Part shown: positions 1 through 64,000 of the stretch, piece after piece
Position numbering within the stretch: the first letter of the stretch is position 1
Layout of the letters: each line of letters starts with the position of its first letter
From: Saccoglossus kowalevskii
Lineage: Eukaryota; Hemichordata; Enteropneusta; Harrimaniidae
Reading direction: 5' to 3'
NCBI RefSeq assembly: GCF_000003605.2
Contig: NW_003152751.1
Span: 145,923 to 209,922 of the forward strand
Length of the DNA: 64,000 nt
Notes under the pieces: model-generated
Told to the model about the DNA's origin: nothing
The model's input: the letters and a program-made list of their open reading frames with translations, nothing else
Databases searched by the model: none
Translations under genes and position numbers: made by a program

Positions 1-519
1 TAACTAGTACAATTCTGAAAAAAACAAAACATGGAAGCACTATATATTCTTGAATGATAGAGATCATTAAATAAATGGCAAAGAACTAATAAAAGTAGGG
101 GTACCCCAACTTTGTGAACTAACTACCTATAGTGCCAAGCCCTACTAAGGCGGCCATTTTGAATTGAAACAAATATTTTATATTCATGTACATATTAAGG
201 TTCATCCATGATTGAAAAACTACTAGTATCCTGGGACCCCAAAGCAAATTCAGCAGTATTTCATGAAATTCCCGTGTCAAAATTGCTTTAGTAGCGCATG
301 CTTTGAATTCCTACATCTTTGACATTTTCAGCGTTTTGAGCAAATGTCTGCTGCTATGAAAAAAAGGATGTATTCCCAGAAACCGAGCCTTTCCGGGCCA
401 TGAAACGTTTTATTGAACGACGCCCATATCGGACTTCGGTGTAACTAAAGTAATGACGTTATCGAAGAGTGGGTTGCTACACAAAACGAGAACCCTGGAA
501 GAATAAGAGATTCACTCAC
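1..519 (-). other. Intron sequence at the left edge
   Basis: This is the start of the intron after the domain-5 first-half exon, with the donor GTGAGT at 519-514. No FTP second-half motif, other coding signature or repeat is recognisable. Confidence 0.5.
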
Positions 520-3500
520 CACAGCAGTCTTCCCTGTTTGTTATTGTAACACCATACACATCTCTCGATTCAGTCAAGTCCACGTACCACCACGGCTCGT
601 ACTCCTTCGCTGTCATCGTGCAAGATCCTCCAGTGTAGATGGCGTTTTTATCCCCGTCTACAGCACGTTCCGCCCGGCCGCCTCTTTTCATCGAACTCTG
701 TGCTACAGGCATGTGCGTGGCTATATTCATTACACCCGGTGCGATAGGACAGTCTGCAAAAAACAAACAAACAAATAAACAGTGTCATTTAGTGTGTCAT
801 CTGCACTCCAAATCCCGGCACTAAATTTCAGTGTTTGTTTTTATAAAACCGTACACATTCTAACCTGAATAAAACAAGAATGAAGACGTTACAGTCACTG
901 TCAACTACTGATAATAATATGAATGCGAATAATTTATCGATATTTATGGGGAGCCGTTTTGAATCTAGCCTGAATCTAAATAAATGCACTAGTTGTGAAA
1001 TACTTTTCAGGTTCCTACAAATCAGAGAAAAACAATTTTTTACAGTTAAAATATCCGCTGGGGTAAAATTGAGCCAACCAGTCCGATTTGTAGGAATTTC
1101 ACAACTGGTATATTTGTTTATATTCGGGTCTGATTCAAGATGTTTTTTTCAGTCATTCGCATCATCCAGTTGTTTTAATGGTCCACCCCTATGTTCTATT
1201 GGGATACACATGTTCAGTTTCAGTTGTCGAGTCATTACAAACTAGGTCAACCAGCGAACTTCGTGTAAAACAAAATGTTAAATCACGTGTAATGTGTACA
1301 TCTAGAATTAACATTCTACTGTGACGTTCTTTAATGGTATATCGTAGCATTTAGAACCATGGTACACAGCAAATCATTATTATTATATTATGTACCATGT
1401 TTCGTGCTATATCGACTCACAGCAGTGCTCACCTGAGGGGTCAAGGGTCAGCGGTACCATCACTTCCACTTCGCAAAGCGTCAATATTTCCGTCATACCA
1501 ACCAACTGTATTGTGACGTACTGTCCGGACAGAGGCAATCCGCATGCGCAGATGACACCTATAGGGTTATCGTACACCACATCTTCTGGTATCATATCAC
1601 CACACACGGAGTTTTCATACATAATTTCACTGTTCCCAACTCTTACTTCGGCGTTTATCAATGATTCAGCTGCAAGAAATGTATTCGTTGTCATGGTAAC
1701 ACATATTTCAATGTATTCATATTCAAATTCATGTCAAGGATTTATTTTGGTGCAGTGATCAAGAAAACATACACCCCGTTACACAATAACTATAGAAAGA
1801 GTTTTCCAAATAATATATATTTATTTTACTTAACCTGTTCCTGTTTTAACAATACATCGTGCGAAAAGTTGATTATACTAGTAGTAGAAAATAATTAACA
1901 TATTTTGTAGCTTCTAATTTGAATTTGAAAAGTAACCCAGACAATATAATTCATTCGTCAATACAGATTACTATAAATATTCCTGCAAATAATGTTACAA
2001 ATCATGTACGTATGTCACAGTTTTCTGCTATTGTCACTGAAATCAGCAATATCGTTACAAATAACTGACATAAACTACTAGTATATATTACCGATGGATA
2101 TGTCTTCACATATTCCAATTATATCGTGACGTATCATGTCATTCAAACTCTTTTATGCATCGAAAATATCGACTTTCATGACGTCTGACTGACAACTATA
2201 CGCACTATTCAATACTTCCGATGTTCCGAACATTATCCCGTTGAAAATAAACAGTTTTGTACACGGGTTTATACTACGAATCATCGCGTTTATCTCGTCC
2301 ATACGTCGAGCCCGTTAGGAGACGTCTGATCTCAAAACTTAAAGTTCATCCGTCAAGCCACAGCTTTATCTAGGTATTCAGGATTTGTTCACATTGTTAT
2401 ATACACAGTAACTGGCATAGGGATGGGAAAACGATGGGAATGTGTGAGTGTGTTTATCCCGGTAGGACATCGACGTATAGGTTATCGTAAAATAAAAAAA
2501 GGTTGATTGCATATCAATTAGGTGAAATAACGCAAATGCGCATGCGTATACTTACCATCACTGTCCAATCTATTCGTAATATCGACTCGATATACGTCAT
2601 ACGATTCGCCAAGATCAACACGCCACCAAGGTTCTACCTCAAGTTGAGTCTGAGAACACGACTTCCCAACTGATAAATCAATAGTTTTTACACCGTCCAC
2701 TGCTCTCAGGGATTTCGCACCCCCTTTTTTTGAGATCTGCGAAGTTTGCATCTTGAAAGCAATATTTATCAGGTCTTCGGGGACTTGGCACACTATTAGA
2801 TCGAACACATATGACGAGGAGAGCTTAAGTCTCCACAAATAGTTAGTACACACAAATTTTGTCCTGCAATAACTTTTCCCCGTAAGGCCACGCCCTCTAT
2901 CGGCGAATATCTTCCACAAATGTGTTACAGCAATTTTGAGGACAGAAACAACTTTTTTGTGTAGTCGTTTGTCATTCAGAATATAGCAAATCTCAATTTT
3001 ATTATTTTATTGACGGACAATTACCACCTTCCTATTATCTATCATATGTATCATGGATGCGATTTGTCACAAGAGGGCGCGACGGTAAATTAGGTTCTGA
3101 AATCCCTTCAACAACTCGTGACTGTGAATATTGTGTATGCAACGAAATAACACGTTGTAGGAAACCTTAAAAAGATTGCAAGACAACATCGTTAAAGTGA
3201 ATTGACATACATCGATTACACGATTAATTTGTGCTTGACATTGCGCAGATTAGCCATGTCCATACTAACTACATCACAGACAATGGATATGCAATTAGGG
3301 ACGACGTCAAAAGATCGATGCCGGATAAAAAACTTACATTGTATTTGCTTTAGTTGGGGGGGGGGGGTTCCATCCTACAAAAACGATTTTATTTTTAATG
3401 AAGTCAAAAAATCTTGGGTATTTGTAGTTCGTTTTTTGTTCTACCCAATAATGGACAAAAATCCCGCGGGGGGGGGGGGGGGCTACTTGCATAGAAGTGC

Positions 3501-6500
3501 AATACGGGGTGTCATTTCACGTTATTTTGTTTAGAAGTGTATGGTCATTTATTTACTTTTTCACAGGTCCTTATATTCAAAGCCAAATACCGGAAAAGGC
3601 TGAATAAAATGCATTGTCTGGATGCGCTCACTGGTTGCGAAAGTTGTGAGCTGGGTATTTGTTTTTCGCAGAAAACACTTGTGTTTAGAAGTGGAAGTAA
3701 CCCCTCCCCCCGAGACAAAAATAACAGAAAATGAAAAACACAAATCCAAGACTAGAAAATAGTTTGGTCCGAGTGTAAATGTGTGTGTCAAATGAGCTCA
3801 ATTTCAGGGCATGGACCTAGAGCATAGACAGAACGCCATGATCAATATTTGTCACTTAAGTTTCAGTGGGGGGGGGGGGACTAAAAGATTTTTTATCCTA
3901 CATTGAACTTTTGATGTTGTCCTTAAACGTTGAAAGAGAACTTAACAAGATTGCCAGACATCTTCGTTAAAGTGAATTGACCTACATGGATTACATGAAT
4001 AATTTGTGCCTGACATTGCGTAGATTAGCCATATGCACTCTAAATACAACGCATATAACATTGCTATGCCATTGCCGAAACTGTGAACAGGTATGTGAAT
4101 GAACGTAACGCCCCCTTGCGACAACGAACTACGACGTCAAAATGGCGTACAGGTTCACAACGTCGACGTTGTTCAACTATGTTTGGTTAATGTATAGACG
4201 TCTGTTATATTTAAAGACGTTTACTTCACATGAGAAACACTTTGTTAAAAGAATCAAAATAACTATTGCGAATGAACTGCATCAGCAATAGAACCTAACC
4301 ACGTGACGTCACCACCAGCCCCAGTTGCGCCCTCTGTTGTCGAGCGCGATGCCTTACCTGGTGGATTCGGCTGTTCTTCAAGCGTATCGATGCTTTCAAA
4401 ATAGGAGTACACTTCAACCTCGCATAGCGACAAAGCGGTCCTTGTTCCGTCCCTGTCGATGCTTACATAGCGGGCCTTAAAGTCACTACCCAAAGAATCA
4501 CAGTCGACTGGAATCATGGGACCGTTGGTAATCATCTCTTCTGTGATGACGGCACACACTGGATTATCCAGAAAGTTGACACCACTGTTTCCAGCACGAA
4601 CTGTGGCACCTATCAATCTTGTGTCTAGAGAAATTACAAATAAGCTGTATATCATATCGATAACCAATAATAATATCATTTTAATTAAATAATCATGTTA
4701 TTTTATAGATGCTATAATATGAACAAAATAGACAGCTGCAATCAGTTAATTGTATAATGTTCATTTAACATTGACAACAACGTTAACGAGGATTGTACTT
4801 ATGACTAGTAAGTTTCCTCGCCAAGATTCTGCTCTTTCAAGTTATTTATAATATATTCAGTTTCTAAGAACTTATTTACACCAACTTTACATTTCAAGCA
4901 GCTCCCTTTGGGGGAAGGATACGATATTTGGTAATGGTAGTGATGCGGTTGACCGATTACCACAGCATGGTAACAATAAATATATACCAGAAGATAAGAA
5001 ACCTTACCACAGCAATCTTCTCTGTTGTGTATTGCGATGTCAAAGATCAGCCTGGGTATCATCAAGTCCACTATCCACCAAGGATTAAACTGTGTCTTCG
5101 TCAATGTACAGGATCCATGACAGAATACACCATCAATATCGCCATCTACGGCTCGGGTGGAATTAGCATGCCAGATCGTTGAGCTCTGATAGGTTGGTTT
5201 TCTATATGCTATGTTTGCCACTGAAAAACGGAAACAACATATTTACATTTGCGTAACAATCCACCAATCACTGCGACATATACAGGTGTACCGGGAAGAT
5301 GATAAGTAAAGAGACATGTAATTGGTCGCTGTCGCGCTTCACATCCACTACTCGAGACAACAACTTGATAACAATGTGATTAAGCCGTAGAATGCGAATA
5401 CAGTTTCACAAAGCTCAGTCAACGTTGTTAAAATTATGCGCCACCATTTCATACTTTGAATGAAGGAGATGTTTGCATCATAATAGTGGATATTTGTCAC
5501 TCAGGAAATGTTTTCTCTTAGAGTACATCTAGGTACGTCCAGGGTGAATCATTCGACCCTGGGAATGTGAATGTGCCAACATTTCCTCTACAACGCCTTG
5601 TATGCAATTTTTATACTCGGTTTTTAACTTACAATGTTTCCCAACAACTCGTTCAGCCACCCACTCACCATGATTCAAAATGTCCGACCCCTTATTCGAA
5701 CGTATAACAGTATATACATCACATAGCCTAGCAACCAGTATGAGCATGTTAACCTCGATGTCTTGTTCTAATAATTACTACGTACGCAAATGTTACTAAA
5801 TAATATGATCTAACGACTTTTTTGTGTCGTTTCAACATTCACAGAAATTTAGGGGTGAATAACACATGATAGAATAGCCATCAAGTGACAGAGTTCCTCG
5901 AACAGCCCTTCACGTTACCCCCCCCCACTGAATTGACACTGACAGATATGAGTGTGGATACGCGATTCATCAAATCACACACCTGTGCCTGTTATTGGAA
6001 GATCATTAATCACACGTCAACCTCAGACGTGCACGTATGTCCAGCAGATGTCATGCGCAGAACGAGTATGTTATCAAACATGCCAGTGATGACGATAATA
6101 TGCAATACACTAAAATGAATTTATAATTCTACAAAGCAGAAGACGAAATCTACAAAATGGGGTCTGACTGATGGCAACGTTGTACATGTATTTTGGAATT
6201 GCAACTTCATTCAAAGGATATTTTTAATGTCAATGCGAACCAATCAGATAACTCCTTACATTAGCTTATACACGTATCGATACTATCAGTAACATCAATT
6301 AAAGGACGGTGGTCGTCGCGCCGCGGATGTGCGACATTTGCGTTGATAAACATTGATTATCCCTTAATCCAATATAATGAAAATCAGTACGAGATTTGAA
6401 CCGGGTGCAACGTAAACTAATCACCTTCCAATCACTAAAATATCACATAGTTAAAGCTCGATAACGTCACAGTCAAAGTCGCCATCCTTGATAATATGAG

Positions 6501-9500
6501 TCATAATATCTCGCGTACGCGTGGCGCGACGACCGCCGCCCTTTAAGTACTCGGAATTGATCGTTCATTGGTTGTCAAAGCTATACTGCGCAGGACTACT
6601 TACAAAATGGCGGACGAGTCGGGGGTATTGGTAATGTCATCACATCTACCTCGCACAGTGTCAGAATCTGCGTACTTTCCTGTAGTCGAATGATGACGTA
6701 GCGCCCTACGAGTGGTTCATCACAGGCACAGACAAACTCAATGGTTTCTTGTAAAGCCACTTTTCTAGAAACCCTTGTACCGCACAAAGCGTTGTCGTCA
6801 AAGTTAATACTGTCTCCGACTCGAACTTCGGCGTTCTTCAACTTAGCCGCTGGAAGAAAAGAAAAGTTCCTAGTGATAAACACTTTCGTCGAAATACGGC
6901 AACTATTTTCCAAGATGCCAATTTCGCCAAGATCGTCGAACCTTGGTAACTCGATTGACATTCGACTAAACTCATAACTAATCCTCTACCCAATAACATA
7001 TTGTGTCTAGTCATTATTATGAAAATTTAGCCATTTTTTATATCAAATGGGCATTGTCGTAGAACCCAGAATGTGGAGGGAGTGTATGACACGATTGGCC
7101 GAACATTTTTACTCATTAACTAATATTCATAAGTCTTTTGGTTAACACTTGGCAAACATGCGATTCCACAGTCGACATGATATTTCAAAATTCACTCAGG
7201 CTGATTCTATCGTTATGAGTGAAACAATTCTTTAAGGTAGAAACCTACATATAATATCGCGAGAGTTGGTCATAAATCGCATGTCAATTTTGATTAGTTA
7301 ATTATGTACAATCGTGGAGCTGTTGTCACATGGCACAATAAAATAACATTGTTGTGTGTTACGGTAACGTATTTTGAGTAACTTATCCTATTATTTTGTT
7401 TTTGAAAATCACAATTTAAAACAGAATTCTTCAGTTCCGGTCGGAACAAGGCAGGAGCACATTCTTACATTTCATTGTTGTGCTGTGTCTGGATGGTCCT
7501 TACACAGAACAAGGCGAACACTGCGGGTATGTGCTACACACACCCCATGGCCCCAATTAATAACTTTACCATCACGAACAACCTTTAAATCTGGTCAAGC
7601 TAGACACATAATTCGAGTTTATTATTATTCGTATTTAGAACTTGCCTATAAAAGCTAATTGGAATTTAAGTAATTCTCTAAAAAAATGGCCGCTACGTAA
7701 ACGACGACAGTTTCGCTGCACGAGAGAAGTTAGTGAAAATTGGAAAATCTTATCGACAGCAAAGGATTCCGCATGGTATGCTCGTTATCGAGATTTAAGA
7801 TTTGAGATATACGATTTGAGTTTAATGTTATACGGGAAATAAAACCCAAAGCTTAATAAGCCTTGGAATCAAAATGGCGGACTATTTGGAACATCACTAT
7901 TTTGTCTTTTGTACATATGAAGATATCAATGTTCATAGGCATCTTTGTTAACGGCAAAAAATGTTGGGTTATTGGGTTGGATTTAATAAGAACATGCATA
8001 GACATGGAGCAAGTATGGCAAGTGCTGCTGAAGTCAATTATCTAATTTGCATATTATTCAAATTTCATATACTAGTATTACTTATACCTAATATACCTAT
8101 ACTAAATGAAAAAAATATTTCTGTATAACTGTAGGTGATGGGTTTGCAATCTTAATACGGTCAGTATTTACCATCTTGGTCACGTGGCCCTGGTTTGTTT
8201 GACAATACAAAACACACCGATATTATGAATTCACTTGAGAAATAGTGGGATTAATCATCTGTTTCTCCAACTGTGTTTAAATTTTTTTATGAGGATACTC
8301 ACCACAGCAGTCCTGCCTGTTAGTGATAACGACCTTGTAAATCTCTCGAGACTCCATGAGATCCACACTCCACCACGGCTGGAATTCTTTAATCGTCTTT
8401 GTGCAAGATTTCATTGCAAAAGAACTATTTCTGTTGTCGTCTACTGCCTTCTCTGCCCCAAACCTACCCTTTGTTGAACTCTGATTTGCCATCATACCAG
8501 TGGATACACTAATCAAATCATCCGGAACTATGCAGACTAAATGTGAAACAAAAAACAATGTAACACTTGAAAAATAAGAGTCATCGTTAATCGAGAAATG
8601 CGCATGCGCACAATGTTACTTCCAACTTACTTTCCGGTAAGTGTATAACTTCTTCTAAAGCCCAGACATCAACTTCACAGAGAGTCAACGCTTGTGTCAT
8701 GTTTTGTAGTCGAATTGAGACGTAGCGTCCTGTCATTGGCTTCCCACATTTGCATGCAATATCGATCGTTTCATTTTCAGACATTTTCCTGGACACCCGT
8801 TTGCCACATCGGGGATTTTCATCAAAATTTTCACTGTCCCCGATGTGAATCTCAGCTTTCTTCAACCTGGTCGCTATAAAAAGGAGAACGTTTCTAATCA
8901 TTTGCAAATTGCACTATTAGATTATGCTTTATTCAAGTCTAGATACTATTTTGTGACAAAAAATAAATAAACATTTATTGGACCTTTGAATACTACTGAA
9001 ACGATCTTCCGAGAACTACAAATAAAGCTAATTTATTATAGATCTTTGCCAATTCGACCCAAGGTCGGAACCTCGGCATGTGCGTATTCTAATGTTTTCG
9101 TTATTGTGATGTGTCTGGATAGTTCTTACATAGAACATGACTAACACTGCGGCGATATGTGCAGTTCAATCGAACACCATTTAACTGTGATCAAGCCAGA
9201 CACTTAATTCCGGTTTGTTATTGTTATATTTTCCGGGAAATGCAAATATTTTTTTAAAGGGCGCACAGCTACTTAGAGATCAAGAGGTCAAATACCTAAT
9301 CCCGAGATAAGATATCCCGTTCTTCTGTGAGCTGCACTTTCTGAATTTGCGTTGGTATTGTTTTATAATCGTAGAACTGGTAAGTACCTAGTAAGCTGGT
9401 TATAAGTCAATTTGTTTGTCAGTTTAACTAACCTAGCTTGACAGTCGTCTTTTCCACGATTTACCCTAGTCGTATTTCCATGTATGCGAAATACCACGTA

Positions 9501-10732
9501 ATTCGTCACGGTTACTGAAGGTTTGAAACAATTATTTCGCCTGATACCACAACATAGTCTCAGCTGCACCAAATAACATTTCCTGTTGTTGTTTACTGGT
9601 AAACTACCGCATACTTACCACAGCAGTCTTGTCTATTTGTAATAGTAACCTTATACACGGACCTGGTCGCTCCCAAATCAACTCGCCACCAGGGTTGGAA
9701 CTCTTTAAGTGTCATCGTGCATGATTTCTGGTTAAATACACTGTTTCTGTTGTCGTCGACCGCCTTTTCCGATCTACCACTCCCCTTCACTGAGCTCTGT
9801 TCTGTCACCATGCCAGTTGACATATTAATCAGGCCATCGGGAAGTGTACAATCTGAGTAAGGTGAAGAACACGTAAATGCAAGCGACATTCCAAATCAAA
9901 CTAGAGCGTATAGGGTCATAACAATAGTAAACTGATGTAAACCACGGTAACAGAACATTTCCCGTTCAGACCGTCATTTCTAACATTGCTTTCAAGGCAG
10001 CTTTCGTTCTCTGCTTTAAATCAAAGGTTTTTAATGACGTCACTTTAACATGTTAATGAGCTAAGATTGTTCACAAGCAATTCAATCTAACTGAAAAAAA
10101 ACCTCCATGTGAACGAATAGTTATATACACATACATTAACCATGGTGAGAGTAGCCATTTAAGCCACTAACTAATCAAGACCTGATCACTATAATAAGTT
10201 ATTTTTGCGCAAAATTATCAAAAGACGGTAGAAAACACATACAATTTGGCCAAAAATGTGCATTAAAAATTAGAGTATAGAAAAGCACAAAGAAAAATCG
10301 CACCAACAGTTTGATGAAAACAAACACGATGAAGCTCAAAGGATTATTTACACATAATATATGCACAATCAAATGTTAGATCTAATCTTTAACAAATCTG
10401 ACTTGTTCACTCTTTTCAGATTAATCTGACGGTGTCATAGAAACTGACATGACGCAGAGAACGAGATGTTTCACAACAGATATATGAACAGAATTGTACA
10501 CGAGTGAACTCTTGAATGGTTGTCGTTCCGCAAGACCCACTTGACAACGATACTTACTTGACTTGAAAGCAACATGTCAGTGACTAAAGCCTAATAGAAT
10601 CTACTAAGTGAATTACAGCATGGTATGGCAAGAACCCGTTCAGTTAAGTTTAAACTTTTATAACATACCTCTTGCAGTGACTACATCGGCAACATGACAG
10701 AGTAACAGCACATACAGCAGAAAGTGCCTCAT
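1..10732 (-). CDS. Secreted multi-FTP (fucolectin-type) lectin gene, 3' part beyond window
   Basis: Coding exons in transcription order are 10669-10732 (signal peptide), 9619-9852 with 8631-8873 (domain 1), 8303-8536 with 6604-6849 (domain 2), 5008-5220 with 4358-4624 (domain 3), 2556-2792 with 1433-1669 (domain 4) and 520-753 (first half of domain 5). All introns are GT-AG and all junctions are phase 1, so the frame is continuous. First-half exons carry the FTP hallmarks: A-V-D-G, an S-C-[TS] motif, PWWxVDL and NRxDCC. Second-half exons carry AExRxGDS, GRYVxIxL and LCEVxV. FTP domains are F5/8C-like jelly-roll lectin domains, and family members such as eel agglutinin bind fucose with bound calcium. 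The protein should be secreted. The second half of domain 5 and the gene end lie left of base 1. The gene is head-to-head with the giant plus-strand lectin gene. The assignment to the FTP family is firm; the ligand is unknown. Confidence 0.88.
520..753 (-). CDS. First half of FTP domain 5 of the minus-strand gene
   Basis: A 234-bp exon with phase-1 acceptor after TTTTTTGCAG and donor GTGAGT. It encodes DCPIAPG, RAVDGD, GSCTMT, PWWYVDL, the ESRDVY stretch and NREDCC. It resembles FTP domain 4 of the plus-strand giant gene (both read SCTMT and KEYEPWW, and ESRD followed by NREDCC). The partner second-half exon must lie left of the window. Confidence 0.88.
1433..2792 (-). CDS. FTP domain 4 of the minus-strand gene, lacking the vicinal Cys pair
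   Basis: Exons 2556-2792 (237 bp) and 1433-1669 (237 bp). Motifs are CQVPEDL, LRAVDG, KSCSQT, PWWRVDL, then NRLDSD where the other domains read NRxDCC. The family's adjacent Cys-Cys pair is therefore replaced by Ser-Asp. The second half, AESLINAEVRVGNS with GQYVTIQL and LTLCEVEV, is otherwise normal. Splice sites are intact, so the domain still looks expressed. Confidence 0.86.
3165..4032. repeat. Pair of diverged direct repeats in an intron (3165-3257 and 3941-4032)
   Basis: About 92 bp are shared between the copies, including CGTTAAAGTGAATTGAC, then TTTGTG, TGACATTGCG and GATTAGCCAT. Both lie in the intron between domains 3 and 4 of the minus-strand gene. Family is unknown; it may be an interspersed repeat or a local duplication. 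Confidence 0.65.
3356..3879. repeat. Three poly-G runs in an intron
   Basis: Runs of 12 G (3356-3367), 15 G (3468-3482) and 11 G (3869-3879) occur within 525 bp of the domain 3-4 intron. A C run at 5928-5936 has flanks (ACTGAA) matching the third run in inverted orientation. Exact lengths could be affected by sequencing error. Confidence 0.6.
4358..5220 (-). CDS. FTP domain 3 of the minus-strand gene
   Basis: Exons 5008-5220 (213 bp) and 4358-4624 (267 bp). It begins directly at LANIAYRKP and lacks the C-x-x-P lead-in found in every other first-half exon here, so it is about 7 residues shorter at the N-terminus. It has AVDGD, GSCTLT, PWWIVDL and NREDCC, then DTRLIGATVRAG, ARYVSI and LSLCEVEV. 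The cysteine in the DNPVCA stretch is kept, but the usual V-C-A-C stretch is altered (VDCDSLGSD). It is the most diverged domain of the five. Confidence 0.85.
6299..6546. mobile_element. MITE-like element with TTAA target duplication
   Basis: Terminal inverted repeats of about 20 bp face each other: AGGACGGTGGTCGTCGCGCC at 6303 and its near-complement ending at 6542 (AGGGCGGCGGTCGTCGCGCC read inward), 17-18 of 20 matching. TTAA flanks both sides (6299-6302 and 6543-6546). The 240-bp element has no coding capacity. TTAA duplications are made by piggyBac and Kolobok superfamily transposases; the AGG- terminus fits Kolobok somewhat better. It lies in the intron between domains 2 and 3 of the minus-strand gene. 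Confidence 0.75.
6604..8536 (-). CDS. FTP domain 2 of the minus-strand gene
   Basis: Exons 8303-8536 (234 bp) and 6604-6849 (246 bp). Motifs are CIVPDD, EKAVDDNRNS, KSCTKT, PWWSVDL and NRQDCC, then AAKLKNAEVRVGDS and LTLCEVDV. The R-x-D-x4-K element forms across the splice. A Pro-rich tail (IPPTRPP) links it to domain 3. The 1.45-kb internal intron (6850-8302) contains a segment homologous to one in domain 1. Confidence 0.88.
7439..9225. repeat. Homologous intron segments in FTP domains 1 and 2 (7439-7628, 9063-9225)
   Basis: Both segments contain GGTCGGAAC, TGTGTCTGGAT, then CTTACA.AGAACA and AACACTGCGG, and later TCAAGC.AGACAC. They occupy the equivalent internal introns of domains 2 and 1, so they most simply descend from duplication of a whole two-exon domain. 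Shared transposon insertion is the alternative. Confidence 0.65.
8631..9852 (-). CDS. FTP domain 1 of the minus-strand gene
   Basis: Two exons, 9619-9852 (234 bp) and 8631-8873 (243 bp). The first half has CTLPDG, a KSCTMT motif, PWWRVDL and NRQDCC. The second half begins ATRLKKAEIHIGDS and ends LTLCEVDV, then a short acidic linker. Across the splice junction the R-x-D-x4-R element of fucolectins is intact, but the residue after S-C-T is Met where eel agglutinin has its fucose-contact His. This domain is the closest relative of domain 2 (both read EKAVDDNRNS), and their internal introns also share sequence. Confidence 0.88.
10669..10732 (-). CDS. Signal-peptide exon of the minus-strand FTP gene
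   Basis: The ATG at 10732-10730 opens 21 codons plus one base: MRHFLLYVLLLC, then HVADVVTAR. This is a basic N-terminus, a hydrophobic core and a plausible signal-peptidase site. It ends in G|GTATGT, a phase-1 donor that joins to the phase-1 acceptor at 9852 to make GAT (Asp) followed by C-T-L-P of domain 1. A TATA box lies 45-52 bp upstream of the ATG, which supports this as the true first exon. Confidence 0.85.
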
Positions 10733-10776
10733 AGTTGAATACCGAGATGAAGATACATCATCTCGCGTGACTCGAC

Positions 10777-10784
10777 TATATATA
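10777..10784 (-). promoter_or_regulatory. TATA box of the minus-strand FTP gene
   Basis: TATATATA reads identically on the minus strand, in the context GTGTATATATAGTCG, about 45 bp upstream of the ATG at 10732. The spacing would put transcription start near 10750 with a short 5' leader. This matches the TATA-to-ATG spacing (49-50 bp) of the two plus-strand signal exons. Confidence 0.6.
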
Positions 10785-12410
10785 CACGCATTTCACCGTG
10801 CCAGTTGGTCTTTTTTGTTGTCCTATCAATCACATTCATCACACGACGGTGCCAATTTCCTGACATACCGTATCCAGATGTGAGAATTCATATTGTAATT
10901 GTTAGTTCACCATGTGTTTATTTATCCCTATGCCATGTAGTTATCTTCTTACAACTGTTATGGATATATTCAACGACAATTATACACCACAGGTGTAACA
11001 TAAGCTGATTACATTATATTGGAGTGCGCGGACGCTGCCTTTAGATCGGATGTAATATTTGAAGTTGCATACCTAGTTTGTTTGGAGCGTAGGAAACCTG
11101 TCACTAATCCTTGCAAGCATTATAAAAGATTTGGTATTTTGACCAGTTTATGAGAAATGTTATCCGGTAGAATCCTGAAATAGAATTTAGACGAACCCCC
11201 TAAAATAAAGTAAAGTGGCCTTGAGTGATTACAAAAATTATATGCCAATACTTCATGATTTGTTGCCAGGGCAACTAATTTTATCAATCTCACAATGATC
11301 ATATTTATCAGTGGAGGTGTTTTGCATATAATGTAAAGTGGAAATGATGAACGTAGCTCACTTTCTTGACAAGGAAATTTGTTAATTATTTTAGTTGAAC
11401 TAATCGGTGTGGGCGCGGTATTTTGTATAACAGTGGTCATTTTACGCCCTTGGAATGTACGTGGATTGTAGCAGTTTTATTCTAAATACGGAAACAACAA
11501 AACCATGCATCATTTAATGTAACAAGTGTGGGTGACATAATTATGACAATAACTGTATCCCCGGACGTGGTTTATGTTCTTTAAATACTTTGTTAATGTC
11601 ATGACTCACGTTGATGCCCAATTTATAATGAATGGGGGTTGCGTCAGTAACGTTCCAAAATTTACCGTAATATTGTGCATGTAATCGCAAAGAGAACAGT
11701 CTACAATTTGCCACGAGACAATATCGACAGAGAAAATGAGACAAATAGGCATATTCTGTCATGGCGTGTAGTTTTTAAGCTGAAAGAGTGAGCGTCCCGT
11801 AATATAATTGCAGAAACGCCCATTACTGATGGTGATGAAGACTGTGATGGAGATTCTGCAAAGAAAGAAAACGACTGAAATCCGCATTCAAAATGTGTTA
11901 GGCGCATGCGTAGTGTGCAGTCGACGATAGATGGCGCAATTCGTGTCATTTTAGTAACACGTATCAACATTATTATAATATGTGCTTATGTTGTTGACAA
12001 TGCATGTGTATGACCCTTGTCTATGACACACGTGTATTTTCGACAGATACAGTCAGGCGCTCTTCTATCAGTCTGACAGTAGTTAGAATTGTTATCATCG
12101 TTGTTTTAAATGAAACGATTATTCATAATATGACAAGTTGTCAATTTTCGATTCTGCAATTAATTGGGTCCTTTCAAAAAATAATTTGCTCTTTGTTAAT
12201 AATTGGTGTAACGCTGCTTTATCATTGTCATCTTTATGGACATGCTGATCAATAAGCGTCACATTGTCCGCGTAACTGTTCTTAGGAGATTACGAGATTC
12301 GACGTCACATGCTATGCTTATCAATGTTAATTTAAACCACCGTCCCGCAATCCCTGGGATAGCACCAATAACATTTCTGGAACACACTCTGTGAAACCTA
12401 ACTGTCGAAG

Positions 12411-12491
12411 ATGAAACTAATAGCATTTCAGTTGCTTCTTCTACTGGAAGTTTTCTTTCCCGAGAGAGGCTCGGCTACGCGTTCACGTTGA
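12411..12491 (+). other. Signal-peptide-like micro-ORF
   Basis: The ATG at 12411 opens 26 codons before TGA: MKLIAFQLLLLLEVF, then FPERGSATRSR. This is a typical secretory signal with a basic start and a long hydrophobic core. No clean phase-1 GT donor follows the likely cleavage site; the nearest is a weak GTTCAC. It could be a decayed signal exon of a lost lectin copy, a real tiny ORF, or chance. Confidence 0.3.
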
Positions 12492-14046
12492 CGTAGACTT
12501 TCGTGGTGATAAATCGCTCGACTACATGTTTTCTATTTCCAATTTTAAATCAGGGCTCTTACCCAGATGAAAGATGATGATGAAAGATGACCGTTCAAAA
12601 CATTCCCATAATAACTGAGAGACGTGTGGGCTCGAATCGCTTTTTTTTCGCGATGAATATCTGGCTTTCAGGTATCGGTTGACTCACATAGGTTTTGCAA
12701 ATTCAGCTATTTTAGAATTATCTGATGGCGATTTTACTCTGTCGAGACTGCCCGTTATTGGGTTTGGCATGAATACATTATTCCATCGTGCACTTTTGCA
12801 TTTGAGACTGATAGTGTGTCTTTGTTCGCGTACTTACTCCAAGCATGGAGGTACTAACTTCTTACAATGGGTTACGCTAATCTCGAGAATTCGGTAATAT
12901 ACGGAGCAAGGAATAGACAAACTGCGCATGTACATAATGGAAAATTTACATATATAACATCGATTGAAGAAGAACTGATGAAGTATCGCGAATCTGTTTG
13001 TATTTGTAACGGTGATGAGACTTAATCAATGATTGCCTGTGACAATAACGATTGCATTATTCAATGGTACCATTGTCAGTGCGTGGGTTTGACGCCCGAA
13101 ACTGTTCATCGGCATCGGCGAACACCATCAGAAATGACAGTATCGAAAGAAGGGCATGTCTAGACACTTTCTCTGCAATAATATTTTTAGGAGTCTTTAG
13201 GCATTTTCGTTGTAGACTCTCGAAATCTTGTTCTTGTTACAGTTGCTAATAATTATACATGTGAAACATGTGAAGTAACAAGTTCATCTGTTGAATTTCC
13301 GGTTGTGAAATGCGTATTTTAACCCTTCACAGCTAAACAAACCCAGTGCGCATGTGTGATGACCGTAGTTTCATAATGCGCATATATTTTATAGTCACGT
13401 TAAAACAAATCGGCGAGGTTATATGATATTCCGCTAACTGGTTACTTGTTTAAGCAATCGCAAACTGTCATCGACATCAAAGATGAGCTAGACAATGTCC
13501 TTATCAGGATTAACTTGGGTTGAAACAAAAGGAAATAAGCCAGTTAAGAGGCTTATGGTAGTACACTGTATGTACCTCCATGTTCCAAGGAAGTATATTT
13601 GAATGTACACATAACATAAAGCTGAAATATAGCAAACATGACGTCGGATTGACTTCACTACCCCAACATCCAGAATTAATGCTAAAACCAACCTAGATTT
13701 GTTTCCCATGACCAACGTAACAATTAATCATTACCATCTTCAATACACTTGAATGGCCGCCGAGATCTCATGAAGAGCGAGAATTCCATATACCCGACAA
13801 TCGTATGGACGAGGCCACGGTGTTGGGAAGAATCGTATTATTATTTTGACGGATAATGTGCCTAGTTTGGTCACTGAATACTGTTCCTCTATACGAGGAT
13901 ATGAAATTAATTAAACATAAACATACGCCAAACACTGACAACTAATAAATCGATTTTTACAACATGAAATTTAATATGATCATACAAGAATGTCAAAATC
14001 GAGAACATATGTATAAATATGTATGTAAATATTTATATATTCATTT

Positions 14047-14180
14047 AATAATATGAGGTTATTACGAGGATACCCCAAAGTATGCACGAAGACAGTACAG
14101 CGGGAGTATGCGCGGAGGTCGATGCGCGACGTACTGTCTGAGTGCATACTTTGAGGTTGCCTCGTAATAACCTTATTATT
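14047..14180. repeat. Long inverted repeat / fold-back element
   Basis: Arms 14047-14098 and 14131-14180 are near-perfect complements of about 50 bp around a 32-bp loop. Both arms carry GGTTATTACGAGG and CAAAGTATGCAC when read inward. It could be a fold-back MITE or a transcribed hairpin. No convincing target duplication was found. Confidence 0.75.
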
Positions 14181-14989
14181 ATACATCTTTGTCTTCCAAG
14201 GATACATCATGGGAATACCGAAATCCAAAAAGTTTAAAACAGAATCAGCGAAGTTCTTTGTATGGAGTCCAGTCAAACCTTTGTGGCAGCCATATTTGTT
14301 TTAGAGGACGCTTACGCGTAATTATTCTATTTTTGGAATTCGCATTTCCTTATATGGTAGGATGAAAATACCCCGTAAAATGCCGCAAAATTATGGCACG
14401 CTGTAACTTATGGCGTTACTGTGACAGATGTATAATAATGATCTTTATGACAACCTCTGAGGACAATTGTCGGAATACCACGTCCTTAAAGTGGGTTAAA
14501 GGGGTGTTTTCTATGGTTAAGACGGGGGTCCTGGGACTTCAGGGTAATACAAACTTATTGTGAACAGAGTCTTGGTTTGATACATTTGTAAGTAGGGGGT
14601 TTGATTCTTACCTGTTATTTTTTACTAGTGGCTTTCAATGGCGGTTTTAAACTGTTCGAAATTTCTTCTTTCCTAATCCGTTCTGCATGATATCACTGGT
14701 CTTAACTTGTGTTTAAATCATTACCATTCTCTATGGTGTTGTTGCATTGAGTATCAGAACACTTTTAGTGGTCTAAGTCAAGTGTCAGATATAAAATTCA
14801 GGTGTACATTTTCCCGTGGCAGTTTTGAAGCTGTGAAAACAAAAACAATTGAACAAACGATCGAACAAAAAAACAAACACAATAAACTACGTAGAATTAA
14901 TTGAACATTTGATGGGTTATTTGGGAAAATATAATTAATTAATGAAATAATTGCTCTCCCTGTCGAGGTATTAATTACTTTTCAAACCA

Positions 14990-14997
14990 TATAAAAT
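14990..14997 (+). promoter_or_regulatory. TATA box upstream of the orphan signal exon
   Basis: TATAAAAT lies 49 bp before the ATG at 15039. The same octamer lies 50 bp before the homologous ATG at 19757, so the box and signal exon look duplicated together. With start of transcription about 30 bp downstream, the earlier in-frame ATG at 15012 would fall outside the mRNA. Confidence 0.6.
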
Positions 14998-15038
14998 GTA
15001 TGGACCATTGCATGAAAACTACATGCAACACAGTCAAC

Positions 15039-15126
15039 ATGGCTGGGACATCGGCTACTGGTTCAACCGTACTGGGTATATTGGTCGTTGTCTTGGCCAA
15101 TGTTCCACACGGTGTATTCTCGCAAG
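15039..15126 (+). CDS. Orphan / alternative signal-peptide first exon
   Basis: It encodes MAGTSATGSTVLGI, then LVVVLANVPHGVFSQ and one extra base before the donor GTGAGG (phase 1). It is clearly homologous to the exon at 19748-19844 (shared VNM-GT, L-G-V/I-L core, G-V-F/Y-S/A-Q-G end). No phase-compatible lectin exon lies between 15126 and 19748, so it either splices about 6.6 kb to the first pentraxin exon at 21778 as an alternative promoter, or is the remnant of a lost duplicate. An upstream in-frame ATG exists at 15012. Confidence 0.65.
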
Positions 15127-18100
15127 GTGAGGAGGAGTTATTATTTTTGTAAACATGCAAATCTTTTATTTGAACGATGTATGTTTCCACAAAAAATCAC
15201 ATTGATAATTTAGACGAACCAGAAATGTGTCAAAACGTGTGTCAAGTATTACAATTGGTGCACGGGGTGATACGCTTGCCGGTAAATAGTATTCAGTGTT
15301 AGTGCCTTTCGTGCCTTTGAATCATCGATACTTAAATTTACGTATCCTACTAATACCGCCACGACAGAATACTTAGAGCTACTCAGAGGCTAGACTTGCA
15401 CACAGTCTCTTGTTTATTTATTTGTTGTTTCTTGAATGAAATAAAATATCGAAATAATATTTCGTGGTAATCCGGCTTTCGCCATTTATACATTCGCATA
15501 TTGATTTGATTAATCACAAACACCAACAAATAAACAAGAGACTGTATGCAAGTCTACTCAGAGGCGATGTCTGTCTGTCTTGAATATTGGAATCATTGAA
15601 CAAAATCGTGTTTTTTTTAAAGTTTAGAGTGATAACAACTCTACAGAGCAAGATCAAATTACCTATCAGTGCTGAGTGTTTATTATTACCTAATAATGTC
15701 TTTTAATGTGAAATGGTGTATATCTATATACTAGTAGTCAGTTTGGTCTTTAATCCATTTAACAATCCATTTATTCATAAAATAAATGTTCTATTGTTTC
15801 TAGACTCGACTCGCAGAATGTGCACAAAGCCGATTCTGCTTTTCCCCATTTTAATTAAACTATAGTTTGTAGCTAAAAACCTATGAATGATTTTATATTG
15901 AAAGGCTTGCAATTTGGTATCTTTTAGAAGGGTCTAGCAAATATTAAATGCTATTCAATATCTGGCTCGCCTAGAATTGATTTATGCATGATTTTACTCG
16001 GCATTTGGTTAATTTCATTTACGATTTCTTGTTTGACTCCTGAAGCGACGAGTTATAATACCAAGATCACGAGTAAAACGATGAATATTACGATACTGTC
16101 GTGTAATAAGCGTTGTATCATACATGGTATCACCGATTGGTTGGACTGTATGTAACACCTCGGGACAGTATCTCCCGGTTAATGTGTAGTAATACAAACA
16201 TAAACACTGGCTGAATCGCGAAAGTGAAGTATAGTAATTTAGTATCCAATTCGTAAATTATTAAATCGACTGAAATAAGATAAAGTCGTTTGTGATTAGT
16301 ATATACATGCGCGAACCGTGAAACGCCTAGATAAATACCAAGCTATAAACTAATGTTCCAAATGCGATGCGTAGTTTTCGATGTTAAACTGTCGACCCAC
16401 TCCCGTCACGGTGTTTTCCGTTATATTGCTCATTTTCAGTAGACTATCATGGAACACCAGATAGAAAATAAATTGCACTATATATACTGTAAACCTTTTA
16501 ATTTTCACAGCTCGTGAAATTAAAGCCAGTATATAAGTTGTGTGTAACTCCGCCTCTTCGGCCGGGTACTAGTAGGTTTTCTTTGACATGAGGTGTAAGT
16601 ACTACACCTAAACACAGAGCAAATTTGGAAATCATCCATGTAAACTTTATACATTCGAGTTACACAGTAAAACAGATGGATTTTGTAAATTAGAAGAAGC
16701 TGATATTGGTGAAGAGATACTATCACAATCTGTTTAGAAATATATGTAATTCATCGAATTATTTGCGTAATACGATATTCCCCGTTATGTCCTCGTTTTG
16801 TTAATTACAAACAAATATATTGGTGAAGACTATTTTCATTACGTGCACACAAATATATATATAGCTACACAATAAATTACGTAATAACACATTTATACTG
16901 ACAGGCTTTTATTTTGGCCTCGTCGGGTAATTTTCTATAATGGCAAGATCTTTAGAAAGTCTATTCTAAAATAATTATTATAGTTGTCGAAAAATATTTC
17001 CGATTTATTTCGAACAAACTTTATTTTTGATTTATTTATTAAGGGGAAATGCGGAAAACTTTGAATATTGTGAGCAAGTTCAAATAACTGTGTTTGATAT
17101 TTTGTCTTACGTTCGGGTATGATTTGCTGTGAAATGGAAATTATGTTATGGCCTTAAATACGGCTGTATTCGTAGGATGAAATAATAAAAAACATGAGTT
17201 TTAATTACCTGTACGGATTGTTTAACCAGGAACGTGTTTCAGTATTTCATCGAACGCATACTGCAATATTTACGGCTAAAACTGGGGTTTTGTATTATGG
17301 ATAATCATGCTCAAACAAAATCCAATTTTGTAATAATTATTTAACCATGCTAAAAATACTCAGAGTTATTCACATCGCGTATATCGCTTCTTTAGATGCA
17401 CGATGATATTGATAACTGTCGTGGCGTTTCTATTCGGTATAGCTTCATTCAAATATACGTCACGAATGGAAAACATGTTAAATGTGCTTTTCAGTTTTAA
17501 TTGATTGCGTACTTTTGTGAAGTTTAACCAGCTGTGTCAAGGTGCAGATAAATGTGTGAACTGATGTTGTTGGCGAGTATCTATGTTCGAATGCATTGTT
17601 TTAATATATTGCTAATTCATCAACTCGTCATATATCGGAAAACATATATAAAAAACTTGGAAAGTCTAATTATGAGACTGCGTTAATTGTGACGTCACAT
17701 TAGTCCGTGATACCATAACACACATATGATAGATTAGACAAGACTCAATCGGGATTAATCGGTACTGACCAAGGATATCGTAATTCAACATTAATGACTC
17801 TGTTTTAAGCACAACCACCTGTAACTGCGGCGGTCATTGATATTTCAGCCATTTCGTCATACGATACAACACGCACCGGACAAACACAGTAGAATTTTAA
17901 ACCCGCTCTTCTCTTTACAACAATTTTCAAATCACTTGACACAAAGTATCGTAATGTCCCCATCAATGTCGAGTGCAGGAAGTTTTCAAGTGTTTGCTGA
18001 GAATTCCTAGTGGATGTTTGTGAAATAATTGAAAACAATAACGAGGCCGTTAATAGTTTGAGTTTATTCAAATATTTGGTTAAACGGTGTCATTACGTAA

Positions 18101-19706
18101 CTCACCACCAGTGTCACGTAACTTGATCGACACATACCTGTCAACATTTCCCACTATCCCGCATTTGCCAGTGCAAAGAATATATTTTAAATGTCTCGTT
18201 AATGGCCGTGCTACAATATCGATACGGTGTTGGCATATTATCATATATCGCAAAATTTATATAAAGATACTGGAATAAGTTATCCTAATAATAAGTATAC
18301 CAAATACAAGAAAGTCTGCCGCAATGCTACTGTTGTGCGAATGAAAAAAAATCTTGCGATATTATTTGAGGCCCGATTTCGAACTAAGATCATTACCGTT
18401 CATACATTGTATTAACATAGAAAACATGTATCGGAAGGTGTCACATTTATTCAGAATCTGGCTACGACCAACCACGGCCACGGCACGAGTAGGCGTTAAC
18501 ACACAACTATATTCTGTAAATAAACATTTCGATTAAATTATTTTTGAGACGACGTTTCAAATTATAATTTGTACAATCACGTGATATCAAGATAGGATTG
18601 AAATTCGGCAGTGAGTTGCCGAATATTGGAAATTCTGTGTATGTAAAACATAGTAGCACAAATTATCAACGAAACGTCTACGTATCACTGGCATTACATT
18701 ACAAAAGACAAACTTAAATATTCATATACAACTGGCATTATTGCTTAGACATAATTTAGAAACGTCGAGTATCCACCGAAAAACCGATAATTCTATGTTT
18801 TTATTATATCAAATGAAACATCAAAAGAAAACACGAAAACAAATTGATTGAGCTGTATTGTAAATGAATATTTTTTTATTTATAAATCTAATTATCATAT
18901 TTAATTACATACGTTGTAGAAATGAGCGGGTTCAAATGTAATAAAAACACGACTTATTCCATCTGTTGCGTTCTATTTTAGTGACATTCCACTTGATGTA
19001 TAGTTATGAGGGCAATGTATTGTCAAGTTAGCTTCCCCACACGTATAGATATTTTCAATATGATGGGAAAAGCGGTTCAAACATCATGACCCGGTCATGA
19101 GCAGAAATGGAATTTGATTGAATAAAACACAGAAATAAAAGTGTTGGGGTACTTTAAGTCGTGATAGTAAATATACATTTAGGAATGACGTATTATACGA
19201 CCTACACTTAGTCACAGAGAAATTGCGAGAGCAGTCTATGTATGTTGCACGCCGCGGCGTTGTAACCCATTTTGTCATCATGTCAGTGATTCGTGTTCAG
19301 CATCCACGATAAATACAAAATATCGACAATAGCTAGCAATTTAAAGGGAGTGTTCGATTTTCATGTAATTAAAACAAACAAGGTATTTTACACGCGTTGT
19401 ACACGTCGCCATGTGTCCGATATCAAAACGGGTGCGACGCGAAGATCAATATTCAAGCAATAACGCAGGGACATTATTTTTTTACGACTCCAGTTCCGGA
19501 AACAAGCAGTACGTGATGAATGTTATGAGAAAACGCATCGATACTTAAACCATGTAATACATACTAATATACTAGCTGCTGTATTTGACAGAATAAACAT
19601 GGCCGTCAAACGTCCCGCGCAACGCACCGCGCAATATGATACTCGGTTTTAATTTGCATGTTTAATTAATGAAACACTTTTGAATGAATGATTACATATC
19701 AAATGG
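15127..19706. other. Intergenic region or long first intron
   Basis: No exon with a pentraxin or FTP signature is present on either strand. The region is strongly AT-rich and contains the small MITE at 15391-15556. If the 15039 exon is used, this stretch is intronic. Confidence 0.5.
15382..15565. mobile_element. 166-bp MITE with 9-bp target-site duplication
   Basis: The element at 15391-15556 begins TAGACTTGCACACAGTCTCT and ends in the inverted complement (ACTGTATGCAAGTCTA), with inverted arms of about 35 bp reaching TTTATTTGTTG. CTCAGAGGC is directly repeated on both sides (15382-15390 and 15557-15565). A 9-bp duplication is the hallmark of Mutator/MULE transposition. It is non-coding, hence a non-autonomous derivative. 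Confidence 0.78.
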
Positions 19707-19714
19707 TATAAAAT
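19707..19714 (+). promoter_or_regulatory. TATA box of the giant pentraxin-FTP gene
   Basis: TATAAAAT lies 41 bp before the ATG at 19748 and 50 bp before the in-frame ATG at 19757. Transcription would start near 19738, leaving a leader of about 10 nt. The octamer is the same as at 14990. Confidence 0.65.
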
Positions 19715-19747
19715 ACGAACACTTACTTGAAATCCTCACTCCACTCT

Positions 19748-19844
19748 ATGGTCAACATGGGTGGGACACCGGGTATTGATCCTGGATTGCTGGGTGTACT
19801 GATTGTGATTTTGGTCTCCCTTCAACCCGGTGTATACGCGCAAG
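19748..19844 (+). CDS. Signal-peptide first exon of the giant gene
   Basis: The exon encodes MVNMGGTPGIDPG, then LLGVLIVILVSLQPGVYAQ and one base before the donor GTAAGG. It has a hydrophobic core and an A-Q cleavage region. Phase 1 fits the acceptor of module 1 at 21778, forming a Gly codon. A TATA box lies 41 bp upstream. The paralogous exon at 15039 shares the design. Confidence 0.82.
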
Positions 19845-22800
19845 GTAAGGATACGTTAATGTGACTACAAGCGTTTAGAACAATGGAAAGAAAAACTTTT
19901 ATTTTACCAGCGTAACTTCCTACACAATGCTTCAGTCTTGTTTATAGCATTACAAACAAATAAACACCCACAACATTCGTGTAGTTATATCGAATGGCAT
20001 AGCATTTTATATCTACGAAAGTAAAATACAAGTTACCTATGTCGATATAGATGTATCTTTAACTTGAACGCAGTTGTAAGTACAGCCGTTCCAACTCATC
20101 AGAACACACGAAATGTAAGTGTTGTGAATGACAACATGGTTATAACAATTATTCCACAATTCTGATCTCCATATATCGCACAACGCACACGATCTGATGT
20201 AGTATTGTATATATTGCTATAGTCTCCTTTAAGCCTTATATTTGCGACAGGCGCATGGGTGGTATGTTGAATTCCTTCACTGAATTTCCACTTTCGAATG
20301 TATTGTTTTTCTTAGTCACTATAAGTGTCAACAGATCACCAAAACTAATTACGTAAACCTTTCAATTCATTAAATTTTTCACTTAATGCCTTTGAGTAAA
20401 GTTACCTACCCGCATTTTAATACATGCAGATATACGTATAGCAAATTATCTTTTTTTTCTGTTTATTCTTGTGTAAACAGTAATTATGAAAATTATTTAT
20501 GGTTGCATAGGGAATACATATCGTTATGAATTATTCTTAATATAAATTTCTGAATTGTCTTGTCAAAATCAATATCACAATGTCGAAATGTCTTAGTGTT
20601 AATAATTATTCACACGTATGTACATACATACAAATGGCAAGGTTTGCAACACAATATGCCATTTACCATGAAGATTATACTTATGCTTCAAGGGTTCACA
20701 GAGGCGGCGGCACGACATTTTGCATGGAGGGGCGAGATCTGCTCACCATCCCTCGCGACCTTACAAGGGGGTCCGGGGCATGCTCCCCCTTACAAATTTT
20801 GAATTCTAGACTTCTAGAATTCTAGATTCTAGACCCCCTGTAACGCCATTTCCTTCATTTTGTGGGGCAAATTTTGCCGACACAAAGGGTTTCAGCTTGA
20901 ATTTAGAGGGGCGACGCGCCCTAACAATTTTCGAAGGGGCGATCGCCACCTCTGCCACCTGTGCCATCGCCACAGTTTCATGTCCGCATTTTGGGTTTGA
21001 TGAAATGCGCCTTAGCTACAAATGGCCTCCGAGATCTCCTAATATAGAATTTTATTCTATCCTCTCATCGCATTCACTGCTCCAACTATCTTAGTAACAT
21101 ATTCTCGGGAGCGAAGGTACGTCCCAGAACGTATGTTGCCCGTCTATGTTGTTACGTCACGCACCAATGTACCATGTATTTCCATGGGCTCTGCGCAAGC
21201 TGCTTTGGTACACAGGTCGAAGAGCCGGTGAAAATAGCCAAAGTCGAGAAAACAGTACAAACTCAACTATGAGACAATCCTAAACAACCAAATGTATATA
21301 AATTGCACATGTAAGGGTAATGTTGTTACCGTGCTCAGGGGATTCTCAACAACTGGTCGGAAGCACATTTTATTTAGAGCTTCTACCGTTGTTCACCGGC
21401 TACCAGGCGGGTAAATGCCCGGATGTCAACCCGAGAATACCAATGGACCAATGGGCGTGATGACAGGGGAGAATGTAACTATTTGCAGGGCAAGAACAAG
21501 TCACGCGACTCTTTTGCTCTCGGCGAGGTTTCGACGGCCATTTGCGTCGAATGTATATTCCACTCGTCAATATTTATTTATTTATTTATTTATTTATTTG
21601 TTGCTACCCTTTTAAAGCAGGGGCTCACTTTTACAGGAGCTGCAAAATTAAAGATACATTTCATAAAATAAGTACAAGAAATACTGTTATAGATCAAGAA
21701 AAATATCGACGAATTAAGCGACAATGACACAAAAATGTTGATAGTCCAAGACTACATTTTATTTCATTTGTTACCAGGATGTAGCGATGGTACGTTTGGC
21801 AAAAAGATGCTGGACATTGACAACACTAAGTCCGACTTCAGTTACGTGACGATGCCGGAATCCATTCCGGATATGACGGAGTTCACCATGTGTTTCTGGG
21901 TAAGAAGTAGTGACGCCATAACCAGCAGATACCTGATGACATACAGAAGCAGTAATATCAACTCTGGTAGCATATATTTGTATAATCCAAACAACGTTCA
22001 ACTGTATGTGAATAACGGCGCCGCCTCTGCAAGTGGGATGGTTGTCAGCTATGGTGTATGGCATCACTTGTGTATCACGTGGGACTCAGCCGATAGTGGG
22101 CGATACCATTACTACAAAGATGGTAGAATGAGGTACACGTCGTATAATCTAAAGAACAGCCAGACTATCCTCGGAGGTGGTACGATGATCTTCGGACAGT
22201 GGCAAGCATCAATTGGAGGTGGCTTCTCGAAGAGTTACTCTTTTAATGCCGAAATGTCCGCTTTCAACATATGGAATGAGAGAATGGATGTTGAAGCCAT
22301 TCAGGTAATTAACATAATATGTTTTCCCATAATGCATTTCGGTGTGGTATACACTCACCCCGACTTTAAATGACCTAGCATTTTTTGGTTCATAGGGCAC
22401 TAATCACCCGTACTCGGTACTGACATCGATTTATTTACTTACGTATCGCCATAATAATACCAAAACATGATGCAATTAATACATATAAAGTGTGATTTGT
22501 CATAAATTATAATTTGGCACATTGTGATGCTTTACAGTATATGCCGAGACGTTTTCTCCTTGTTGGTTTCCACTTCCCATTAATCAGCATATTGTTTTGG
22601 CGTAAGACTCCATGAAAAGAACACACCAATTTTTGTGTGATTTAAAAGTGAAATGACAAATATTATCAAATACGAAATAAATGAATAAATAAATATTAAG
22701 CATGTCCACAAAATGTTCTGCCCTTGTTATTCCTGAATCACGTGAAAAATCACCATGCCTAAATATTCTGGGAATGCTTGTGCCGAAAGCCCCTCACGAT

Positions 22801-25800
22801 TCTCTGGTTTTGAATGTGAAATTAAATTGTGGGCATAATGATGATCTAAACGGGCTTATAAAAATCGCGCCCTCTAGCGACGAACTTGTGAACAGTGTTC
22901 CTTACATCATTATTGACGTCATAGAAACGCCCCTGCCACAGAGGGCGCAACTTATAAGAACGGTGCTTTAGAAGTGTATTTCACTAGTATACTAAAGAGG
23001 TGTTAACTGTTCTTTTTCTTAATAGGCTATGGCTGATAATCCGTGTGAAGCAAACTGCGGCAATGCGGTATCATGGGCATCCCTAAGCTCTAGTGACTTA
23101 GCTTCAGTAACAGTAGAAGATTTTGATATCCGATGTGGTAAGTATAATAAAAGTTGCCAAATCTGGTCAGTTAACTACCAACATTAACAATTGTCAGATT
23201 ACAATAGACTTTCAGTCGTAGCGTTTGACAGTCTGTACATGAATGAGAACATGGCGTTATACAGTCGGTATATGAATAAAAACGTGGTGTTTTACAATCG
23301 GTATATGAATTTAACTATAGCAATTTACCATATGCATCATAATTTAGGGGAACACGCGTGGAACAATAGATCACATTGCCTAGAACGCACTATTCTGAAA
23401 AAAAAGCCATTATTTGTTTCCGGTGTCATGATGTAATATAAAGTATTCTACTGCTTTTCCCAGAACCAGAGAAGCCAACGTGTGCCCGAGGTGATTTCAA
23501 AGACAAGACATGGGAACTAGATAGTTCTGCTGAGTTTACTTACGCTGAATTGGAAACTGAATTCCGTGACATGTGGGCGTTTACAGCTTGTTGGTGGATG
23601 AGAACGAATGACGTTGGCAATTACCGTGCTGTTATGAGTTACTTTGCTGAGGGTGACAATCCAGGTAGCATTATCCTGGAAACCCCACAGAACCTCAGAG
23701 CTAGTATCAAAAACTCGTGGTCTTCAAGCTCTGGTATATCCGTAACATACGGACTGTGGCACCATGTTTGTCTGGCTTGGACATCAGAAGGTGGCGTTCT
23801 CAACATCTTTAAAGATGGCAGCAAAGCCTTTACGCAGAGTAACTACAGAACGAATCTTCTTCTGAGAGGTGGTGGAAAGCTGATCATTGGCCAACGTCAA
23901 GGAAGTATTGGAGGTGGTTTCAACAGAGCCTATTCTTATCTTGGAGATATCTCAGAGTTCAACATGTGGGATTCTTTGATAGAATCCAATGACATTAAGG
24001 TAACTAACTCATTTGATACACTATCAAGAGTTTAATCAGTTACATTCCTAGTTTTCAAGTTAAAATCAACATAAAACAAAGAGAGAGACTGGAGTCTATA
24101 TGAATTACATCAAACATACTAATTTGAATACAGTGTTTTCCAGGTGATACTCATGGCGGTATTCAAAGCTTTAAACAAATAAAACAAGTAAATAATTAAC
24201 TTGAGAAATTACAGATTACATTTACTTCGATTTCCTACAGCACATGCTCCAATTACGATTTTATGGGAATAGAAAGCTTAAGACATTTACTATTTGTATT
24301 TTTTCATTGTCCAGGGATATTCTGAAAACCGTGGCTGTGAAAATGGCTGTGGGAATCTTGTATCATGGCATGGAATTGCAGAGTCTGCTCTTGAGGAAGT
24401 TAAAGTAGTGGATGCTGAAGCAACGTGTGGTAAGCTAACCTACATTAGAAAACAATCGATTTGCTTGTTGCAGATTGAATCAGATTAGGATAGGTGCAGG
24501 TTTTTCAATTGCCATGTTTTATATTTTGCAGAGAACCGCGTAACAGAGTGTGATGCTGGAGAGTTTCAACGCAAAGTGTTTGATATGGACAACAGCGATG
24601 ACTTTGCTTATGCCCAGTCCTTTCAAACTATGCCCGATATGAATGAATTCACCATGTGTTTCTGGGTAAGAAGTCATGACGCCTCAACCAGTAGATATCT
24701 GATGACATACAGAAGCAGTAATATCAACTCTGGTAGCATATATTTGTATAATCCGAACAACGTTCAACTGTATGTGAATAACGGCGCCGCCTCTGCAAGT
24801 GGGATGGTTGTCAGCTATGGTGTATGGCATCACTTGTGTATCACGTGGGACTCAGCCGATAGTGGGCGATACCATTATTACAAAGACGGTAGAATGAGGT
24901 ACACTTCATATAATCTAAAGAACAGTCAGACTATTCTCGGCGATGGTACGCTTATCCTTGGCACATGGCAAGCTTCAATTGGAGGAGGGTTCTCAAAAAG
25001 TTACTCATTCAATGCAGAAATGACAAAATTCAATATCTGGAGTGAAAAATGGAGCAGTGATGCTATTCAGGTGGGTCTGTTGAAGCTTGTTTGCATTGTA
25101 ACTTCTTATGACTGTATATGATGTATGAAGACCTGCGACATACATATATGTATTTGTAATATGTCTATTTGAAATAATCTATTAGTTACAGGTTTAAAAC
25201 GTGTATTTACTTTTATTAGGCATTGGCAGAGAATGATTGTGATTTACAGTGTGGTGATGCTATTTCTTGGTCACACTTCCGATCTACTGATATATCTTCT
25301 GCAGTTGTTGTTAAGAATTCAGACATGGAATGTGGTAGGTGTATCTATGACACTGTGGGGGCGCTGTTAACTTCACCCCATTTTGCATGGTGCATGGTTT
25401 GATGTGGTAGGTAGTGTTTCTTCCCGCAGTGGTGAGGCCATGATTGTTAGTTTTAATTTCCGGTTTTATGACTGCATATACAGATTATTATTTTTTAATG
25501 AATGATGTATCATGCTTCATAGGTTCATCTCTTTTAAAACAGCCACATATTATTTTCCTTAGTTTGCTCATGCAATCATTTTTCAGTGGTTACTAGAATA
25601 ATCATTAAACAACAGTTTAAACATTCTTCAAGGAAAATTTGTTATTTGAGATTTTTGGATTGATGTTTTACCATGTGAAAACAATATTGACATGATACTA
25701 TCACATTCTTAGCTGGGCCATGATATTTATAAACTGTCAGTTAGCTGAATTGTGTTGTAACCAATGCAAATTAAGTAAATATTAACATAGTAATTTATAT

Positions 25801-28800
25801 GATCTTTTCAGAACCCGAAGAACCAGTTTGTTCGGATGGAGATTTCAAAGACAAAGCTTGGAAAATGGATAGCTCTTCAGAGTATAGCTATGCTGAGTTG
25901 CAAACCAAATTCCGTGACATGTGGGCGTTTACAGCTTGTTGGTGGATGAGAACGAATGACGTTGGAAATTACCGTGCTGTTATGAGTTACTTTGCTGAGG
26001 GTGACAATCCAGGTAGCATTATCCTGGAAACCCCACAGAACCTCAGAGCTAGTATCAAAAACTCGTGGTCTTCAAGCTCTGGTATATCCGTAACATACGG
26101 ACTGTGGCACCATGTTTGTCTGGCTTGGACATCAGAAGGTGGCGTTCTCAACATCTTTAAAGATGGGAGTAAAGCCTTCACACAGAGTAACTATAGAACG
26201 AATCTTCTTCTGAGAGGTGGTGGAAAGCTGATCATTGGCCAACGTCAAGGAAGTATTGGAGGTGGTTTCAACAGAGCCTATTCTTATCTTGGAGATGTTT
26301 TGGAATTCAACATGTGGAGTGACGTCTTACCCATTACTGATATACAGGTAAGGACACATGTTCGCAAAGTGTTCTGATACAGACATATAAGAATATATAT
26401 TTGATCGTACATTATTTCAATATCATTGTGAATAAGGATTTGATATTTTTGAGTTTTGTCTTATATTGATTGTTTTATTTTAGGGATTTGCTCAAAATCG
26501 TGGATGTGATAATGGATGTGGCGACCTCGTTAGCTGGCACGGAATTTCAGAATCTTCTCTTGTTGAAGCTGAAGTTGTTGATGCAGAATCAATTTGCGGT
26601 ATGGTATATGTTAATTATATGACTATGGATTGGTTAGCTTTAACAGCTAACTTGATTGCAGTGGCTGTGACACTCTGAATGTGATATACATATGACATAT
26701 TTATCTCAGACTACAATGTACCAACTTCCTATGTACCTCCCAATTTGTCAACAGAGGACAGAGTAACCGAATGTGGTTCTGGTGAATATGAACGTACTGT
26801 AATGGAAATGGACAACAGTGATGACTTTGCATATGCTCAATCCTACCAAAGCATAAAAGAAATGAGTGAATTCACCATGTGTTTCTGGGTTCGAAGCCAC
26901 GACACAACGACTAGTAGATATCTGATGACATACAGAAGCAGTAATATCAACTCTGGAAGCATCTATTTATATAATCCGAACAACGTACAGTTATATGTGA
27001 ATAACGGAGCTGCAACTGCTAGTGGTACAGCTGTGAACTATGGTGTTTGGCATCATATGTGCTTCACATGGGATTCGGCGGACAGTGGTCGTTACAAATA
27101 CTTCAAAGATGGTGTTATGAGATACACTTCTTATAACTTAAAAAACAATCAAGTTATTCTTGGAGGTGGCAGTCTTATTCTTGGTCAGTGGCAAGCTTCA
27201 GTTGGTGGAGGATTTTCAAAGAGTTACTCGTTTAACTGTGAGATGACTAAATTCAACATCTGGAGTGAAAAACTTGGTGCTGAAGATATACAGGTATGTA
27301 TATTTCTTTTTCCTTTTAGTGCAAGTGAACAATGGTGGTGTAATTGATAATTAAATTACGATTAATTGTATATATAAACTTGTTATGAATATATATACAT
27401 ACAATGTCAATTAATTAAGTTCTGAAAATAATGAATATTATTTTGTTTTGTTGTTCGCAGGAGATGGCGATTGGAGGTTGTGATAATAACTGTGGTGATG
27501 TAGTATCATGGTCTTACTTCCGTTCCACTGACATACCTGACTCAGTTAAAATGAAAGATTCGAATATCAAATGTGGTAAGCTAAATTTGTGTGTTTACAA
27601 GAAAGTCGGTTGAAAACTGGACCTAAAACGATCGCATTTTAGTTAAAATATTACGCCAAAAGGCTCAAATTTTGCTGAAATAAGCGACAATCTTAACATA
27701 TGGAGTAAAAATATTCGGCTCGGCCAACATTTCACTCGTAAGTAGATTGCTTTTAGCAGAATACTTAGATTACATTACATAGGATGAATAGAATAATATA
27801 AATACACAATATTCAAACTTATTGTTCCAGAACCTGATGAACCAGTGTGCTCAGGCGGTGCATATGAAGAAAAAAGCATCACATTTGACAGCACATCTGA
27901 ATATTCATATGCTATTATGAAGAAGGAAATACGCGATTTGTGGGAATTCACAGCGTGTTGGTGGATGAGAACAGATGATACCACCAGTACATATCATACT
28001 ATGATGAGTTATTTTGCACAAGGTGAGTCTGATTGTTATGGTAAAGTGGTTAGATTATTTATTTCCAATCAGGGAGACTGTGGGTGCGTGGGTGTGATGT
28101 ACAAATTCACCTTTAATATCGTACATCAGTTGGACTTCAATAAATACGTACACCAACGTTTATCAACCGACATAGAGTTATGTAGGGTACTGTCTGTAAT
28201 GAGTTACCCGTTTGATATGCATCCTTGATTGGTGGCAATAATAACATTATTTGTTCCTCTAATAGGTGATAGCGTCAGCAGCATTCTTGTAGAAAACCCG
28301 TATAATCTGAGAGCTGTTATTAAAAACCAGTGGGGAAGCTCAACAACAGTAGCAGTCAACTATGGGATGTGGCACCACGTGTGTCTTTCATGGGCTGGGG
28401 AAGACGGTATATATAACGTTTACAGAGATGGCGGTGTTGCATATACACAAAGCGGTTACTCAAAGGACAAAATTATCCGTGGTGGTGGCACATTGGTTCT
28501 TGGGCAAAGACAAGGAAGTATCGGAGGTGGATTCAGTAAGACATATTCCTATGCTGGAGAGATGTCAGATTTTAACATGTGGAATACCTGTTTAGTCTCA
28601 GATGATATAAAGGTATGATATTTTAAAGGAGGCTTTTTTGGACTTTAGTCTCAGGTCATGTAATTTACTCTTAAAACTTGGTAAAATAAGTAAATTGTGT
28701 CATGTTTATCATGCCCTCCCTACAGCAAGTCCTCTGTTTGAATACACAGTATAAGATTGTATCACCTCGTTGTCAAGTTACAATCAATGTGCTTTATTGC

Positions 28801-31800
28801 AAATAAATTATACACTGTCACAAAGTAACTATTATATAATATAACATTTCTGTAGACCGCTTCTTAATTAGAGGTAAAAACAACAAACGAGCTTATTTAG
28901 CAAACTCTCTGGGTAAAATTAGCATATCTGGCAGGTGGTAATAACCGAGCGTATTGTATATAACCTCATAATAACATGCTCGCACAAACAATGCACTACA
29001 AAATCACGTTATATCACGATTCTATGTGTAAATATCAAATTCTCTCAACGTCATTGTGGACAACGAACCATTTAAATAAATAAAAAACACCGAAGTAGTG
29101 TGATATCACTGTTATTGCGTTATATAATGAATTCTACGTATATTTTTCTGTTTTATTTGTGTCAACTGTCATTCTAATTCATTTTTGAGGCATCAGAGTT
29201 TACCCACCATGTAGTGAGCGGTGTTCTAGATATCGTATTCAAATTCCAATGCTAAACGCACTCCATATAACAAACGCATATATTGGCGAGGCACATGGCA
29301 AGAGTGACAACAATTCTAGTACATTTCAACGAACTAGCGATAATACCGACATTATGTCCACACATAAAACAAGCCAAAAAGAGATAGAATGTTTTAAATT
29401 GTGATTTTTGCCTTTACGTCGGTTAACGAAACAGACAACAGACCCTGTGAGTGAAAGGGACAAAAGCGCTGATGACGGCACGTTTTCGATTCAAATGCTA
29501 TGCTGCAAAATGCGCAATATAGTACCATTCTTGGCAATAATAATAATAATTCATATTAGTAGATGTACTACACTCATGTGATCTAGATTCAGTTAGATAC
29601 ATAATCTAGTTTATTCAGTTTCTGTCACAGGACATAGTGTCAGATATAAGACATAGCTACAGCCAATCAAATTGCTAGATTCGGACTAACCATGTTATAA
29701 TAAGAAATATTATGAACAAACCTTTTGTATTGATTTGTGAATCACGAGTGAGTGATATGCTTCTGCTTAATATAATATTGTAAAACTTCAAATCTTATTT
29801 GCTAATCTCTATTACTGGACTTTTAATACTTGCTTACAGGGATTCGTAGAAAACCGTGGTTGTGAAAATGGTTGTGGAAATCTGATCTCATGGGATGATT
29901 TCACCAGTAGTGATCTAGTAGAAGTAGATGTCGAAAATTCTGACGCCATTTGTGGTATGTTATAATACATTACTCGTGAGCATGTATGTGCAAATTTCAA
30001 ATACTAGTGCTAGTGCTGACACATGCATTTTTGTCACTGAAGTCATATTCATGTTTGGGACTACATGACAGGGCTATGCGGCCATCTCTCTATCAAATGG
30101 TAATTTTAATGTGCTATCCTGGCATCAACCAGGCTCAGTTGAACACATGCACCTGCGGACCTTAACAAAGGTTCCCCAAGGTCGCATTAGTTAGTGAATG
30201 AATCTCAGTCAGTGGAATTGGCCTTCCCATTGAGTCTGTGGCACACTCATCCAGGGTAGGGGTCGACCCTTTTGATGTTCAGCATAAGTTAGGACTTTGG
30301 TCGACCGATCATGAGTCTGATGCAACAACCACTATGCAACCAGTAATCAGTGGACATGTCTAGTTGAATACAACTATGACAAATAACATTTAACATTGTC
30401 TCAAGATCTATCATGATAATCAGTAGGTCAGCCTTTTAGACGTCCAATACGTCGTTGTATATTTGCAGTTACCTCCCTAACATTACTTTATTAATGAATG
30501 CAATCATTTATTCATAAGCAATTTGGTCTTCGCAATAGTAACTAACATCAACATCAAAATTGTTCTATTATAGAAGCACGACAGACTGAATGTGGGAAGG
30601 GCGATTTTGATGACAAAAAGTTTGATTTTGATGGAACAACCAACAGCTATGCATCTGTCATGCAAGAAATCCCAGAGATGTCAGCAGCGACAGTCTGCAT
30701 GTGGATCAAGACGACCCAATCCACAGCTGCCAAGTATATATTCACCTACAGAACATCCAACATCAATGCTGGCAGTATGTACCTGTACAACCCAACCAAT
30801 CTACAATTTTATGTTGATAACGCAGCTGGAACTAACAGTGGAATCGCTATCAACTATGGTCTCTGGTTCCACACATGTATGACATGGACATCCGCAAGTG
30901 GTAAATACCAGTATTTCAAAGATGCTAGACTTAGATACACCAACACTGGGCTAAGGACGAACTACAAAATAGCTGGAGGAGGTTCATTCATCATTGGGCA
31001 GTGGCAAGCATCTATTGGTGGGCAGTTTGGTACATCGTATCCATTTGATGGTGAAATTGCCAAGTTCAATATGTGGAGCAAGGTACTTCCAGATGCCGAT
31101 ATAGAGGTCAGTAAAAGTTGTATTTAGTCGTTGTTAAGCATTGTTTCCGTCCATAACATCAACCAACAAAATGATAAGTTGAATTGACAATAAACACAGG
31201 GCGTACGTTCACTTCATAGGCAATGTTTGCTGAACCATGTGGATACATGTGTGGTGACGTCATTTCCTGGACGTTCTTCAGATCTGATGACATTGCTGGC
31301 ATTACAATAGGAGATTCTGATGTACAATGTGGTTAGTATTTTTGCACTTGGGTAAATAACATATATTATTGATAACAAAAACATATTGATATTGAGTTTT
31401 GATACAATCTAAGTATTCTTTACAGTTATTAGGGATTATATTCTTTTATTTGTATTCTACAGAGGAAGAAGAGGTAGTCTGTTCTGGTGGACCCTACACA
31501 AATAAAACATGGACGATGGACAGTTCTGCTGAGTACACATATACCGTTGTCCCAGCTGAGTTTCCAGACATGTGGGCGTTTACATCTTGTTGGTGGATGA
31601 GAACGAATGATGTTGGTAATTCCCGTGTTATGATGAGCTATTTCGCCCAGGGTGATAACCCAGGAAGTATTATTCTAGAAACACCGAAGAATTTACGTGC
31701 ATGCGTTAAAAACTCATGGGCATCTAGTTCTGGGATATCTATAACATATGGTCTCTGGCACCACGTTTGTCTGACTTGGTCATCTGATGGAGGTGTTCAC

Positions 31801-34800
31801 GAAATATATAAAGATGGTAGCCGTGCCTTTACTCAAACAGGCTACAGGACTAATCTAATATTGAAAGGAGGGGGACAACTAATCATTGGTCAACGCCAAG
31901 GCAGTATTGGCGGTGGATTTAACAGGGCATATTCGTACCTTGGTGAAATATCAGATTTCAACATGTGGGAAGAAGTATTGCTTTCATCTAAAATACAAGT
32001 AAGTAATTGACTTATAAAATCGTGATAAATATGTTTTCATGTAGTTTTTGAATTTATTTTCTATTTAGTTAATCGTTGAATGACTGTTCGAATATATTTT
32101 GAAGGACTTTTCATCAAATCGTGGCTGCGAAAATGGTTGTGGAACTCTTGTTTCATGGGCGGATATCACTTCATCAGCTCTGACGGAAGTTGAGGTCAAT
32201 GACGCCGAATCAGTTTGCCGTAAGTATATTAGAGTAATAGGATCACAGTTAACTGATAATTCAACATCATTGTGGGAAAAGAAAAGTAAATGTTATATCC
32301 CCTACATATATCTAACCAAATCAACAAATGCATATGATTTAGCGAATGTACGAGATGGTATGAACATGACTATCTAAGAGTACGTGATTTTGATTTCGAA
32401 TTCGCTGAAAACATTTGCTATCTATTTATTCTTCAGAGCCAAGAGTGTCAACCTGTGAAGGCGGAGAATTTGAGCGAAAGGTACTTGATATGGACAATAG
32501 TGGAGATTATGCTTATGCTCAGTCATATCAAAACATTCCTGATATGAATGAATTCACCATGTGTTTCTGGGTACGAAGCCGCGACGCCACGACCAGCAGA
32601 TATCTGATGACATACAGAAGCAGTAATATCAACTCTGGTAGCATCTATTCGTATAATCCAAACAACGTACAGTTATACGTAAATAACGGAGCTGCAACTG
32701 CTAGTGGAATCATTGTGAATTATGGCCTGTGGCATCATTTGTGCTTTACCTGGGATTCAGCTGACAGTGGACGATACCATTATTACAAAGATGGTGTCAT
32801 GAGATACACGTCATATAATCTGAAGAACAACCAAGCTATCCTTGGAGGTGGTACGCTTATCATTGGCACATGGCAAGCCTCGATTGGAGGAGGTTTCTCA
32901 AAGAGTCACTCCTTCAATGCGGAAATGACACAATTCAACATCTGGGGGGAAGCGAAAAATTCAGAAGCCATACAGGTATTCCAATTATCATGTGATGTTA
33001 CGCATTCAAATGAACATCATATGTGATTTATATGCTTTAGAATATTGTTTAATATTAAGTACTACGAGACAATATATTGTGTGTGCTGCATTAATGTATC
33101 CAATCAAAAAGTTTCATCATGTATCATTAATTTGAAATTGAAAAGCTTTTAATTCGCACACTTGTGACATTGTTTTAGTTCATGCATCCCACGTCAGGTA
33201 ATCTATTATACGTCGTTTTTCAATAGGCAATGTCAACAAACGATTGTGGTTCATTGTGTGGTGATATAGTGTCTTGGGCATACTTCCGATCTAGTGACGT
33301 CTCATCAACAGCAGTAATTAAAGACTCTGACATAAAATGTGGTATGTATAATTATATTATTAGTTATGATCAGACCAATTTTGTGCATTGTAATTTTAAT
33401 GAATACCTTACCATGGTTTATGCACATGTGTTTTTGCTAGTTGAATACATAGCTGTGTTTTCAATAAATAAATGAGTACCAATGAGTAAATATTTAACTT
33501 ACAAACAAACTTACAATCTTACAAACCTAAATTATATTTTCAGTTAAAGAAGTGCCAGTGTGTGCTCGTGGTGAGTTAGAAGATAAGTCACTGGTTATGG
33601 ACAGTTCAGCTGAATACACGTATGCCCAGATTGCAACTGAAATCCCTGATCATGACTTGTGGGAATTCACAGCGTGTTGGTGGATGAGAACGAATGACGT
33701 TGGCAGTTATCGTGTTATGATGAGCTATTTTGCACAGGGTGATAACCCGGGAAGTATAATATTGGAAACTCCCAAAAATTTAAGAGCCAGCATCAAGAAC
33801 TCCTGGTCGTCAAGTTCTGGAATATCAGTGACGTATGGACTATGGCACCACGTGTGTTTCGCATGGACATCGGAAGGCGGTGAACTAGGCATATTTAAAG
33901 ATGGAAGCAGAGCATTCACGCAGTCAAACTATCGAACCAACTTGATCCTTAAAGGAGGAGGGCAGCTTATTATTGGTCAGCGACAGGGTAGTATTGGAGG
34001 TGGTTTCAACAGAGCTTATTCCTACCTAGGAGATATTTCAGAGTTTAATATGTGGAAAACAGTTTTAGCATCATCTGATATACAGGTAGACCATAAGCTT
34101 AATTACAAACATCACTATAAGTCTGTGTTCACTGCAATTCAACGCAAGTACAATTTCTCGGTGTCATGATAAAACAGTTTGTTTATAAATTTGTAGATAA
34201 GATAATATTTTCGAATAAATAAAAAAATCAGAAAATGTTTTAATACATTTCACTATTACTCAAATGATGAATGAAATTGAGATACTTTCCAATGTTGAAA
34301 CACTCAGTAAGACATGTGTCAAGCATCTAATTAATATTGTGCACCTATTAGAAATACATTGCTGTTTGTGATGCAATTTCTTACCATTACTCTCAATATT
34401 GTAGGCATTTGCTGAAAACCGTGGTTGCGAAAATGGTTGTGGGGATCTTGTCTCATGGCATGAAATTCCAGAATCAGCAGTAATAGAAGCAAAAATTGTC
34501 GAAGCTGAAGCAATCTGCAGTAAGTGAAAGAATTATTAAACTTTTTCGAATGAAAAAATAGGCTACAGTTATATCATACTTGTGAATATTTTGAGTCATG
34601 CTACACTTTCAAATTTCGTTTCCCTCGATATTTGTAGAAGAAAGAAATACTGACTGTGAGGGTGGTGAATTTGATGGCAAAGTATTGAATATGGACAATT
34701 CAGAAAACTATGCTTATATTCAATCATATCAGACCATTCCTGATATGAATGAATTCACCATGTGTTTCTGGGTACGAAGCCGGGACACTACAGCAACCAG

Positions 34801-37800
34801 GTATATCATGACATACAGAAGCAGTAATATCAATACTGGAAGTATCTACGTGTACAACCCAACAAATGTACAACTCTACATCAATAATGGTGCTGCCACT
34901 GGTAGTAGTGTTGCAGTGAACTATGGTGTGTGGCACCATTTGTGCTTTACCTGGGATTCAGCTGACAGTGGACGATACCATTATTACAAAGATGGTGTCA
35001 TGAGATACACGTCGTATAACCTGAAGAACAACCAAGCTATTCTTGGAGGTGGCACTCTTATCCTTGGCACATGGCAAGCCTCGATTGGAGGAGGTTTCTC
35101 AAAGAGCTACTCCTTCAATGCGGAAATGACAAAATTCAATATCTGGAGTGATGTTATGAGTGCTGAAAATATACAGGTATATACCATTGTAATTTGACTG
35201 CCAAATAATTCTGTTGTTTAAGTAACAGTGTAGGTGACCTTATTTATCATGTACACTTAGGGAGGTGATTAAAATTAAACCACGGGTTTGAAAAAATTAT
35301 AGAAATTGATTCAAAGTTCATGGAGCCGAAATTCCTGTCCTGTTAGATAATTCCAATTATTTTTAGTGCCGGTGGGTCCAAGTCAACGAAAGTTAGTTAG
35401 ACCTTTCTTGTTTAAAGGAAAGTGAAAAATGAATCGTTACATAGTCACGATATCATGAATAACGGCGTCATATAATCCCATTATTACTATAATTATAGCT
35501 GCGAATATTTGTAGAATGTGGACGTAATCGTATATTTTGGAAACTGTGTACCGCCAATCCAGCGTTTTATCAAAGTTGCGTAGTAACAATTTTATGAATT
35601 TGGTGTGCGCAACAGTCAAAATCGCCATCTTTGTTTATAGGTGACCCATAATAATCGTTGTATGTCAATAATGCACATTGTGTCTCTATAAAACTTATAA
35701 AAACTTCCCAATGTTTCTATTCTATAGACAATGGCTGTAGGAGGATGTGACGCCAACTGCGGTGATATAATTTCCTGGTCATATTTCCGACACAGTGACG
35801 TGTCATCTGCTGTTGTGATCCAAGACTCTGACATAAAGTGTGGTAAGTTTTGAATACATTCTATGATTCGATATTTGCATATTAGCTAATTTAAAAAAAA
35901 AAACAGCTCGCATCACAGTATTAGTATTCACACAAAAATCACGATATATTTCTCATATCTGGTAACTTCATATTCCTCACCTCAATAAATACTCATTCTC
36001 CTAATTACTGCCTGCTTGATATATTTGATTATTGTACAGAACCTGAAGAACCTGTCTGTTCAGACGGAAGATACGAAGGAAAAACGCTTATCTTTGACAG
36101 CACATCTGAATATTCATATGCTATTATGGAGAAGGAAATACGCGATTTGTGGGAATTCACAGCATGTTGGTGGATGAGAACAGAGGATACCACCAGTACA
36201 TATCATACTATGATGAGTTACTTCGCTCAAGGTAGGCTTACATTTGTTATATATGTAGATGTATAATTCAGATTCATTTAACATTCGAAATATGTTATCC
36301 ATGCATGCACTAAGTATCTATATTCAAAGAATACATTCTTGCATTTGGCTTGCCGCAGGTGACAGTGTTAGCAGTATTTTGCTTGAGAACCCATATAATT
36401 TGAGAGCCAGCATCAAGAACCAGTGGGGAAGCTCTACAACCGTGGCAGTCAACTATGGGATGTGGCACCACGTGTGTCTTTCATGGGCTGGGGAAGACGG
36501 TATATATAACGTTTACAGAGATGGCGGTGTTGCATATACACAAGGCGGTTATTCAAAGGACAAAATTATCCGTGGTGGTGGCTCATTGGTTCTCGGACAA
36601 AGACAAGGAAGTATTGGCGGTAAATTCAGCAAGACATATTCATACGCTGGTGAAATATCTGATTTTAACATGTGGAATACACAACTTGATAGTTCTGACA
36701 TAAAGGTATGTGTAGATTGGACACTGTGAATAGATAAATCTGTATGGAATGGATTGATTTTATTTGTTGCCAGGCAATAAATATTTATGTTTTTATATAT
36801 TCTGTATATAAGTTAATTCTGTGAAATCGGAACATGAATTCATCACAAATATGCTTGCCATATNNNNNNNNNNNNNNNNNNNNNNNNNNNNNNNNNNNNN
36901 NNNNNNNNNNNNNNNNNNNNNNNNNNNNNNNNNNNNNNNNNNNNNNNNNNNNNNNNNNNNNNNNNNNNNNNNNNNNNNNNNNNNNNNNNNNNNNNNNNNN
37001 NNNNNNNNNNNNNNNNNNNNNNNNNNNNNNNNNNNNNNNNNNNNNNNNNNNNNNNNNNNNNNNNNNNNNNNNNNNNNNNNNNNNNNNNNNNNNNNNNNNN
37101 NNNNNNNNNNNNNNNNNNNNNNNNNNNNNNNNNNNNNNNNNNNNNNAATGTCATTTCATGGCATGATTTTAAAAGCGATGATCTAATTGAAGTTGATGTT
37201 AAGAACAGTGACTCTGAATGCAGTAAGTGTATAATGTATATGTTAGTATTGCATATTAATATATAAAACAGTTAAGTGAACTGAATGCAGTTGCAAGTCT
37301 ATGACAGTATTTAAAACAAATCGTTTATATCAACAGAGGCACGGGAATTGGAATGTGGAAAAGGTGATTTTGATGACAAGAAATTTGAATTTGATGGAAC
37401 AACAAACAGCTATGCATCTGTCATGCAAGAAATCCCAGAGATGTCAGCAGCAACAGTCTGCATGTGGATCAAGACGACCCAATCCACAGCTGCCAAGTAT
37501 ATATTCACCTACAGAACATCCAACATCAATGCTGGCAGTATGTACCTGTACAACCCAACCAATATACAATTTTATGTTGATAATGCAGCTGGAGCTAACA
37601 GTGGAATCGCTATCAACTATGGTCTTTGGTTCCACACATGTATGACATGGACATCTGAAAACGGTAAATACCAATACTTCAAGGATGGTCGCCTACGTTA
37701 CACCAACACTGGGCTAAGGACGAACTACAAAATAGCGGGAGGTGGTGCTTTTATCATCGGACAGTGGCAAGCATCTATTGGTGGGCAGTTTGGTACATCG

Positions 37801-40800
37801 TATCCATTCAATGGTGAAATTGCCAAGTTCAATATGTGGAGTGAAGTACTTGCTGATGTGGATATCGAGGTATGTACACAACAGCATGTTATAAACAAGA
37901 ATGTACATTTATAATGTTAACTTCTAAGACAAGAATGTGGACATATGTAGTGATAATTCACAAAACAAATTAACTTATGACTAATGAACTGATTCTCTTG
38001 TTCTATAGAAAATGTTCACTGAACCATGTGGATATACATGTGGTGACGTCATTTCCTGGACTTTCTTCAGACAAGATGATATTGCTGGAATTACTGTTGA
38101 AGACTCTGATGTGCAATGCGGTAAATACACTTAAATATATATAAATACTTAATAATGTATAATTATTCATAGGTTACATAATATTTCTTTTTTTAGTTTT
38201 CTAGTTTTAATTGCAACTGTTTTGTGAATTTGTGATGGAAAAAATAGTCGTGAAAAGGTTAATGTTCAATTTCATAATTTCATATATATTGACTTTTTCA
38301 GAGGAGGAAGTTGTGACATGTGATGAAGGGGCCTACACTAACAAGACATGGATAATGGACAGTTCTGCTGAATATACTTATGCCACGGCACCAGTAGAGT
38401 TTGTAGACATGTGGGCATTTACTGCTTGCTTCTGGATGAAGACAAATGATGAAGGAAGCTCCCGTGCAATGATGAGTTATTACGCACATGGCGACAGCAC
38501 TGGCAGTATTGTTTTCGAAACTCCTAAGAATCTTCGGGCATGCATACAGAATACTTGGGCTACCAGTTCAGGAATATCGACAACGTACGGTCTGTGGCAT
38601 CACGTGTGTGTCACGTGGTCATCAGATGGTGGCGTGCATGAGATATACAAAGACGGTAGCAGAGCCTTCACACAAAACAATTTCAAAGCAAACCTCTTAT
38701 TGAAGGGAGGTGGTACGCTGATAATTGGACAGCGTCAAGGCAGCATAGGAGGTGGTTTCAACAGAGCTTATTCTTATAATGGTGGTATCTCAGATTTCAA
38801 CATGTGGGATAATGTTGTCATGGCAACGGAAATCAAGGTGAGTTTAAAAGCAGATCTACATAGTAGTTATTAATATTAAATTAATAACCACAAGCCAACC
38901 AACTAGCTACATAAACTAACTGATATTTGTTTAAATTTTCTTCAGCGTCTTGCTGAAAATCGTGGTTGTAAAAATGGCTGTGGTAATCTTCTTCCCTGGA
39001 CTGCATTTAAATCATCGGCACTCAATGAAGTTGAAGTGGAAGATGCCGAGTCTGACTGTCGTAAGTTCCTGTACATATATCATTGTTAATTACCCTCATG
39101 ATATACATCTATGCTAATGTGTAGACAAAGGGAAATTCACTTATCATACATTGTTTTTTAGAGCCAAGGGTCACAAAATGCGGAGAAGGAAAGTTTGAAA
39201 GAACTGTGTTAGATATGGACAACACAGGAGACTATGCCTATGCACAGTCATATCAGACCATTCCTGATATGAATGAATTCACCATGTGTTTCTGGGTACG
39301 AAGCCGAGACATTACAGCATCCAGGTATATCATGACATACAGAAGCAGTAATATCAATACTGGAAGTATCTACGTGTACAACCCAACAAATGTACAACTC
39401 TACGTCAATAATGGTGCTGCCACTGGTAGTAGTGTTGCCGTGAACTATGGTGTGTGGCATCATTTGTGCTTTACCTGGGATTCAGCTGACAGCGGACGAT
39501 ACCATTATTACAAAGATGGTGTCATGAGATACACGTCATATAACCTGAAGAACAACCAAGCTATTCTTGGAGGTGGCACTCTTATCCTTGGCACATGGCA
39601 AGCCTCAATTGGAGGCGGTTTTTCAAAGAGTTACTCTTTCAATGGGGAAATGACAAAATTCAATATCTGGAGTGAACTCCTTGATCCGCAAGATATACAA
39701 GTATGTTTACGATGCTCATTAAATCTATATTTAGTATCTTAGCGTTATTATTGTTCATTTGCATGTTAGTTGTTGTATTCGCAATCCAGATAAAGCTAAC
39801 ACAACATTATATTTTGCTTGCAGAGTATGGCCATTGGTGGTTGTGATGTAACTTGTGGTGATGAAATATCGTGGTCATATTTCCGACCAGGTGATGTTTC
39901 ATCTGCTGTTGAATTGAAGGATTCTGACATCAAATGTGGTGAGTAGATTAATTGCCTGTTGTATATATACAACATTCATATAGAAATATAATAATATAGA
40001 AATGCAAATTTTCACCAACCAATCAATCAATCGATTAATCAATCTATTTTCTAGTGCACACATCACACTGAATGTTCACATTTTTATGATATTAACAAAA
40101 TCCAACAGCACTAGAGGAACCAATCTGTACTGGTGGAAGTTTTGAAGACAATAGTCTGAGTTTTGACAGTTCGTATGAGTATGCCTATGTAACTTCCGAG
40201 AAAGAAGTACGTGACCTATGGGAATTCACAACATGTTGGTGGATGAGAACAGAGGATACTTCCAGTACACGGCATACAATGATGAGCTACTTCGCCCAAG
40301 GTTAGCATATTTCCATGCCCATGAAACCTGTCATAATATGTGTGAAGTGTAAACATGAAAAAAAATACTAAACACGTTAATATATTATCATAATTATTAC
40401 AAATATGAAAAACTAAATCAATAACCATACACATTGCTCTGAAATTTCCTGCAGGAAAATTATGAAATGCTCATAAATTGTGATGTTGCAGTGCTCTGAA
40501 TCATTTGGTTAAAAGACGCTGTCAAATATGCACTCATGTTTGATATGTTAACATCATCATTTTATGAGTAATTTGATTAAATAGAAACATTATCAGTTTA
40601 AAAAAATAACATAATGTTGACAAAGATTTTATGTTTCAGTAACAGTCCATACATATTCCGTTTACAGGTGACAGTGTCAGTAGTATTCTTTTAGAAAATC
40701 CATATAATCTAAGAGCTGCTATTAAGAATAGTTGGGGAAGTTCATCAACTGTAGCAGTAAATTATGGAATGTGGCACCATGTGTGTCTCTCGTGGTCTGA

Positions 40801-43800
40801 AAAAGATGGTATCTACAACATCTATAGAGATGGCGGTGTTGCTTACACGCAAAGTGGATATGCACTAAACAAGATCCTGAGAGGTGGCGGCAAATTGGTT
40901 TTAGGACAAAAACAGGGAAGTCTTGGTGGTGGATTCAGTAAATCTTACTCTTATACAGGCGAACTATCAGACTTCAATATGTGGAACATTCGTTTGGATT
41001 CAGATGTCATACGGGTAATTATTAGATGTTTTGTGATATAGTATTTTTCAACATCTTACATTGGTATTTTTAAATACTACTTTTATTTAGTGCTAAAGTC
41101 ATTTTATTAATATATACATAGGCTTTCGTTGAGAACCGTGGATGTGACAATGGATGTGGAAATATCATTTTGTGGGATGATTTTACGAGGGATGAATCAA
41201 TTGAGGTGGACATAGATGATAAGGAAGCCGTTTGCAGTAAGTATACACATACATTTTAAAGAAGCCTGATGCTTCTTAATGATAAAGTAAATAAATCTAG
41301 CAGTTATTCAGTAGTTGTTTCATTATATATACTTTTCTGGGTAATCTCACTCTTTTATTATCTGTCTTTTAGCGCATAGGATAACGGAGTGTGGAAAAGG
41401 CGAATTCGATGACAAACAGATCGTGTTAGATGGAACAACAAAGAGCTATGCATCTGTCATGCAAGAAATCCAAGAGATGTCAGCAGCAACAGTCTGCATG
41501 TGGATCAAGACAACCCAATCCACAGCTGCCAAGTATATATTCACCTACAGAACATCCAACATCAATGCTGGCAGTATGTACCTGTACAACCCAACCAATC
41601 TACAATTTTATGTTGATAATGCAGCTGGAACTAACAGTGGAATCGCTATCAACTATGGTCTCTGGTTCCACACATGTATGACATGGACATCTGCAAGTGG
41701 TAAATACCAGTATTTCAAGGATGCTAGACTTAGATACACCAACACTGGGCTAAGGACGAACTACAAAATAGCTGGAGGAGGTTCATTCATCATTGGGCAG
41801 TGGCAAGCATCTATTGGTGGGCAGTTTGGTACATCGTATCCATTTGATGGTGAAATTGCTAAATTTAACATGTGGAGTGAAGCACTTTCTGATGCAGACA
41901 TAGAGGTAATCACATTTAAACAATCCATAATGAGATATATACATATGATATGCTACATATGCTGTCAGTTACAGAATTGCAAAATTGAGTAATTATGTTA
42001 TTGACTAAATTGCTACCTGGTGTTCAAGATGAAAGTCTGTAATGTTAGTAGTTCACAATAGTAATTCTTTATATTTGCTTTGCTATTATTTTGTTTTGAC
42101 ACCTTCAATCACTAATCATTGACAGGCAATGTTTATTGAACCATGTGGATATAGCTGTGGCAACGTCATTTCCTGGACCTTTTTCAGATCAGACGATGTT
42201 GCTGGTATTGACGTCAAGGATTCTGATGTAGAGTGTGGTAAGTATTACTCATGTTTTAGCAATGCATGCAAATGCAATGTAACATAGACACGACCAACGA
42301 GCTTTGAGTGATATTAGATACATTTAACGTGAAATAGTGTTATACTATTACAGTTTTACTCATAAGTTAGCCATAGTGCAGAGAGAGGTTCTGTCGCTGT
42401 ATGGTGCTCAATGTAGGGTATTGGAAGCACATGGCTATTGTATGATGTTTTGCAATTAAAATTTAGGTATTGGTAACATCAACGTTCTCAACCACGCTTT
42501 ATGTAGAATTATATTTTACAAACAAGCTATGTAACTCGTTTATAATTGCATTCATATTACTTGTTTCACAGAAAAAGAAGAGACTGTTTGTACAAAAGGT
42601 GACTACACAGGCAAATCATGGACCTTCGACAGTTCTGATGATTATTCATATGTCACAGTTTCAAAGGACTTTGTAGACATATGGGCGTTCACTGCATGTT
42701 GGTGGATGCGTACTAGCACAACAACTAGCTCCCCTGTAATGATGCATTATTTTGCTCCTGGCGACAGTTATGGCAGCATTATTGTCGAAAGTCCACATAA
42801 TCTCAGAGCAATGATAAAAAACACCTGGGCTTCATCCTCGAGTGTTTCCGTGACCCACGGCATTTGGCATCACGTCTGTATCACATGGTCATCTGATGGA
42901 GGTATTCAGGAGTTTTACAGGGATGGAAGCCGAACCTATCTACAAAACTCCCTGAAGACAGATACACTGTTGAAAGGAGGTGGTACGTTGATTCTTGGCC
43001 AAAGACAGAGAATCATGGGAGGCAACTTCCTGCAGTCAGATGCTTACTTGGGAGAAATGTCTGACTTTAATATGTGGGATGAGGTGTTATTGTCATCAAA
43101 GATATATGTAAGTTCATATGTATTGTAGTTTTCAAGTCCTAGCAGACCACATCCGTATACGTTCATGCTTGGCAATAATTGTGCACACCGTGAAATAAAA
43201 ATCACCTTTATTTATTTTTTCAGACGTTTTCGGAAAACATAGGTTGTGACAATGGATGTGGTAACCTAGTTTCTTGGTCAGACTTCATCAGTGCAGATCT
43301 TACAGAGGTTGAGGTTGATGATGGTAGTGATGTCTGTGGTAAGTATTTATTATGTATTTGGAGTGAATATTATTAATTACTTGTGTTTAACCCGTTAATG
43401 AATATGACAATCTGTTTGTGGCATACTCATATTTAATTACCTACTTTCTCAGCGGACCCAATTTGTCTTTATATACCTACAATTCTGTCATTTTGACACC
43501 AACCTGGTTTTCTTGGGTGAATCGTCAGTGTTAATGTGTTTATACACTTCAATGTGCACTGTAGTCTCACTCTTTTTAAAGGCTTAGCCAGCATGTTTAA
43601 AGTTACATATGACTCGTTCTAGTGAGTCTCAGTTTTCATCACTGTTGGCTAGAATTGTTCGTCAATCTGTTTGCATGTGTTTTTCAACAACAGAAGAAAG
43701 AGTAACTGAATGTAATGGAGGTGATTTGAAGGACAAAGTACTAGACATGGATAACTCAGGTGACTTTGCTTATGGCCAGTCATTCCAAAAGGTTCCTGAT

Positions 43801-46800
43801 TTAACCAAGTTCACTATGTGCTTCTGGGTGAGAAGCGAAGACAAAACCACTTCTAAATATTTAATGCACTACAGAACCAACACATTGGCCACTGGTAGCT
43901 TTTACGTGTATAACCCAAACAACGTACAAATGTATATTAACAATGGTGCCGCCACTGCAAGTGGTGTGGCTGTGAACTATGGATTATGGCACCATATGTG
44001 TTTCACATGGGATTCATTTGATAGTGGCAGATATCATTACTACAAAGATGGTCTCATGCGGTACACATCTTACAATCTGAAGAATAACCAAGATATCCTT
44101 GGTGGAGGTGTCCTGATCCTTGGCCAGCGCCAAGGCTTGGTTGGTGGCAGCTTCTCAAAAACGTACAGTTTCAATGCTGAAATGACAAAATTTGATATTT
44201 GGAGCGATGTTCTTGATGTTGCCGATATCCAGGTATGATGATAATGAATTGATTAGTCATTTCTCAAACAATGCCGCATACAAATATTGTCTATTGATAT
44301 TAATTCTGGTTACACTCAGAATTTTGTTTGTTTTTCCTAAATAGAACATGGCAAATGATGGTTGTGATTCTAACTGTGGTGACGTAATAAGCTGGCCTTT
44401 CTTCCGACCAAGCGATGTATCAGAAGCTGTAACGATAACAGATTCTGACATAGAATGTGGTACGTCATAAACTATTATTATATAAGTATTAACAGATTCA
44501 CTTTGTATTGTTATTCAGGATCTAGATTTAGAATGCCATAAGATATCAAGATTCATAATTAATGATTACTATCAATTACTTACAGTTGCATGTTGGCACA
44601 ATGTTATTTTATATTTTTTATGGTGTCTGTCAAATCTTAATTTGTTTCAGCACATTTTCTGAGGTTTTTTCATGACATGAACATTTTCGATGAAAACAAC
44701 AGTCAAAATTTGCATAAGGTTGTCAAATTATTCTTCAATTTAACAAGCTTATCATATTCTCATCTAACATTTTAGGACCTCAAAAAACAGTCTGCTCTGG
44801 AGGTGACTTCACTAAGAAAGTGTGGACTTTTGACAGCAGTGCCGAGTACACATATGTAACATCAGACATAGAAATGCCTGACCTATCTGAGTTTAGCATG
44901 TGCTTCTGGGCTAGAACAGATGACTTGAGCACTGCAGCAAGGTCCATGATGAGCTACTATGCATACGGAGACAGTGTTGGCAGTATTGTTATAGAGAATC
45001 CTTATATACTGAGAGTTGCAATCAAGAACACATGGAGTTCATCCACGTCAGTGTCAATTCGCTATGGTTTATGGAATCACGTTTGTACTACTTGGAAATC
45101 TGAAGGTGGTGTTGTGCAACTATATAAGAACGGTGCCCTGGCCTTTGAACAACAAGGCATAAAGACAGATCAAATAATTCGCGGAGCTGGATCTCTGATC
45201 ATTGGTCAAAAGCAAGGAAGCATGGGTGGAGGATTCAACAGAGCATATTCTTATATTGGAGATATGTCAGATTTCAATATGTGGACCAGTGTTCTCGACC
45301 ACACAGACATAATGGTACATTTGACTATTATTACTACGTTATAACAACACTTTCCATATTAGTTAAGCATTCATGTATTAAAATGTTTTCATTGTTTTAC
45401 AGAGTCACGCTGCTGAACGTGGATGCGACAACGGATGCGGGGAGCTCATATCGTGGCATAGTTTCATTGAAGAAAATTTGGTGGAAGTTGAGGTTGAAGA
45501 CTCGAATACTGACTGTAGTAAGTTGAATAACTATTTCAGTATTTGATTCAAAAAACATAAACAAATTGAAATTATAAACAAAAATTATGACATAATATAT
45601 CATGTATATGAACAAATCCAAACTATTATGAGTTGGTATAAATGCCTTTATATATGAAATACGTGACTAATCTAGCATATTCTATTGCCCTATAGAGCAA
45701 CGTGTATCTGATTGTGAGGGAGGACAGTTTGATGGTAAAGCATGGTCGTTCACAAGTACAGATACGACAGATTGGAGTTTTGTACAAGCAAATAAAGTCA
45801 TCGAACGCCTATCAGCCTTGACAGCGTGTTGGTGGTCTCGTACAACTGACGGTGGTACTTCACGCCATTTCTTCTCCTACGCCACACGTGCTGTTGCGAC
45901 TGGCAGTTTCTTCGTGCGTAACATGGCAAATGTACAAATGGTCGTGAACAATGGTGCTGCTACTGCTAGTGGTGTACCCGGCAACACAGGTCTCTGGCAT
46001 CACATGTGCGTCACGTGGTCTTCCACCAATGGTGACTACCAGTATTTTAAAGACACTGCAAGAGTTTACTCAGGAACAAATTTGAAGAAAGGCGCAACAA
46101 TCTTTGGTGGTGGATCTCTCGTCATCGGCCAGGTTCAAAACCAGAATGGAATAGTCTTCACGAACAATTACCAGTTTCTGGGTGAAATGTCACAGTTTAA
46201 TTTGTGGTGTTCGGTGTTAGAATCAAGTGTTATACTGGTGAGTATAGTAAGACATGTTGTGTTTCATTTATCAATGTTATTGTAATTATGAAACCCAAGA
46301 ACGCGTGAAACGAATATAAAAGTATATTTGGATTCTATTTTATATTATTTATAATTGATTCCTTCATTGCATTTACAGGGAGTTGCTGAAAGTGGATGCC
46401 AGCCAGATTGTGGTGACATAATTGCTTGGTCTTTCTTCCGGTCCAATGATTTGCACACCGTAGATACAGTTGATTTTGATGTTGATTGCGGTGAGCATTA
46501 CGTTTGCACACATGATTTTGGAAACAGTATTTTTATAGCCACAACTAAACCGTAATTTTTTAATTAAATTGTAATTCCATATAATAATGCGATTTAATTA
46601 AACTTAATTAAATTGCAACTCTATATAAGGTTACGTTTTAATAGAGTTTAATCCGGCATTCAAGATAAGGTGTGCTATATGTTACCAACTTTACCCCTTT
46701 GTATAACAATAAGCTACACACACTTTGATTACATATTAATAAATCGTAAGTCAATGATTAGTGTTGGCTTTTCAATGACAATGGGACGTTTGTTCCAATT

Positions 46801-49800
46801 ATAGCTTTATAAACAGTTTAATATTCGTTGTTTTTTACATCAACAGAAACACGAGTAAGCACGTGTAGTGGTGGTGCATTTGATGACAAAGTATTCACGT
46901 TTACAAGCGAAAAAACATCAGAAATGAGTGTAGCCATGGCTTACAAAGAGGTACCTGATTTAAACGCATTTACGTCATGCTGGTGGATGAGAACGAGTGA
47001 TGTGACCACACAAGCACGCAATGTGTTTAGTTATAGAACCCATTCTATATCGGTGGGTTACATCTACGTGCGTTACATGCACAATATGCAGTTGTGTGTT
47101 AACAACCAGTGTGGAACGGCAAGCAGTATCGACGTTCGATATGGTCTGTGGCATCACATATGTGTCACATGGTCGTCCACAAATGGCGAGTACAAGTACT
47201 TCAAGGATGGTGTTCTCAGTTACTCTCAGGACAACTTAAAGACTGGAAATACTATACTAGGAAGAGGAACCATGTTACTTGGTCAACAGCAAAATAGTGT
47301 CGGTGGTGGTTTCAGTACTTCTACAGCGTACAAGGGAGATCTTACTGATTTTAATTTCTGGAGTAAAGTAATGGAAAGTGACGATTTACGAGTAAGTAGT
47401 TTGACTTATACTTCACACATTATTTGTTTGAACTGTATAACCCAGTCTCGATTGTAATCATGTTTACCTATTCCTAATTTATTTCAGAATATTGGCACGA
47501 CTGGCTGTGAAAAGGGTTGTGGTGACGTAATTGCCTGGTCGTATTTCAGAGACGGGGATATTGTTAACATTGATGTCACCGATAGTGACAATACGTGTGG
47601 TATGAATCCAATATTTTGATACTTTGATAAATTAGTAGTTACCTAAATAACATATCTATCAGTGAGCTTTTTCTTTATATATGCATGTGACCGTATATTT
47701 CTCTATAATATGACAAATAAGGAATCGTAATTGTATTTTAACATACTATTTTATTATACTAAATTTGGTCATTCCAATTCCAGCTGTACGTGAAAAGATA
47801 TGTTCTAAAGGACATTACAATGGCAAGGTATGGAGAATGGGGGAAGGAGACTCAACTGATTTCACATATGGCATAGTGAGAAAAGAACTCCCAGATCTCG
47901 ATGAATTTAGCATGTGTTTCTGGACCAAGACTTACAGTACAAGTGATGGATTCGTGATGAGTTACTTCAGCAAGTCAAATGGCAGATTGATTGAAGTTCG
48001 TCGACCTTCTAATGTGTACATATTAGTCAATGGTGGAAGTGGCAGTGCAATGGGTACTGCTGTTAACTATGGTCTTTGGCATCATATCTGTATTACTTGG
48101 GATTCCAACAATGGCGTATACCAGTACTTCAAAGATGCCACACTTGTAAACACTTTCACGGGACTCAGATCGGGACAGATGATAAAACGAGGTGGCAGTT
48201 TCATAATTGGACAATATCAGACCACGGTTGGTGGTGGTTTCTCAAGCACCTACAAATACCAAGGCGACCTGACAAGCTTTAATATGTGGGAAAGTGTACT
48301 CGAAGAAAGCGCAATAACAGTAAGTTGACTATTGATCACAAACGATTGTATGGAAACATATATTGTGTATGAACATAAGCATCAACATATGTTATTATAA
48401 TTTACGTAATAATGTTTGTTCTTACTAATAGAACATTGCGGGTGATATATGTCAGCAAACTTGCGGAGATCTCATTTCATGGGCTGCATTCAGACCTGGC
48501 GATGTTCATGATATTAAAGTGCTAGAATACGAGTTGGACTGTGGTACGTATCTCGAAATTATTCAATCATCTCATTTGTGTAGCATTTGAGATCCGAAAT
48601 ACATTGCTTTATGTGTGCAACAGAAGTTGGTTACATTCTTTAATGCTCAAATCAAAGCCATATATATCATCAAATCCCACCCCCTATTTTTGCAGTTCAA
48701 GAAGTTATTACTTGTTCTGATGGGCAATTCGACAACAGTACATGGAACTTCAATTCCGAATACGAGTTTACATATGTTGAACCTGCAAAGAGCTTCCGAG
48801 ACATAGATCAGTTTTCAGTCTGTTGGTGGATGAAAACAACGGGCACTGACATCAGGAGCTCTGACGCCATGTTTAGTTACTTTGCAACGGGTGACAACAC
48901 ATATAACAGCATCATGGTTTACGATCCATACAACCTAAGAACCTCCATCAAAAACTCGCTAAGCAGTGCATCTACAATATCTGTTGGATACGCCCAATGG
49001 CATCATGTATGTTTGACGTGGACCCGTGACAGTGGCATCTATAAAGTTTACAAGGATGGTAGCAATGCATTCACGCAAACAAATTTCAGAACGGGAGAAA
49101 TTATTCGTGGAGCAGGTACACTAGTTATTGGACAAAGACAAGGCAGCAAAGGTGGCGGTTTCAACAAAGCATATTCTTTCCGTGGTGAAATGACCCAGTT
49201 CAATATGTGGACAACAGTTATTGATGAGGACACCATTTCTGTAAGTATCTTATCTCTGACCACTAAACAAACAGACTAGCAACATATGTTTTTGTTTAGT
49301 ACGATCTGTAACACGTTTGTTAGATTTTTTAATCTGAACAATCGATCGAACAAACGCGTTAACTATTGTTACTCCACCGGATAACGCGATGGAAATTGCA
49401 CGGCTACCAGTTCGTCATTAGAATAACATGACGAAAACACACGACAGCAATATTTGAGTTGCCGAATAGCAACTGCAATTCGTTTAGTCGTCTGATATAT
49501 TATTGACAGAAAGGCACAGCCTTCAATTAATTTTTTAAGAAAAATTGTGTACACATAATATATTTGTTTCATTTCCAGACTATTGCTGTAGACCGTAGCT
49601 GTGCAAATGGTTGTGGTGACTTGATATCTTGGTCAATGTTTTCACAAAACGATCTTTATGAAGTGGAAGTATTTGATGATAGTAGCTTAGGAACATGCGG
49701 TTAGCATTATTCTATTTATGTTGCCCACCTTTAAACTTGTACGAAAACAACAACTGATTAATTATATTTACTTTATATAAATGTTTTTGCAATCAATCAA

Positions 49801-50563
49801 TCAATCGATCAATCGATCAATACATATTATGTCTAAAAGTTTTAATGATTCATGTATTTTACCACAGAGCCACGAATCGCCAAGTGCAGTGGTGGTGAAT
49901 ATGACAACAAAGTATGGAGCCTAGATAGCACTTCAGTTTGGAGCTATGGTTACTCCTATCAACCCGTTCCAGACATGGATGCCTTCACAGCCTGTTGGTG
50001 GATGAGAACAACTGATACAAGTAGTAGTCGTTACATATTCTCCTATATGACTTCCAGCGTTGCCAGTGGATCCATCAAGGTTTATAACACTGCTAATATG
50101 CAGATGTTGGTTAACAACCAGTGGGGAACGGCTAGTTCCACAAAAACCAACAATGGTAGATGGCATCATTACTGTGTTCTGTGGAAGGCCAATGGCGGGA
50201 CATACAGATACTTCAAAAACTCAAATTTGGTTTACCTGAACATTAATCTCAAAACCGATCAGAAGATACTTGGTGGCGGAGCACTTATTGTTGGTCAGCT
50301 TCAAGGAAATGTAGGAGGCGGTCTGAATAAGGCAAACTCATATATTGGGGATATAAGCCAATTCAACTTGTGGAGCCATGGACTAGAATCTGACGACATT
50401 ATGAACGTTGCTATCACTGGTTGTCACACAGGATGTGGTAATGTCATTTGGTGGTCATATTTCCGCTCCACCGATCTTGCATCTGTGAATACCGACAAGG
50501 ATTTTGATGTTCAATGTGGTAGGTTTATGGTTCTTCTTTCATTCTATGGGTCATATACATATA

Positions 50564-50635
<72 letters not shown>

Positions 50636-53600
50636 CTTTGTTTATTTATCATGTTGATGAGCATCGCGATTGTAATGCTGTATACCTCGTGTATTCATTG
50701 CACCTTCATTTAGTGATAGAACGATATTTATTTTTCAGAACCACGTCATCAAACTTGTCAAAATGGTGAATTTAGTGACAAGACTCTTATATTTGAGAAG
50801 GATAGAAATTGGTCATATGCTGTAGTAAATAAAGTAATTCCTGACATTGAGAAATTTACGATGTGCTGGTGGGTACGTACAGACGACATGGCAACTTCAG
50901 GTCGTACTTCTGTCAGTTACATGACCCATACACCTTCTCAGGGGCACATAAGTATCAGGAATTTCAACAACTACATGGCTTATATTAATAATGTCGCAGC
51001 TAGAGCTAGTACGATTGATGTTCGTACACGCATCTGGCATCATGTGTGTTTCTCGTGGAATTCCAATGGTGGCACCTACAGGTATTACAAGGATGGAGGT
51101 CTCGCTTATATCAATGTTAATCTCATGTCTGGTAAAATAATAAATGGCGGAGGCTCACTTATATTGGGTCAGGATCAGGCCAGTATCGGACAACAAGCTG
51201 CATTCAGAGCTGGTTATGAGTTCATTGGTGAAATGACACAGTTCAATATGTGGTCTGATGTACTGGAAGATGAAATTATCACTGTAAGTTCTTATATATA
51301 ACTTAAATATTAATCCATTTGTTAATATGATCCCCCGACCTAACCTAACCAAGCAACTAATGTTTAACGGTGAACACACTGACACGTGAATGAAATAATT
51401 AAAGACACACATGTACTTTGGTATTTTTGAGCAGAATATTGCCGTAAGTGGCTGCATGGATGGGTGTGGTGACATTGTTCCATGGTCATACTTAATGAGT
51501 AAAGACCTGAACGAAGTTGATGTTGGAGATTATACAATAACATGTGAACGTAAGTGTATTCATTTCATACATATCTTTAATTTAACGTGAATACATGGTG
51601 ATCTCATAATATGTGTTTATCCTAAAAGAAAGTTCTGTTTGTAACAAATAAGCAGCATTCAATGTAATTGTATATTGTCCTGTCTGTCTTACAGCACGAG
51701 TAGAAGAATGCAACAAGGGCGAATTTGTCAACAGTACCTTGACGTTCAGAGACACTACAAGCGACTATGATGCCAGCTTTGTTAGTGTCCGTGAGAGTAT
51801 CGATGACATTTCTGAGATGAGCATGTGCTGGTGGATGAGAACAACTTCAACAGCAGTTTCATACATTGCGACATACAATCAGGCGTCGGTTGGCCACGGA
51901 ATTGCCGTATATGATCCATCCAACCTCAGAATTATGATCAATGGTGCATGGGGTTCACAGTCGGGCAAGAAATACAATTACGGCTTGTGGCACCATGCAT
52001 GCATTACATGGGACAACACCGATGGAAAATACCAGTACTACAAAGATGGTAGGCTGGTTTATGAAAATATCAACTTGAAGAAAGATGTACAAATACCAAA
52101 AGGTGGCAGTTTTGTACTGGGTAATGATCAGAAGGGGGTTGGTGGTGTACGCTTCACCAGCAAAAACTACAATGGTGAAATTGCACAGTTCAATGTGTGG
52201 AGTGAAGTATTGGACACAGATACATTAAATGTAAGCATTTTAGTATAGTATCTTTTATTTACGTGAGGAATATCATTTTTTACAGCTGATTATATTACTG
52301 TAATGTATTTCATACTTTATCTTTAGACTATGCATACGGATGGATGTAATCCCGAATGCGGTGATGTCGTAAACTGGGCTTCTATCAGATCATCAGATAT
52401 GTTGAATGTTGAAGTAAACCCAACAAGTATTCCATGTGGTATGTACATATTGTATGTTTATTGTATTGGCGACATAATATACAACATTTCGGATATTACT
52501 TGGAACACTAAGAAAATAAATATAACGTATTCAGAGTTCCGTCTTAATTTTGTTAAAACAAGTCAATCATTTCAATACACACTTAGATTAAAAGATAATC
52601 ACATGTTAAATGTTGTACCAATTCAATCACTATCAACGAGATATTTACCACACCATGGCATATCTATCACCAGGTCCTGAATTACCTGCTTGTTATGGAG
52701 GAGAATTTGATGACAAGAAGTTTGGATTCGATAGCACATCCGAATACTCTTATGCTGTATCTTCGAGAGAAATGCCAGATATTTGGGCTTTCACCATTTG
52801 CTACTGGGTACAGACAGATGACACAAGTGCATCTAAAACAATGGTTCAATACTCGACACAGTTTGAGGCTCTTGCAATATTCATTCAAAACCCAACAAAT
52901 ACACAAATGTATGTAAGACAAGGCGCGGGTACATCCAGTGGTATAGCAGTCAATTATAACAGATGGGTGCATTTATGTACCTCCTGGGACAGCAGTGACG
53001 GCAGCTACCAATATTTCCTTGATGGCAGTCTCGTTAAGGCTTTTACAAATTTACAAGCTGGAAAGGTTGTACACGGAGGAGGTCAACTGATGCTTGGTAA
53101 TCGAAGAAACTCTAAAGGAGGAAGTTTCACTGGTAAAGGATATTCATTTATAGGACAGATGGCAAACTTCAACATGTGGAGTAAAGTATTAGATGATTCG
53201 GCCATAGAGGTAGGTTCCACTTTAAAATATATTACTTATTAACACTACGATAAAGATTTTACGTTTTCGACATTGTGAAATTTTTTTTGTTTTTTAAAAA
53301 GCAAACCCTTATTCAGAAATTTATATTAAGAATAATTCATAACGAAATGTATTCCCTATGCACCCATAAATATTTTTCATAATTACCGATTACACAAGTA
53401 TATTATAGAAAAGGGATTATTTGCTATGTTCTCTATATTTTTGCCTTTTATTTGTCTTGCATTAAGACTGAAAGAAGCTGAATGAAATTACAAACTATGT
53501 AGTGTGTCCAACAACTCGTGTATGAACAATAACTTTAATAAATATGATTTTACTTGGTGAAAATACTGTACTTTTCTGCAAAAAAACGAATAAATTGCAC

Positions 53601-56600
53601 AATGTCGAAAACGGAATCGCTGTGTTTATTGTCTATTGTCTTTATTGTCTTTCCGTTTCGTTTTTATGCAATAAATATAATGGCAGCAAATGCACTGTTA
53701 TAGTATACAACACAATTTCTCGCCAACCCATAATGGGCTCAAGCACACAAATGTCACTCAAAGTGTTCTGTCGTTCACTATAGGTTAGCGAAAGTATTAC
53801 AGTAAACTATGTGTAGATGCTTATACCCAACAATTTGCAAATAACAGTTTATACCGTCTTTCCTGTAGCGTTTGTCATTATTGGGATGCGAGAATGGATG
53901 TGGTGACATCATATCATGGGCATTATTTACATCTGAAGATATTACAGAAGTAGAAGTTAATGAATCTGAGATAGAATGCCGTATGTTTGTCTTTACTGTG
54001 ATTTATTATTAGTAAATGTCAATTAGAAAAATTCGAAAAATTACTTGTTTTAAGGATCAAATACATGCATTATGGGCAATCGTGACCAGCAAGGTATATG
54101 TATAACTTTTTCTTCACAGGTTATGAGCCGAGTTGTACTGGAGGCACATACGAAAACAGCACTATGGCTTTTGATAGTACTAAAGATTGGAGCTATGCCA
54201 TGGTAACAAAGAAAATACCAGACCTTGAAGAATTCAGCGTCTGTTATTGGATGAGAACTGTTGATAGATCGAACTGGGCTGGAACAATGTTTTCTTACTT
54301 TTCCCCCGGTTCCACTTGGTATGGTAGTATTGCTGTTGAATATACCCATAACATGAGAATGTGGATCAAAACCAGCGTTGGATCATGGAGTAATATAGAA
54401 ACAAATTATGGTTTGTGGCATCACATTTGTGTTACATGGAAGTCAAATGGAGGAGTATATAGAGTAAGTTTCATTTTGGTACATTTTGTAGATCGCGGAA
54501 AGTTGACACAATTGTTTTTTTGTTAGTTACATTTCAACTATTTCACTAATCATATTTTCTGATATTAACAGATGTACAAAGACGGAAACTTGAGATATCA
54601 AGGTGTTAATCTTAGGAGTGGTGAGACGATCCTCGGCAATGGTGTTGTGGTTCTCGGACAACATCAAGGCAAATATGGTGGTGGATTCCACAAATACTAT
54701 TCATACAAAGGCGAGATGACTTCCTTCAACATGTGGAGTGAAGCAATAGAAAGCGAAGAAATAAAAGTAAGTGCGATATTACACATAGTCAGTGCTGGTG
54801 TACTGGTTTCTACTATTGTTGGAGTTCATTTTCCAAGGTTTATTGTTGTAAACTTATTATTAAATATTAAAAATGCATTTGAATGTGGTTGTATTTTTCA
54901 CCAATGACATGATGTTGTTTCATATTAACTGTTTTTTATTTACTCCTCAGAAACTTGCAACAACTCCATGTGACAGGGGCTGTGGCGATATCATCAATTG
55001 GTCGTATTTGACACCGGCGGATCTTGAGTCAGTGGAATTAGCTGAAACAGAAATGGCTTGCAGTAAGTTATCATTTGTTTGTTGAAACTAATATATATCA
55101 TTTAATGTATTTAATATTCAATGTTGCACCTGGCAATACTACATTTTTCTTCTTAGGCCCAGAAGTACCTCGCTGCTTTGGTGGCGATTACAGACGAAAA
55201 ACGTGGTCATTTGACAGCACAACAGTAAATTCATTTGTCACAGTGGATAAAACCATCCCCGATCTGAGTGAGTTCACTATGTGTTTCTGGATGAGAACAA
55301 ATGACCGATCTAACTTCGCCAGAATGATCGTGAGTTATTTCACTTATGGCGATAGCGTGGGCAGTATTGCCCTGGAATATGTACACAATATGCGTATGTG
55401 GGTCAGTAATCAAGCTGGTACATTCTCTGGTATGGAGTTGAATTATGGTCTGTGGCATCACGTGTTTGTCGCATGGACATCGACTGATGGTGTGTACAAA
55501 TACTACAAAGATGGAGACATGGAACTGAGTGGCATAAACTTAACCAAAGATCGACTTATACGCGGTGGTGGTACTATGGTCATTGGTCAAAGACTTGCGA
55601 ATACAAATGGTCAGTTCAGTGGAAGCTACTATGCCTATCAAGGAGAACTCTCAGATTTCAATTTATGGAAAGAAAAATTAAGAAGCAGTGAGATTGAGGT
55701 AGGAACCTAAACTATTTAGTCTGTGTGAAAAAATATATTAGCATGACCAGTATGATACCATTCATGCGTATAGGAAACTACAAAATAATTATTTTCCTTC
55801 AAATTAGGCAATTGCTGAAAATGGCTGTTTAAAAGCATGTGGCAATCTAGTATGGTGGCCATCCTTTAAATCTGAACAGTTAACAGAAGTTGGTGTCAGC
55901 GATTCTGACAGGCAATGTCGTAAGTTATTACTTTTTCTTATAAATACTTGCTCGATGGGAGTGTATAATGAGAACACTTGGAATACAGATTCCTTTTTTT
56001 TATTCACAGCAAGTATACCGAGATGTTCAGGTGGAAAATATGCTAATAGCCTCTGGAGATTTGATAACACATATGACTGGAGCTATGCAACAGTACCAAA
56101 AGAACTTCCTGATTTAGATGAATTCACAGTCTGTTGGTGGCAGAAAATGAATGAAACACCAACCAGCAACTATTTTTGGAGCACCATCATGGGCTACTTT
56201 GCCATTGGAGATTATTCCTATGGCAGTATTGACGTCATCAATCCCAACAACCTTGGTGTATATATTAAGAATCAATGGAGTGGATACACCAATGTTAAGG
56301 TCAATGATGGAAGATGGCACTATTTATGTATGACGTGGGAATCAGATGGTGGTATCTTCAAATTATATGACCGTGGACAAAGAATGTACTCTGCTTCAAA
56401 TATTGCATCTGGGCAAACAATCAGAGGAGGAGGATCGTTAGTGATTGGCCAGCTACAAAGTGGAGTTGGTACAGGTTTCTTAAGACCCTATGCATTTAAT
56501 GGCAAGATTATGTATTTCAACATATGGACACGAGCACTTGACGCAAATGAGATTAAGGTAAAAGACAAGTTTGGCTAATCAGAAATAATCATTGAATGTT

Positions 56601-59600
56601 GTGTATCATTTATCACTTTAGTTGTGAAAGAGAAATATTGTTGTAAGTGGGTTATTGTATTTACAACTAATTTTTTTTTGTATTAGGAGGCTGGTACTAC
56701 TCGATCCTGTGATCCTGGGTGTGGTGATCTGTTTTCGTGGCATGAATTCACACCTTTTGATATTGAAGGGGTAACAGCTACTAAAATCCAATGTGGTAAG
56801 TGTGTACATGGATAAGGTAACTTATAGCAATGTGGACAGTGTTTGTATATAAATAATACACAAACAAAGCTCCAATTTTTCTCTCTCACTGAATAGTACT
56901 ATTGAAATTGAGTCATTCTGAATTATAGGTTGCTGTTGTCATTGCACGGATGTTTTCTAAAAGTACATATAAACACAATATTCGCTGCAAAGATCCACAA
57001 CATGATCGTTTAACTTGCACACGGCGTCAGCTTGTAAAGTCAGAGCTGGAAACATGGCAGATTGTCTCCTTCACGTGACTATCACTCGTCTAATCAGCGT
57101 TTAATAATGTTTTGATGCTCACATTTCAGATAAAACAACAGATGGCGGAATCGAAATTATCGAGAAGGAAGATGAGATGACAACCATGGCTCCCGCTCAA
57201 ACAACTGTTGTTATAGAACCAACAACCACCATTGTAGAACCAACAACTGTCGCCGCCGAACCAACAACTGTTGCCGTCGAACCAACTACTGTCGCTGCCG
57301 AACAAACAACTGTTGCTGTCGAACCAACTACTGTCGCTGCCGAACCAACAACTGTCGCTGGCAAACCATCTACAGTTGCTGTTGATGAACCAACGACTGC
57401 TGAACCTGAATCAAAAAAGACAAGTAAACCCAAGGAACAAACAACTGAAGTTCACAGCACAGCCACATCTCAAGAACACACAGAAGGTGGAACAAATGCT
57501 CATATACAAATCGCAACTACAGCAAACACAACTGCCAAGAAAACGACAGTATCAGAAAAAAATATGACAACGGAAGAGAATCAGAATAAAAGAACAACAG
57601 AAGCTACTGGTGAAGTTACTACTGCTTCAGAAACAACTACTCTGTCATTGGAATTTACAACCAAACAAGGTGTGATTTTGTGCGGTATCAGTATACATTT
57701 ACCTAACAGTATATAAGTATCGTGCAGTATATTAATATATTGTAATTTAGATTACTCTTATTCCCGAAATACTTCACAATGTTTCTGTTGAAGTACATGA
57801 AAATGAAGTACATGAAAACTAAACATTAATAAACTTGTTTTTGTTTATTTTAGCTTGTCCAGTGCCAGATGATCTTCCAAATGCAGCAGAAGGTAAATTG
57901 GCAACTCAGAGTTCTAGAAAGGGGGGTTCTAAGGCCGACCGAGCAGTTGATGGCAACACGAACAGCGATGCACTGGCGGGAAAATCATGTACCCAGACTA
58001 CAGTTGAAAACAGACCATGGTGGAAGGTTGATCTTGGTAAATCTCAGAATGTCTACAAAGTAACAATAACAAATAGGCAAGATTGTTGTGGTAAGTAGTA
58101 CTGCTATGTTCTACTGATATCCATTTGTTTATTAATCAGCATGATAAAGAGAATGACCTTTTAAGAATTATATAAGCTTTGCCATTTTTTTTATCTGACA
58201 TTTAACTGAGATTTTAATACAATATTCATGAAAAAGTATGTCACAATTTTGACTAGAAACATGATGTGTCAATTTGAATGTCATTGATAACTATCTATGC
58301 TTTTAAATTACTACACAGCTGAGGAACTCCTGAATGCGGAAGTACGTGTTGGTGATGATGATGACTTCAATAACAATGCTATGTGTGGTACCCAAATTTC
58401 TGCTGATGTTGTCAACCAAGAAACCATTGAAGTTATCTGTGCCTGTGGTGATCCATTGTCGGGTCGATATATCAGTGTACAGCTCCCAGGTATTGGATCA
58501 TTAGCCCTGTGTGAGGTGGCAGTTGGAGGTCTGCCAATGCCTACATTGGAACCGGAAGTCACAACAGAAGGTAATTATGAATCAAATAACTTTAGGACAT
58601 TCTTCACAAAATATCTCAAATGCCTCCAATAAGTTAAACAAACTATTTTTTCTGTTTTGTTTTTAGTATGCCTATTACCAGAGAATCTCGACAGTGTGGC
58701 TACTGGTAAAACAGCTGTACAAAGTTCCCAGAAAGGGGGATCAAAGGCCGGAAGAGCCGTTGATGGTAACACAGACAGCAACTTCCGTAATAAGTCTTGT
58801 TCACGAACCACACTGGAATCCGAACCCTGGTGGATGGTGGACCTTTCTGAGATTCAAGATGTTTACAAAGTTACTTTAATAAACAGACAAGACTGTTGTG
58901 GTAAGATTATTGACGATATAGTCATTCATGTAATGTTATTATACATCACATAATAGCATGAACTTTCGAGAGTATTGAAATAGTGCCTTCCCAAGACATA
59001 TCGGTAGTTTGAAAGCCAGGTTATCAGACCATTACTCCTTAGTAAGTTTCTTCGTGCAGCAGAGGAAAACATAAGTGATGTAATATCCGCCGAAGATGTT
59101 AAGGAATAATATTATTATCACATTCACAAGCCAAGTGTTTTTTTCAATGAGTTCAGATTTGTTTATCTTTTTACATGTACATGTTTTTATGCGCTGAACA
59201 CCCTATCTAGGTTAAAGTGTTGAAGATTCAGGCCGTTTCCTGTCCCACCTTCAGAATAACGAAACGTCTGTGCTAGACGTGACTATCTGTTAAAAAAATA
59301 TCCATATTAAGCGTTTTTGTGTTGCAGCATGCATGTCAAGTTTCAATTCAAATTATTTCTGATAATTTCGAGAAATGGAACTCGGTGAAAATAGTTTCGT
59401 TTTTACAGAACCGATGACATAGACACTGGATTGAATGACGTAGAATTACCACGGTATAAAAGTTGTACTTTCTGTTCAACAAAGAATAAAATGGCTTGTG
59501 CATGTGATAATATTAAACTAGACTAAACAAACTAGACACGATCCTTTCACGTTAAGAAATTCGCATGCCATTCACATGTGAAAATTATCCGCATAATTGG

Positions 59601-62167
59601 AATACAAGTGTCTATGGCACATTAACCACATAGGTATATTCTCGAACGTACCAATATACCTATATTCAAGTTTTCGATTTTTTAGATTATATATGAAATA
59701 AAGAACAGGATTTTGACATTTAGTGAATCTAACATGTTCTACTCTTTGTGTAATATCCACAGCTGACAAACTACTCAATGCAGAAGTACGAGTTGGGAAC
59801 AGTGAAAATATTATTGATAATGCGGTGTGTGGTGTTAGAGTATCTGAATCGACAACAACCAAGGAAACAATTGATATCATATGTGCATGTGGACAGCCAG
59901 TGACAGGGCGTTATGTCAGTGTCCAGCTCATTGGGGTCACAGAGGAACTTACACTGTGTGAAGTAGAAGTGTCAGCTCTACCATCTGCCGTTACCTCTGC
60001 TCCCAGTGAAGATATCACTACTTCAGACGTGGGCTTGACCACTGATGAATGTAAGTAGAGTCAGTTACCACTAAATGATTACTCAATAATCCCACTTGTT
60101 GCTTTAATATGGTCGGTTTAACATATTATGGTTCTTCGCAGCTTGTACCCAACCTGATGGTCTTGTAAACATAGCGACTAACATGATTGCAACTCAAATT
60201 TCAACCGTGAGAAAAAGTATTGCCGGTAAAGCAGTTGATGGCAACTTCGATAGCAATTTCAAGGGAAAGTCATGCACGCAGACTGAAAAATCTCTTGAAC
60301 CATGGTGGAAACTGGATCTTGGCCAAGAACGTGGAATTTATGGAGTAACCATCACTAACAGAATGGACTGTTGTTGTAAGTGTTCAATAATACACATTCG
60401 TATTTACTATTGTAGAATATAATTTTTTGTCATAAATTGTACAATCTCAAGTTTCCCGCACTGAAGCCGCTGCTGTATTGTAAAACAACTGTAGCAACAT
60501 ATGGTAAACGTAAACATACAACAAACTAACAAACCAACATGTCTTCTATATTATAGCATCTCGTCTGAAAGAAGCTGAGATCAGAATTGGAAACAGCGAG
60601 AACATGGAAGAGAATACACAGTGTGGAATTCGAAGGGTCAGCGGGAAAATGGCCAAACGAGAACAAATTCACATCATCTGCAACAGCTGTCAGCCATTAA
60701 TTGGACGATATGTCAGCATTCGATTGAAGCGAGACAAAGAAATGATTCTTACCTTATGTGAAGTGGAGGTCCTGGCAATGGGAGAAGCTGGACCAACTGC
60801 AATGGCTACCGAGCCCTGGTCTACACTAGCCAGAATGGATACCACTCCAGTATTGGAAACAACACCAATAACAACTGAACCACGTAAGCCAACGAAATAT
60901 TTATTTTACTTAATTAAATCCTGAATTCTTATTTGATTTTTAACTATCATGATTATTATTAATAAATTATTTGATGTCTTCTTCAGCTTGCGTATTGCCA
61001 CCAGTGGTTGAGGTGGCTTCGGGGCTGGTGCAGACTAGTCAGAGCTCAGTCAGAAGGGGTGCTGTGGCTATCAGAGCTGTAGACGGAAACAAAGATGGCA
61101 ACTTCAAGACTGGAAGATCATGTACAATGACAAAAAAAGAGTATGAGCCATGGTGGATGATTGATTTAGAGGAATCACGTGACATTCACATGATCACTAT
61201 TAGCAACAGAGAAGATTGCTGCTGTATGTTGTTTTCCTTCCACAATAATGAAAAAAAAACACTTTATTTCGTGAAACGTAAGAAGTGTAAAAATGCGAAA
61301 AACGACAGAATGTGTGTTTGCTTCCGTCGATATATAATGTAATTTATTATTATTATTTGTTCCATCAGACTTCCGCTTGAAAGCCGCTGAGATAAGAGTT
61401 GGAAATAGTCCCAACTTTGAGGAGAACGCCGTCTGTGGAGGTGGGCCACTGCGTGGACGAGATGCTAGGGAGCGTACCGTTAATGTCACCTGTGGTTGTG
61501 ATACACCACTCAACGGTCGATACGTCAGCATTCAACTTATAGATAGAACGCAGTTCCTGACTTTATGCGAAGTTGAAGTCTGGGCTGCTGCTCCACCTGA
61601 AGAATGCCAGCTGCCCGGTGGACTGATTGAGCTTGCCAGCGGGAATCAAGTGTCACAGAGTTCAACAAAGAGGAAGTTAGGTGCTGAAAAAGCAATTGAC
61701 GGAGACAAAAACAGCGACTATAACGCGTTGTCGTGTACCCAAACCGCTTCGGAGTTGAGTCCTTGGTGGAAGGTGGATCTTGGTGAATCTAAAGATGTTT
61801 ATCAAGTTATTATCACAAACAGAATGGATTGTTGCTGTAAGTATCACTAGAATATGTGAAATATTGCCACGTTTATTGCATTTGTTGTGCGTGATATATA
61901 TATTGATATAAAGAGAGAAATTATCTATTTGTCATTGATCTTACAGCGTGGAGACTTGACAGTGCCGAAATTCGTATTGGAGACAGCGAGAATATATCGG
62001 AAAACGCCCTCTGTGGTGAACCACTGTCAAGACAAATGGTCGACAAGGAAACTATTGCTGTAAGGTGTGGATGTGAAGCAATGAAGGGGAAATACGTCTC
62101 TATACAGTTGCAGGACATGACACAAGTGTTGACTCTATGTGAGGTGGAAATAATGGGCTTCCCATAG
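19748..62167 (+). CDS. Giant secreted pentraxin(x31)-mucin-FTP(x5) lectin, about 76 exons
   Basis: The chain runs from a signal exon (19748-19844) through 31 modules (21778-56795), a Thr-rich exon (57130-57669) and five FTP domains (57854-62167) to a TAG stop. Every junction is GT-AG, and each module has a length divisible by 3 with phase-1 borders. The total is 23,355 bases, about 7,784 aa, taking 39 unseen bases in the gap. Each module is a pentraxin/LamG-type jelly roll with WHHxCxTWxS (pentraxin signature H-x-C-x-[ST]-W-x-[ST]), YKDG, LIIGQ and FNMW, followed by a tail with the pattern C-x3-CG-x4-W and a final Cys. Pentraxins normally are single-domain, calcium-dependent pattern-recognition proteins. 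The Xenopus pentraxin fusion protein joins one FTP to one pentraxin, in the opposite order. There is no membrane anchor, so the product should be secreted. A split into two genes near 57 kb is not excluded, but no promoter, signal peptide or stop supports one. Confidence 0.85.
20690..20985. repeat. GC-rich dispersed-repeat-like segment in intron 1
   Basis: The segment differs in composition from the AT-rich surroundings. It contains GGAGGGGCGAG, GGGGGTCCGGGGCATGC and two more AGGGGCGA copies, plus a self-complementary TCTAGAATTCTAGA region (about 20810-20835). The GGGGTCC..GGCATGCTCCCC pattern resembles common invertebrate interspersed repeats, but I cannot name the family. No intact coding frame is seen. 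Confidence 0.4.
21571..21600. repeat. (TATT)n microsatellite in intron 1
   Basis: About seven tandem TATT units, following a GC-richer stretch (21100-21560) in which nothing else was recognised. Confidence 0.8.
21778..23137 (+). CDS. Pentraxin module 1 (class alpha)
   Basis: Exons 21778-22304 and 23026-23137. It begins GCSDGTFGKK, shorter by four residues than its siblings because it follows the signal exon directly. It has MCFWVRS, HHLCITWDS (full pentraxin signature), YYKDG, FGQWQASIGGGF and FNIW. Tail: CEANCGNAVSW with final IRC. About 179 bp of its centre (21933-22111) match module 3 with one difference. Confidence 0.9.
22855..22958. repeat. Imperfect inverted repeat in the module-1 intron
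   Basis: Arms 22855-22875 (CTTATAAAAATCGCGCCCTCT) and 22940-22958 (complement of CTTATAAGTTGCGCCCTCT) flank 64 bp. The 15-mer AGTTGCGCCCTCTGT in the second arm also occurs at 4323-4337 in the opposite orientation. It may be a small MITE. Confidence 0.45.
23464..24429 (+). CDS. Pentraxin module 2 (class beta)
   Basis: Exons 23464-23999 and 24315-24429. Class-beta hallmarks are TACWWMRTNDV, GDNPGSIILETP and AFTQSNYRTN. The signature is HHVCLAWTS, with Ala in place of Ser/Thr. It has GQRQGSIGGGF and FNMW. Tail: CENGCGNLVSW. The centre (about 23562-23950) is nearly identical in DNA to module 4. Confidence 0.92.
24532..25334 (+). CDS. Pentraxin module 3 (class alpha)
   Basis: Exons 24532-25070 and 25220-25334. 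It has TECDAGEF, MCFWVRSHD, RSSNINSGSIY, HHLCITWDS and GTWQASIGGGF. Tail: CDLQCGDAISW with MEC. The N-terminal and C-terminal thirds match other alpha modules, while the centre matches module 1 almost perfectly, so it is a mosaic. Confidence 0.92.
25812..26598 (+). CDS. Pentraxin module 4 (class beta)
   Basis: Exons 25812-26347 and 26484-26598. It has EPVCSDGDF, TACWWMRTNDV, HHVCLAWTS, GQRQGSIGGGF and LEFNMW. Tail: CDNGCGDLVSW with SIC. The ends differ from module 2 (VLEFNMW here, ISEFNMW there) while the roughly 390-bp centre differs at only a handful of bases. Confidence 0.92.
26755..27575 (+). CDS. Pentraxin module 5 (class alpha), extra Cys
   Basis: Exons 26755-27293 and 27461-27575. It has TECGSGEYE, MCFWVRSHD, HHMCFTWDS, GQWQASVGGGF and then FNCEMTKFNIW, where the siblings have FNAEM. 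It therefore carries a seventh cysteine beyond the usual six. Tail: CDNNCGDVVSW. It opens the first alpha-gamma-delta-beta tetramer (modules 5-8). Confidence 0.92.
27831..29954 (+). CDS. Pentraxin module 6 (class gamma, split domain exon)
   Basis: Exons 27831-28022, 28266-28612 and 29840-29954. The domain is interrupted by a phase-1 intron after SYFAQ, at the position shared by modules 12 and 16. It has ENPYNLRA, HHVCLSWAG (last signature residue Gly), YRDGG, GQRQGSIGGGF and FNMW. Tail: CENGCGNLISW. The intron before the tail exon is unusually long, 1.2 kb. Confidence 0.9.
28613..29839 (+). other. Long intron of module 6, no features recognised
   Basis: 1,227 bp of AT-rich intron with a short (AAT)n tract near 29538. 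No coding or element signature was found on either strand. Confidence 0.5.
30574..31331 (+). CDS. Pentraxin module 7 (class delta)
   Basis: Exons 30574-31106 and 31220-31331. Delta hallmarks are SYASVMQEIPEM, CMWIKTTQST, YRTSNINAGSMY, WFHTCMTWTS and GQWQASIGGQF. The domain exon is 533 bp, six bases shorter than alpha exons. Tail: CGYMCGDVISW with VQC. It is nearly identical to modules 13 and 17. Confidence 0.92.
31463..32219 (+). CDS. Pentraxin module 8 (class beta), extra Cys
   Basis: Exons 31463-31998 and 32105-32219. It has TSCWWMRTNDV, NLRACVKNSW (Cys where modules 2, 4 and 10 have Ser), HHVCLTWSS (full signature), GQRQGSIGGGF and FNMW. Tail: CENGCGTLVSW. The extra Cys is shared with module 14, which occupies the same place in the next tetramer. 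Confidence 0.92.
32437..33341 (+). CDS. Pentraxin module 9 (class alpha)
   Basis: Exons 32437-32975 and 33227-33341. It has STCEGGEFE, MCFWVRSRD, HHLCFTWDS, GTWQASIGGGF and FNIW. Tail: CGSLCGDIVSW with IKC. Followed by a beta module, it forms an extra alpha-beta dimer (9-10) between tetramers. Confidence 0.92.
33544..34519 (+). CDS. Pentraxin module 10 (class beta)
   Basis: Exons 33544-34085 (542 bp, two codons longer near IPDHDLWEF) and 34405-34519. It has TACWWMRTNDV, HHVCFAWTS (Ala in signature), GQRQGSIGGGF and FNMW. Tail: CENGCGDLVSW with AIC. Its DLWEF start is gamma-like while the rest is beta, which suggests recombination between classes. Confidence 0.92.
34638..35842 (+). CDS. Pentraxin module 11 (class alpha)
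   Basis: Exons 34638-35176 and 35728-35842. It has TDCEGGEFD, MCFWVRSRD, SSNINTGSIYVYNP, HHLCFTWDS and GTWQASIGGGF. Tail: CDANCGDIISW. It begins the second tetramer (11-14) and is nearly identical in DNA to module 15. Confidence 0.92.
36040..37222 (+). CDS. Pentraxin module 12 (class gamma, split exon), tail exon in assembly gap
   Basis: Exons 36040-36231 and 36359-36705, plus a tail exon visible only from 37147 to 37222 (NVISWHDF with SEC). It has the same internal phase-1 intron after SYFAQ as module 6, HHVCLSWAG, YRDGG and GQRQGSIGG. The tail's first 39 bases, including two cysteines if it is normal, lie in the run of N. Frame and length agree with a standard 115-bp tail. Confidence 0.88.
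36864..37146. other. Assembly gap (283 N)
   Basis: Unsequenced bases fall at the intron 3' end and tail-exon start of module 12. Near-identical repeats around it may have hindered assembly, and the true gap size is unknown. Whole modules could be collapsed here. Confidence 0.95.
37337..38120 (+). CDS. Pentraxin module 13 (class delta)
   Basis: Exons 37337-37869 and 38009-38120. It has LECGKGDFDDK, SYASVMQEIPEM, CMWIKTTQST, WFHTCMTWTS and GQWQASIGGQF. Tail: CGYTCGDVISW with VQC. Long stretches are identical in DNA to modules 7 and 17. Confidence 0.92.
38302..39060 (+). CDS. Pentraxin module 14 (class beta), extra Cys
   Basis: Exons 38302-38837 and 38946-39060. It has TACFWMKTND, NLRACIQNTW (extra Cys as in module 8), HHVCVTWSS, GQRQGSIGGGF and FNMW. 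Tail: CKNGCGNLLPW, with Pro replacing the usual Ser before Trp. Confidence 0.92.
39162..39938 (+). CDS. Pentraxin module 15 (class alpha)
   Basis: Exons 39162-39700 and 39824-39938. It has TKCGEGKFE, MCFWVRSRD, SSNINTGSIYVYNP, HHLCFTWDS and GTWQASIGGGF. Tail: CDVTCGDEISW. It opens the third tetramer (15-18) and is the sister of module 11. Confidence 0.92.
40109..41236 (+). CDS. Pentraxin module 16 (class gamma, split domain exon)
   Basis: Exons 40109-40300, 40668-41014 and 41122-41236. It shares the phase-1 internal intron position with modules 6 and 12. It has HHVCLSWSE (Glu at the last signature position), YRDGG and GQKQGSLGGGF. Tail: CDNGCGNIILW, with Leu before Trp. It is more diverged from 6 and 12 than they are from each other. 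Confidence 0.9.
41373..42237 (+). CDS. Pentraxin module 17 (class delta)
   Basis: Exons 41373-41905 and 42126-42237. It has TECGKGEFDDK, SYASVMQEIQEM, WFHTCMTWTS and GQWQASIGGQF. Tail: CGYSCGNVISW. The middle of the domain exon is almost identical in DNA to module 7, including KDARLRYTNTG. Confidence 0.92.
42572..43338 (+). CDS. Pentraxin module 18 (class beta, diverged)
   Basis: Exons 42572-43107 and 43224-43338. It has TACWWMRTSTTT, GDSYGSIIVESPHNLRA, HHVCITWSS, then GQRQRIMGGNF where siblings have GQRQGSIGGGF, and FNMW. Tail: CDNGCGNLVSW. It ends the third tetramer. Confidence 0.9.
43694..44459 (+). CDS. Pentraxin module 19 (class alpha, diverged)
   Basis: Exons 43694-44232 and 44345-44459. 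It has TECNGGDLK, MCFWVRSED, HHMCFTWDS, YYKDG, then GQRQGLVGGSF, a beta-like loop in an alpha module. Tail: CDSNCGDVISW. Confidence 0.9.
44776..45517 (+). CDS. Pentraxin module 20 (gamma-like, uninterrupted exon)
   Basis: Exons 44776-45314 and 45403-45517. It has MCFWARTDDLS, SYYAYGDSVGSIVIENP, NHVCTTWKS, YKNG (Asn for Asp) and GQKQGSMGGGF. Tail: CDNGCGELISW. It matches gamma modules in sequence but lacks their internal intron, so that intron was gained (or this one lost) after the lineages split. Confidence 0.9.
45696..46490 (+). CDS. Pentraxin module 21 (delta/alpha-like)
   Basis: Exons 45696-46237 and 46379-46490. It has SDCEGGQFDGK, TACWWSRTTDG, HHMCVTWSS, YFKDT (final Gly lost), then GQVQNQNGIVF and FNLWC, the last adding a cysteine. 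Tail: CQPDCGDIIAW. Confidence 0.9.
46847..47599 (+). CDS. Pentraxin module 22
   Basis: Exons 46847-47391 (545 bp) and 47488-47599. It has STCSGGAFDDK, TSCWWMRTSD, then MQLCVNNQCGTASS with two extra cysteines six residues apart, which could form an added disulfide. It also has HHICVTWSS, YFKDG, GQQQNSVGGGF and FNFW. Tail: CEKGCGDVIAW. Confidence 0.9.
47784..48543 (+). CDS. Pentraxin module 23
   Basis: Exons 47784-48319 and 48432-48543. It has KICSKGHYNGK, MCFWTKTYST, HHICITWDS (full signature), YFKDA, GQYQTTVGGGF and FNMW. Tail: CQQTCGDLISW. From here to module 31 the modules are strongly diverged from each other. Confidence 0.9.
48696..49699 (+). CDS. Pentraxin module 24
   Basis: Exons 48696-49240 (545 bp) and 49579-49699 (121 bp, the longest tail here). 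It has ITCSDGQFD, SVCWWMKTTGT, HHVCLTWTR (Arg at the last signature position), YKDG, GQRQGSKGGGF and FNMW. Tail: CANGCGDLISW with LGTC, two residues longer than siblings. Confidence 0.9.
49868..50518 (+). CDS. Pentraxin module 25, single fused exon
   Basis: One 651-bp exon encodes both domain and tail. SDDI is followed directly by MNVAITGCHTGCGNV, at the point where every other module has an intron. It has TACWWMRTTD, HHYCVLWKA (signature degraded), YFKNS in place of YKDG, GQLQGNVGGGL and FNLW. This is a precise intron loss. Confidence 0.9.
50566..50630. repeat. (AT)n microsatellite
   Basis: About 32 AT units in the 220-bp intron between modules 25 and 26, starting about 47 bp after the donor at 50519. 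It may be polymorphic. Confidence 0.92.
50739..51549 (+). CDS. Pentraxin module 26
   Basis: Exons 50739-51283 and 51435-51549. It has QTCQNGEFSDK, MCWWVRTDD, HHVCFSWNS, YYKDG and GQDQASIGQQAAF. It is the only module with an acidic residue (Asp) at the position matching CRP Glu138. Tail: CMDGCGDIVPW with ITCE. Confidence 0.9.
51695..52438 (+). CDS. Pentraxin module 27
   Basis: Exons 51695-52230 and 52327-52438. It has EECNKGEFV, MCWWMRTTS, HHACITWDN, YYKDG, GNDQKGVGGVRF and FNVW. Tail: CNPECGDVVNW with IPC. Confidence 0.9.
52674..53980 (+). CDS. Pentraxin module 28
   Basis: Exons 52674-53209 and 53869-53980, with a 659-bp intron between them. It has PACYGGEFDDK, TICYWVQTDD, VHLCTSWDS, YFLDGS, GNRRNSKGGSF (both Gln of the GQxQ loop replaced) and FNMW. 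Tail: CENGCGDIISW. Confidence 0.9.
54120..55062 (+). CDS. Pentraxin module 29, uniquely split domain exon
   Basis: Exons 54120-54463, 54572-54766 and 54951-55062. A phase-0 intron of 108 bp interrupts the domain just before MYKDG, a site unlike the gamma-class intron and seen in no other module. It has SVCYWMRTVD, HHICVTWKS, GQHQGKYGGGF and FNMW. Tail: CDRGCGDIINW. Confidence 0.88.
55157..55919 (+). CDS. Pentraxin module 30, signature Cys replaced by Phe
   Basis: Exons 55157-55698 and 55808-55919. It has PRCFGGDY, TMCFWMRTND, then HHVFVAWTS: the cysteine of the pentraxin intradomain disulfide is Phe (TTT), leaving the partner Cys unpaired. YYKDG, GQRLANTNGQF and FNLW follow. Tail: CLKACGNLVWW. 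Frame and splice sites are intact. Confidence 0.9.
56010..56795 (+). CDS. Pentraxin module 31 (last)
   Basis: Exons 56010-56557 (548 bp, the longest single domain exon) and 56687-56795 (109 bp, the shortest tail). It has PRCSGGKY, TVCWWQKMNE, then WHYLCMTWES with Tyr for the signature His, LYDRG in place of YKDG, GQLQSGVGTGF and FNIW. Tail: CDPGCGDLFSW with IQC. Confidence 0.9.
57130..57669 (+). CDS. Thr-rich mucin-like spacer exon
   Basis: One 540-bp phase-1 exon of 180 codons lies between the last pentraxin module and the first FTP domain. Its core is a tandem heptad-like repeat (PTTVAAE, PTTVAVE), repeated about eight times at 57220-57400, then a Thr/Ser/Glu/Lys-rich stretch. Such sequence is usually extended and heavily O-glycosylated. 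It has no cysteine until just past the splice site. The repeated DNA could vary in length between alleles. Confidence 0.88.
57854..58570 (+). CDS. FTP domain 1 of the giant gene
   Basis: Exons 57854-58090 and 58319-58570. It has CPVPDD, RAVDGN, KSCTQT, PWWKVDL and NRQDCC, then AEELLNAEVRVGDD, VICACGDP, GRYISVQL and LALCEVAV. The last basic residue of the R-x-D-x4-[RK] element is Glu here. Confidence 0.9.
58667..60050 (+). CDS. FTP domain 2 of the giant gene
   Basis: Exons 58667-58900 and 59763-60050, with an 862-bp intron that holds nothing recognisable. It has CLLPENL, RAVDGN, KSCSRT, PWWMVDL and NRQDCC, then ADKLLNAEVRVGNS (R-x-D-x4-K present), GRYVSVQL and LTLCEVEV. It ends in a Ser/Thr-rich linker of about 20 residues. 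Confidence 0.9.
60142..60883 (+). CDS. FTP domain 3 of the giant gene
   Basis: Exons 60142-60375 and 60557-60883 (327 bp). It has CTQPDGL, KAVDGN, KSCTQT, PWWKLDL and NRMDCC, then SSRLKEAEIRIGNS (R-x-D-x4-R present), IICNSCQP, GRYVSIRL and LTLCEVEV. The extended tail is Thr/Pro-rich (ETTPITTEP), a second short mucin-like linker. Confidence 0.9.
60987..61600 (+). CDS. FTP domain 4 of the giant gene
   Basis: Exon 60987-61223 and the first half of exon 61369-61836. It has CVLPPVV, RAVDGN, RSCTMT, PWWMIDL and NREDCC, then YFRLKAAEIRVGNS, VTCGCDTP, GRYVSIQL and LTLCEVEV. It is closest in sequence to domain 5 of the left minus-strand gene. Confidence 0.9.
61601..62167 (+). CDS. FTP domain 5 and C-terminus of the giant gene
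   Basis: The second part of exon 61369-61836 and the terminal exon 61947-62167. No intron separates domains 4 and 5: EVEVWAA runs straight into CQLPGG. It has KAIDGD, LSCTQT, PWWKVDL and NRMDCC, then SWRLDSAEIRIGDS, GKYVSIQL and LTLCEVEI, ending MGFP-stop (TAG 62165-62167). There is no transmembrane or GPI-like tail. Confidence 0.9.
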
Positions 62168-62381
62168 AAACGAAAAACCGAGACTCGTCTAAATTATGCT
62201 TTATTTAATGAATGGTTGGTGTGTGGTATTATAGTATAATGATATAACAACTCGTATATTCTTCTTCATTACGAAAACAAATGGTATATAATTGTTGCCG
62301 TCTACATGGCTTATACTAGAATTTCGAATTTAATATACACCGTTCACGCAAATTTGAAAGTCACATGCACATTGGTCATTT

Positions 62382-62534
62382 AATAAATACCATATCTGTT
62401 TTAGGAGCAAACTAATTGTTACGGCCAAGGTCACATCTTCAATTTTTCTGTTCGCAACAGCGTTTTCCACATTTTAAGATTGGTTATAGGTGATTTATTT
62501 CTTCTCTATTGTCTTTGTGTTGGTTATCAATAAA
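62382..62534 (+). promoter_or_regulatory. Candidate polyadenylation signals of the giant gene
   Basis: AATAAA hexamers occur at 62382-62387 (215 nt after the stop) and 62529-62534 (362 nt after the stop). Either could end the transcript. The sequence does not decide between them. Confidence 0.5.
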
Positions 62535-63364
62535 AACAATATAATAATATAAACATGGTTAGTTTAATGATAATGACAAAACGCCCTCGAATTCACGTGT
62601 CAATGTAGTCAGTTGAAATGTACACAACCCTGACTATCCACTCCACGAGGATGGAATAAGTCGTTGATAATATTTGCTTGCAAATGCTGTTAGCTGTATT
62701 AATCTTGTCAACGCTCCACATAAAACAAAAGCCAAATATAAAATCAAATGTTTTGACCAAAATGATTTTATTACTATGATATGATCACATCAAATAAAGA
62801 GACGACCATCGTACTACAAAACATATTAACTCTAAAAGACTTACCCAACCAATGACACCTTCACCAGAAAATTAAACTTCTCAATCATTATCATCACAGT
62901 CGTTGACATTCCCAAACATTGTGTCGATTCAACCACACTGATATTACAATAGTGTTTCAATATATATATAGTGTCAACGCATCAAATATGTTATATTCCA
63001 ATGACGTCACAATTACAAATGGCGTGCCAATATTGAGCATGTAGGGTGTTGATATACGAAAATGTAACTTGAATTTCGGTTACGTTTCGTAAAGAAAATA
63101 ATTGTAAATTATTCTTAATTTCACACAACAAACAACAGTTGCAAAGTACTCATACAGACATCATTTTAAACGTCGCCGTGCTGCGAAAGAATGCATTTCG
63201 ACTAAATTTCAACATCGTCATCAGTAAGTACCATAATGCGCTATAACAACAGGTAAAAATCACCGCGATGTCGTTCTCTGTAAATTCCTAATTAAAAACG
63301 TGACATATAAGATTCAAGCGTGTCAGGGCACATTAATAACTAAATTTTCGTCCCAGAAGCTTAG

Positions 63365-63370
63365 TTTATT
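63365..63370 (-). promoter_or_regulatory. Polyadenylation signal of the right-hand FTP gene
   Basis: AATAAA on the minus strand, 79 bp downstream of the TAA at 63451-63449. Confidence 0.5.
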
Positions 63371-63448
63371 TAATTCAAAACTGTAAAATTTTTAACAATT
63401 TTTGGCTTTTTTGGAATAGACAGTACCAACGAATGATCATGATTAGTT

Positions 63449-63675
63449 TTATAATAAAACGTACACCTCCACCTCACACAGCGATAATACCTGGACCACT
63501 TCTTTTAACTGTATACTGACGTAACGTCCCATCACTGCATTGGGACAGTTGCAGACGACCTCGACAGTTTCCTGATCTAAAACATCTCGTTTTGTTAGGC
63601 GCGCTCCACACAGTTTGTTGTCATCTACAGTTTCACTGTCACCAATATGTACTTCGGCATTAGCCAACTTTGAAG
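63449..63675 (-). CDS. Terminal exon of a third FTP-domain gene (5' part beyond window)
   Basis: A 227-bp exon with phase-1 acceptor (TTTACGTCAG, then CT) encodes SKLANAEVHIGDSE, KLCGARLTKRD, VVCNC, GRYVSIQL, LSLCEVEV and a final YVLL-stop (TAA 63451-63449). It is the second half of an FTP domain. The first-half exon is not within the 325 bp remaining before the window edge. It is convergent with the giant gene. Confidence 0.87.
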
Positions 63676-64000
63676 CTGACGTAAAAAGGCAGAAATGTTC
63701 AATTAAATAAATAAATGCATAAATGCAAAATGCAAAATGTTTAGACAAAAATTGTAAAGAAATGAAATAAATGTGATTCAATGTTTGTTTTTGTGCACAA
63801 TAAGGGTATTAGGATAAGAAGGGTGTTTTAATACGGAAAACATAAGTGCATATTTTACACGAAATTTACTTATTATAGTACACGATTGAGTCGTCCAGAA
63901 TTGTAGTAATCATATCATGTGCTATAAATCCGTATATTAAATTAATCGCGTATACAACCCGAATGCAATTGAGAATTAATAACTTTTATAGGTAAAAGGC
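63676..64000 (-). other. Intron sequence at the right edge
   Basis: Upstream intron of the right-hand FTP gene. It is AT-rich and contains no FTP first-half exon or other feature. Confidence 0.5.

Follow-up and report, generated by a model that had tools for sequence, protein, structure and literature searches.

Can pentraxin domains, which normally occur as separate single-domain subunits of ring-forming, calcium-dependent immune proteins, be chained in large number on one polypeptide, and what would such a chain do? The question is raised by a 64,000-nucleotide stretch of DNA (the window) from the acorn worm Saccoglossus kowalevskii. A first-pass annotation had described there a giant secreted lectin with 31 pentraxin-like modules, a mucin spacer and five FTP domains, joined in a continuous chain of phase-1 exons.

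The span 19748–62167 on the plus strand was found to be one protein-coding gene. Profiles built from the window itself served to locate the large and small exons of the modules and the two halves of each FTP, and these were chained into a spliced model, with some boundaries set by hand. The model has 75 exons plus one exon cut by an N gap, and runs from the ATG at 19748 to the stop at 62165–62167. All 74 donors are GT and all 74 acceptors are AG, there is no conflict of phase or length, and the translation of ~7,769 residues contains its sole stop at the very end. From N to C terminus the layout is a signal peptide, 31 pentraxin modules, a Thr-rich stalk and five FTP (F-type lectin) domains. 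The secreted chain has a predicted mass of ~0.86 MDa, an acidic pI of 4.8 and many candidate disulfides. Exon 1 (19748–19844), with the start codon and the predicted signal peptide MVNMGGTPGIDPGLLGVLIVILVSLQPGVYA-Q, was the sole exon with an ATG, a hydrophobic stretch and a phase-1 donor in a plus-strand scan of 19600–62200 (it holds two in-frame ATGs), which agrees with the annotated secretion of the protein. A TATA-box-like TATAAAA is present at 19707–19713 (+), ~40 bases before the ATG, and an AATAAA polyadenylation-like signal follows at 62382–62387 (+), with more at 62529 and 62793. The continuous phase-1 chain of the annotation held for the module boundaries, which alone are phase 1, whereas the intron inside a pentraxin module is phase 0. 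One extra intron is found in modules 6 (phase 1), 12, 16 and 29, and module 25 is without its intron. The N gap at 36864–37146 interrupts the small exon of module 12, whose 5' boundary is assumed in the model, not observed.

The same gene is already present in public databases as the prediction S. kowalevskii LOC100373294 (7,757 aa), whose record name states no function. When the C-terminal 4,569 residues of the model were used as query in a protein search, it was the top match, with 100% identity and coverage listed. The two differ at four places: LOC100373294 starts at the next Met (3 aa shorter than the 7,769-aa model), has 15 additional aa at the module 5 acceptor, is missing the gap exon (26 aa) and has 2 additional aa at module 16. 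With our own profiles, 31 pentraxin and five FTP domains were detected in it. LOC100373294 is an automated model and provides no independent check on the assembly, because it may rest on the same one.

The identity of the modules was established by a six-frame search of the whole genome with the Pentaxin profile (PF00354), in which 31 of 31 modules scored above the 25-bit cut-off. The genome-wide total was 96 matches, with 31 inside the gene's span in the window, one per module, and 65 outside; the weakest score among the modules was 39.1 bits (module 29, which has a split large exon). The annotated count of 31 was thereby reproduced, and the HMM check for an unrelated fold that the annotation had proposed assigned the modules to Pentaxin and the FTP domains to PF22633. 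Its description of a two-part module was not upheld: the small exon supplies the C-terminal portion of one pentraxin domain that the large exon begins, not a separate part. An AlphaFold2 model of module 25 has the pentraxin fold, and the best sequence and fold matches of this module were neuronal pentraxins 1 and 2; its low-confidence stretches (186–190, 195–204 and 206–216) lie in the small-exon part, where the alignment had one row. The core disulfide of pentraxins, which we take to be Cys36–Cys97 in CRP numbering, has its first Cys in 31/31 modules and its second in 30/31, module 30 having Phe.

Neuronal pentraxins 1 and 2 have one pentraxin domain per chain, and so does a classical pentraxin; here, 31 domains are carried on one chain. 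Successive modules are joined by linkers of 4–6 residues between cysteines, mostly six. One explanation would be a polyprotein precursor, cut into single pentraxins which then form rings, as would suit complete domains of a kind that is generally known from separate subunits. We consider this extremely unlikely, given that no dibasic or furin-like site was found in the 30 inter-module linkers, an argument that applies to dibasic/furin-type proteases only. N-glycosylation sequons numbered 10 in the array against 55 for the reversed pattern, with none in the ten A modules (defined below). This scarcity is not special to the array, because 42 other pentraxin domains of the genome show the same (17 against 91 reversed, ~five times rarer).

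The calcium site was compared with that of the same 42 control domains, which were drawn from 28 loci of this genome (one domain or more probably counted twice at a locus edge). Site columns were read against neuronal pentraxin 2 as the reference, in CRP numbering, and the calcium ligands of a classical pentraxin are presumably positions 61, 138, 140, 147 and 150 in that numbering. Asn61 was present in 1/31 modules vs 31/42 control domains, and an acidic residue at 138 in 2/31 (Asp in modules 26 and 27) vs 33/42. Acidic residues at 140 and 147 were found in none of the 31 modules vs 37/42 and 34/42 control domains, respectively, and Gln150 in none vs 31/42. Position 60 is uninformative, because Asp60, absent from all 31 modules, occurs in only 6/42 controls. 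Judged by these columns, the modules are without most calcium ligands of a classical pentraxin. In contrast to the modules, NPTX2 retains Glu, Gln and Asp at 138–140. Gln139 is retained in 29/31 modules, and Tyr occupies position 150 in 26/31.

Downstream of the array, the stalk exon (57130–57669, +, phase 1–1) encodes 180 aa with 49 Thr, EPTTVA repeats and a tandem repeat of 21/42 bases. It is Thr/Ser-rich and repetitive, mucin-like as the annotation had it, and could carry O-glycans. The first-exon halves of all five FTP domains scored above the PF22633 cut-off, at ~57.9, 58.8, 60.2, 61.1 and 61.7 kb (+). FTP domain 1 (57854–58570) consists of exons 57854–58090 and 58319–58570, domain 2 (58667–60050) of exons 58667–58900 and 59763–60050, and domain 3 (60142–60883) of exons 60142–60375 and 60557–60883. 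Domain 4 (60987–61602) is encoded by exon 60987–61223 and the first part of exon 61369–61836, and domain 5 (61603–62167) by the rest of that exon and exon 61947–62167 with the stop TAG. The exon sequence 61371–61835 matches MsaFBP32 (7.2e-37).

As given in PMC5712786, the basic triad for fucose is His ... R-x-D-x4-(R/K), with a spacing of 24, and the cation motif of F-type lectins is h2DGx. When the FTPs of the gene are aligned with MsaFBP32 and a second lectin (1k12), all five have a different residue in place of the fucose-site His (Q, R, Q, M and Q). R-x-D is retained in 5/5 and, by eye, the last R/K in 4/5; the segment AVDGN/AIDGD of the cation motif, for which cation binding is predicted, was likewise seen by eye in 5/5. 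On these residues, the FTPs of this gene do not have the basic triad of a fucose-binding F-type lectin. The term lectin in the annotation is therefore not borne out by the residues themselves, with ligands 140, 147 and 150 gone in 31/31 modules and the fucose-site His in 5/5 FTPs. A motif pattern, which misses some FTPs, matched 20 FTPs; His was replaced in the five of this gene and in 13 others (on this contig and contig C996), and retained in two FTPs on contig C352.

The bridge from 56795 to 57854 had been doubted in the annotation, and the locus might instead hold two genes, a pentraxin array to ~56.8 kb and an FTP gene from ~57.1 kb, or the transcript might have an alternative end in the stalk. 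The last small exon could indeed read through to a stop, the stalk donor 57669 towards FTP1 is weak (rank 6 of 74 from the weakest), and the intron between stalk and FTP1 contains an AATAAA at 57828. Acceptor 57130 ranks 14 of 74 counted from the weakest. Against a separation, donor 56795 and acceptor 57854 rank 69 and 56 of 74 on the same count, and the first-exon scan revealed no later signal-peptide-like first exon after 19844 on the plus strand up to 62200. The parts are also joined in LOC100373294 and in the Glandiceps protein described below, and a paralogue on C996 has the same order. We thus give two separate genes very little credence, and regard the doubted bridge as joined, with the mucin-like spacer and the five FTP domains in one gene. 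An FTP-less isoform with an alternative end at 57828 is possible, because of the weak donor 57669 and the AATAAA in the next intron; that AATAAA may be there by chance, since 19 of the 74 introns contain one.

The annotation had suggested looking for the same architecture in related genomes, and a protein of this kind was found in another acorn worm. Among the six matches of the long-query protein search at E 1e-5 or better, one besides LOC100373294 has several pentraxins and FTPs, the protein LOC144453094 (2,627 aa) of Glandiceps talaboti, a member of a different enteropneust family, which is uncharacterized in NCBI. Like the Saccoglossus gene it has pentraxins, a Thr-rich linker and FTPs in that order, with the same A and B types. 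It differs in having nine pentraxin modules rather than 31, a number that is probably a lower bound because the model begins inside a module, and four FTPs rather than five. Glu was found at 138 in 1/9 Glandiceps modules (Gt7) and an acidic residue at 140 or 147 in 0/9, and the fucose-site His is missing in 4/4 Glandiceps FTPs (two by pattern, two by eye). The remaining four matches had one pentraxin match (three proteins) or two weak ones (one protein). SVEP1/polydom, found in the same search, is likewise a giant multidomain protein with a pentraxin; each of its two entries has one pentraxin match, and PF22633 and PF00754 are not among the listed domains. A protein search with a single module scored 0 of 52 candidates at E 1e-3, which would reflect its word and length limits, because a separate profile search (13 animal-type pentraxins found) and the long query succeeded. 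NCBIfam gave no match for three proteins. Judged from the sequences, this is one gene with a conserved layout, present in databases already as 'uncharacterized'.

Comparison of the modules with each other revealed an alternation. In modules 1–20, identity was 55–66% at even distances and 36–38% at odd ones (lags 1–12), odd modules being of type A and even modules of type B. The modules, all on the plus strand, were delimited by PF00354 profile and splice model, together with site columns for modules 1–11, 13–24, 26 and 27. Type A comprises modules 1 (21778–23137), 3 (24532–25334), 5 (26755–27575), 9 (32437–33341), 11 (34638–35842), 15 (39162–39938) and 19 (43694–44459), and, as type A'', modules 7 (30574–31331), 13 (37337–38120) and 17 (41373–42237). 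Type B comprises modules 2 (23464–24429), 4 (25812–26598), 8 (31463–32219), 10 (33544–34519), 14 (38302–39060), 18 (42572–43338) and 20 (44776–45517), and, as type B', modules 6 (27831–29954), 12 (36040–37222, the 5' end of its small exon in the N gap) and 16 (40115–41236). The even/odd pattern is absent in modules 21–31. Diverged modules are 21 (45696–46490), 22 (46847–47599), 23 (47784–48543), 24 (48696–49699), 26 (50739–51549) and 27 (51695–52438), and module 25 (49868–50518; splice model and AlphaFold2 model) has its whole domain in a single exon. The array ends with modules 28 (52674–53980), 29 (54120–55062), 30 (55157–55919) and 31 (56010–56795), which were placed by tree as well as by profile and splice model. 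Among modules 1–20 and Glandiceps modules 1–5, position 138 is Trp in 12/13 A modules (the exception, module 19, has Arg) and Arg or Lys in 12/12 B modules. Position 138 is a pointer, not proof, since the two types are separated at least equally cleanly by five further columns, each at least 90% fixed for one residue in A and another in B.

In a joint tree, modules 28–31 pair one-to-one with Glandiceps modules 6–9, with a bootstrap of 100 each. Modules 1–19 form four groups (6/12/16; 7/13/17; 2/4/8/10/14/18; and 1/3/5/9/11/15/19), each with its own Glandiceps members, and modules 20–27 have no clear Glandiceps partner. This pairing and grouping indicates an old C-terminal end that has stayed fixed and an N-terminal part that multiplied in the Saccoglossus line; gene conversion between copies could add to the pattern. 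Of 16 chosen related module pairs, 13 had a defined dN/dS, of 0.05–0.23. The modules have the look of coding sequence under constraint rather than of repeats in decay. The other three pairs had saturated dS and four more had dS >2; among these chosen pairs, every defined dS was at least ~0.35. These figures also bear on a possible assembly artefact, in which near-identical repeats would have inflated or collapsed the number of modules. There is one N gap inside the array, and the closest modules are ~91% identical in protein. Most modules are, on the other side, well diverged (mean protein identity 42%, with the dS values above), and the succession of a B' and an A'' module across the gap is the one seen in modules 6–7 and 16–17. 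An artefact of this kind is in our judgement very unlikely.

Tandem pentraxin chains recur in this genome, as indicated by contigs C996 and C350. On C996, the order of the window gene recurs on a small scale: three pentraxins of one exon each are followed by a Thr/Ala-rich exon and a single FTP pair, with phase-1 boundaries as read, a stop after the FTP and a signal-peptide candidate upstream. On C350 (216135–263011, minus strand; loci L010–L014), there are 17 tandem single-exon pentraxin modules, of which 15 end in a phase-1 donor and the 3rd and 17th in a stop. From these stops, three modules would form one chain and the other 14 would continue without a stop; the reading is based on the 3' ends of the modules, and the 14-module run is a candidate single gene. 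Most C350 modules carry a GQEQDS-type calcium motif, and short Thr/Pro-rich open stretches lie between some module groups. The window gene is the longest tandem pentraxin chain seen in this genome.

Further FTP sequences surround the gene. At 515–9895 on the minus strand of the window, five first and four second FTP exon halves represent one or more further tandem FTP genes, and all five first halves are without the fucose-site His. Downstream, an FTP cluster continues on the minus strand at 63452–63808 (L026 and L027) and reaches ~222.7 kb of contig C4257, ~12.7 kb past the window, with one more FTP match at 232.4 kb of that contig. Giant open frames of 5,200, 2,750 and 2,412 aa beside FTP matches were considered as giant mucin exons and rejected, being mostly N runs (4,745 of 7,000 and 5,098 of 5,400 bases in two regions, which cover two of the three frames in part). 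Elsewhere in the genome, the hemichordate mitochondrial code is visible in the sequence of the mitochondrial contig C4830 (17,037 bases; L029 and L030), with ATA at Ile sites, AAA at Lys sites, a tRNA-Lys TTT, AGA at a Ser site of nad1 and AGG absent in six genes. The sites were assigned by residues judged to be conserved, and the reading was compared with PMC3121625 and PMC2697986; the code pointed to Saccoglossus, in agreement with the protein match to LOC100373294.

What is known already are the domain families, the pentraxin–FTP fusion as such and the protein as an uncharacterized database entry. According to PMC5712786, Xenopus PXN1-XENLA and Xla-PXN-FBPL combine F-type lectin domain(s) and a pentraxin in one polypeptide, as does the Saccoglossus gene. 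The same source places the F-type domain of PXN1 N-terminal to the pentraxin, whereas in Saccoglossus the 31 pentraxins come first, and it also mentions Xenopus chimeras in which a pentraxin domain is accompanied by five F-type domains in tandem. The annotation's view of the Xenopus fusion was accordingly right as to the opposite order in PXN1 and too narrow in allowing one domain of each. Oyster bindin shares with the Saccoglossus gene a tandem array, of one to five F-type domains; it is a sperm acrosome protein, and the passage on it in PMC5712786 mentions no pentraxin. The diversity of FTPs in hemichordates has been noted in the same text. No description of tandem pentraxin arrays of this layout was found in the literature searched, mostly without subscription papers. 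The architecture, which the annotation had called undescribed, can be called so in respect of that literature, but not of the databases or the genome, given the UniRef/nr prediction, the Glandiceps homologue and the smaller chains elsewhere in the genome. Newly noted here are the alternation of modules 1–20 in two types, the fixed C-terminal pairing and the N-terminal multiplication in Saccoglossus.

As to function, we propose a multivalent secreted rod for recognition or cross-linking, calcium-independent and encoded by a single gene, a proposal for which we see belief and doubt evenly balanced. The array would be a stiff, acidic rod, stabilised by disulfides and 100 nm or longer. At its former calcium sites it would now make contacts that need no calcium, with two kinds of site in alternation, Trp in A and Arg/Lys in B. 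Its high valency would come from the concatenation of domains, whether this replaces ring formation or adds to it. Between the rod and the FTP cluster the stalk would act as a spacer, and the cluster would anchor the rod to glycans in mucus, matrix or the cell coat, probably to a glycan other than the canonical fucose. The most likely site of action would be the mucus or surface coat of the burrowing animal, a guess from the stalk, the FTP cluster and the life style. On balance, the old ligand face would still serve for contact, now without calcium and in two kinds that alternate, because the residues that took the place of the lost calcium ligands are conserved within each class and across two families. 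It may also be that, with both canonical ligand sites lost, the protein no longer binds at all and no new site has arisen.

The main rival is a passive structural backbone, in which the array is a spacer or gel-forming scaffold of mucus, cuticle or egg coat and the folds are stable acidic bricks with no specific ligand. Such a backbone would suit the loss of both canonical ligand sites, the strongly acidic protein, the short linkers of fixed length and the Thr-rich stalk. It is harder to reconcile with the retention of Gln139 (29/31), the presence of Tyr at 150 (26/31) and the conservation of the A and B residues at 138 in both species, which is more than a passive brick would seem to require, and with FTPs that all keep the cation-motif segment and R-x-D (5/5 each). 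We regard it as possible, if on the whole unlikely. A more specific form of the recognition rod would be that, before at least two acorn-worm families diverged, the calcium and ligand site was rebuilt as calcium-independent Trp sites in A and Arg/Lys sites in B, and that duplication of even blocks of modules followed. The result would be ~10 A–B composite sites in fixed register with an F-type-lectin anchor, the N-terminal arm varying in length and the C-terminal foot fixed. This detailed scenario is speculative, and we put it forward as rather improbable. If true, the protein would be a pentraxin receptor that works without calcium, built from concatenated modules of two types and anchored by F-type lectin domains.

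A conserved gene with up to 31 chained pentraxins minus the calcium ligands represents a second route to multivalency from this fold, and chained pentraxins make the value of ring assembly testable. The gene is also a clear example of an array that grows at one end while the other stays fixed. For the biology of acorn worms, it provides a concrete candidate glycoprotein of the mucus or surface coat.
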